Below, one piece after another: positions 1 to 64,000 of a stretch of DNA of 64,000 nucleotides (position 1 is its first letter; each line of letters opens with the position of its first letter). Below the pieces are notes generated by a model, which worked only from the letters and a program-made list of their open reading frames with translations, made no database searches and was not told the origin of the DNA. This DNA is from Gordionus sp. m RMFG-2023 (taxonomy: Eukaryota; Nematomorpha; Gordioida; Chordodea; Parachordodidae), in the NCBI RefSeq assembly GCF_954871325.1, contig NC_088775.1:91022805-91086804 (forward strand), written 5' to 3'. Made by a program: the position numbers and the translations under genes.

Positions 1-179
1 AACGCACATTCATTTAATTCTGTTTATTTAAATTATATTTTCATTTTAGTTTTACCTTTTATTTTTATATGTTAACCTTTTTAATATTATATTCTAATTT
101 TAGTTTATAAATATATATAAATGTTATGATCGTTTTGAAAAAGGAGAGATATATTAAATAAAATAAATTATTTATTTTA

Positions 180-430
180 GGCTCCTCATAGGCCCGCCAC
201 ATTCTCTTCACCTAATTAATTTTTAAATAATAAAATCAAATCTATATATATAATACTTAGTAAAATTATAAAAGAAATAGTTCAGGGGGTAACAAAAAAT
301 TTATAGTTAGTTCAGCGGATATTAGGAAGCCAGAAAAATTTTTTTTCTCTTTAGGGGCCTATTCAAATTTTTCAAGGGGCTATAAACCCTTCGCCCCTCC
401 TCCTTCTTTAGTGTCGCTACTGCACTATTC
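180..430. repeat. Transposon end relic, GGGGC-rich (copy A)
   Basis: The stretch ending in CCCTCCTCC and AGTGTCGCTACTGC resembles the 3' end of the 1.9-kb TIR element of copy A (15660-15769): a shared order of AGCGGATATTAGGAAGCC-like sequence, a TTTAGGGG run, GGGGCTATAAACCC and a terminal AGTG(T)CGCT motif. Copies recur at 16225-16470 and 31105-31350 as part of the large unit. It is probably the remnant of one terminus of a related element. Confidence 0.4.
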
Positions 431-724
431 TTTGTTTCTGGTAAAAGCCTACATTTTGTATTTATGTCTTCGATGTAATGCGATGTCCTAGATCCTTAAA
501 AAGGCTACGGCGTGAGTGCCAAAAGATAGTGTTGTACAATTATTAGTAAGAATAATGGTTGGAATATAAAACAGGGGAATATTTGGCAGCTTTATTTCAT
601 TCCTGCATCATGAACATCAGCATCCTGGTTTAGGTTGGAGGATATGAGTGGGTCTACCTACACAGATAAGATCCCAGGTTAAGAACTTATCATTCTTCGA
701 TAGGATCTTCGATAAACCATCAGA

Positions 725-960
725 ATGTTTACCCTGCGTGACAAAGTCCAGTTGATTCAAGAGTTAAAGGAATTCCAGGAGATTTCAAGAATTTTAGAAC
801 GCTCCAAAGTAAAGATGACTATTTTTTCAATCAATATTTTGATCTCTTGTAGATAATGGCAAATAAGTGATAATCGTAGGTGTAAATAAATGTTCAGAAT
901 TGTAAGGTAATCCTTGGAGGAAAAGTGGTTAAAATTTTGCATAATTTTAATTAGAATTAC
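725..960 (+). pseudogene. Transposase HTH relic, pogo/Tigger-like (copy A)
   Basis: From an ATG at 725 the plus strand reads MFTLRDKVQLIQELKEFQ and continues with a Ser/Arg-rich helix. This resembles the first helix-turn-helix of CENP-B/pogo-type transposases (basic, then KVxLIxEL). Stop codons and frame changes follow after about 42 codons, so it is a relic. It sits in a locally GC-richer stretch (600-800) of the unit's 5' flank. The identification rests on motif memory and is tentative. Confidence 0.45.
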
Positions 961-1690
961 TAACATAATATTGATTAACTGTTTAAAAACTTTTAAAAAA
1001 ATAGAACAAAGTATGATAATTAAGAAAAACCTGATCGAATCTTAAAATAGGGTAGGAATGCTAGATAAAGGGTGATCTTTGGATACGGGGGAATATTTAT
1101 TCAAGCTTTTATAGTTGCGCAACCCTTGGCAAAGTTTCCTAGTCACACCAGTGTGTCAACAATTAATATTTATCTTTATTAATACATTCGAATTTTATTT
1201 AAAATTTTATTAACCTACGGACTATATTGTTTCTTTAACTTAATATAATATTAATCTAATAGTTACATTGATTTTATTTACTTTTGAAAAGTATATATAT
1301 ATATATTTTCTTGGGTTAATAGTCAGTTAGTTATATTTTATTATAAATAAATTTAAAATAAAGTAATTTTGTATCAACATCATTTTAATTTCACACCATA
1401 TTAGCATAATGGCAGCGGGGATCCGACACTACTTATATTTAGGAACCAAATAATAAATACAAAGATAGATGTAAAATATTAAATCTAAATTTACTTCGTA
1501 AAAAAATTTTAAATCCAATAAATCAGTCTGAATATCCTATCTAAAAAATATATAAAACATATATTTATAATGTCATGGCCATCGGGATATCTTTTTTTAA
1601 TCGTCATAGGTCATGTTAAAAAAAAGAGAATAATATATAATACAGATATATAAAAATAAAATATATTTCGCATGTATTAACATTCCCCCT

Positions 1691-2236
1691 TCTGTTCTTT
1701 CTTCAATCTTTCTGTGTTCTCGCAATCTTCGTGGAACCTGCTTCCAATCATTTGTAGTTTTTTGATGTTCTCCTGTCTTTTATGTCATCTTCTTCAATCT
1801 TTCTGTGTTCTCACAATCTTCATGGAACTTGCTTTCCAATCATTTGTAGTTTTTTGATGTTCTCCTGTCTCTTTTATCCTCTTCTTCAATCTTTCTGTGC
1901 ACAGTCTTCGTGGAACTTGCTTCCAATCATTTGTAGTTTTTTTTATGTTCTCCTGTCTCTTTTATTCTCTTTCTTCAATCTTTCTGTGTTCTTGCAGTCT
2001 TCGTGGAACTTGCTTCCAATCATTTGTAGTTTTTTGATGTTCTCCTATCTCTTTTATCCTCTTCTTCAATCTTTCTGTGTTCTCACAATCTTCGTGGAAC
2101 TTGCTTCCAATCATTTGTAGTTTTTTGATGTTCTCCTGTCTCTTTTATTCTCTTTCTTCAATCTTTCTGTGTTCTCGCAGTCTTCATGGAACTCTTGCTT
2201 CCAATCATTTGTAGTTTTTTGATGTTCTCCTTCCAG
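1691..2236. repeat. 90-bp minisatellite, about 6 units (copy A)
   Basis: Tandem repeats of about 88-92 bp. Each unit contains TTCAATCTTTCTGTGTTC, then CTTCGTGGAACTTGC, CCAATCATTTGTAG and GATGTTCTCCTGTCTC. Unit starts fall near 1793, 1885, 1974, 2065 and 2157. Because a 90-bp unit is 30 codons, protein-like repeats appear on both strands. The lengths vary by one or two bases, so no frame persists; it is treated as non-coding. Confidence 0.9.
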
Positions 2237-2662
2237 GACGCAAATTTTCTATTATCTCTTGGATAATAAGAGTGTTTTCCATTATATGCCTATGATGTAT
2301 ATCTTTCACTTATGGAAGAATCTTTTTTTCTTACTTCCTTTTATTATGAATAATGTATTCCTTAAGAGGATCTCCATTTATTTCCGGGAATGTGTCGTGT
2401 CTTAATTTATCACTTTGATTTTTCATTTGTTGTTTTCTATTTATTTTTATATTCCAATATTTGTGTATTCTTTTTGGTCTTTGAATTCTCGACCGAGATT
2501 ATTGAAAAAATTAGTATTGTTTATTGGATAGTAAAGATTCTATATTACAATGTTGTGATGATTTAATGAAACATATTGAGGATTAAATTGAAACCCATCC
2601 ATATAACTCTTTGCAAAAAATAATTAAAATATAAACAAAGCATTATTGAAAATTCTTTTATT

Positions 2663-2749
2663 ACAGTGTTGTGATGATTTAATGAAACATATTGGAAAAT
2701 TTAATTGGATTAATCGTTAATATGTTTCATTAAATCATCACAACACTGT
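2663..2749. repeat. Hairpin MITE fragment (copy A; B at 19931-20018)
   Basis: Two 31-base arms, 2663-2693 and 2719-2749, are perfect inverted repeats beginning ACAGTGTTGTGATGATTTAA, with a 25-base loop. A further half arm lies at about 2547-2575. The same arm sequence forms the ends of the 155-bp element at 7535-7690, so this is the same foldback MITE family. Confidence 0.75.
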
Positions 2750-2935
2750 ATATTTTAACATGACGATTAATCCAATTAATTGCTTGTCCGAATTTAATTA
2801 TAATATGTATTAAATTAAAATAATAACTTTTAAGGTTTATTTTAAAGTATTTGGTGCCATTTTTTGTTTCTGTTGCCTTTTTTTGTTTTTTATTGCTTTT
2901 TTGAGGTTTGTTTCGAACCAAGGACATTCTAAATG

Positions 2936-2954
2936 CTAAACCTAACCTAACCAT
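2936..2954. repeat. Telomere-like CCTAA run
   Basis: CCTAACCTAACC in copy A; the counterpart in copy B (20516-20541) has three perfect CCTAA units plus CCCTAA. This is the complement of TTAGG, the usual arthropod telomere repeat. It is too short to be a telomere and is best read as an interstitial trace. Confidence 0.5.
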
Positions 2955-3443
2955 AACTTAAAAAAATTTGTCTAAAGTAAGAAATACAAATACTTTGAGG
3001 TAATATCACCACTAGAGAAGGGGTAGCAGGGGCTAGAGTCATCAGAAAATTTGAAGAGTCCACTGAAACTTTTATATATTTTAGAAAATACTTTATAAAA
3101 AGAGGTAATACTGTAAAAAAACAAATTTTTTTTTAAAGTTCAGTTTTAGGAGATTAAATTTTAAATTAATAAAATTATTTTTTAACAACAAAAAAAAATT
3201 GCTTATACCAAACTTATCAAAATTATAATTAATTTATTAATTAAATTTTTTTCTTTTAACAGAAATGCTTTCTAACCAGCTTATCAAAATTTTAATTAAT
3301 TAATTTTCAAGGGAATACTAAGATTTTAAATTCGTTTTAACTATGATACCTAGTTTCAAAAATAATTATAACCTTATTTTTTCACTTTTTTTGTTAAATA
3401 AATTATATTTTTTGGGGGGAAAATATTTATCTTTTTGAAAAAT

Positions 3444-6400
3444 ATGAAGAATTATATTTTAGCGATTCTATCATCCACGATTATATGTTTCTATAGTATT
3501 AAAAGTAATTTTTTTTTAAATATAACAGATATATTTTTTTTGTAAAACATTTTACCAAAAAATCTATTATTTTAATTTATTATACCAGTTGTTAAATCTT
3601 CAAGTATTTACTACCTATTATTATGTTATCTTCCCCTAAAAAGAGTTACTAACATTTAAAAAAAAATATTTGGCCTCAATTTCCTCCAAAGTTTCTAAGT
3701 CTTGACTTTGGCTGTATTTTGTATCTGATTGAACAAGTAATGTTGTTAAACTACATAGCTTTAGTCAAAACTACATAACCTTGTTTTTAACCAAATATAT
3801 TCCAAATCATTCTTCAAGTTGAGACTCAACTTAGAGACTTAATTCAATTTTTTAGGCTAAAAGCTTGAGTAAGCCATAATTGAGATGGTCGAAATTAGGT
3901 AATTAAACAACACTAAGAACAAGTATAATGATAAAATAAGACATTTCGATTAGAATTTTTGCTTATTATTTCTTAGGGATTTGACATATAAACGTATCAG
4001 TAAACCCACAAATATGCAAAATAAATTGCATTTTAATATTTTTTATAACTGGAATTTGCAGTCAGAGAGATGTTGATCGAGAAAAAGTTTGATATAAAAT
4101 AAAAGCTATTTAAGTTTTAATCATTTTTAGTTTTGGAGTCGGGAAATAAATATGGACTTTTATTGTAGATCTTTCAAAAGAATTTTCTCAAATAATAATA
4201 AATTATTTTGTGATACTTTGGCTTAACAATGAACAAAATAAAACTTTATTTATTGATATATTTATTTTTAAATAAAATCAATATATTAACAGGTAAAATA
4301 TAATTTTCAATCAACATGTTTTCTAAATAATCATAAAAAATATTGTTTAGACAACTGGATCATTTGCAGGCCTGTCCCGAGTAAGGCTAATTTTTATTAA
4401 AATAGACAAAATAAAATTAATTTAAATTTAAAAGTTAATATGACTTGCGTAAAAGAAAGTAAAAAAATTTTTTTATATTAATTATAATTTTTCATTGCTA
4501 TCTATAATATTTTCTTTCATAGATGGTAGTATTGTTTATACGATAACGGGTTGCATTTTGATTTTTATATTTAATAAAAATTAGCTTAATTTTAAATAAA
4601 ATGATAAAATTTTTATATGATAATGACAGAATATGTGGAATACGTTATTAACGGTAAGCTTTTAACCTATATTTAATATATATTAGTTACCTATTTAAAA
4701 AATCTTTCGTTAGGCTACATAAATGACCCAAACTATTACATCGAATCTATAGGTATATACTATATGTAAATTATCCCCCACTATTGGAATTAAATTTCGT
4801 AATAAAACTCACTATGTTCGATAAATATATAACATCAAGATTCAAATTTGTGGATGGGTCTAAGTAAATTAATATACATTTTTATCAATATTGTCGTATA
4901 GGGGGTTAAATCAAATATAAACCTTTAACAAATCTATAAAACTAAGATCATTTATAGCTCGGGTTTCTAGGATAATATGTAGACTACCAACTCTGTAAAT
5001 ATCAGTCAATATTTTTATAAATTTTATGGAAAGATATTCAAATTTATTAATACGACATTGTTTTAACTTCATTAAGGTAATCTATACTAATGGTCTGTAA
5101 TTGGCGTTTTTTTGGCGACCCGCTCACGCCAACATACATTGGCATGGTGGGTTTTTAAATATTTTTAATATTGCACGGGTAGCTATCTGGTTAAAAAAAT
5201 TTTAAAACGAGGCTTTCTGGCAAAAACCCGTCTATTGCAGACCTCTACTCTATTCTTGATGAAATACAATTCTGAAAACTCGAGCTTATAGATGATTTAA
5301 ATTCATAACATCTGCTAAAAACGGAACTATAGCCATAGTCTCAAATTATCTGAATTCTTTGCAACATATACTATACTATATTATATTATACAAATAACAA
5401 ATGATGCTGATATAATGTAAATAATTTGAATGGTAAAAGATTTGACATCCGAAAGCCTCACAGTTAACCTGGGTAATATGAATATCTTAGGAATTAATAT
5501 ATTAGCGTTTGTAAAAACCATTTAATATACAATAAATAGTACAAAGAAATAGACCACAGGGTAAAAAAAATATATATAGTCAATTTTTTATTTTCATATA
5601 TTAATTATTATTATCATTAAAATGAATTATATATAATTATTACAATATATTATTGTTAAATCTTAGTCATATTATAAAAAGTTCAAAACCATTATTAATT
5701 TTAAAGAAAATGTGTATATAATCTAAAGAATAGAATAGAATAGAATAGAATAGAATAGAATAGAATAGAATAGAATAGAATAGAATAGAATAGAATAGAA
5801 TAGAATAGAATAGAATAGAATAGAATAGAATAGAATAGAATAGAATAGAATAGAATAGAATAGAATAGAATAGAATAGAATAGAATAGAATAGAATAGAA
5901 TAGAATAGAATAGAATAGAATAGAATAGAATAGAATAGAATAGAATAGAATAGAATAGAATAGAATAGAATAGAATAGAATAGAATAGAATAGAATAGAA
6001 TAGAATAGAATAGAATAGAATAGAATGAAATAGAATAGAGATTAAATTAATAATTTACACTTATATGAAAAGGATTTTTCTTCCTTATTTTTTTTTATTG
6101 TTTTAATTTTTATATAGGATATAATCCATTTTTGAGAATCAAACTTAATTATTTTTAAACAGGGATGTTTTTTTTATTTTGAATTGGAAAACCATGTACA
6201 TTGTTAATGATTTGACATTTCATTAATAAGTGCATATATAGGCCTTAATTTTTTTTTTTAAAAAAACATAAAAAACAGTTTCTATTAGTTTAGCAAGCTT
6301 GGATATATGTAAATATTAAAATTTTTAAAAAGTATATTAGATTAAATTTATAAATGCGTCATAAAAGACAGAAGATCACAAGGTATAATAATTTTTTTTA

Positions 6401-9400
6401 ACAAAAAATTATTCTTTAAAGAAAGAAAGAAAGAAAGAAAGAAAGAAAATTGTAATTTAAAAATTAGATATTTTATGCATTCAACTAAAACTTTATATTT
6501 TTATCTTTGTTAAATAACATGAGAACTAATTATACAGGGAAGGCGGTTCTAGTGGATGTATAGTGGATATTCAATAATATTCAGTGAAATAAATCATTTA
6601 CATTACATAATTCACAATATATCATTTAAACCCACCTAAAGCAGCATCTGAGTCATAAATCACCTTTAAAAAATTAATGTAAAATTTTTTTTTCGGAAAA
6701 TTTTGAAACTAATTGTCATCGTTATAATTATACGAATTGCACATTAACGTCATTTAATCGACGCGTAAACCGCAAAATGGCGCTAACCTCCGAACATTCA
6801 ATTATTTTTTATAACTATGTATAATAATTTAATAATTATAAATAAAGATTAACTTATAAATTTCAGTATTAATGACAATGGGCAATATAAGTGATTTTAA
6901 TTAAATAAATAAACTGCCCTTCAATATATATTAGGAATTATCCAATGACATATATAATACCTAGACTGACGATTCATTCATTAAAAGTGTACATCGATGC
7001 AAAATCAGCTGGAAACGCTATCTTGGTCTAATCATTATTAAAATTTTAAAAGGAAGCCTAATTTGATCCTATATCTGATGCAAACTTAATTAGAATTACA
7101 GGATCATCGATATAAGGAAGCAAGTTATCAATTTAATAGTAGTTTTTAACATGAGAATAATTACTATATGTGTTACCAAAATGGCGGGTCCAGCTGATTT
7201 GCATTTAACGACGCTTAAAATTGCATTTTAATGAGTGAATCGTCAGTCTAGGTATGATATATCTCATTAAAATAATCAAATAACGAAATATTAAGATTTC
7301 ACCCCCCCCCCTGTTCATTATTCCGGTTATTCGATGTTGAACTTATCATCGTTTTAGAGATAATGGATTATAGAAGCAAACCTTTAGGGTCTAATATTTG
7401 CTTCCTTTTCCCCAGAGTACCCAATAATATCTACGAATTAGATTAGTGAGGTTAGGGTTAGCAAAGACCGCTTACCTATTATTACAAGTATGCTGAAACA
7501 TGACTTCCGTCTCAAGTTAGACATTCAATAATTATAGTGTTGTGATGATTTAATGAAACATATTTGACGATTAAATTAAAACCCATGCATAGTTATTTTA
7601 ATTATTTTTGCATAACAAAAATACTTTTATATGGATGTGTTTTTAATTTAATCGTAAATATGTTTCATAAAATTATCACGACACTGTATTATAACCTTTA
7701 AAAATAGGGGAGACCGGGGTAAAGCGATTGACGGGGTAACAATGTTAACGCGAATAACTTTTTAACCATTGAGTATAAAGACCTTAAATTTGGTGTGAAG
7801 ATGTATTTTTATATCTAATTTCTTACCTATGTTCATCTTTTAAAAAACTAACCTGGTTTTATATATTTTGTCAAAAAACTGTTTTTTACCCAAAAAATAT
7901 AAAAATCAATCTCTAGTATATTTTGCTTTTAGTAAAATTTACATATCCTCAGGATTCAAAATTTGGCACACATGTTCCTTAATGTATTAACTATAAAATA
8001 AAATTTATCTGACATCTTTAGCTATATTAGAAGTCACGCAATAACGATATATATAATATATGTCACCTAGGGGTAAAGCTGTTATGGGTAAAACGGTTAA
8101 AATATAAAATTATTCACATTAAATTTTTCATTCATTAATTTATTATAATCAAATAAATATTGATATTTAATATTAAAGTTACCAATTGAGCATTATTAAA
8201 ATTATGAAATTAATTCAATTTATTTAATTAATTATATATCATTTTAACTCTATGGAACTGGTATTGTTAATTATTAAAATGAAATTGTTTTATTTTATAA
8301 ATAAACAAGATAAGAGGATTTGCATATCAGCTTGCTAAAGAATATGGCAAATTTTTCCCAGAAAGCTGGACAACTAATGGTATGGCTGGAGAGGACTGGT
8401 TTATGGGGTTTAGAAAACGACATTCCCAACTTTCGATTCGTACCCCTGAAGCTACTAGTCTAGCAAGAGCATATGGCTTCAATCCCACAAATGTCAATAA
8501 ATTTTTTGAAAATTTAATTAAGCTATATAATTCTTATAACTTTGAACCACATAATATATGAAATGCAGATAAAAGTGGTTTCACCACCGTTCAAACTCCT
8601 GCAAAAATTATAGCACAGAAGGGTGCCAAACAAGTCGGCTCTATAACGTCAGGAGAAAGAGGAACGTTAGTTACAATATGTTTAGCCATCAATGCTATAG
8701 GCCATAGCATTCCACCATTTTTTATTTTTCCAAGAAAACGATACAAAGATCACTTTATTCGTGATGGGCCTATTGGCTCTAAGGGTGTGGGAAACGCATA
8801 GGGTTGGATGCAAGAGGAGGAATTTTTATCTTTTTTGGAACACTTTAAAAAATATTCTAGTGCATCCAATGAGAAAAATGTCTTATTAATCTTAGATAAC
8901 CATAGCTCTCATTGTTCAATTTCCGTTATAAACTATTGTCGCTCCAATGGGATTGTTATTCTAACACTTCCACCACATTGCTCGCATAAACTCCAACCAT
9001 TAGACAAAGCAGTTTATGGGCCATTGAAAAAGTTTTATAATGGAGCTATTGACACATGGATGAGAAATCATGTGGGCAACAATTTCAGATTTATGATATT
9101 CCAGGAGTGTTAAAAAATGAAATACCAAGGGCAGTGACACCAAATAATATATTAAATGGGTTGTTAACATGTGGCATATTTCCTTTAAACCCAAATATAT
9201 TTACAGAACAAGATTATATCTGCTTTAATAATTCAAATGCTAGCTCAAATATTGAATTTGAAAATAATGATGAAAATATTACAGTGACTCAAAATCTTAC
9301 AGTGACTCAAAATAATGATAGTGATTTATCTATATTATTGAACGAAAATGTTCCAGATGATATTGATGAACCTTATCATGATATGTTACCATCATGCTCA

Positions 9401-11970
9401 AAAAATTATAATAAAGTATTCATCCTTCATCTATAATACCTATTCCAAAATTATTCAATATTTCATCGGATAAAATATCGAAAAAAAAGAATTCAGAAAT
9501 ATTAACATCTACACCTTATAAAAAAAAATTATTAATTCAAGAGAAAAAAAAAGATATCAAAAAATAATTGTTTATGTGTTATTTGTAATAAAAACTATAA
9601 AAATAGTCGCGAGGGCGATGAATGGCTAAAATGTACAATGTGCCTTGAATGAGCACATGATAATTATTTTACATGTCCTTATTGTATAGATTAGTTTTTA
9701 AATAAAAATCATAAATAAATCTTAAATTTGTAATATTTGTTAAATAAAACAATAAATATGTGTCAAATATTATTTTAACCACTTTACCCTAGTGCTTATC
9801 CATTTTACCCTGTACCCAGGGTAAAATGGCGAAAATGAGTAGTTTTACATAACTAATCATAGCTTAAAATATTATAGATAGAGGGCTACACTTTTTTTTA
9901 TCTTGTAGAAGAGGGATGGGGCTACACATTGATCTATAATTTGTTATGTTTGACTCTTGTTTAAAATTTTTATGGTAAATATGCAAAATGCCTATCGTTT
10001 TACCCCGGTCTCCCCTACTTTTCTTCACTCTCTAATATAATTTTAATACTATTCAAAATCTTATCATTATATAAAATTCATAATAAATAATATTTGATTA
10101 TTATTAAAAAAAAAATATTATTTGAAAATTTTAAATAGAACATAGACTAAGTATAACATTAAATATATATAATATAATTTAATATTAGACCAATTTTCGA
10201 TTTTTGTTTTATATATATTTTGCTATAGTTTCAATAGATGTTTTTTTTACGAGTTTAATATTAAATTTAGCAAAAAAAAAAAATTTGTATTTAGTATTAT
10301 TAAAATATTAATGTAACCCAAAACCATCCCATAGATTATTACTTAAATTAAAAATCTTTATTAACTAAAAAAAAATATATATAAATAATGGTTAAAATTT
10401 AAAAAGAATTATGCTAGGAATTTATGGTTGAATTTAGTGTTTGTTGAATGAACGGCAAGATCGATTATCAAAAGTGGCGAATTTTTGCCAAAATAATATT
10501 ATGCAATATTGGGGATTATGCTCATAGATTAACTCTCAAGACTTACATAATAGGTTTAATGACACTAAGTTAAATCATATTTTCGTTCCGAAAATCCCAT
10601 TGGTATTTTAACTTTTGTGACTTCTATTGTCTTATAGATATTATAAATATTATATATTTTTGTGTTATAAATCGATATATAGGGGACGTAAATGGTACCT
10701 TAATAATATCTATAGGTAATATTATTAATGTTCAAAAAATTATTATGAACATTTATTTTATAAATTATGACCAAATTTATAGGTTTAAAAAATATTTTAA
10801 AATAACATAAGCTCTTCATATTATAATTATATTATAATATAAATGATTGATATTTTCTTCCTATATATATATATATATATATTAGAAGATTTAGAGTAAA
10901 CGTCACATCCACGTTTTCAGATATGTTATATTTTCTTATTTAATTTATTTATAAATCATGAAAGTTAAATTTCAACTAATACATAATCTGGAGAAGGATT
11001 TACCTCTTGACTTCAGTACTCGTTAAGTGATAATTTCTCATGCCACGCCTAGTCTAGCTAAAATAATGCGATATATACCTTACCATTTTCAATTTTTCGT
11101 CATTCCTGTCTTCATGTTACCTCTATTTACCAATCCATTAGCACTTTCCCCAATATAGCTATTTTCTATATAATCTAGTTATTTCTTGCTAAAACCTTAT
11201 TTAATTTGAGAAAATTATATATGAAGGGCATACTAAAGTCTCATAGCAGATATAATATATTTTTCTTTACTTCTTAGGAAGCAGAATATGGAATATACCA
11301 GGTTTTCATAAAATATTCTTTTAATCAATTAATTTTATAACAATAAATATTTTTTAGTCTCCGGGGAGGTCACGATTACATCTTATAGAGGTTTTTTAAA
11401 AATATCCTTCTATTTCGTTTTATTTTATTATAAAATCGTTAAACTTAGATGAACATCCATACACCCTACAATACAATGGTATATATAATTTAAAATACGG
11501 ACAATGTTTTCATTTTTTTATATTAAATTAGAAACAATAATAATATATATATATACAATAACGCTTTTTAAGAGAGAAAATTAAAATTTACTGGAAATTT
11601 AGATGTGGTTTTAGTGTTGTTAAACAGCTGCTAACTCAATATTTTATCCATAAAAATGCTGCTTAAGCCCTAGGAATTTTGATAATATATGTCCAGACCT
11701 TTGTTCATTCTATGAGTAAAATCTTCCGGCTTGCGTAATATTTTTTCTGGATAAAATATTTAGTTGTTAGATTAGCCCTTTTTAAAAAATCAGCTCCAAA
11801 CCATCCGTTTAATAACACTAGTTTTTTGAGATAAAATTTAATTAAAATAACTTATACCATGTTATTTTACTATAATTTTTATATATGTATTAAAATATTG
11901 TAAAATGACAGATTCAAGAATATTTCATAATTGGGACATGAATGGGAATTACATAATACATTTTCAATAG
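3444..11970 (+). CDS. Secreted micro-exon protein gene, copy A
   Basis: A spliced gene seen only by comparing copies. Exons: 3444-3504 (ATG, hydrophobic signal peptide), 3589-3603, 4351-4380, 4523-4549, 4630-4653, 4714-4752, 4958-4978, 5464-5472 (weak), 6294-6308 or alternatively 6279-6287, 6368-6382, 10683-10694, 11278-11301, 11358-11390, 11449-11478, and 11912-11970 ending in TAG. Every internal exon is a multiple of 3 and phase 1 at both ends, with AG before and GT after. The joined frame is open for about 137 codons. Exon 3 reads NNWIICRPVP, exon 6 YINDPNYYIESI, and the end has a Trp and a final HFQ. Intron 10 (4.3 kb) holds the pogo transposon. AATAAA lies at 12015. No family is recognised; a secreted effector role is inferred from the signal peptide, tandem copies and rapid change. 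Confidence 0.78.
4654..4713 (+). other. Short conserved intron (copy A; also B, D)
   Basis: This 60-bp intron separates the 24-bp and 39-bp exons. It starts GTAAGC and ends in TTTCGTTAG. The equivalents are 22187-22248 in copy B and 35850-35942 in copy D (GTAGGC to TTTCATTAG). Intron sequence and length drift while both flanking exons keep length and phase. This makes it the clearest single proof that the small exons are real. In copy D a continuous reading frame happens to cross this intron; it should not be taken as the protein. Confidence 0.75.
5092..5246. mobile_element. MITE with GGTCTG...CAGACC ends (copy A)
   Basis: Begins GGTCTGTAATTGGCG and ends TCTATTGCAGACCT, with inverted-repeat ends of the AGAGGTCTGCAAT type. 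It lies in intron 7 of the micro-exon gene. Copy B has it at 22663-22826 and copy D has a longer version at about 36342-36670. It therefore predates the divergence of the copies. No coding capacity. Confidence 0.65.
5727..6038. repeat. AGAAT microsatellite, about 62 units (copy A)
   Basis: An uninterrupted pentanucleotide array. In copy B the same locus (23291-23529) has about 48 units, and a second short array is present at 22581-22663. Copy D lacks it. Open frames across it on the minus strand are an effect of the repeat. Confidence 0.97.
6960..7252. mobile_element. 290-bp TIR element (copy A)
   Basis: Inverted ends of about 25 bases, TAGACTGACGATTCATTCAT at the left and its near complement at 7225-7250. 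Further internal pairing involves the AATCAGCTGGAAACGC and GGTCCAGCTGATTTGC blocks. Copies lie at 24932-25233 (unit B) and 51021-51304 (outside the array). Copy D has an empty site near 37580-37600. It is non-coding and non-autonomous. Confidence 0.75.
7535..7690. mobile_element. Foldback MITE, TAGTGTTGTGATGA family (copy A; B at 25511-25664)
   Basis: A nearly palindromic 155-bp element: left arm TAGTGTTGTGATGATTTAAT, right arm the degenerate complement ending CACGACACTGTA, with a middle around ACCCATGCATAG. Copy D has an empty site (near 38108). The TAGTGTTG end resembles hAT-type MITEs elsewhere in the window. Confidence 0.7.
7707..10015 (+). mobile_element. pogo/Tigger-type DNA transposon
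   Basis: A 2309-bp element flanked by TA at 7705-7706 and 10016-10017. The 17-base terminal inverted repeats GGGGAGACCGGGGTAAA are perfect, and the similarity continues for about 5 bases. Copy B has the uninterrupted site near 25685. It sits in intron 10 of the micro-exon gene and is in the same orientation. It encodes a broken DDE transposase (8313-9696). TA target duplication and the GGGGAGACC end fit the Tc1/mariner superfamily, pogo group. Confidence 0.9.
8313..9696 (+). pseudogene. DDE (pogo/Tigger) transposase, broken
   Basis: Starts inside a CENP-B-like HTH (RGFAYQLAKEYG, then WFMGFRKRH) and continues into a DDE_1 catalytic core. Catalytic acidic positions visible: Asp at 8568 (NADKSG), Asp at 8895 (LILDNHSSH), Asp at 9003 (LQPLDKAVYG). 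The typical PLNPNIFTEQD stretch follows. The tail (9569-9696) has Cys pairs (CVIC, CTMC, CPYC) of a small zinc-finger domain. Defects: TGA at 8559 replacing the conserved Trp, TAG at 8799, a frameshift near 9075, a frame break after 9436, and TGA at about 9648 replacing the Trp of the zinc finger. The N-terminus is missing. It cannot be active. Confidence 0.88.
11612..11820. mobile_element. hAT-type MITE, TAGTGTTGTTAA family (copy A)
   Basis: Left end TAGTGTTGTTAAACAGCTG, right end CCGTTTAATAACACTA. The inverted inner motif is CTAACTCAATATTTTATCC versus GGATAAAATATTTAGTTGTTAG. It lies in the last intron of the gene. Copy B has it at 28980-29169, with a GTTTTRA-like direct repeat on each side; copy D is empty (near 40250). 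Confidence 0.72.
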
Positions 11971-12320
11971 CCTTTTTGGATAATGTTTATAAACCAGAAA
12001 ATGAAATGAAGAAAAATAAAATTGTGAAATTGATATTTTGATATTTTGATACAAAAACAATAATTTTTTATATTCCTATTATTATAAAATTATAAACTTT
12101 GGGTTATTTCATTTTCTATTTTTAATCATATTTTCTTTTATTATCAATAGGAGATATTTTAGTTATTATATAAATTTTACATTTAATATTTTATTTGTTT
12201 TTGCGTTCATTTTTTTTAATCACATATTTATTTTATTTTATCAATATAGAATATTTTATCCCAAATTACAATTCTTATATGGTCATTTAAGATTTTATGT
12301 ATCTGCCAACTGCAATTTTC

Positions 12321-12326
12321 TTTTTT

Positions 12327-12393
<67 letters not shown>

Positions 12394-12394
12394 A
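12321..12394. repeat. CTTT microsatellite (copy A; B at 29608-29694)
   Basis: Pure TTTC tetranucleotide array downstream of the micro-exon gene. It is present in A and B and absent at the matching place in copy D (about 40708). Confidence 0.95.
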
Positions 12395-12870
12395 AAACGT
12401 GAAAAAGAAGTAAAATTTCTTCTAACTTTTAATTTGTTTTTTTTATTAATTCATCCAAATCACATAAGAATGTAATAATGTTTTTAAACCTCTCAATTTT
12501 AGCGGATTAATAAAAATGGGTAACTCATATTTTGTCCAGAATAAAATGCTCTCAGCAGAAGGAGTAATAATCTTAAATTGTATAGCCTCACAAAAATAAT
12601 AGATGCTGGTAAATTTTCACTCATAGCCTTGACATTCATGATGTAGACTGATATCAGTGTTTATTAGGCTAGATAAAATTATAAAATAAAATACTAAAAA
12701 TATTTAGAAGAAATAATTATGCAAATATATTAAATCCATAAGTTATTTATACGGTAAGGATGCCATGTTAGAAATAAATTATTTGGTAACTAGAAAAGCA
12801 ATTAAGATTTTTATACATTATTGTCGCACCACCTATAGTTGGTATATTATAGCCTCTTAAGAAAGAAAGA

Positions 12871-13306
12871 ATAATAGTAGTTTGTAATAATATCAAATAT
12901 ACTAGTATTTAAAATTTAATTCAATGCTGTTTTTTGAAGGAGAATAAAAAAGCTTTCCTAAAAATGCGTAAAACAAAGAGAAGGAAAAAAAGGAAAATAA
13001 GATTAGATCCATTGTGGGGTAAATAATAAGATGTTGAATTTTTAATGAATGGCGTGCAAATTGTTACTTATATTTATTACCAAATGCATTTATTAGTAAA
13101 GTTTATTAAAATATTAATTTCAATATATTCTATAACTGTCCAATATGTATGTAAAAGTGACATTTTACCTAATAATTTATAACTAATTTTATATAATAGT
13201 GGTTAACTATATGTATACCTACTTTTTATAAAAAAAATCATATATTTATTTAGACCTTGAATATATTTTTAATAAGATCAATAATTTAGTTGATCAGTAA
13301 TTTTGA

Positions 13307-13342
<36 letters not shown>

Positions 13343-13790
13343 ATAATAGTAGTTTGTAATAATATCAAAAATGTACTAGTATTAAAAATTTAATTCAAAG
13401 CTGTTTTTTGAAGGAGAATAAAAAAGCTTATCTAAAAATGCGTAAAACAAAGAGAAGGAAAAAAAAGAAAATAAGATTACATCCATTGTGGGGTAAATAA
13501 TAAGATGTTGAATTTTTAATAAATGGCGTGCAAATTGTTACTTATATTTATAATCAAATGCATTTATTAGTAAAGTTTATTAAAATATTAATTTTAATAT
13601 ATTCTATAACTGTCCAATATCTATGTAAAAGTGACATTTTACCTAATATTTTATAACTAAATTTATATAATAGTTGTCAACTATATGTATACTTACATAT
13701 TTATTTAGACCTTGAATATATTTTTAATAAGATCAATAATAGTTGATCAGTAATTTTGAACTCGGCTAATTACAATATTAAATTTGTTAA
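12871..13790. repeat. 472-bp direct tandem duplication (copy A only)
   Basis: The block starting ATAATAGTAGTTTGTAATAA at 12871 recurs at 13343. The two copies are separated by a GAAA microsatellite (13308-13340), and a shorter GAAA run precedes the first copy. Copy B has the block once (from about 30165). GAAA tracts at both ends suggest slippage or recombination at the microsatellite. Confidence 0.85.
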
Positions 13791-13828
13791 TTTTCAATTA
13801 ATAAATGATTATATTTATTTAATTAGGG

Positions 13829-15769
13829 TGGGGCGTCGCTAGGCTTTACAATCTCAGGGGGCTTAACTAAAAAAAATTATGGGGGGCGCCTATTTGCGAG
13901 CCTTCGGCCCGCTTTTGCCGGGCCTTCGGCCGGGTTATATATTAATATATTATACTTTTTAAAAATTTGCTAACTCTGAATAATTATTATGAATTCTATA
14001 TTTTAAATTATGCTTACAAAATAAACTAGAATATAAAAAATTAAAACAATATGGCATTTCTAAAAACAATTAGACATTTCTGAAAATATTATTTTATAAT
14101 ACAAAATCTATTTATTACAGTATAAAATATTTTCGATTGCTGATATTTGCGTCTAAAGAATTACAAGTGATAAAAAAAGGATAATTAATCCATACATATG
14201 CTTCAATTGTTAATGGTTTTTAAAAACTACATATTATAAAATTAGCAACTTACATTTAAAAAACGTCAAGAAACTAATATAACACTCTGTTACCATTTTA
14301 GACAATGTTTTATAGAATGGACTAATAAGGAAAAATTTATAGGCCTAACCAAATCAAAAATTCTTGGAAAAGTGAATATAAATGACCAATCCAAATCATA
14401 AAATATAAAGGTTAGAGCTTGCTCTTAAATGACATGATATAAGCTAAATAAGTAATTGAGAAATAAATTGTGAGATTTTAAATATCTAAAAGATTATCTA
14501 CCATTTTTAATGATATATAAACAACTACACAGTTGACCATTATTATAAAATATGCAATCATATGCTCTCAGCAGCTGAAATAATAATTTTAAATTACATA
14601 GCCACACAAAAATAGATACTGGCTAATTTGCAGTCATAGCCATGACACTCACTATATTAACGTATATCAGAATTTATTATGGTAGATTGATAAAGCAAAA
14701 ACACTAAAAATCTATGCAAATGTATTGAAGCCTTAAGTTATTTACAAGGCAGGGATGCCATAATAGAAATGAAACATTTTGTAACTATAAAATAAGAACC
14801 AGAGTGATATGCTAAAAAATCTAATTATTTTATATATTATTGTCGCACTACCACTAATTGGTATATTATATCTTAAAATAGTAGTATTTTGTAATAATAT
14901 CAAAAATAAACTTGTATTAAAAATTTAACTCAAAATAAGAAAAAAATATTTCCTAAAAACATCTAAAAAAGAAAAGAAAAGTGATCTAATTTATTACATC
15001 CATTATGGAATGAATAATAAGTTGTTTAATTTTTATAATAATTTAAACTAGATGGCGTTAAATATTTGAAAGCAATTTTACTTATATTTATTATCAAAAA
15101 CATTTATTAGTAAAATTTATTAAAATATTAACTGTAATATATTATATAACTGTCATAGTCTGTAAATGTGGTATTTAACCCTATCTTTAGTAATCAATTA
15201 TATCTAATAGAGGATCATAAACTATATGTTTACTTACTTTTTATAAATAAATTATACTTATTTCGATTTGAACCTTAAAAATAATTTTAAGAGGAGGCAT
15301 GGTAATTAAATTTAAATATCAATAATATAGTTGATTAGTGATTTTGAACCCGACTAATTAGAATATTAAATTTGTTAATTTTCAATTAATATTTATTTAA
15401 TAGGGTTATAAAATAATTTAAATAATAAAAGTAAAGCTTCAACTGTTAATACTAAATTAATATTTAGTGAATGAAATTAATTTTCTATTTTTAACACATA
15501 ATTTGATTGCAAGCTGACATATTGAAAATAAAATCTATAAGTATTAATCTAATCTAATAATTAAATAGTATTCATTTAAGTAATTATTGACTTAAAATTA
15601 TAAATTTAAATTAAAATTATAAATAAAATTATTCAGTGGGCAATCAATTTATTTTTATTTCAAGAGGATATTAAAGAGCCATCATAAAAACATTTTTTGC
15701 TTTAGGGGGTTATTTAAAATTTTTAGGGGGCTCGAGCCCCCGCGTCCTCCCCCCCTAGCGAGCCACTGT
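13829..15769. mobile_element. 1.9-kb non-autonomous TIR element (copy A only)
   Basis: Copy B shows the uninterrupted site (TTTAATTAGGGTTACAAAAT, near 30642-30662). In copy A, 1.94 kb stands between the halves. The ends are G-rich inverted repeats: GGGGCGTCGCTAGG at the left and CCTAGCGAGCCACTG at the right. There is no transposase. The interior from about 14540 to 15640 is itself a diverged copy of the unit's own 3' flank (compare 12530-13800 and 15780-15950), so the element carries array sequence. Confidence 0.65.
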
Positions 15770-16773
15770 ATAAAATAATTTAAATAATAAAAATCAATTA
15801 CTCTTCAACTGTTAGTGCTAAAGTAATATTTAGACATTATGAGGGATATTGATATTTCATTTTTAACACAGAATTTGAATGCAAGCTAACATAGTGAAAA
15901 TATAACATATATGTATTAATCTAATCTAATAAATTAAATACCACTCATTTTAAAAATCTTGAATGCCTAATGTTATATTATAGGAATTAATAAATTAAAA
16001 TATTATATATTTTGGTTATTGAATAGTAATATGTTTTAATTCATGTAACGCACATTCATTTAATTCTGTTTATTCAAATTATATTTTCATTTTAGTTTTA
16101 CCTTTTATTTTTATATGTTAACCTTTTTAATATTATATTCTAATTTTAGTTTATAAATATATATAAATGTTATGATCGTTTTGAAAAAGGAGAGATATAT
16201 TAAATAAAATAAATTATTTATTTTAGGCTCCTCATAGGCCCGCCACATTCTCTTCACCTAATTAATTTTTAAATAATAAAATCAAATCTATATATATAAT
16301 ACTTAGTAAAATTATAAAAGAAATAGTTCAGGGGGTAACAAAAAATTTATAGTTAGTTCAGCGGATATTAGGAAGCCAAAAAAATTTTTTCTCTTTAGGG
16401 GTCTATTCAAATTTTTCAAGGGGCTATAAACCCTTCGCCCCCCCCTCCTTCTTTAGTGTCGCTGCTGCACTATTCTTTGTTTCTGGTAAAAGCGTACATT
16501 TTGTATTTATGTCTTCGATGTAATGCGATGTCCTAGATTCTTTAAAAAGGCTAAGGCGTGAGTGCCAAAATAAGTTAATGTTGTATCAATTATTAGTAAG
16601 AATAATGGTGAAAAATAAAACAGGGGAATATTTGGCAGCTTTATTTTATTCCTGCATCATGAACATCAGCATCCTGGTTTAGATTGGAGGATATGAGTGG
16701 GTCTACCTACACAGATAAGATCCCAGGTTAAAAACTTATCATTTTTCGATAGGATCTTCGATAAACCATCAGA

Positions 16774-17005
16774 ATGTTTACCCTGCGTGACAAAGTCCAG
16801 TTGATTCAAGAGTTAAAGGAATTCCAGGAGATTTCAAGAATTTTAGAACGCTCCAAAGTAAAGATGACTATTTTTTCAATCAATATTTTGATCTCTTGTA
16901 GATAATGGCAAATAAGTGATAATCGTAGGTGTAAATAAATGTTCAGAATTGTAAGGTAATCCTTGGAGGAAAAGTGGTAAAATTTTGCATAATTTTAATT
17001 AGAAT
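16774..17005 (+). pseudogene. Transposase HTH relic (copy B)
   Basis: Copy B counterpart of the helix-turn-helix relic in copy A, nearly identical and equally interrupted after about 42 codons. It was duplicated along with the unit and did not insert independently. Confidence 0.42.
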
Positions 17006-17710
17006 TACTAACATAATATTAATTAACTGTTTAAAAACTTTTAAAAAAATAGAACAAAGTATGATAATTAAGAAAAACCTGATCGAATCTTAAAATAGGG
17101 TAGGAATGCTAGATAAAGGGTGATCTTTGGATACGGGGGAATATTTATTCAAGCTTTTATAGTTGCGCAACCCTTGGCAAAGTTTTCTAGTCACACCAGT
17201 GTGTCAACAATTAATATTTATCTTTATTAATACATTCGAATTTTATTTAAAATTTTATTAACCTACGGACTATATTGTTTCTTTAACTTAATATAATATT
17301 AATCTAATAGTTACATTGATTTTATTTACTTTTGAAAAGTATATATATATATATTTTCTTGGGTTAATAGTCAGTTAGTTATATTTTATTATAAATAAAT
17401 TTAAAATAAAGTAATTTCACACCATATTAGCATAATGGCAGCGGGGATCCGACACTACTTATATTTAGGAACCAAATAATAAATACAAAGATAGATGTAA
17501 AATATTAAATCTAAATTTACTTCGTAAAAAAATTTTAAATCCAATAAATCAGTCTGAATATCCTATCTAAAAAATATATAAAACATATATTTATAATGTC
17601 ATGGCTATCGGGATATCTTTTTTTAATCGTCATAGGTCATGTTAAAAAAAAGAGAATAATATATAATACAGATATATAAAAATAAAATATATTTCGCATG
17701 TATTAACATT

Positions 17711-19498
17711 CCCCCTTCTGTTCTTTCTTCAATCTTTCTGTGTTCTCGCAATCTTCGTGGAACCTGCTTCCAATCATTTGTAGTTTTTTGATGTTCTCCT
17801 GTCTTTTATGTCATCTTCTTCAATCTTTCTGTGTTCTCACAATCTTCATGGAACTTGCTTCCAATCATTTGTAGTTTTTTGATGTTCTCCTGTTTCTTTT
17901 ATTCTCTTTCTCAATCTTTTTGTGTTCTTACAGTCTTCGTGGAACTTGCTTCCAATCATTTGTAGTTTTATGATGTTCTCCTGTCTCTTTTATTCTCTTT
18001 CTTCAATCTTTCTGTGTTCTTGCAGTCTTCGTGGAACTTTCCAATCATTTGTAGTTTTTTGATGTTCTCCTGTCTCTTTTATCCTCTTCTTCAATCTTTC
18101 TGTGCACAGTCTTTGTGGAACTTGCTTCCAATCATTTGTAGTTTTTTGATGTTCTCCTATCTCTTTTATCCTCTTCTTCAATCTTTCTGTGTTTTCACAA
18201 TCTTATCTTCGTGGAACTTTCTACCAATCATTTGTAGTTTTTTGATGTTCTCCTGTCTCTTTTATTCTCTTTCTTCAATCTTTCTGTGTTCTTGCAGTCT
18301 TCGTGGAACTTGCTTTTAATCATTTGTAGTTTTTTGATGTTCTCCTGTCTCTTTTATACTCTTCTTCAATCTTTCTGTGCACAGTCTTCGTGGAACTTGC
18401 TTCCAATCATTTGTAGTTTTTTGATGTTCTCCTGTCTCTTTTATTCTCTTTCTTCAATCTTTCTGTGTTTTTACATTCTTCGTAGAACTTGCTTCCAATC
18501 ATTTGTAGTTTTTTGATGTTCTCCTGTCTCTTTTATCCTCTTCTTTAATCTTTCTGTGCACAGTCTTCGTTGAACTTGCTTCCAATCATTTGTAGTTTTT
18601 TGATGTTCTCCTATCTCTTTTATCCTCTTCTTCAATCTTTCTGTGTTCTCACAATCTTCGTGGAACTTGCTTTCAATCATTTGTAGTTTTTTGATGTTCT
18701 CCTGTCTCTTTTATTCTCTTTCTTCAATCTTTCTGTGTTCTTGCAGTCTTCGTGGAACTTGCTTCCAATCATTTGTAGTTTTTTGATGTCCTGTCTCTTT
18801 TATCCTCATCTTTGTGTTTTCACAATCTTCGTGGTACTTGCTTCCAATCATTTGTAGTTATTTGATATTCTCCTGTCTCTTTTATTCTCTTTCTTCAATC
18901 TTTCTGTGTTTTTGCAGTCTTCGTGGAACTTGCTTCGAATCATTTGTAGTTTTTTTATGTTCTCCTATCACTTTTATCCTCTTCTTCAATCTTTCTGTGT
19001 TCTCACAATCTTCGTGGAACTTGCTTCCAATCATTTGTAGTTTTTTGATGTTCTCCTGTCTCTTTATATCTCTTTCTTCAATCATTCTGTGTTCTTGCTG
19101 TCGTGGAACTTGCTTCCAATCATTTGTAGTTTTTTGATGTTCTCCTGTCTCTTTTATCCTCTTCTTTGTGTTCTCAATCTTCATGGAACTTGTTTCCAAT
19201 CATTTGTAGTTATTTGATATTCTCCTGTCTCTTTTATCCTCTTCTTCAAACTTTCTATGTTCTCGCAGTCTTCGTGGATCTTGCTTCCAATCATTTGTAG
19301 TTTTTTGATGTTCTCCTGTCTCTTTTATACTCTTCTTCAATCTTTCTGTGCACAGTCTTCGTGAACTTGCTTCCAATCATTTGTAGTTTTTCGATGTTCT
19401 CTACTCTCTCTTTTATTCTCTTTCTTCAATCTTTCTGTGTTCTCGCAGTCTTCATGGAACTCTTGCTTCCAATCATTTGTAGTTTTTTGATGTTCTCC
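17711..19498. repeat. 90-bp minisatellite, about 20 units (copy B)
   Basis: The same minisatellite as at 1691-2236, expanded to about 20 units, at the identical position in the large unit. Unit variants (internal GTGCACAGTC deletion type versus CTCGCAGTC type) alternate, which suggests expansion of a two-unit block. The flanks on both sides are almost identical to copy A, so the length change is recent. Confidence 0.9.
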
Positions 19499-21027
19499 TT
19501 CCAGGGCGCATATTTTCTATTATCTCTTGGATAATAAGAGTGTTTTCCATTATATGCCTATGATGTATATCTTTCACTTATGGAAGAATCTTTTTTTCTT
19601 ACTTCCTTTTATTATGAATAATGTATTCCTTAGGAGGATCTCCATTTATTTCCGGGAATGTGTCGTGTCTTAATTTATCGCTTTGATTTTTCATTTGTTG
19701 TTTTGTATTTATTTTTATATTCCAATATTTGTGTATTCTTTTTGGTCTTTGAATTCTCGACCGAGATTATTGAAAAAATTAGTATTGTTTATTGGATAAT
19801 AAAGATTCTATATTACAATGTTGTGATGATTTAATGAAACATATTGAGGATTAAATTGAAACCCATCCATATAACTCTTTGCAAAAAATAATTAAAATAT
19901 AAACAAAGCATTATTGAAAATTCTTTTATTACAGTGTTGTGATGATTTAATGAAACATATTGGAAAATTTAATTGGATTAATCGTTAATATGTTTCATTA
20001 AATCATCACAACACTGTATATTTTAACATGACGATTAATCCAATTAATTGCTTGTCCGAATTTAATTATAATATGTATTAAATTAAAATAATAACTTATT
20101 TTGTTTCCCCCCCCCTCACCCACCAATTATTGTATATTTAATAATGACACTAGTTTTCACTGTATTTAACATGATTATATTATTATTAACTTTTTTTCAC
20201 CTTTAAATCGAAAATGTCAAAGGAGTGAAGTCACTAGTATTTATAAAATTATTTGAATTTGGTATATGGTGTACCAAAAAAAAATGTTATAACGAATTGA
20301 AATAAATTACGAATGAAACTTGGAAAATTATTTTATAAGAAATCAGCTGTGCCCTCGACTTAGTTTTGATACGCTGAGGTTAAACAACTTTTGAACTAAG
20401 GTTACCCTATTTAAGGTTTATTTTAAAGTATTTGGTGGCATTTTTTGTTTTTATTGCTTTTTTTTGTTTTTGCTTTTTTGAGGTATGTTTCGAACCAAGG
20501 ATACATTCTAAATGCTAAACCTAACCTAACCTAACCCTAACTTAAAAAAATTTGTCTAAAGGAAGAAATACAAATACTTTGAGGTAATATCACCACTAGA
20601 GAAGGGGTAGCAGGGGCTAGAGTCATCAGAAAATTTGAAGAGTCCACTGAAACTTTTATATATTTTAGAAAATACTTTATAAAAAGAGGTAATACTGTAA
20701 AAAAACAAATTTTTTTTTAAAGTTCAGTTTTAGGAGATTAAATTTTAAATTAATAAAATTATTTTTTAACAACAAAAAAAAATTGCTTATACCAAACTTA
20801 TCAAAATTATAATTAATTTATTAATTAAATTTTTTTCTTTTAACAGAAATGCTTTCTAACCAGCTTATCAAAATTTTAATTAATTAATTTTCAAGGGAAT
20901 ACTAAGATTTTAAATTCGTTTTAACTATGATACCTAGTTTCAAAAATAATTATAACCTTATTTTTTCACTTTTTTTGTTAAATAAATTATATTTTTTGGG
21001 GGGAAAATATTTATCTTTTTGAAAAAT

Positions 21028-29315
<8,288 letters not shown>

Positions 29316-29607
29316 CCTTTTTGGATGTGAAATTGATATTTTGATATAAAAACAATAATTTTTTTATATTATTATAAAATTATAAACTTTGGGTTATTTC
29401 ATTTTCTATTTTTGATCATATTTTTTTTATTATCAATAGATGATATTTTCGCTATTAAATAAATTTCACATTTAATATTTTATTTGTTTTTGCGTTCATT
29501 TTTTTTAATCACATATTTATTATATTTTATCAATAAAGGATATTTTATTCCAAATTACAATTCTTATATGGTCATTTAAGATTTTATGTATCTGCCAACT
29601 GCAATTT

Positions 29608-29694
<87 letters not shown>

Positions 29695-30936
29695 ATAACG
29701 TAAAAAAGTAATAAAATTTCTTCTAAACAACCTTTTAATTTGTTTTTTTTTATTAATTCATCAAAATCACATAAGAATGTAATAGTGTTGTTAAACCTCT
29801 CACTTTTAGCGGATTAATAAAAATGGGTAACTCCATATTTTATTCACAGCAGGAGAAGTAATAATCTTAAATTGCATAGTCTCACAAAAATAATAGATGC
29901 TGGTAAATTTTCACTCATAGCCATGGCATTCATCATGATGTAGACCGATATCAGTATTTATTATGCTAGATAAATTTATAAAATAAAATACTAAAAATAT
30001 TTAGAAGAAATAATTATGCAAATATATTGAATCCATAAGTTATTTATATACGGTAAGGATGCCATGTTAGAAATATATTTGGTAACTAGAAAAGCAATTA
30101 AGATTTTTATACATTATTGTCGCACCACCTCTAGTTGGTATATTATAGCCTAAAATAATGGTAGTTTGTAATAATATCAAAAATATACCAGTATTAAAAA
30201 TTTAATTTAAAGCTGTATTTCGAAGGAGAATTAAAAAAGCTAATGCGTAAAATAAAGAGAAGGAAAAAAAAGAAAATAAGATTACATCCATTGTGGTGGG
30301 GTAAATATTAGGATGTTTAATTTTTAATATATAGATGACGTTAAAGAATTGAATGCAAATTGTTACTTATTTTATTTATTATCGAATGCATTTATTAGTA
30401 AAGATTATTAAAATATTTATTGTAATATATTCTATAACTGTCTAATATGAATGTAAAAGTGACATTTTACCTAATATTTTATAACTAATTTTATATAATA
30501 GAGGTCAACAAAAATCATATATTTATTTAGACTTTAAATATATTTTTAATAAGATCAATAATTAAGTTGATCAGTAATTTTGAACTCGGCTAATTACAAT
30601 ATTAAATTTGTTAATTTTCAAATAATAAATGATTATATTTATTTAATTAGGGTTACAAAATAATTTTAATAATAAAAATCAATTAAGCTTCAACTGTTAA
30701 TGCTAAAGTAATATTTAGACATTATGAGGGATATTGATATTTTATTTTTAACACAGAATTTGAATGCAAGCTAACATAGTGAATATATAATTTATATATA
30801 TTAATCTAATCTAATTAAATACCACTCATCTCATTTATTAAAAATCTTGAATGCCTAATGTTATATTATAGGAATTAATAAATTAAAATATTATATATTT
30901 TGGTTATTGAATAGTAATATGTTTTAATTTATGTAA

Positions 30937-32276
30937 CGCACATTCATTTAATTCTGTTTATTTAAATTATATTTTCATTTTAGTTTTACCTTTTATTTTT
31001 ATATGTTAACCTTTTTAATATTATATTCTAATTTTAGTTTGTAAAAATATATATAAATGTTATGATCGTTTTGAAAAAGGAGAGATATATTAAATAAAGT
31101 AAATTATTTATTTTAGGCTCCTCATAGGCTCGCCACATTTTCTTCACCTAATTAATTTTTAAATAATAAAATCAAATCTATATGTATAATACTTAGTAAA
31201 ATTATAAAAGAAATAGTTCAGGGGGTAACAAAAAATTTATAGTTAGTTCAGCGGATATTAGGAAGCCAGAAAAAATTTTTTTTTCTCTTTAGGGGCCTAT
31301 TCAAATTTTTCAAGGGGCTATAAACCCTTCGCCCCCCCTTCCTTCTTTAGTGTCGCTGCTGCACTATTCTTTGTTTCTGGTAAAAGCGCACATTTTGTAT
31401 TTATGTCTTCGATGTAATGCGATGTCCTAGATTCTTTAAAAAGGCTAAGGCGTGAGTGCCAAAAGAAGTTAGTGTTGTATCAATTATTAGTAAGAATAAT
31501 GGTGGAAAATAAAGAATATTTGGCAGCTTTATTTCATTCCTGCATCATGAACATCAGCATCCTGGTTTAGGTTGGAGGATATGAGTGGGTCTACCTACAC
31601 AGATAAGATCCCAGGTTAAGAACTTATCATTCTTCTATAGGATCTTCGATAAACCATCAGAATGTTTACTTTGCGTGACAAAGTCCAGTTGATTCAAGAG
31701 TTAAAGGAATTCCAGGAGATTTCAAGAGTTTTAAAACGCTCCAAACTAAAGATGACTATTTTTTCAATCAATATTTTGATCTCTTGTAGATAATGGCAAA
31801 TATGTGATAATCGTAGGTGTAAAAAAATGTTCAAAATTGTAAGGTAATCCTTGGAGGAAAAGTGGTTAAAATTTTGCATAATTTTAATTAGAATTACTAA
31901 CATAATATTGATTAACTGTTTAAAAACTATTAAAAAAATAGAACAAAGTATGATAATTAAGAAAATCCTGATCGAATCTTAAAATAGGGTAGGAATGCTA
32001 GATAAAGGGTAATCTTTGGATACGGGGGAATATTTACTCAGGCTTTTATAGTTGTGCCACCCTTGGCAAAGTTTCCTAGTCACACCAATGTGTCAAAAAT
32101 TAATATTTATCTAATACATTCGAATTTTATTTAAAATTATATTAACCTAAGGACTTGTTATATTGTTTATTTCACTTAATATTATATTAATCTAATAGTT
32201 ACATTGATTGTTATTTACTTTTGAAAAGTATATATATATATATTTTCTTGGGTTAATAGTCAGTTAGTTATATTTG
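30937..32276. repeat. Truncated tandem unit, copy C
   Basis: This is a third, recent copy of the unit's 5' end. It is colinear with 1-1330 and 16047-17390 and stops abruptly after a shared block that contains an AT dinucleotide run (near 32230). The sequence that follows is unrelated AT-rich DNA up to about 33700. No micro-exon gene accompanies this fragment. The break suggests deletion or unequal exchange at the array edge. Confidence 0.85.
31662..31905 (+). pseudogene. Transposase HTH relic (copy C)
   Basis: Copy C counterpart of the same relic, with a few more substitutions (for example Pro-Cys changed near the start). It has the same stop codons downstream. It shows that the relic was already dead before the array expanded. 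Confidence 0.4.
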
Positions 32277-33700
32277 ATAATAAATAAAAGGATAAAAAAT
32301 TTATAAAATAAAAGATTTAGATAAAACTAATGAGATAATAAAAACTGTATGATGTGAGGCAGAAGACATGATACTAATATTACTTTTGATAAAGTTATTA
32401 CGAAACTAGATACTTAAGATTTGGAAGATAAACTAAAAGATGAGTTAGAGATAAAAAAAAAATGTATTATAATACATTAATATAAAAAAAAAGAACAAAA
32501 TAACTTATAAAGATCAAAATTAGAACTGTATGATCCAATAATTTTCGATCTAAAACTCATTTATAGTTACAAAATTATCATAATAAAACTCATAAATCTT
32601 GCAATAAAATTAGTGAGACAAATAAGTTAGACGATTAAAAACATAGTAATACCACATTTATTTGAGTCTGATTTTGATTCAGATTATCATCAAAATTGAA
32701 AAGACGTTAATAGGTCTTAACAGGAAAAAATTTTTTTTGTAAAATTAAAAATAAAAATATAAGGGACATATTTCGTACTAAAATATTTAAAAAAGTGTAA
32801 CTAAAAATTTTAATGTAATTTCTTTACATTATATGAAGAATTGTATAAAGTCTTATAAAATTACAATGTAAAAAATACTAATATAATAAAAAATGGGTGA
32901 TTCAATTAATATACAAAATGATTAAAAAAATTTGTGAAGAATAAAAATAATAAAAGGAGAATAGAAAATAACAAGACTATAATTATTTAAATTACAAAAA
33001 AAAACCATGTATAGAGATCATTTACTAAATATTTAAGATTAGAATTATTTTCAAGAAAAATTTTTATATTAAGACGCATTTTTAAATTAAAAAAACAAAA
33101 GGTGTTTAATTTAAACTTTAAAATAAAAAAGAGAGGGAAGTGTGCAAAATTAAAAATTAACTATAAATTATTATGCGCGAAAATTTTTAAAATTAATACA
33201 CTAGATTTATTATTCATTTAAAAAAGTGAAGATCCAAAATTATTTTTATCTTACCATATGTTTTAACGATATGATTTTTTAACAAATTATAGATCAAATG
33301 AAATAGTTGCTAATTATTTTATTTTTCAATTTTTTATAATTTCTAAATATAAAAAATTTTTCAAAAATACATTTGCACATTTTAACCCTCGTGGAAATCA
33401 TTTATTAATATATATATATATATATATAAATCGTTATACGGTACGTAAAAATTATATAAAAAACGCAAAATATAAAAAAATAAAATTAAACGCCAAACTA
33501 AAATGCGAATCACATATCAAATATTCTTTTGAATTTTATTTTCTATTTTTCCAATTTTTATCATTCTTATTCAATAATTCCTATTCAATTTAATATTCTA
33601 CTAAATGCATTTTCCAATTCCATTATTCATATTTGACATTCGACAAATTATTCTATACTATACGATGAATTAATGATAAAGATTTGAACAAAACGGGAAC
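32277..33700. other. AT-rich insert between copies C and D
   Basis: Extremely AT-rich sequence with many short A runs, an AT dinucleotide tract (about 33408-33428) and no open frame of note on either strand. It does not match the other array copies. It separates the broken end of copy C from the inverted minisatellite unit. I see no gene in it. Confidence 0.6.
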
Positions 33701-33701
33701 G

Positions 33702-33826
33702 ATGATAAAAGAGATAGGAGAACGTACAAAAAACAACAAAGGATTGGAAGCGTGTTCCGCGAGTTCCACGACGACTGCGAGGAACACAGAAAGATTGAAG
33801 AAAGAACAGAAGGGGGAATGATATAT
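33702..33826 (-). repeat. Single inverted minisatellite unit
   Basis: This block is the reverse complement of the start of the minisatellite in copies A and B (compare 1681-1780). It includes the CTTCTGTTCTTTCTTCAATC end, here read on the minus strand. It lies exactly between the non-repeat insert (32277-33700) and the start of diverged copy D. It marks a rearrangement junction at the array edge. Confidence 0.75.
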
Positions 33827-34254
33827 TTGAATTATATTAACTTAAATTTTACCTTACGGACTTGTTACATTATTTCTATCACTTAACATAATATTAATTT
33901 GATACTTACATTTATTGTTATTTACTTTTGAAAAGAATATATATAAAATTTATTAGGTTAATAGTCAGTTGTTTATATTTTATAATAAATGAATTCAAAA
34001 TAAAGTAATTTTGTATCAACATCATTTTAATTTAACACCATATTAAAATTAGTTGAACAAATATTCAAATTTCAAAAAAAAATAGCGGGTTGATAGCAAT
34101 TTGACCTTTTTGAAATATAAATATAAGTTTTTAATTATTTTTAGAGAGTAGTAGTTTGCAGTTTAAACAATATTAATAATAGTTCCCTTTATGGATACAA
34201 TTCTATTTGAGAATCAAAAAAAAATTCAAAACATTTGATATTATCTTACATAGA

Positions 34255-34545
34255 GGTCTGCAAATGACAGAATTTTAAGGCCCAGTCCTGGGAATTTAGC
34301 TTGTGCCCGGCCCGACTCAGTTTCATTTTTTTTTACTAAGGTTTTCTAATGAGAAATTTATGTTGTTGAACACCCAAAATAACAATTATTTATAATATTT
34401 GGAAGTGGCTAAATTAAAAAATATTATACTTTACGGATTCAATGAAATATCAGAATCATCAAATATTTATGAAAAATATTTTATCCCCCAGTCCAACTGG
34501 CCTAAATAATTTTCAGGGGCTGGGATTAGGCACATAACTTTACAG
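34255..34545. mobile_element. MITE-like element with AGAGGTCTGCAAATG end
   Basis: Left end AGAGGTCTGCAAATGACAG, right end CTTTACAGACCTTTA, and a GC-rich core with CCCGGCCCGAC and GGCCTAAATAATTTTCAGG. The ends match the GGTCTG MITE family found elsewhere in the unit. It is specific to copy D, upstream of the signal-peptide exon. Confidence 0.5.
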
Positions 34546-34962
34546 ACCTTTATAGCACCACAATTTTAATCTCATTTAAGGTATATAAAAAAAATTATTC
34601 AAATAAATAATTAAATTATAGATAAATTTTACATAAATTATAAAAAAAAACTAACATATACTATGAAATAAAATTCATATCTCTTTATAATTATTTATTT
34701 ACCAAAAAAAATGATATTTTTAACCTTGACAACTGTAGATAAATTTATTATTGAAAAAGATTGAAATGTAAAAAATTTAAATTAAATTTAAAATTAATTC
34801 AAATTTTTTAAACAAAAAATTACTAAAGTTAGATAAAATTGTATTCAATCCGTTTTACCAATTATTAAAGCTAGTGTATAAAATATAGTTAAAACTTCCT
34901 TGAATCGCTTAGAATATTAAATCCATAACTAACTTAAATTGCTGAAAAGAAGATTGTCTTAT

Positions 34963-37900
34963 ATGAATACATTTTCTTTGCCATTTTTGTCAGCTTTGAT
35001 GATAGCATTTGGTTGTAATATAGAAAGTAATTTTTTTTTTGTTTAAAACAACATTTTTATATATATATTTTTTTTAATTAATAATTATAAAATCTACTCC
35101 TATTATTATGTTAATAAGTTGTGGAATCTTCAAGTAAATTACCAATATTATATATTATACTTTAAATACTATAATTATAATCATCGCTGGATATTTGGGT
35201 GAATTACATAAATTTTATTTTGCATATTTTTTTTTGTCATTGAAGTTCGTGAAAAAATACAACACAAACTATATTTTAAAAAACAATTTAAATTATATTT
35301 AGCCAATTGAAAAATAAACATCTATCTCATATTACCACCCCAAAATATGCCAAACTTTAAAAATTGTTCATCTTCATAAAATTTACCCAAATATTATAAA
35401 TTTCGCCCCTTTGGCTTACAAATGACAGAATAAAACTTTTTATTTATTGATAAATTTATTTTTTAAATATAAAATCAATAACTTAACAGGTAAAAAAAAA
35501 AAAAAATTAATCAATATGTTCCTTCTAATAATAATAAAAACCTTGTTTAGACAATTGGATCATTTGCAGGCCATTCCCGAGTAAGCTAGCTTTAAAGAAT
35601 AGACAAAATAAAAAATTATTTTAAATTTAAAAGCTAATATGACTTGCGTAAAAGAAAGTAATTTTTTTTTTAAATATAACTTTTCATTGCTATCTATAAC
35701 ATTCTTTCATAGATGGTGCTATTGTTTATACGATAACGGGTTAGGTTTTGTTTAATTTTTTTAAAGAAAAATAATAGCTTTATTTTTTGATTAAAATGAT
35801 GATAAATAATATATAATAATGGCAGAATATGTGGAAGATGTTATTAGAGGTAGGCTTTCTATATGCCTATATATATTATATATTATGAGTTTACCTATTC
35901 AAAAAAAAAATAATCTTTATATAATTACTTATCTTTCATTAGGCTACGTAAATGACATAAACTTTTACATCGAATCTATAGGTAGTAGATACTATAAGTA
36001 AATTATTCCCCACTTCCTTTATTTACCCATTCCTATTGGAATTTAATTTCGCATAATATTCGTTTATGTTGGATAAATATTATATATAACCTTCAAGATT
36101 CAAATTTTTGGATGGGTCTAAGTAAATCATTACACATTTTTATCGATATTATCCGTAAAAGGGTTAAAAGCAAATCTAAGATTGTTAGCAAATCTTTAAA
36201 ACTAAAATCATTTATAGCTTCGGTTTATAGGATCGTATGTAGAATACCTTGTGTAAATATCAGTCAATATTAATATAAATTTTGAGAAAGATAATTAAAT
36301 ATATTTATAAAACGAAATTGTCCTAAATTCACGAAGGTACTCGAGATCCGCAATGGGTGAGTTTTTAGCCGCCGGCTCTTGCATTGGACTGGGTTTTCTA
36401 AAATATTTTTGACACTGGACGGGTAGCGGGCAGGTTATAAAAATTTAATTTTTTGGAGTAGATGGGCCGGTTAAATTTTTGGTATTTTTTTTTTAGGGCG
36501 AAGTGACCATAACAGAACTTCGATTTATTTTAAAATGATTATTTTTTTATTTCAGAATTATTGCGTATTACATATGTTTAATTAAAAATATACATTGAAG
36601 TAAAAATAAATAAATAATTTTTAAAACATTAGCGGGCTTTTTGGCTAAAACCTGCCCATTGCAGACCTCCACTCTATACGCGATGAAATACAATTTGGGG
36701 GAAAACGCGTGCTTATACCCGATTTAGATTTATAAAAATTTGCTTGAAAAGAAACGGGCCCTAGAGCCATAGATTTTTGCTGAAAAAACTCAATTGTATA
36801 TGAGATGAGTATGTATATATTCCCTATAAAGGGCCGGGTTAAATCGAGGCTGATAAACACTAAATATTTCCAAAAACTAATTGCTAACATTATACTTTAA
36901 TGCAAAAGAATTGATATCTGAAAGACTTACAATCAACTTGGGTATATAGTAATTTCAACACAACAATTTAAAATAATAATAATTATAATAATTACTGTAA
37001 AATTTTTGTTTTAAAATTATAATAAAGTATAAAATGTGAGACCAACTGGTAAAAAAAATGTATATACATTATTTTATATAAGGCCACGTACAAAGTTCAT
37101 TTTACTATTATATAAACCTGAAAATTTGTTTTAATTATCATATCAAGATATCTTATATATGCATCTAACTTTCATTAATGTAAAATAGTATCTTTTAGTT
37201 GGTTCAATATGGATTTAAGTATGAATTAATTTTTTTAAAAAACTATATAGATACTAATTTATTCTAAACAATTTTTTTTTTTTATCCTTGGCGTTAAGGA
37301 AGACGATTAAAATGTACGAATGCGATTTTCAAAAACAAATTTAAATATATATTAAATAGTTTAATTTGTATTTATTTTAAATGATAAAAATATAGGTATT
37401 TATATATTTTTAAAAAAATTGAAACATTCAATTATTTTTATACGATGTACACATACCATTTCATAATTATAAATAATGTAATGATTAACTAATAAATTTC
37501 GTAGTTAAATGACAACTAGGGGCTAAATAAATGACTTAAAAAAATATTTAAAAAAAAATGAACTTCCCTTCAATTCAATCATGTATATAACAAAATATTT
37601 ACTTTAAGCATCAAATTATAATAATATATATATAACTTTTATACAAAGAGAGGAGTTGATTTTTCGACCCATCACTTTCATCTCTAACCATAGTGATTGA
37701 CAATCTCTTATTGTCTTACACGCATATCATATAATATTGTCATAAGATATTGTGTATAATTAACTATATAATCTACTAATCTACATTATTTGATTGAAAT
37801 TGGACATTATATAATGTTATATATATATACAATGTAAAAATACACAATTACAATATAATATTGTCATAAAATATTATGTATAATTAACTATATAATCTAC

Positions 37901-40371
37901 TAATCCACATTATTCGATTGAAATTGGATATTATATAATGTTATATATATATAATGTAAAAATACACAATTAAAAACACTTTCAAATAACTAAAAATTAA
38001 AAATAAATTTCCATTCTCCTTGGCATTTCCAGTGATGACCAGGAATGTAGGCCAGCGACTATCATTATAAATATATGGACCATGACTTCCGTCTCAAGTA
38101 GACAAACAATGATATTATCCAAGCCTTTAAAAAAAAAGTCTTTTTCTCCACTCTCTAATCAATAGTAGATTCGAGATTATTAGCTTTAAATGACCAAACA
38201 TCTTGAATAGTCTGATCTATAGGATTGCCTAACCCTGAGACTCCCTATATTTCGATAACATCGTCAATAAAATATTTTCCTTTAGAGCAAAGGATCTAGA
38301 TCCCATTTCCTCCTTATAATTCTTTCATTTTTAAATTTATTTAGATGTTTTTTTTAAAAAATTATTCATTTAGCCTTTGGTTAGTATTATTTTTTACTCA
38401 TAAACCTTTTACATATAAGATTGCTTTTTATAATTAAAATACATCGTTATAATTTTATTGCTATTCAAATACCTATATTATATAAAATTATCATTATAAT
38501 AAAATAATATTTGATTATATAAAAAAAAATTTGTTATTTGAAAAATTTTTAGTACAAAAAAGACTTAGTAAATAATTAAAAAAATATATCAATTTAATTT
38601 AACATTAACAACACTAGTTAAATCATATTCTCGTTCCAAACCCATTGGTATTCCAACTTATGGGTTTCTACTGTCTTATAAATATAATAATTATTAATAT
38701 TTATTGTTGTTATAATCGCTATATATAGTGGATGTAAATGGTACCTTAATAATATCTATAGGTTTAATATTAATGCTTTATATATCATTATAAACATTTA
38801 TTTTATAAATATATAATCGTAATAAATCAGTTAGATAATCAAATAAATATCTTAAATTAATATAAGCTCTTCATATTACAATCCTACTTATCAGAAGATT
38901 TCGAATAAACGTCTTTTTTTAAAACCAAAGACACACACATTATTTCAGATAATTTGTATTTTCCCTACTTAATTTTTTATAAATCAATGAATGTAAATAT
39001 TTAACTAATACATAATCAGGAGAAGGATTATTTTTCCACCTGATTCCATATTCAATAAGTATCTATTTTTTTTCCTCATGCCACGCCTAGTCTGGCCTAA
39101 ATAATGTGATATATTCTCTTCTTTTTTTACCACACCACATCTTTCAATATTTCATCATTCTCGCTCTTCCTCATTCTTACCTCTTTTACCAATTCTTTAT
39201 CATTTTAAGCAATATAGCTATTTCTATCTACTCTAATTTCAGTTTCAATTTATTAATTCTGACCACCTAAAATCCATACATCTGCGATTCATAAATTTAA
39301 CAGATTCTATCCTTCCTAATTTGCAACTTCTTAGATATTGGAGCAAATGTTGTAGCATTATTCTCATTTGTCACCCCCTTTCACCATTTTTTTAGTGCTT
39401 CTTAATAGCTTAACCATTTGATTAATAATGCATGTATGTCTTAAATAATTATTTTTATTCTCCATTTATAGTCTTTAATCAAACAAAAATAAACCTCCCT
39501 CTATTTATGACCTCGATATTCATTCTTAATCATCATTTATCCCTTCCTCGTTTTTAAAACCATTATTTTCTATTATAATTTCGCTTTCTTATAGATTCAA
39601 TATTACCATCTTTTGATTCTTTGATTTTTTTTATTTATTTTGACTTAGATTATTTTCGCCAAAGAATATATTATCCAATTACAATTTTAACTATATTTAT
39701 CATAACTCCAAATCTCATAAAACAACATGTAATGATTGCACCTTCCAACTTTTCTTTCCTGCACCAATGATAATATCTGAAAACAAAGTTTTTCTCAGAT
39801 GTCAGCCATAAAAATAGTAATAAACTTAGTCTGTATATCTCTTATAATTCATATCTTTTGCGATTTTTTCACAAGATACATAGCAAAGTTAGAAGATTAT
39901 TTTTATGATGCTGTAGCAAATGTCATAGCAAATATAATATATTTTTCTTAGGAAGCAGAATATGGAATATACCAGGTTTCATGAAATATTCTTAATTAAT
40001 TAATTTTTAAAAATAATAATACTTTTAGTCATAGAGGAGGTCACGATTACATCGTATAGAGGTTTTAAATATCATTCTTTTTAGTTTTATTTTATTTAAA
40101 CATCGTAAACTTAGGTGAAGAACCATTCACCCTACAATACAATGGTATATATAACTACAATACAAATTGATTTCATTTTTTATATTTGTATAATATAATA
40201 TATAATAACGCTTTTAAGAGAGGTGAGATATAGATTCTTAAGAGATTTAGATGATGTTATTAATCCCTAAAAACTGATTGGTTATTTAATGATATATTGT
40301 AAATGATAAAAGGTTCAAGAATATTTTCTTCCTGGTTGATAAATGGAGATTACGAGATTCACTTTCAATAG
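34963..40371 (+). CDS. Secreted micro-exon protein gene, copy D
   Basis: Diverged, compact copy spanning 5.4 kb. Exons: 34963-35026 (signal peptide, 21 codons), 35119-35133, 35551-35580, 35713-35739, 35826-35849, 35943-35981, 36218-36238, 37189-37197, 37299-37313, 38729-38740, 39952-39975, 40029-40061, 40115-40144, 40313-40371 (TAG). The 9-bp exon homologous to 5464-5472 lies at 36933-36941 but its acceptor is AA. Without it the frame stays open for about 133 codons. The exon at 37189-37197 is needed: joining 36238 directly to 37299 would create TGA. The ATG visible just before exon 5 (35819) is not a start; it overlaps the acceptor and is TTG in copy B. The signal peptide differs almost completely from A and B, yet stays hydrophobic and the exon still ends in phase 1. 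Confidence 0.76.
36342..36670. mobile_element. MITE with GGTCTG-type ends, longer form (copy D)
   Basis: Older and longer relative of the 155-bp MITEs of copies A and B at the same intron position. It has GATCCGCAATGGGTG at the left and CCCATTGCAGACCTC at the right, and about 170 bp of extra internal sequence. The A and B forms are probably internal deletion derivatives of it. Confidence 0.55.
37731..37978. repeat. 124-bp direct duplication (copy D)
   Basis: Two copies of a 124-bp AT-rich block, first at 37737 and second at 37861, with a few substitutions. Each ends in a TATATATA run. It lies in an intron of gene D. Confidence 0.85.
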
Positions 40372-40769
40372 TTATTTTTGTATAATTGGTTATAAACGAA
40401 AAAGAAAGAAAAAAATTTTGTGAAATTGAAATTTTGGTATAACAAAACATAATTTTTTTCTTGACGATAATTTCTTATTATAAATTTTACATTTAACTTT
40501 GGGTTATTTTGCATTCATTTTTTAATCATATTTTCTTAATCATCAATGGAAAATAAGTTATTATAACTTTTACATTAATAATGGGGTTGTTTCTCATTTT
40601 CAATAATATTTTGTTTTTTAATCAATAAAGAATATTTTAGGTTATTTCAAAATTTACAATTCTTATAGCGTCATTTGAGATTTTTATATGTGGCCACCAC
40701 TGCAATCGTAAAAAAGAAATGAAAAATTTTCCTAAACTACCTTTTACTTCCTTCACATTTTAATTAGAT

Positions 40770-42273
40770 ATCATAAATATATTTTTTATGTCCGATTTAA
40801 ATTTTTTCTTAAAAAAATCGCTTTAAATATAATTTGTTTTATTCAAACCGTTTTAACAGTTTGTAGCCGTTTAAATGAAGTGGCTAAACTCAGTTTTTAG
40901 TCAAATACTATTACCTTAGTCTCATTTATTTAAAAAAATTTATAGCATAACTTTTGAAAATAGCTTAAATACCTCAATGCTAAGTGGAATTTATTTGGCA
41001 TGTGTAGATTGGGCTCTATTATAAGCCGAATTTAACAAATTGGTAATTATTAATTCTTATATTACAATCAAAAAATAATTCAATTACCTTTTATTGGGGA
41101 TTTAATAATAAATCAAAAGCCTTTTTAAAAACTGGTTCCAAAATTTATTATACTGTGAATTCAACGAATGTTTATGGATTTTTTAGCGCAATATTATAAT
41201 CAGCTCGGTGATGTATAATTAGCATCCCAATGACGGAAGGAGGAAGGTTTATAAATATATTAGATGGTGGGAAGAAGAAAAAGGAAAGAAAAACTTATAC
41301 TATTTAGAAAATTGGTAATATTTATAAGTGCGCAGAAATTAGATCTGTTAGAGCCGCGTCCCCAAGACCCGATCATGTAAAAAGATACAAAATTATTTTT
41401 TTTCCGGCTAGACTAAAAAACACTGACTAAAATTTCCACCAGCCGGCTCAGGCCAATCACTAATGCGAATAGAATAGAATAGAATGGGTATTGATTGGGC
41501 CTGCGCCTATAATTTATTTCAAAAAACTTCATTTCTTATCATTTCAAACGGTAAGATATTTATAAAACTATATAATATCACATTTGAATAATAATAATTA
41601 ATGCTCGATGTATATTAACGTGTTATCAAAATTCAATATTGATCTCCTTCAATTTTATAGGTAAATACATGGCCATTAAAAAGTTGTCCTTTATGCTGGC
41701 TAAATTTTCGATTTCCGCCTTTTTGCCTAGATTTTTCAGATATTCGACCTAAGAGGGTAAAACGTGTATGATAAAAAAAAAATTATTTTCGATATGCATA
41801 TAATTTGATTGCTAGTGAAGAACCTCATAAAGATAATCCTTATTTGCTTCCTGTGCCATATATGGACGCTTTAGAAGCTCGGCGCATTTCGAGGTATCAT
41901 ATCTGTTGAAAGGTATCAACGTCGAGGGTAAATTAAATCTGAAAAAACAAAATTTTCTATATAGTATTCTTAAAACGAATCGGTGATTATAGACAAAGTA
42001 ATATAATGTAAGCTTCTAGATTTTTCTGCCACCTACGAACAATCTCCAGGCTTTAATGTTATTTTGTCCCTTTTAAGATCAAAACTTGAGGATTTTAATT
42101 GTTCCAAATGATCCTTAAATAAAAACAGGGAACGTGTTTGGCATATACCATAGACATTTATATTGCCAACTCTAAATCAGAGGCATGGTTTGGTCGTGTC
42201 CAGGGCCATAAATAGGATTAAAAACTGAGCTACAAGCCGGGCCGGGCTTCATTTTAAATTTTTGCATGCTTAT

Positions 42274-42305
<32 letters not shown>

Positions 42306-44470
42306 TGTAGGTTAGTAACAATTTAATTAATCTGGGATAAAAAGAATTAATTTTTTTCAGAAACCCCAAACTAAAATTCTTTAACCTTTCTATATCGGTT
42401 GGCAGGAGTCCTAACCAGTGGACCTTTGAACATACTAAGTTTTGAGATTCACGAAATAGTTCCTTAAATTTATATAATATTGTTAAGTAGTTGTAATTTA
42501 TAATTTTCCTTTTAAACTACTTGTTTTGTTTTGGTAACGACATACAAAATTTAAACTGATTTTCTCTTTTTTTGTTTGAACTACACTAATCCTAATTGTG
42601 AATGACATTATAATTAGTTAGAAATTTTATTTACAAATAGATGAAATTTTGATTTTATATTTTTTAGTATAAAAATTAAATTAGATTCGTAATATTTCCA
42701 ATTTTTCGGAAATACCAATTTTCAGAAGTCAACAATTATAAAAAATAATAATAAGTTCGTGTGAATCATTTTAAACATTTTCCCAACCGCGTCGCCGCTA
42801 TATTATAAATTGAGGTGGCAGGCCTGTTAACGCGGCTCAACCAAAGCGGTAGCCTTTTCACCGCAGAAAAAAATTGCAAGGAGGAAGGGAAGGGAGAGAT
42901 AATGACTTAACATAAATTTGTTATAAATATTTAGATTTTTTCTAGTTTTTTTGATAAATTAAATTCAAGTATATTATATTTCACGCGAGATGGCGTGCTA
43001 TAAAAACGTTTTTTTAAAATAAATTTAAGTATATACATCTTATCATTTTTTTCTTCCCATCTTTTGTAAAACTAAAAACTAATATGATGATCACGTGATT
43101 CAAAGTCTTGCCGGAAACTTCTCGGGATGAATAAATAAAAAATTCCGTCGGAATCGGGCGGGGCTCGGAATGATATTTTGGGAAAAATTTCGGGCCGGGT
43201 TCAAACTATTATGTCCGATGACGTCACTCCTCCCATTCATTGTGATTAAAAAAATGATCTAATTATAAAATGGATGCCACCCCCCCCCATCATTCTACCT
43301 CCTTCACCCCCCCCCTCCACCCATAAAGTACTCCTTTCCTCTAAGATTTTAACAACGCCAATTAAGGGCTCTGTTAAAGATTGGATCAAATCTCGATCTT
43401 CTCTAAGTTCGTTTGTTATGGTAACCTAAAAAAATTACTTAATAAAAATAGCGTCATTACCTTGGATCCAAACTTGTATATCGTCATTATATCGAATCCT
43501 TTTTTTTTTTAAAACAGATGAAATATATATAGAAAAATATTTTAATATTTTAGGAAAAGAAAAAAAAATCGTGTCAAAGAAAACAAACTGTTTTAATGCA
43601 AAAATGTAAGGTTATGTCTTAGCATAAGATTTGCTCTACGACAAGTTAAGTTTATTATAAAATATTATACGAATATTTCGAAATGTATTGTAGTGTTGTT
43701 TAATTGGCTCGATTTTTTAAAACCGGCTAACCGAATATTTTAGCCAAAAAAAATGTCATATGCAAGCCTCGAGATTTCTTAAATAGAGATGCCCAAAACC
43801 TTTCCGCCATCTGTGAGCAAAGATTTCCAAGCCTTTATAATATTTTATAGCTAAAAATAATTGGGTTATAGCCGCTTTTAGAAATCCAAGAAACGCTTTC
43901 TAAATGTAAGGTTTTTGTCGTTCACGCGACTTAGCAATACGGTGTTAAAACGCGCGGCAAAAAAAGGAGGAATCTTTCGCTAACGACATAACCTCAAAAA
44001 GAATTATTTAAATATACTATATACCATGAGGATCAGAATCCGTCAAAACTAATATAGGAATGTTTCGATAAAGGTTACTAAACGAAACCAATAAGCTTCT
44101 AGTGTTAATGTCGGGATAACCTTTACCCTTTATATACATGTTTATTATAATTTAGATCGGCTTTTTAGGAGTATAAACTTTTTAGGTTCTCACTGTTAAA
44201 GAGTATATTTCTTAATCTCAAGACTCCTCCCCAAATATAAGTAAATATATATATAAGTACAAAAAAAATAGATGTTTTACTGTCATGAGAATGATAGGAT
44301 AAAATTTGGCCAACAATCCATCGTCTAACAAATTCTGGAAACAGGAATCCTTCTCTACGACCAATATAAATTTTGGCGGATTTTTATCTTCTTTGATAAC
44401 TTCGAGTGCAAAATAAGTGACAAAAAAAATATTAAATGATGATCTCCAAGCAGCAAAAATAGCTGATCCC
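40770..44470. other. Region without recognisable genes
   Basis: Sequence beyond the array. Composition is less uniform. It contains three AGAAT units (41468-41485), a CTTT tract (42268-42306), GGCCGGGC-rich scraps (42233-42250, 43160-43200), a degraded TAGTGTTG-type MITE (43685-43865) and poly-C runs (43278-43315). No convincing coding frame or splice pattern was found. Confidence 0.5.
43685..43865. mobile_element. Degraded TAGTGTTGTT MITE
   Basis: Starts TAGTGTTGTTTAATTGGCTC and contains AAACCGGCTAACCGAATATT and CTGTGAGCAAAGATTTCCAAG, matching the internal sequence of the element at 52225-52390. No clear right end. Confidence 0.5.
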
Positions 44471-44689
44471 TATGGCGCTAGCAGAGTTGTTAAACGCTAT
44501 TTTTAAAAGTAGCGCGCTACCGCTATAGCTATTTTTCAAAAAAAGTAGCTTTAGCTACTTTTGAAACAAATTTTTTTATTTTTGCTTATAATGTAAATGT
44601 ATAATAAATAATAATATAAAAATCAACATTTATAAATATAAAAATATAGTTAGTTTAGATTATAAAAAATTAAGCAATATAAATAAATA

Positions 44690-45230
44690 TTTATTTTAAT
44701 TTGTTGCATTTTAATAATAATATCATTTCAATATTATTATCCCCAAGTCTAGAGCGACGATCAGAAAGTATAAGCTTTGCTTTGCTAAATAATCTCTCGA
44801 CACTAGCACTTGAGGGCAAGGAAGCTCTAAAAATATTTAATCAGATCAATTTATAAATATAAATAAGTTTTTACCTTCTGTGTCCAACTATCTGCCGGTG
44901 TACATACATAAGATATATCTGATAACTCTACTATTAGAACATCTTTAATCACTTTGAAGTTGTCGGCTATTTTATTCATAAGTGTCTGGCGACATAAAAC
45001 TGTTGTGCCAGGGGATAAAGTTTTAATCATCATAGTAAATGATGGATTATCAACCAACAATGGCTGAAATGTGTCAATAATAAAATCAACAATTACTTTA
45101 TCAGCCAATTTTTGTGAAATATTGGCATGTTTATTATCAGTTAATTTGGTTTGGATAGTATTTGTCTTTTTGAATGAAGATTCTCTTATACCAAAATTTT
45201 TTATATGTTTTTCTATTTCCTTTTAGCAAT
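44690..45230 (-). pseudogene. Outer hAT transposase, 3' part
   Basis: On the minus strand, 45230-44851 reads through KEIEKHIKNFG, QKLADKVIVDFI, FQPLLVDNPSF and SYVCTPADSWTQK, typical of the hAT region before the catalytic core. 44827-44690 reads SLPSSASVERLFSKAKLIL, the C-terminal dimerisation motif, and ends with a stop. The two are joined by a stretch with GTAAAA donor and TTTTTAG acceptor. The catalytic middle is absent. An in-frame stop lies upstream near 45225. Confidence 0.85.
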
Positions 45231-45312
45231 TGGCGTGAACAGTCTAATAAAATAAATAATATTATAATGTAAAAATAACAATTTACCTTTAGGTATTTCT
45301 TCAGGTTATAGC

Positions 45313-47496
45313 TAGGGATGTAAGACAGGGGAAATTTCCCATATTTCCCCTATAGTTTCCCCAATTTTTATAATAGGTTTTTTTTGCCTAAATCAACATG
45401 ATTTTTATAATATTAACAGTTTCCCAATTTTGAAAATGATCTTATGATAATATAAATACGATTTTTATTAGATTTTATAAAATCATTTTTTCCTCGTGGT
45501 TCATATCATAAATTATAATTGTGTTTTGTTTTTGAATTATGTCAATTTCCCTATTTACATTTGAAAAATTTTATAAGATACTTGTTAAAATTAAATAGCT
45601 AGTCTGAAAAGTATAATTATATTATAAATAAATACCAATGAAATTTATAAATAATATATGAAATTTTAAGTTATGTTAATAGAGAATATTTATAGTAATT
45701 TATTTCACAGTTTTTAAATTTAGTTGAAAATTTTTAGTATTAATTAATGTATTTACAGTCATCTTGACAGTGAGTTTAAGAGGATTGAACATATAATCAA
45801 TGAAAAATTAAGCAAAGGTAAAAATTTGACTCTAATTAGTGATGGATGGACAAATATAAGAGGGGAATCCATTATCAACTTTATTCTAGCAACCCCCTGT
45901 CCCATTTTTTATAAATCGATTCACACAGGATCTAACATGCACACCGGTGAATATATATCAAACAAATTTATTAAAGTAATTGAAGAAGTAGGAATTTTAA
46001 AAATCAACACCATAATAACTGACAATGCAAGTAATATGAAAAAAGCATGGGCCCTTGTAAAACTGAAATACCCAACTATTGAATGCATTGGATGTGCCGC
46101 TCATGGATTAAATCTACTTGGAAAGGACATAGCAAATAAGATATTATCCATTCAAATTTTAGTCACTAAAGCTAAAAATATTTAAAATCTAACAATATTC
46201 TTTTATCAACGTTAAAAGAAAAACAACTCCTAAGAAATAATAATAAAATTGTTTCCCTAAAGTCAACTCGTTGGGCAGGTATAGTTTTGATGATAAATAG
46301 CTTGTTAAAAAATAAAGATATTTTACAGGAAATGGCTATTCTTGATATATTTACTGATCGAGATAAGAGACTTACTCTTCTTGATAACGATGGGTTTTTA
46401 AATGATCTAATGCAACTATATAATTTTATTAAAGTCATATTTAAGCAAATAGAGATAGTGGAAGGAGATAAAGCCAATTTATCTGAAGTCCCTCAAGCGT
46501 TTATTCATATTAGGGAGACATTTAACGCTTATAAAACAATATCAAATATATTGTCGCAGAGCGAGATTTTAGAAATAGAGCAGTTTATCAAAAGCCGAAA
46601 AATTTTTTGTTGTCGGGACATTCATTATGTTGCTCATATATTTGACCCAAGGTTTTGTGGATTTAATTTAAGAGACAATGAAATTGCAAAGGGGTTGGAT
46701 ATTATTAACCGATTTTCTGGATATCTAGATTTAGATATTGCAAGAGTAATAGTAACCTATACAAATATCGTGCAAGGGAAGATTTTTTTAATATAGCAAG
46801 TCTTTGGCAAGGCGCATCATTTACAGATCCAGTGAGTTGGTGGAAAGGTTAAATACTTTTATATTTCTGTAAACAATAACTTAACTCTTTTTCTAATCTT
46901 AAAATTGTGTTATTCAATATTTTATTAGGTCTATGTTGCAATCAATACATATCGACCCTAGCCATACAAATTTTATCAATACCATCAACAAGTGCAGCAT
47001 CTGAAAGAATATGGTCCTCCTTTGGAAATATTCATTCTAAATCTAGAAATGGATTAAAAAATGACAAAGTTCGCAAATTAGTTTATATAAGAGCCAGTCT
47101 ACATTTTATGGAAAAGGAAATTTCAGAAAATGACAAATTGCTGGACAGAAATTCAAGCTCTGATCTGGAATCATTTTCATAAACGAAGATAATTAACTAT
47201 TCAAAATTAATTGTTTAAATATTAATTAGTCTATATATAATATTTCAAATAAAACATGTAAAGTAATTGCAAATTAGTTGAAAATAATTTATATTTGTTT
47301 AAATATAATGTTTATAATCTATATATTTTCAATAAAACATAAAAAAAAATCAATATTGACCTGTAAAGTATTATAAAAAAGATAGTTTCCCATTTTTTCC
47401 CGTTATTTCCCTATTTTCTCATTATTTCCCGTTTTTTCCCCAAATTTCCCGGGAAATTTCCCCGAAATATAGTTTCCCGGGAAATTTACATCCCTA
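45313..47496 (+). mobile_element. Inner hAT transposon nested in the outer hAT
   Basis: 2184-bp element with perfect target duplication GTTATAGC (45305-45312, 47497-47504) and terminal repeats TAGGGATGTAA. Both ends carry many TTTCCC/GGGAAA motifs, including GGGAAATTTCCC palindromes. It inserted opposite to the outer element's gene. Its transposase frames (45755-47182) are nearly complete, so it is younger than its host element. Confidence 0.93.
45755..47182 (+). pseudogene. Inner hAT transposase, nearly intact
   Basis: Reads SEFKRIEHIINEKLSKGK, then TLISDGWTN (catalytic Asp region of DUF659/hAT), TIITDNASNMKKAW, CAAHGLNLLGKDI, STRWAGIVLMINSLL, IFDPRFCG and the C-terminal STSAASERIWSSFG of the dimerisation domain; stop at 47180-47182. 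A clean intron with GT at 46848 and AG at 46928 (81 bp) joins ...DPVSWWKG to LCCNQYIST. Only two one-base frame breaks are evident, near 46186 and 46757. The 5' exon before 45755 follows an AG acceptor and its upstream partner is not seen. The breaks could be sequencing errors. Confidence 0.88.
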
Positions 47497-47578
47497 GTTA
47501 TAGCTACTCGATTGATTTTATGATATATTTTTTTTAAATTTTAAGCACAGGAATTTGCAGATTTTGTTTTAATATTTA

Positions 47579-47704
47579 TTTAAAAAATTTTTCAAATCTA
47601 GGGAATGGGAAATCGTTATTAGAGCTATTAAGTACATTTTCTTCCATTGAATCTTCCATGTCTGAATCACTTTCAAGGATTTGGATATCCATGGGCGATG
47701 CCAT
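47579..47704 (-). pseudogene. Outer hAT transposase, N-terminal exon
   Basis: Minus-strand ATG at 47704 opens a 41-residue acidic frame (MASPMDIQILESDSDMED then SMEENVLNSS) ending at TAA 47579. An acidic N-terminus just inside the 3' end of the element, in transposase orientation, fits the start of its gene; the rest is at 44690-45230 beyond the nested insertion. Confidence 0.55.
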
Positions 47705-48504
47705 TTTAGATTATTAACACAGATTGAAAATATAAATTAAAAATTGAAAATATATTTAAATTTCAAAATTAAATAATAAATTATAAAAATTATAATTAAT
47801 TATGATATTATATTTAAATTTTCATGTTTATACTTACATTCATTATATTTTTTAAAAGTAGCGAAGTAGCGCGCTACTTAGCTACTTTTAAAAAAAGTAG
47901 CGCGCTAAAAAATTAAATAATTTTAAAAAAAGTAGCGGCTATTAGCTATAGCTACCAAAAAAGATAGCGCGCTACTTTAACAACTCTGGGCGCTAGATAA
48001 TTTTTTTCCCCTTCTAAGCTTAACTTATGAACAAAGAACGGATAGTTTAAAAATCTGCTCAATACACCCATTCCCTCCCCCATCCCCCTGAAGACTAAAA
48101 TATAGATCCAATTACAAAATGGATGCTGACTATGTAAGTTGACTAAGGGATTATCCTTGTTGTACCACCCCCCCCCCTCCTTACCTGATTTCAATGAAAC
48201 ATTAAATTATATCCCCTCTGCTTCCTTCCCCCGTTAGAAGTCCCCTCAATAAATGCCAGTCAAAAAGAGAGATCTCACTAAATCCTTTCTAATTTAAATA
48301 CGATTACGCAAATAAAATGGTGGTAAGAAAATGGACATTATAAAATATCGTAAACGAATATGTTTTTTAAAAATTATGCGAGAATTGTTGTCGTAGCCTT
48401 GCAATAATTTTCAATAGATAAAATTATATGGCAACCGTCAATCAAAAATACTGGATATCGTTGATTGGCAGGAATTAAATTAATAATAAAATGATGCTTA
48501 CTAC

Positions 48505-48728
48505 TAGTGTTGTTAAAGGGCTCGTTTTGAGCCGATTTTTAAAAACGGCTAACTCGATACTTCGTCCAGAAAAATATTACCCAAGCTCTGAAGATTTTGC
48601 TCATAGAAGGAACAAAGGTCTAGACATATATTATAGAAATCTCTAGACTTAGGCACTATTATTCTGGCTAAAATATTGAGTTAGCCGTTTTAAAAAATAG
48701 GCTCAAGATGAGCCGTTTAACTACACTA
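48505..48728. mobile_element. hAT-type MITE with perfect 8-bp duplication
   Basis: 224 bp, target duplication CTTACTAC on both sides (48497-48504, 48729-48736), ends TAGTGTTGTTAAAGGGCTC and GAGCCGTTTAACTACACTA. Palindromic arms cover most of it (CTAACTCGATACTTCG versus CTAAAATATTGAGTTAGCC). Same family as 11612-11820. Confidence 0.88.
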
Positions 48729-49035
48729 CTTACTACCAAGGGCAATATCGAGCAAATCGTGATTTAACTTGATACATACCGCCAAATACCAGAATTTATC
48801 AAAATGTGATAAGACCTTATTTAACATCATCATATTATGGAATCACTTAGTGTTATATACAGGTATACAGAAGTAAAATAAATTGTAATATGAAATGTTA
48901 GTAAAACCCATAGTCGTCGAATAGATTAAACCTAAAGTAAAATTTTTTTTTTTTTAAAAAAACCACCCAGCCTTGCCAGTGTAGTGTTGTTAAAAAGCCC
49001 GATTCGAGTTAACTAAAATAACGTTATGTATAAAG

Positions 49036-49450
49036 CCTAAATATTTTGCTCATATAGCTTGGCCAGAAATGCTTAAGAACATTTGCCCAAAATCTTTCGA
49101 TGCTGGATAAAAACGGCTAGATTATGATTATAAGAATAAGTCCTAAATATTTTGCTCATATAGCTTGGCCAGAAATGCTTAAGAACATTTGCCCAAAATC
49201 TTTCGATGCTGGATAAAAACGGCTAGATTATGATTATAAGAATAAGTCCTAAAGATTTTGCTCATATAGCTTGGCAGAAATGCTTAGGAACATTTGCCCA
49301 AAATCTTTCGATGCTGGATAAAAACGGCTAGATTATGATTATAAGAATAAGTCCTAAAGATTTTGCTCATATAGCTTGGCAGAAATGCTTAGGAATATCT
49401 ACTTGCCAAATATCCGATGCTCGAGGCTAGATTAAGATTATAACCAAAAT
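49036..49450. repeat. 106-bp tandem repeat, four units
   Basis: Period 105-106 bp; the first two units are almost identical, the third and fourth share AAAGATTTTG in place of AAATATTTTG, and the last decays after CAAATATCCGATGC. This is expansion of an internal MITE segment. Confidence 0.88.
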
Positions 49451-49535
49451 AACATTATGTATAGGCCTTAAGACTCTGCTCATATAGCTTGGCTAGAAGT
49501 GCTTTGGAACATCTATTTGCCAAATCTGAAATTTG

Positions 49536-49682
49536 CAGAGTTCTTAAAGTATCTAGATATAAAAATGTGGTATCTTATCTGTATCTAGATAGATTTTTGA
49601 TTAAAATATCTGTATCTAGATATTATTTTAGACGATGTATCTGTATCTAGATCCATTTAAAAAGTATCTTTTAACAACTCTG
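49536..49682. mobile_element. 147-bp hAT MITE with CAGAGTT ends
   Basis: Perfect target duplication GAAATTTG (49528-49535, 49683-49690). Ends CAGAGTTCTTAAAGTATC and GTATCTTTTAACAACTCTG. The interior is TCTGTATCTAGAT repeats. The ends match the outer hAT at 44482, its likely source of transposase. A scrap of the same interior lies at 52585-52650. Confidence 0.9.
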
Positions 49683-50024
49683 GAAATTTGTATCCTTAAT
49701 CGCATAAGGCGTATTTTGCCGTTCATCTTCTAAGAAATTTATAATTTTTTTAAAAAAAAAAAAGTAAACGAGATTATCAAATAGTATCGAGAAAAAGGGG
49801 GAAAAAAAATCTAGTTTGGCAAAAAATAAAAATTATTCTACCATTAGTGCATGCGATACAGGGTTGATCTGGCAGTTTTGAAAAATCGACCCAAATTGAG
49901 GCTTTTTAAACAACACTACTTGCCAATTATAACTTCATTATAGCCCTAACTTAATTTTTAGATTAAAACGATAATAAAATAGGACAAGCTTACCAAAAAT
50001 GGAATTCAAGAATAAAATAGTATC

Positions 50025-50060
50025 ACCCTAACCCTAACCTAACCCTAAACTGAAGGTAGG
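50025..50060. repeat. Telomere-like CCTAA/CCCTAA run
   Basis: Short mixed run of CCCTAA and CCTAA. This is an interstitial trace only. Confidence 0.45.
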
Positions 50061-50064
50061 GTTA

Positions 50065-51015
50065 AAAAAAAATTAAAAAAATTAGCCGCTGCTCTTTACT
50101 TTTGAAGCGTTCGTTGCTTTCGGGTATCGCGATCGCCTAATCATATTAACAAAAAAAATTAATAATTAAGTGTTGCGTCAAAAATGCTGAGGAAAAAAAA
50201 ATGATAAATACATTTAAGAACGAGTTAAGACTTAAGAATGCACCCAAAACCACGATTTTTTTTATTTGAGGAATTCGCGATTCTCGAGTAAAATTAAATG
50301 CGGGAAGGGGTGTCACGTGTTAATCGCATTTTAATAAACATATGGTTTACTCTAAAATGTGTTACGAGGGCTTAAAATTTTATTTCCTGGTTATGGGCTG
50401 CAAAAATCAATTAGTCAATCTTATTGATTAAAAATTTGAATTCTCATGAGCATTTTTTTTTCTTTCTTCCATTTAAATATGGATTAAAATCTGAAGATAT
50501 TTTGCGATTTCTTTGGGAGGTAATTTTTGCCAAAATTAATTAATTTTTTTTTTTTGATAAAATTAATAAGTGATTTAGTTCTATACAATAAACTCTTGAA
50601 CTATTACTTACTTCTGCACCTTGAGCGCAACTAATGTATATCCCTGACTTGTTGACATAACTAAATTGACCGGCTATCAATCCTTTAGAAGTTGTCACCT
50701 TAAATATAAATAGTGTATATTTGGGGAGAGTTATAACTGGAGTCTTTAAAATTTAAAATTCTATTTCCTGAATTTTAAGAATTTCTTAATTTTAAATCAT
50801 TTATTGGGAGATATTTTTTTTTAAAAAAAAATCTGACTTTTACCGGAAATGCATTTTTAGAATGTGTAGAAGTGCTCTCCTTCTCTCTCTGACTACTCCT
50901 TGTGTATATTTTTTTTCATCTACAAAAGTTTATGGCGAATTCCTAAGGTAGGTAACTCGAAAGTAATATGATTTTTTTTTTAAATCGAATATTCCGGTAA
51001 AACCAATGACGTGTA
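50065..51015. other. Intergenic stretch, no gene seen
   Basis: AT-rich with poly-T runs and a TTACCGGAAATGCATTTTTAG motif at about 50838. That motif recurs at 51582-51600 and 58560-58580, so it belongs to a dispersed repeat. No coding signal was found. Confidence 0.45.
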
Positions 51016-51020
51016 TAATA

Positions 51021-51304
51021 CCTAGACTGACGATTCGTTCATTAAAAAGTGTAACATCAATGCAAATCAGCTGGAAACGCCATCTTGGTTACAATCATTA
51101 TTAAAATGATTAAAACGAGGAGCCTAATTTATTCCTATATCTGATGCCAAACTTTATTACAGAATTACCGGATCATCGAGACGATAAGGAATCAAGTTAT
51201 CAATTTAATAGTAGTTTTTAACATGAGAATAATTACTATATGTGTTACCAAAATGGCGGGTCCAGCTGATTTGCTAGACGCTTAAAAAAAATGCATTTTA
51301 ATGA
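51021..51304. mobile_element. 290-bp TIR element, third copy, right end lost
   Basis: Independent insertion of the same family outside the array. The left end TAGACTGACGATTCGTTCAT is intact. The right part keeps the GGTCCAGCTGATTTGC block but the terminal repeat is truncated after TGCATTTTAATGAA. It shows that the family is dispersed, not merely part of the duplicated unit. Confidence 0.7.
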
Positions 51305-52224
51305 AATGTCATTGGTTAAAACATACGATATTATATTTAGAAAAATGATTGACAACGTTTCGCGAAGACGCATTTACCCATTTATAGGCCAAGCCGTGAT
51401 TTTAAATATTTTTGTCATTTTAGGACATGTTCAGCTGATTAATAGGCTGAATTTTTTTTAAATTGTTTAATTGGATATAATTTAAATGGTCCGGTTAGCC
51501 CCAGCCTCTTAAATAAATTTTTTTTAATTTTTGTATATGTTAGAGTCAATGAGCACTTTTTTTGAAAATTATTAATATCTGATTTTACCGGAAATGTATT
51601 TCTTCATAAGTTTAGATACCTAAACCATGAATTTCAGACAAATTTGCTAGGAATCTTTGAAACTTAATATAAATTTAAATTAATTTTTCCATAGAATTTT
51701 TTGTATAAATTTAAAATGACTCAGAAGGTTAAAGGGAAAAAAATTGTCTAGAATTTATAAAGTAGGAATTCTAAACATGTCAAAATATATTTCCGGTATA
51801 AAATCTGATTTTTTTAAATTTAAAATAACGCTCTTAAAAAATGATTTAAAGTTAAAAAAAATCACACGTTTCCTGGAAAAAAATACATCGGGCCCGGCCC
51901 GGATTTTCTTCAAATATTTTCTACGGCCCGGCCCGGGTTTCATATTTTTATGACCCGGCGAATGCTAAGTAATTTGTTAAAAAATTAAAAAAACTAAATT
52001 TTTTCAAAAAAAAGTATCTACAATGTTAATTGAGTTTCTTGGGATCTTCAGGCTTTTGATGATATCGTTAACGGTCCTGTTCAATGTATCTTGAGATTTG
52101 TACAAGTTTTTGAAACGGTAATATATTTCTCTGCGAAAGAATACGAAGAATATGAAAATTTAATTAATAGCGCGGACAAAATTGAGCGTTCGCGTTTTTT
52201 TTTGCAAATGCCCGCCCTTATGCC

Positions 52225-52400
52225 GGGTAAGCAGTGTTGCTGAACGGCCCGATTTTAGCAGATTTTTAAAAACCGGCAAACTCAATATTTTTAACCGGAA
52301 GAATATTGTCCAAGCCTCGAGATTTCGTTTGATAGATGTTCAAACTTTTGTGCCATCTGTGAGCAAAATTGTAAGGCTTGCATAATATTTTTTTTCCTTA
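52225..52400. mobile_element. Partial TAGTGTTG-type MITE
   Basis: Begins AGTGTTGCTGAACGGCCCG and includes AAACCGGCAAACTCAATATT and CCATCTGTGAGCAAAATTG, parallel to 43685-43865. The right end is missing. Frames across it are not genes. Confidence 0.5.
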
Positions 52401-54140
52401 TGGAGCATGCGTATTTGATTCCATGGTAAGGCGATAGTTTGATTGGTATTTGTTTTATTTTATTTTTTTTGTTATTTTTTTGCATTTTAATTCATTATTT
52501 GAAACCCTTGCAATCCAAAAGGTATATAATACCTACCCTTTAAATTTATGACAGATTTATAATGAACTTTTGAAGAAATTTTAATAAATTGTATCTGTAT
52601 CAAGATAACTTTTTAGAAGCTGTATCTGTATCTAGATAAATTTTTAAAGGTCGGTATTCTAACATATATTGGAATGCATTCCCTTCTAAATAAGATCTTT
52701 AAATTTAAATGAAGCGCGTTCAATTAATGATTTCAAAATATTAAAAAAAACCTACTGCGCATGTGCCTGGAAAACCTATCAAACTATCGCATAACCTATT
52801 ATCTTTTTTCTAAATGTATAGTTATTTTTGTTATTTTAAGAATACTTCACAAAATTAGTAGCATTTTATTTTATTTTTTTACTTTTATTTGCGTTTCATT
52901 TAAATTATTGTATTTCAAATGGATGGTGCAAATATGGTTCATAGATAATTTCCTTCTTAAATTTATATAATGTTTCTGACAATTATTATTCATATCAGTT
53001 AAAGTGGAAGAAATTTTAAAATCGCGGGAGATTTTTCAATTGCGTGCTGAGAAAAATATTGCGGAAGTCTCCCGCTGATGTGCAGAGACCTGGCAACCCT
53101 GTTTCTAAGGGCCCAAAGAAATTATTTTTACCAATTTGCACTATATCAATTGAAGAAGAGAATGATAAGTTTAAGATGAAAATCCTATGAGGTTAAGAAA
53201 TAGGGATTTTAGGGGTTTCTGCAGTATTTGTCGAGGGGGACAGTTTGCAAAGACAGTTTGAAACGCTCAATTTGTTAAGCGCTATAATTTAGATATTTAA
53301 AATGAATAGAAATTACCTTTTAGTGTATACGGATTGAGTTAAAATCATTTTGTGAATCAGGGCAAATAGATTAAGAAATCTGGCTATTTTTAAAAAAAAT
53401 ATATAATGCGGGGTAAAGAAATATGAAAATGAGTTTTAAAAGGCATCCATTTTGTTTTATTTTTACTGAATTTGTAAATCGAACGACAAGATCCTAAGGT
53501 AATCGTACTCAGAGAATTATCACCATCTTCTTTCGTGCTAATTGTTTTCCGAAATATTTTTAAAAATTACATATATATTTTTTAAAAAACAACTATTCAC
53601 CTGTCAATTAGTGGAATCAATAAATATGGCGCTCTTCCGCTAATAATTTGGGTTAGAATATTGTAAATTTCTTTTTCGATAGCGTTTATAGTTAAGCTTT
53701 AACATTTGAATCTATACAAAACAATAAAATTGTTACTTTATTACTTGATATCGGATAAATTGCTCATATTAAAAAATTCGTCTGCTATTTTTTTAAAAAA
53801 AAAATAAAATATATCTATATATCCACGAGATAAAATTATAACCTAAACTTATTAATGGATTATAAGTTAATATATTTTTCGATGTTGTAATCTTTCAGGT
53901 GTTTCTTTTGTTTCCCGCTGGACCTAAAAGTGACAATTAAAGGGCTGCTTAACAGATAAATATTTAAAAAATGGCATTTCTAATTAGTATCAGATAAATA
54001 AATAATCGTATTTGTTTAGAATTTCATAAATTTCAATGATTTTCGTATTCACTTTTTGAGTGATAGTAATCTGGTAATAGTTAAGAGTTTAATTTCATTT
54101 AAAAATTAATCTTATTTTCATGTGGTAGATGTTTGTTTAG
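52400..54140. other. Intergenic stretch, no gene seen
   Basis: AT-rich DNA with a TCTGTATCTAGAT scrap (52585-52650) and a block at 53170-53250 (AAATAGGGATTTTAGG, CAGTATTTGTCGAGG) that matches the hairpin repeat at 60850-60960. A hydrophobic frame near 52761-52970 has no homolog that I recognise and is probably chance. Confidence 0.45.
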
Positions 54141-54144
54141 AAAC

Positions 54145-54365
54145 ATCGCCGGGGTTGCCAAGTGGGTTAGTGATGTGTGCTTGAATCAGAAGGTCCCAGG
54201 TTCAATCCTGGTAAGGAACGTAAAATTTTCAGGTTTTTCTTCGATGATTGATGTGTAAAGCAATATGATAGGATAATTTTCTGAGGTGAAAAATGGCACC
54301 CCAGTCACCGACAGGCTTGGACAGCCGGGTGCTAAGGATACTTATCCAATAAACCATGAATGAAA
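54145..54365 (+). mobile_element. tRNA-derived SINE
   Basis: The head resembles a tRNA gene: TTGCCAAGTGGGTTAGTG fits RNA polymerase III box A and GGTTCAATCC fits box B, 32 bp apart. The 3' acceptor half and CCA are absent, and a non-tRNA body follows (GGCACCCCAGTCACCGACAG, then GGACAGCCGGGTGCTAAGG). This is the usual build of a SINE. The D-arm/anticodon region suggests a Leu/Ser-like source, but this is uncertain. Confidence 0.7.
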
Positions 54366-55489
54366 GATGGTCAGCTGACCTCATGGGCCATTCAAGGATG
54401 ATAGGGTGGGATACCTATCTGATACTTCGGCATGAGGAATACTCCGGTAAGATATCTGTCGATAAGATACATTGGCCTCGATAGCGATACTCTTGTGGGA
54501 GATCCAAATGAAATCGATATTCCGGTGGAAAAAAATATAAATTTGATAAAATGAGATAGTATGAATAATAAAGTGGAAAGAGATTTGAAGGAACTTACCG
54601 CCCGAAAAGGTGAAAGCTAAAAAGAAAAAAGAAAGAAAAGATGTTGTGTTCAGAAACACGTAATTTAGTAGGCTATAGATCTCCTGAACCAGGATTCTCA
54701 TTTAATGTCTTTCTTTAATTTTTATCTCTCAGTATGCCAATATAAATTTACTTCTTTTTAAGCAATATTTTAACATTTTTATATGGGTCGAACTAAAGTT
54801 CTGCCAAAGCGGGTGGGGAGGGGGGAAATCATCTACTCCATTGTTTTATTTTGATATGACACTTTATCAAGGATGCGCTGAAACCATATACCGAAATCAC
54901 CCCAGGCAGCCATTTTATCAAAATTGTTGACAAGCGGGGATGCTATAGCTTGACCTGTACGTTAGAATTTATAGGAATTAGACTGAATTATAGTATTAAT
55001 AATTAAATGTAAATATAAGATTTTAAAACGATTCTTAATCATAAAAAAATTTAACTGGTGATAAATATTACACCTTTTTTTTTATATACAAGGTAAATCC
55101 ATTATCTAAAAACATGTAAAAATCACGTTTATCCAATTTACAACATATAATATATTATTATACAATATAATAATATATCGTTACTAAAAAAAAACGATCG
55201 CCTAAAACCTTCTATAATAAAAAAAAGTATATTAAAATATAAAGTTACAAACATGTAACAAAAATAATTTTTTATAATTTGCCATATAAAAAAAAAATGA
55301 CTTTCAATTTTAAATGGCGCTTGCACTTGTAATTTATTTTCTTGTATCTGAATTCCTCGTGATAGTTACTTCTCAAATAAACCTTTTGATAGAAAAGATA
55401 AAATACTTGACCATAAGGTTTCCAAATACCAAACTTCCAGTAAACTTATTTTATATTTTTATTAATAAAATAATTTTTTTAAAACATCC

Positions 55490-55972
55490 GATATCAGCGA
55501 TACCAGTTTATCCGAGATTTCAAAGATCTTAAAAATTGTATCGAAAATTAGAATTCTACATCGTAGCGAATTTTTGATTTTGGACAATTTAGAACAGAGC
55601 ATGGTAGAAATGCGCAGGGGAAGATTCAAGTTGAAGATAATGGGCAAACATCCAGTTATTATATAGTAGCTAAAATATAACTCGTTAACCTTTCCAAGCA
55701 ATGATTATAACAACATTAGCCATATATAGCAAGAATGACATATTTTGCTCAATCAGCATATACCAGAAGAGGGTGCACTTACTTTTTGGGGAAAAAAGCG
55801 ACTGGAATTTCCTAGGCTTGCTAATTTAGCTAAGAAGATTCTTTGTATACCTGCAACCTACACCCAGATGAAGAATTTTTTTTCTATCTCTGGATTAATA
55901 TACTCAATGCAAAAAAGACTTTGTTATGTCCCACGAATCTTAATAAAATACTATTTATTTATGACAATTTGA
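55490..55972 (+). pseudogene. hAT transposase C-terminal relic
   Basis: 55745-55970 reads FWGKKRLEFPRLANLAKKIL, then CIPATYTQMKNFFSISGLI, a decayed hAT dimerisation domain (expected W...FP.LA..A...L.IPAT..ERVFS..G). 55490-55675 (DTSLSEISKILKIVSKIR) could be the preceding helix region in another frame. Terminal repeats were not located. Confidence 0.65.
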
Positions 55973-56448
55973 ATTTTACTAAATCTGGTTTCTAATTTAC
56001 TATATTCCTTATATTTTGCTCGCATTCCAAATTGGTATTTTAATTTTGTTTTAATAATATATAAAAAATCAATAGATTTATTACTTCATTAATAACTAAT
56101 AAATATAAACAACATAACATTATAAATGAGAATACGATTATTTTAGAAAGAGCCTAGGAAAGCTTAACTTTGAAGCTGATGTAAATACGCTATAAGGATA
56201 GCTATAACCAACTTATCACTAAAATGTGTTGTTTATGAGTGATTCTGATCTGAGTTTAAAATGCAATTCCTTAGTTCTGTTTCTGAGAAAGTAAAATACA
56301 TAAATCTAAAATAGGAGTGAGACAGAAAATAATTTAAGGCATGAATCAAACACTTTTTTTTAAAAAATATTCTTACACCTTTCTCATTTTAATAACCCAC
56401 GCCATTTTAACATACAATTTTTCAAAATAAAAATATACATATTTTGAT

Positions 56449-56747
56449 TAGTGTTGTTAAAAAGCCAAGATTATTAATCAAAATAACATTTAATGTAAGC
56501 CTAAAGATTTTGCACATAACTAGCAGAAATTCTCGGACATCTATTCGCCAAATCGCTTACACAATATAATTTTAGTTACGCCCGGCTTGTACCCGAACGG
56601 GTTTCGGGCCGGGCCTATTTTTTTAAAAAACCGGTTTCGCTGGGTCTGGGCTAATACTTTTTAAAAAATTCGGGCCGGGCCGGGTCGGGCTTTTAAATCG
56701 GGCCGTTTTGAAAAATCGACCCAAATCGAACTTTTTTTAACAACAGA
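56449..56747. mobile_element. TAGTGTTG MITE with GGCCGGGC core
   Basis: Left TAGTGTTGTTAAAAAGCCAAG, right GAACTTTTTTTAACAACAGA. The centre contains repeated CGGGCCGGGC motifs. The same GGCCCGGCCCG motif recurs at 34305, 42238, 43190, 51890 and 51925, so it belongs to this MITE group. Confidence 0.65.
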
Positions 56748-57809
56748 TAATTTTTAATTATTTTTTTTTAAAAAAAAAGAAGAAATTTATTAAAAATAAT
56801 TTTTATTCGAATAAACAAAAGATATAATTAAAAGATATAAAAAAAATTAAATTTTTAAAAAAATACTGTCCTAAAAAAAATGGCTTATAGATTTGATGAT
56901 CACATGCAATATACAAGTAATGCATTAAATGTCTTTAAAAAAAAGTAATACGAATTATTTTTAAATGCGTTGGTTTATCTCAATTCGCGACATTTTAATG
57001 TATAAAAATAAATAAATACTTTGGGGGCGTGACATTCATTACACGAAAGAATATTAGGAATTTAATATATTAATTCATTTTTTAAAAAATAAATAAGATA
57101 AGCTTAAAAATAAAATAAGAGAAATAACATGCACGTTTAAATTTTGAGAGTAACTTTGAAAAAAAAAAATATGGTAATGCAGGATTTTTTGGAATAGGAA
57201 TTGGATCGATAGCCAATTCCTAGAAAGTATCGCCCCGATTTCTTAGTCGTTTAATGGACAGTTGCGCGCATCAATATGAGAGGGCCAATCAAAAAGTATA
57301 GTTGATAAAGGGGCAATAATTTAAGTTTTTTTTAAAAGTTGTCTGTGATGTGGCATAAATAATAGGTTATCGATGAGAAATATCATATCAAATTCTGAAA
57401 TCGGGGCGCATCCCTAATTTTTCCCGTGGTTCGCGAACAGCTAAGCATCTTTAAGGCAGTTATTTTTAAGTAAAAGCGCGAAAAAAAATAGATTAATATA
57501 TTATTAATGAGGTTTAAATCTTCGTTTTGTTTTCTTCTTCATAATTTGTACGATTTATAAATATTTTTGCTAGCGTTTCGTATGAGAGCGTAAGGAAAAC
57601 AGGCGTCTAGTAAGTCGTGCGACAAGTCGGGACATTCGAAAACGATCTAAAAATTTATCAAAAAAGCATTTTAATTTTAAAAAAAAAATGATTTCGTGAA
57701 GAAGATGGCGAATGCGCTAGTTAACCAATCAAAAAGCGGGAACAATAAATCCTATGATCGGCATTATTGTAAGTTGAGTGTGTGTTGTATTCCCCAACCC
57801 CAAATCCTA

Positions 57810-57995
57810 CCTTCGCCCTAATCGCGGTGGATGGTGAGCGAGTAGCAACGTTTTTGGCGGCTAATGGAGGTAAAAGGTTCCCTGTGGTTGGTCTGGGTCT
57901 AAAATAGGGTGACCGTCTCCTCGACGGGATGTAAAAACCACTTAAATGGGGGTTGATGTCAGGAAGGGCACCCGAACGTTAAAAACCTTCCTAAC
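57810..57995 (+). mobile_element. Retroelement 3' tail (LINE/SINE type)
   Basis: Contains GTCTCCTCGACGGGATGTAA and GTCAGGAAGGGCACCCGAAC. That 3' tail resembles tails shared by non-LTR elements and their SINEs in many animals (recalled, not searched). No ORF. Degraded related sequence may continue to about 58290. Confidence 0.5.
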
Positions 57996-58522
57996 AAAAT
58001 TTCCTGATGATGAAAAAAGGCCGTTTAGTTAATGAAGGGTTCATATTGGGCCCCAATATATCTTTAATTTTTGGAAGGTAATTACGCCAGGCCCTAAAGG
58101 AGGTGGATGCCAGAAAGGGACATACTGGAAATCGCCATTGAACGGAGAAGAAGAGGCGGCGTGTGTTGTATTTAGAAAAATAAAAATGTGATATAGATTT
58201 AAAACCTTTTCCAAGAGGAGGCACATGGAATCCCGGTACATATGAATATTTTCCTTTTCGGTTTCTTGGCAGGCTTTCAACAAGCAATAAGATGTCAACT
58301 ATTTATTTTTTTTTTAAAAAAACAAAAGGATAATGGTGTATCTGTCAATTTGTAATTGACATTTATGGACGTTCTCTCAATATTTTTTTTCTAGAAGATG
58401 ATTATCGATTTTAATTTTCATCGTTTTTAACTTTTAAATCACGCGATATAGGGTATATTAAGAGAATAAGGTAATATTGGGTAATGATACACACACACAT
58501 ATATATATGTCGTATGGGGATT

Positions 58523-58838
58523 CGGAATCTCTTGATTTTAAATCCTTTAAAACTCCCATTTACCCGGAAATGCATTCTAGCACGTGTAGAGTATTTACCC
58601 TATAAATCTCAGCCAATTTCAGCCAAAGACATTATAGTGTTTTTTTTTTAAATTTATATTAAAAATCCATAATATAAAAATTAACATAAATTAGAAGTAG
58701 TTCTAAAGTCCACGGCAAGATTGGCTGAAATTTACAGGGTATATACTCTACACGTGCTAAAATACATTTCCAATTCGGTTTTTAAAACTGTTTAAATGGG
58801 CTTCGGTAAAGGATTTAAAATCAAGAGATTCCGATAGA
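58523..58838. repeat. Long inverted repeat, arms about 110 bp
   Basis: Left arm from GATTCGGAATCTCTTGATTT to the AGCCAATTTCAGCC block (58523-58630). Right arm 58720-58838 is its complement, ending AAATCAAGAGATTCCGATAG. The spacer is AT-rich. Arms contain TACCCGGAAATGCATTCTAG and CACGTGTAGAGTATTTACCC. It is probably a foldback MITE; related half-arms lie at 50838 and 51582. Confidence 0.75.
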
Positions 58839-59238
58839 TATATACGTGAAAATTACGAGGAAATTGAGGTTAAAATGGATTTTTTTCTGTAAAAATAAAA
58901 TAAGAAATAATATTTTTTTTTAAAAATTTATTATATTTTTACCGCCAAAAACTCTTTCATCCTGTCTTTGTTATCATTTTTCGCGTGAATATGGAAGAGC
59001 GTTGAAAAGAGCGTATTAAGTCCCTTGGCTATGGTGTGCGAATTATTCGCCATGCCTATTATCAATTCATGTCATTGAATTTTAATATCGTATATAGTTT
59101 AATCTTTCTTTCTTTCATACTGTAATTTTAAGTGGTAATAGTATAATAGTGAATTTATATTAATTAGATTTTTTTTAAATCGATTGGTCTTAATTCATCA
59201 TAATAGTATAAATTTAACAATTTTTTTTGTTTTAAAAC

Positions 59239-59466
59239 CGTCAGAAAATGGTCTAAACATATTGGCGGAGGTGGCTTGGCTTTCGCCGCCTGACCCGGTT
59301 TGTCCTGGAGGGTGGTTAAAACTGGTGACACCGGACGAGTTGGTCGTCAGGTGAGAAATGTCCAGGCTATTCAGCTGATCGCATTTAGAGAGCAGTTTGG
59401 GGATGCACAAGGAAAGCAGGACCATGAGTAAACAAGAATTTTCGTATTCTTCGTCAGATTTGTAAT
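59239..59466 (-). CDS. Possible host exon, unknown protein
   Basis: A minus-strand frame of normal codon composition in an AT-rich surrounding. It is bounded by AG (59467-59468) and GT (59237-59238), 228 bp, phase 1 at both ends. It reads YKSDEEYENSCLL, LCIPKLLSKCDQLNSLDISH, then a Ser/Gly/Thr-rich stretch PPGQTGSGGESQATSANMF. The LLSKCDQLNSLDIS part resembles one leucine-rich repeat of the cysteine-containing type. The acceptor lacks a pyrimidine tract. It could also be a lone exon fossil; no partner exons were found. Confidence 0.35.
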
Positions 59467-59479
59467 CTTTTAAATATTT

Positions 59480-60060
59480 TTTTTAAAAAAAGCTTAATTT
59501 TTAAATTAAAAATTCATTAAATATTTCTTTTTAATTAGAAATTATTTAATATCTCTCAGAGAAATTTGGCCATTTTATATAAATTTTTAGCCGTGTTTAA
59601 TAAACTCTTTAAATAAGGAAACGGAAAACCCCTAATTTTTGTAGGGACCTGCCTCTCCCCGCTAAAGGTTATTCATGTGTCGCAGTCATATTTTCTAAGA
59701 CTTTTTGTCGCTGAATCGGCACACATTGAATGAATTTTTTTTTCTATTTTTACCAAGTTAATCTTGTCATAAAGCCATTCTACAAGTGGATACCTAACCG
59801 TTAAAACCAAGTTATTTTATGGATGAGAGGAATTTCTATCAATATAAGATTTACAATATGGCGTGTATTTTTTTTTAAAAAGTATTAATCATGGCGAACT
59901 CCATGTTTCAAGACATCTGATCTCTTTCTTTCTTTTTAAATAAATCATAATTACAGAGACGAGTGTACGTATGGAAAAAAAATTTGAATTCGAAATTAAA
60001 CCAAAAAGGTGATTTGGTGTAAAAGAAATGAAGGTGTCCAATCAAATGGATGCTGGGTAA
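59480..60060. other. Intergenic stretch, no gene seen
   Basis: AT-rich sequence with no convincing frame, repeat or motif beyond poly-A/T runs. Confidence 0.4.
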
Positions 60061-60063
60061 ATC

Positions 60064-60365
60064 TAAGAAGCGGGCAGGCAAGGAGTGAAGTTATAAGGAA
60101 AACTTTAATGATTCACTCCAATTCAGGCTAAGATGAAGGGAACAAGCAAGTAAAGGTTATGTTGATTTAATTATTTAAGAAAGAAGATGGAGACCGGATA
60201 TATTGGAAAAAAAGAATAGAATTAGAAGTTGGAAGGCAAACCTAGAAGGATGTGATTGGTCAAAAAATTTACGGATTTTAGATCTTACGGAGGCGTGCAG
60301 GGACTGGAATTAAGGGGTACCGGAAAGAAATCTAACCGTTTCAATAACGAATGTTATTATTATAA
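60064..60365 (+). pseudogene. Non-LTR retroelement 3' end, decayed
   Basis: Two overlapping frames read DGDRIYWKKRIELE and then WKANLEGCDWSKNLRILDL up to EACRDWN-stop. A Trp-rich basic end with RDW just before the stop resembles the last residues of some LINE ORF2 proteins. It is followed by an ATT-type tail (60353-60370). A frame break lies near 60240. The similarity is from memory and weak. Confidence 0.4.
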
Positions 60366-60639
60366 ATATTCAACAAAAAAAAAGAAATCACTACCCAAAT
60401 TCTGTTTGAAGGCGAACATCAGGTAAGGATTGACAGAATGTTGAATGCCGGCTACGATTGACATCTCATTAACGACCTTAAAAAAAGTATTTAAAAAAAT
60501 GAAATTTTAAACAAAGTTAATCCTGGCAAAAAAAAATGGGATCGTTTCTTAACCCGAATCCACGCTTAACGCGATTCGCGGCCAAGTTTACAAATAATTA
60601 ACAGTATTCATTTGCGTATTTCGCCGCGTTTACTCGTTT

Positions 60640-61110
60640 AACCATGATCGCGGGGTTTTTAAACGTCAGTCAATTTCGAGTTTAGAAGAAAAATAAATAA
60701 TAATACTGTTCGGCATATGGCATATAATAATTCAACAAAAATAAAATTTATATATTTAATTGTTGTAGCATATAAGTTAGGGTCCGAATTTGAGTTGATG
60801 ATATTTTGGAAATCGGAATGATAAACATAGGATGGAAAATCCTACGATTGGGAAATAGGGATTTCAGGATTTCTATCTGCCAGTATTTGTCGAGGGAAGA
60901 CATCCTGAGATCCTCGACAAATACTGGCAGATAGAAAAACCCCTATGAGGTTAGGAAATAGGGAACCGTGATCGCAGAGTTTTTAGCGCCAGTCAATTTA
61001 GAATACTTCTTAGCATAGTGTTCAAAAAAAATTATAAATTTAATTGTTGCCCTATATTACGTTAGAGTCGGCGTTTGAGTTGATGATATTCTGGAAATCG
61101 GATATGGAGG
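60640..61110. repeat. Direct repeat around a hairpin
   Basis: The block GATCGCGGGGTTTTTAAACG ... GAGTTGATGATATTTTGGAA (60648-60815) recurs at 60970-61100 with substitutions. Between them lie two 26-base perfect inverted arms (60870-60895 and 60912-60937) with a 16-base loop. A related single arm is at 53210-53235. Confidence 0.75.
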
Positions 61111-62131
61111 ATAAGAGGAAGGGGGTTCTTTTACGTAGAACCTGTTGTTAAAAAAAAACAAAATATTTAAAAAAAAAACAAATAAAACAGTTCAAAAAAA
61201 CAATCTAAGAAAAATATAAAATTTAAAAAATAAATAACGAAAGAGGGAGGGGGGAGTTATGGTTCGTAATACGCGTGCGTTACGTGCGAGATAACGTTAA
61301 TGTTTAAAAAAAAAATTTAAAACGGTTGCGCTATCGTTTTGGCGATGAATTATAAACATCGCTTGAGTGACAGTTCGCTGTCACTATTTATATGCTAATT
61401 AATGGTAATTTTAAGGCCATATTAATCTTGTTAAATTCGGGTTCATTTGTTATAAGAATGCCTGCCGCTAACATGCCCCTATTCAACCGAACTTGGACAA
61501 ACATTTTCTAGGATAGGGGGGCATCCCAGAATCCTGACCCGTAGGGGTGAAAAGATTTTTTGGGCGGACCTGTGGATCGCTAAATATTTTTTTTTAAAAA
61601 GCTTAAGAATCAAGAAAACTTGTATCATTCAAACAAACAAAAAAATTATCAAAAGACCGGGGCCAAAAAACCCAAAATAAATTTTGAATCTCCTCGCTAA
61701 AAGTTTTCAAAATGTTTCGACCTAAGCCAAAAAAAATTCTGACATTCAGACGGTGGGATCAGCTGTTTAAAATTTGGTCCAAATGAATCGTTTGACATCA
61801 CCATATCATAAAAAATTATTCGAAGAGTTCTCTTTTCAAATCATCTTTTTTTCCCCAAATAATGTCAATATATCGTCGGCCTAGAATTGGACTGCTCTAC
61901 TTGCGCAAATGTTTTAAAAATGAGAAAATCAACATTACCATTTTAAAAAATCAAAATATAGGAATAACTTATCGATCAATTTTGACAGAGCTATTATAAT
62001 TTTGGCAAAAAAAATCGATATTTTTTTTTTAAAATCTAGTTTTTATTTTTATTATTATAATAGTGATTGGGAATATAGAAGTTTATTTGTCCACCTTCAA
62101 CTCAAAATTTTTGAAAAAATGTTGAGTGGAG

Positions 62132-62350
62132 CCAGTGGCGTAGCTACCGGGGGTAGTTTTCGGGTTTGGACCCCTCCCAGAGCAAAAATTTATTTTTAGA
62201 TAAATATCGCCAGGATATTTCGCCAGGATAAAGAAAGAAATTACAGACATAAAAATATTGTTTAAACAAAAAAATATGGGAATCATGTTTTGCGTAGTGA
62301 TATAAAAAATATATATATAATTTTGCCCAGGATATTTTGTTAAGGGGGGG
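62132..62350. mobile_element. Transposon-end-like sequence CAGTGGCGTAGCTAC
   Basis: GCCAGTGGCGTAGCTACCGG followed by a G-run and CCCCTCCC is a common terminal motif of animal DNA transposons (recalled). Downstream, CCAGGATATTT occurs three times and a poly-G run ends at 62352. No opposite terminus was found within the window. Confidence 0.4.
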
Positions 62351-62548
62351 GGGGCGTGTTGTAGTAATTATGTATATTTAAATTATTATTACAATAATGT
62401 CAAGGATATATTGTATTTTTATATGGAAAAGAAATGATGTGAAGGTTGTAATTTATTTTTATTTGAAAAAGAAACAAATGTTTTTAGTTAATTTTTTTTT
62501 TGCGTAAAAAAAGAGGAATTTATATATAAATAAATTTTTATTATAAAG

Positions 62549-63032
62549 TACATATTATAAAAATAACATTATCAGTAGTGTATCGTTTAGTTAACAGAAT
62601 CGACAAAAAGTACCAAGAGTTAAAGTTAGGAGAACCACAAAAAGTGGTGCCGTGACCATGGTGACAGGAGTGGGATGAGTATCTATGAAATATTCGTCGG
62701 ATGAGTTCACCATACATCTCTAATCTTTGGTATTTGTCAAGGCTGGGAGTCTTTAGCTCTTCTAAGTAGCAATATCTTTCGTGTAAATTTACCCAGTCTT
62801 AGTCAACATCAGCCAAGTTCTCGTTCATTGAATCATAGAACATCGAATTCAACCCACATATGTACACGTACGAGGCGTCACAGAACTCAATATTAGCTTT
62901 TATTGTTTTTCGGTTGAACTCTCGCTCTAAGACTCTACTTGTGAATTTCGCATAAACTGCAACATCCAATAAACATATGATAGCATGAGCAGTTTGATTG
63001 CTATAAGTTGGTGTTTCAAAAACTCTAGCCAT
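62549..63032 (-). pseudogene. Unknown protein, minus strand, one stop
   Basis: From an ATG at 63032 (MARVFETPTYSNQTAHAI) the frame stays open to TAA at 62799-62801 and then continues open in the same frame (DWVNLHERYCYLEELK ...) to about 62549, in total about 160 codons with one in-frame stop. Composition is much richer in GC than the flanking DNA. A small overlapping frame nearby ends in a hydrophobic stretch. I do not recognise the family. It faces away from the frame at 63167. An element- or virus-derived gene that has decayed is possible, but this is inference. Confidence 0.45.
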
Positions 63033-63166
63033 AGCAGGTGTAAATAATTAATTATTATATTTTCTTTGATAATAACTTTTCTATTTTCACGTGTTAACGA
63101 AGTTCAGGAGGAGGTGCACAGGTTCTTCATAAAACAATACTGAGAGGATTATCAAGATCTGATTGA

Positions 63167-64000
63167 GTGTATGAAGTGATAAAGAAGAAATACAGACATA
63201 AAAATATTGTTATAGTAACGGTTGGGTTAGGGGCCTGTAATATAGGCGACAATGTGCTCAGTAAGGACTCTCCAATCTTCACTACGCATGGCTTACAGAA
63301 TAAAACTCTTCGCAATGCCCACGCAGTTGCTGAGGCTTGGGAAAAGATGAGGGTATCAGAACCATGGTCAGCTGATGCAATCACTCGGGAATTGTTAACA
63401 GAATACGATTTCAGTCTAATACCGATAGCACGATTATATGAGAGAGTAACCTCAAGAAGATCTGCAAATGATCACCAGGATATTCGACAGGATAAATAAG
63501 TATACAGTAGGTGACAGTTATGGTGTGATTTGTTCATAGACACATCTGGCTGGAGCCCTAGTGCACCGAGGCACCATTGGGCAAAGCACCATGATTACAA
63601 TCTCAAGCTCACCAGCAGGGGAAAATGGTTAGGCCTGGAACTCATCTTGAAAGACATTCAAGCATGCAATGCAAAAAGGGGCGTTCTGGCACATGCACTC
63701 CTCAAAGATGGCTTGTTCCAAGGTTGGACTGGCACAGCTGATTCTATTTTTAATGTCCATATTAGCACATACTGTGTCAGGGTAGGTAAACAAGCTGGTT
63801 ATCTTCCTGGTCACGCGAGAGCAGACACAGCTGGGTTAATAGACGATGCCGTACAAGGAATAAAGTTCCCCCTCGGAACATCTAAAGAATACGCACAACG
63901 AGCAGCCAATGTGCATTACGTAACTACTAAACGTGTGTGGGGAGAGCTAGGTGCAGAACTGAATGAGGCAAAGACAATATATTCCTCTATAAAGTTCATA
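63167..64000 (+). pseudogene. Unknown protein, plus strand, runs off the window
   Basis: Open from 63167 to TAA at 63497. A second stop TGA follows at 63512, then the same frame is open to the window end (64000), about 160 further codons. The second part has ordinary protein composition (WLGLELILKDIQACNAKRG; GYLPGHARADTAGLIDDAV). It either carries two close nonsense changes or comprises two adjacent genes. Higher GC than the window average. No ATG near 63167 is in frame; the first codon is GTG after a stop, so the 5' end is probably missing or spliced. Family unknown. Confidence 0.5.

Follow-up and report, generated by a model that had tools for sequence, protein, structure and literature searches.

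The window analysed here, a 64,000-nucleotide stretch of DNA from Gordionus sp. m RMFG-2023 (Nematomorpha), contains three tandem micro-exon gene copies at positions 3444-11970, 21028-29315 and 34963-40371, all on the + strand. Each gene comprises 18 exons with lengths of 61/64, 15, 30, 24, 27, 24, 39, 24, 33, 21, 30, 15, 12/15, 33, 24, 33, 30 and 59 nt. Internal exons of the models are phase 1 with lengths divisible by three and GT/AG sites throughout, as the original prediction had stated, and the start and stop coordinates it gave for all three copies agree with the exon models. Ordinary ORF calling is, as had been claimed, blind to these genes; the ORF listing (at least 100 aa) consists of transposase pieces and repeats only.

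Copy 1 begins with a signal-peptide-like exon 1 (3444-3504, 61 nt), followed by exon 2 (3589-3603, 15 nt), exon 3 (4351-4380, 30 nt) with the first cysteine of the mature protein, and exon 4 (4435-4458, 24 nt) with the second; a homologue of exon 4 is present in the deposited protein P0001 (copy M1). Exons 5 (4523-4549, 27 nt), 6 (4630-4653, 24 nt), 7 (4714-4752, 39 nt), 8 (4840-4863, 24 nt) and 9 (5440-5472, 33 nt) precede exon 10 (5540-5560, 21 nt), which has homologous exons in P0002 and P0005. The remainder consists of exons 11 (6279-6308, 30 nt), 12 (6368-6382, 15 nt), 13 (10139-10150, 12 nt, whereas copies 2 and 3 have 15 nt), 14 (10683-10715, 33 nt, carrying an NGTL motif), 15 (11278-11301, 24 nt), 16 (11358-11390, 33 nt), 17 (11449-11478, 30 nt) and 18 (11912-11970, 59 nt, ending in Phe-Gln-TAG).

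The same series was found in copy 2, where exons 1 to 8 lie at 21028-21088 (61 nt), 21173-21187 (15 nt), 21858-21887 (30 nt), 21939-21962 (24 nt), 22063-22089 (27 nt), 22163-22186 (24 nt), 22249-22287 (39 nt) and 22380-22403 (24 nt). The deposited protein P0002 starts at the last three residues of exon 8 and agrees with exons 9 to 17 at 23017-23049 (33 nt), 23104-23124 (21 nt), 23770-23799 (30 nt), 23859-23873 (15 nt), 25796-25810 (15 nt), 28063-28095 (33 nt), 28654-28677 (24 nt), 28729-28761 (33 nt) and 28820-28849 (30 nt). Its end differs from exon 18 (29257-29315, 59 nt), to which the last exon of P0005 (copy M3) is homologous.

Copy 3 consists of exons 1 to 9 at 34963-35026 (64 nt), 35119-35133 (15 nt), 35551-35580 (30 nt), 35634-35657 (24 nt), 35713-35739 (27 nt), 35826-35849 (24 nt), 35943-35981 (39 nt), 36098-36121 (24 nt) and 36909-36941 (33 nt), and exons 11 to 18 at 37189-37218 (30 nt), 37299-37313 (15 nt), 38553-38567 (15 nt), 38729-38761 (33 nt), 39952-39975 (24 nt), 40029-40061 (33 nt), 40115-40144 (30 nt) and 40313-40371 (59 nt, again ending in Phe-Gln-TAG). 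The exon 10 homologue between them (37028-37048, 21 nt) contains an in-frame TAA, which implies either skipping of this exon or truncation of the copy at this point.

These models bear out the predicted first exon of 61-64 nt (61, 61 and 64 nt in copies 1, 2 and 3) and the 59-nt last exon, and revise what lies between. Only 14-15 exons had been predicted; the 24-nt exons at 4435-4458 and 4840-4863 had been left out, and a middle series of 21, 9, 9-or-15, 15 and 12 nt is replaced by 33, 21, 30, 15, 12/15 and 33 nt. Another candidate of 21 nt (4958-4978), perhaps the first of that series, was rejected as its acceptor or frame is lost in other copies. The number of copies had also been underestimated. 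The array holds seven tandem copies, with relatives close by, and complete 18-exon models were built for copies 1, 2, 3, M3 and M4, with exon sizes spanning 12-64 nt. The longest intron is intron 12 or 13 of 17 in four of these five models, the exception being M3 (intron 2).

The encoded protein starts with a signal-peptide-like segment. Its single domain of about 150 residues, which is split over the 16 internal exons (12-39 nt each), contains two cysteines and several N-glycosylation sequons; the signal peptide (a hydrophobic N-terminus) and the glycosylation sites were called by inspection. Two AlphaFold runs gave mean pLDDT values of 41.0 and 29.6, and the better-scoring stretches of the first one, which look like a mix of strand and helix, are unreliable. 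As all internal exons are phase 1 at both ends, the frame survives the skipping, duplication or loss of any of them.

The models were compared with chance expectation in several ways. In the model frame, the internal exons of copies 1, 2 and 3 contain 0, 0 and 1 stops, versus 7-16 in each of the other two frames. A profile chain finder applied to 28 non-family 8-kb strands reached a maximum of 80.0 (mean 62.4, sd 13.1), and six distant loci kept out of the profile scored 135-262, all six above the null maximum and each with an ordered chain. The window copies reach 728-746, but necessarily so, since the profile contains their own peptides. None of 350 pairwise exon-length differences (seven copies, M1 left out) was indivisible by three, with a finder that tried only multiple-of-three lengths. 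Alignable introns contain 49 frame-breaking indels per 3,398 aligned bases between copies 1 and 2 and 69 per 3,094 between copies 1 and M3; from these rates, about 8 and 12, respectively, would be expected in the exons.

Substitutions follow a different pattern. Their density in exons and alignable introns is 0.056 and 0.052 for copies 1 and 2, and 0.152 in both for copies 1 and 3; exons lie above introns in a single pair of the six compared (copy 3 and M5, 0.169 versus 0.114). Over 1.4 kb of flank, exons and introns, copies 1 and 2 share 97% identity. The contrast between exons and introns is one of indels and not of substitutions, and the predicted free divergence of introns and flanks is only half borne out, substitution density in exons being about that of alignable introns. 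Values of dN/dS (NG86) were 0.45-0.89 in 11 of 12 computed pairs and 1.42 in one. As exon substitutions are not slower than intronic ones, dN/dS is mostly below 1 and the sequences are short, the data support neither strong purifying nor positive selection.

Exon substitutions as fast as those in introns, the exon 10 stop in copy 3 and the loss of a donor site and exons in M1 would suit a reading in which the window copies are decaying relics and functional members are only some, located elsewhere. The searches also recovered deposited proteins of about five genes only, whereas the genome has more than 100 exon sites, which points the same way. However, the reading frame runs unbroken through 177-178 aa in copies 1, 2, M3 and M4, every splice site is intact there, and no frame-breaking change of exon length was seen among the seven copies; we consider general decay improbable. 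The window contains three members of a superfamily, two of them open and one with a stop in one small exon.

Three protein models deposited for array copies agree with the exons at every letter, over 75-96 residues in each case. P0002 covers copy 2 from the last residues of exon 8 to the end of exon 17 (81/81 residues), followed by 46 residues differing from the modelled exon 18. P0005 corresponds to M3 exons 10 and 12-18 up to the stop (75 residues) and lacks exon 11. P0001 matches M1 exons 1-8, 11 and 12 (96/96 residues), omits exons 9, 10 and 14, and runs beyond the exon 15 donor. LOC135927452 (contig C3) is a two-domain member with at least 29 small exons, in which the same exon series occurs twice in tandem; its product P0003 is encoded by exons of 18-58 nt. 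Among its deposited annotation models, isoforms X8, X10, X11 and X12 drop whole exons in frame. All four start at an ATG within exon 3 and lack the signal-peptide exon present in P0003, which reflects either incomplete modelling or a non-secreted form. LOC135927452 and LOC135926650 (P0003, P0004 and P0006-P0009) belong to the superfamily by sequence, with E-values of 1e-12 to 1e-35 obtained before any of these proteins entered the profile. Both loci lie on contig C3 and are named only as uncharacterized.

When the genome was searched with exon patterns, 104 sites were found for exon 14 and 117 for exon 8, compared with none for the reversed-pattern controls. Their orientation is consistent: exon 8 precedes exon 14 on the same strand in 62 cases, follows it in 22 and lies on the opposite strand in one. 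Tandem arrays are present on several chromosomes. Protein searches returned nine deposited entries from about five genes, versus more than 100 exon sites by pattern, and most members were probably missed by annotation.

At E cut-offs of 0.001 or 0.01, the protein searches gave matches from Gordionus only and from no other organism, and neither Pfam nor PDB contained a relative above chance level. Host-derived genes have been reported in nematomorph genomes, and the domain might in principle have entered by horizontal transfer from an arthropod host, with fragmentation into micro-exons afterwards. As the protein searches matched no arthropod protein at these cut-offs and Pfam and PDB gave nothing beyond chance, we regard such an origin as extremely improbable.

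The architecture had been likened to that of schistosome micro-exon genes (MEGs) and aphid bicycle genes, and a tandem micro-exon family with a signal-peptide-like first exon is supported. Schistosoma mansoni has 35 MEG genes, described as having coding sequence mostly in exons of 6-81 nt, the longest introns mid-gene, micro-exon-skipping variants and an N-terminal signal peptide; the individual MEGs studied were reported as disordered (PMC10526429). The Gordionus genes have a putative signal-peptide start, and share very short exons, long introns tending to the middle, dispersed copies, difficulty of annotation and a parasitic worm as bearer. They also share splice variants by micro-exon skipping, seen here in the deposited isoforms of LOC135927452 and in P0005 without M3 exon 11. 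Unlike MEGs as presented in that source, they belong to another phylum, show no sequence relationship to them in the protein searches, number more than 100 exon sites, and have a domain that is recognisable, spans about 150 residues and keeps its exons in one fixed order in the copies that were read.

Bicycle genes form a large, fast-evolving aphid family. They carry a signal sequence and average about 17 exons, almost every internal one of which begins at codon position 2, and their proteins have one to several repeats (PMC9168663, PMC13041983). Each of these features has a counterpart here, the signal sequence a putative one, including many micro-exons and a repeated domain in at least one member. 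Bicycle proteins, known from aphids, phylloxerids and coccids, are further characterised by a saposin-like alpha-helical fold and by expression in salivary glands (PMC9168663, PMC13041983). The bicycle gene-structure classifier gave p of at least 0.99999 for all five complete models (cut-off 0.72), which could suggest homologues of aphid or coccid bicycle genes, inherited or transferred; it considers nothing but structure, and both its training and its application were confined to Hemiptera (PMC9168663). Sequence similarity is often undetectable even between bicycle genes (PMC9168663), and some phylloxerid and coccid homologues are reported to be without obvious Cys-Tyr-Cys (CYC) motifs. The aphid, phylloxerid or arthropod setting first proposed nevertheless has to be given up. 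The genome is nematomorph, no aphid protein matched at E 0.01 or better, and the mature window proteins lack the CYC motif, having only two cysteines (in exons 3 and 4) with no tyrosine between them. Homology is thus very improbable, and the acceptance of genes from an unrelated phylum by a structure-based classifier is a warning. The Gordionus family works like MEGs and bicycle genes, yet is neither by sequence, motif or lineage.

The exon structure, the lack of frame-breaking length changes, the arrays on several chromosomes and the deposited isoforms differing by whole micro-exons are shown here. We favour, as the probable explanation, a large, fast-duplicating micro-exon superfamily, probably secreted, varied by duplication and frame-neutral exon skipping and presumably put to host-directed use. 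Duplication and skipping would then expose the arthropod host to a diverse array of secreted proteins, perhaps for immune evasion or host manipulation in the manner of schistosome MEGs. A host-directed function is proposed here by analogy.

All of the structural evidence would fit equally well if the proteins acted inside the worm or towards its environment (in gut, gland or cuticle, as reproductive or antimicrobial secretion, or partly within cells), with duplication and skipping serving another arms race or none. Values of dN/dS mostly below 1 and the four LOC135927452 isoforms without a signal-peptide exon fit such a role, while the size of the family, its tandem clustering and divergence, and the variety of isoforms recall host-interface families (PMC9168663, PMC10526429). 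We judge a role of this kind rather unlikely, though a serious contender.

A micro-exon layout familiar chiefly from blood flukes and aphids may have arisen anew in a further parasite. More specifically, we tentatively propose, at slightly under even chances, an independently arisen micro-exon effector system in Ecdysozoa, within a phylum known for steering host behaviour, with one secreted domain, about 16 internal phase-1 exons, some 100 or more loci on several chromosomes and a combinatorial repertoire via exon skipping. If its origin was independent, micro-exon architecture would be a solution that evolution has reached repeatedly for the secreted proteins of parasites, and gene structure by itself would be unusable as evidence of bicycle homology. 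In the literature surveyed, which had Nematomorpha genome papers outside its scope and in which just two papers name both nematomorphs and micro-exons, each in passing, secreted families of this kind come from flatworm parasites and from aphids and related sap-feeding insects. A horsehair-worm superfamily of such size would be a convergent case and a source of candidates for dealing with hosts.

When the gene models were rebuilt from the sequence and its relatives, each of the three copies in the window (copy 1, 3444-11970; copy 2, 21028-29315; copy 3, 34963-40371) consisted of 18 exons. The exon lengths are 61 nt (64 nt in copy 3), 15, 30, 24, 27, 24, 39, 24, 33, 21, 30, 15, 12 (15 in copies 2 and 3), 33, 24, 33, 30 and 59 nt, and every internal exon is in phase 1 at both ends. 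The predicted proteins have 177 aa (copy 1) and 178 aa (copy 2); copy 3 has 179 codons ahead of the final stop, including one in-frame stop in exon 10. The original prediction of three tandem micro-exon genes of 14-15 exons agrees with these models in its three copies, their end points and their outer exons; in the middle of the gene, some of its exons were incorrect and others had been overlooked. Our first 14-exon models were also incomplete, and deposited proteins revealed four further exons. A candidate 21-nt exon (4958-4978) was dropped because other copies lose the acceptor or the frame.

Three deposited proteins of Gordionus sp. m RMFG-2023, all of them from this array, were aligned to the models. 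P0002 joins copy 2 three residues before the end of exon 8 and follows it to the end of exon 17 (81/81 residues identical); its 46 residues beyond exon 17 differ from the modelled continuation. P0001 (LOC135930934) matches exons 1-8, 11 and 12 of M1, one of five further copies (M1-M5) outside the window, at 96/96 residues. It lacks exons 9, 10 and 14; the residues that follow were located at M1 exons 13 and 15, and the protein ends at a stop reached by reading through the donor site of exon 15. P0005 represents exons 10 and 12-18 of copy M3 to the stop (75 residues), with exon 11 absent. Between them, these proteins account for each of the 18 exons in at least one copy (P0002 supplying exons 9 and 14, P0005 exon 18); the deposited models were made independently, but P0001 and P0002 helped to locate four of the 18 exons. 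The aphid and phylloxerid setting first proposed does not hold, as the array's deposited proteins are those of Gordionus, a horsehair worm of the phylum Nematomorpha. An ERGA paper gives Gordionus montsenyensis among its reference genomes (PMC11408602); we infer that it is the same animal as the source of our genome.

Exon skipping was seen in the deposited isoforms of LOC135927452, located within C3:46642600-46657799 on the minus strand. Of the 300 residues of its product P0003, 290 were mapped to 29 exons, each 18-58 nt long. The internal exons are all multiples of three, and the set forms the same series twice in tandem, giving two domains. Domain number seems variable within the family, as has been reported for bicycle genes. 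For the four isoforms X8, X10, X11 and X12, which have 261-271 residues, 24-25 exons account for 243-251 residues, with the final ones unplaced within this region. Domain 1 lacks exons 11 and 13 in X8 (P0004) and X11 (P0008), exon 6 being missing also in X11; X10 (P0006) lacks exons 13 and 14, and domain 2 of X12 (P0007) lacks exons 11 and 13. Exon 4 of domain 2 has a 45-nt form in all four isoforms versus 24 nt in P0003. All four start at an ATG within exon 3 and are therefore without the signal-peptide exon of P0003. In the deposited annotation, every one of these isoform differences keeps the frame. RefSeq isoforms of this kind are usually based on RNA reads.

The exon lengths were compared among seven copies (M1 left out). 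None of the 350 comparisons differed by other than a multiple of three and 28 differed by a multiple of three, in a finder that tried multiples of three only. In introns, copies 1 and 2 differ by 49 frame-breaking indels over 3,398 aligned bases, and copies 1 and M3 by 69 over 3,094; these intron comparisons, like those of substitution density below, took introns shorter than 900 nt and of similar length. The aligner put 6-13 gaps into exons in four of the six pairs, though the exon lengths agree modulo three; because of this conflict, the frame argument rests on exon lengths. Substitution density in exons was about that of alignable introns in five of the six copy pairs (copies 1 and 2, 30/534 in exons and 176/3398 in introns; copies 1 and 3, 0.152 in both), and in copy 3 versus M5 exons were above introns (0.169 v 0.114). 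With copy 1 against either copy 2 or M4 left out, dN/dS (NG86) was 0.45-0.89 in 11 of the 12 computed pairs and 1.42 in copy 1 v M3. Exons undetected or dropped as weak were 3 and 5 in M2, 3, 5 and 6 in M5, and 13, 15, 17 and 18 in M1; the residues of M1 exons 13 and 15 were recovered afterwards via P0001.

The array consists of seven copies at C1:90.97-91.06 Mb (C1 being the contig of the window), with one more copy on the opposite strand at C1:90.44-90.45 Mb and further relatives, marked by exon-14 sites, at C1:90.1-90.9 Mb. Genome-wide, the 30-nt exon-14 pattern was found at 36 sites (≤3 mismatches), a shorter degenerate exon-14 pattern at 104 sites (≤1 mismatch; 47 forward, 57 reverse) and the exon-8 pattern at 117 sites (≤3 mismatches; 52 forward, 65 reverse). 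Reversed-pattern controls for these genome searches gave 0 sites every time. Most of the matches listed cluster at C1:90-91, C3:0.2-5, C3:44, C4:2.3-2.9, C4:28.1-28.6, C4:32-33 and C5:0.2-0.3 Mb. Using 100 of the 104 exon-14 and 100 of the 117 exon-8 sites, exon 8 within 8 kb of exon 14 lay upstream on the same strand in 62 cases, downstream in 22 and on the opposite strand in 1, among the matches listed. The merged sites form 154 places among the matches listed, and the gene number is lower, because two-domain genes occur and site pairs separated by more than 5 kb were left unmerged.

A chain finder was constructed from the exon peptides of the array copies, P0003 and P0009 (another Gordionus protein). 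For non-family DNA of this genome (28 strands), its mean score was 62.4 and its maximum 80.0; its scores on the window copies (728-746) are high by construction. Six distant 8-kb loci, picked for having exon 14, scored 254.5, 135.4, 261.6, 191.9, 149.7 and 252.9, with 15, 12, 16, 13, 16 and 12 chained exons, respectively, some of them weak. Their antisense strands scored 40-69. Without exon 14, one locus (L030) would score about 101, a little above the null maximum of 80. In translating the six loci, 15 of 84 chained exons were omitted as weak, and five models, excluding L030, entered a ten-row protein alignment. The NGTL of exon 14 is invariant in 10/10 rows, in part because the distant rows had been selected for exon 14.

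In their mature form, the window proteins contain two cysteines, from exons 3 and 4, and copy 1 has five N-x-S/T sequons by inspection. We infer that the proteins are secreted and N-glycosylated and carry one disulphide. Pfam and PDB sequence searches, the initial ones with the incomplete 14-exon models as query, returned nothing beyond chance (best E 0.026 and 0.28, respectively, below curated cut-offs where given). In protein searches, 2 of 33 candidates passed at E 0.001 with the 14-exon query, none outside Gordionus, and 9 of 4,762 and 9 of 1,912 passed at E 0.01, all Gordionus; the nine entries represent 21 member sequences. Two AlphaFold predictions were too poor for use or fold comparison.

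The family has symmetric micro-exons without frame-breaking length change, is spread in tandem and has skipped-exon isoforms in the deposited annotation. Our main reading, on balance a probable one, is that duplication and frame-neutral exon skipping vary proteins that are probably secreted and host-facing. The isoforms lacking the signal-peptide exon and the divergent ends of P0001 and P0002 weigh slightly against this reading. Tandem duplication would multiply the gene copies and vary the set of secreted proteins, symmetric phase-1 micro-exons could be skipped without change of frame to give variant proteins, and these variants would face the host. Judging from the parts of the literature available, schistosome MEGs are the closest functional parallel (PMC10526429) and aphid bicycle genes the closest structural one (PMC9168663, PMC13041983). 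The published bicycle classifier accepts the Gordionus genes (p at least 0.99999), whereas motif, sequence and phylum disagree. On present evidence, the family functions like the MEG and bicycle systems and is a member of neither.

Birth-and-death evolution looks to be under way in the array: the stop of copy 3 sits in an exon that could be skipped without frame loss, and M1 has lost one donor site and exons. Copies 1 and M4 share 99 % identity across the first kilobase, and intron 12 measures 3,756 nt in copy 1 versus 1,441 nt in M4. Intron 12 of copy 1 holds a DNA transposon (7707-10015; DDE_1, PF03184, in ORF 8808-9110), which we label pogo-like, with matching terminal repeats and TA at its flanks by inspection. 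Its insertion looks recent because near-identical M4 has an intron 12 shorter by 2.3 kb. Upstream of copies 1, 2 and M4 there is a 91-bp minisatellite (window 1699-2231 and 17721-19499; 5119-7689 of genome stretch L017) that may have aided unequal crossing-over; none was reported at score ≥200 in the stretch carrying M3 (L016).

Other repeats were also observed. Intron 2 of copy 1 contains a dispersed repeat of about 180 bp (3738-3916), which occurs at about 30 genome places among the matches listed, mostly at 77-86 % identity. Another of about 400 bp, in the first 2.1 kb of C1:90450001-90460000, has 39 other places among the matches listed (91-96 % identity), and a nucleotide search using a fragment of copy M5 returned that fragment itself and this repeat. 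A transposase remnant across several frames (45748-47182; DUF659, PF04937), hAT-like by our own label, and a tandem repeat with a period of 106 bp (49036-49395; 3.4 copies, 98 % matches) were also found.
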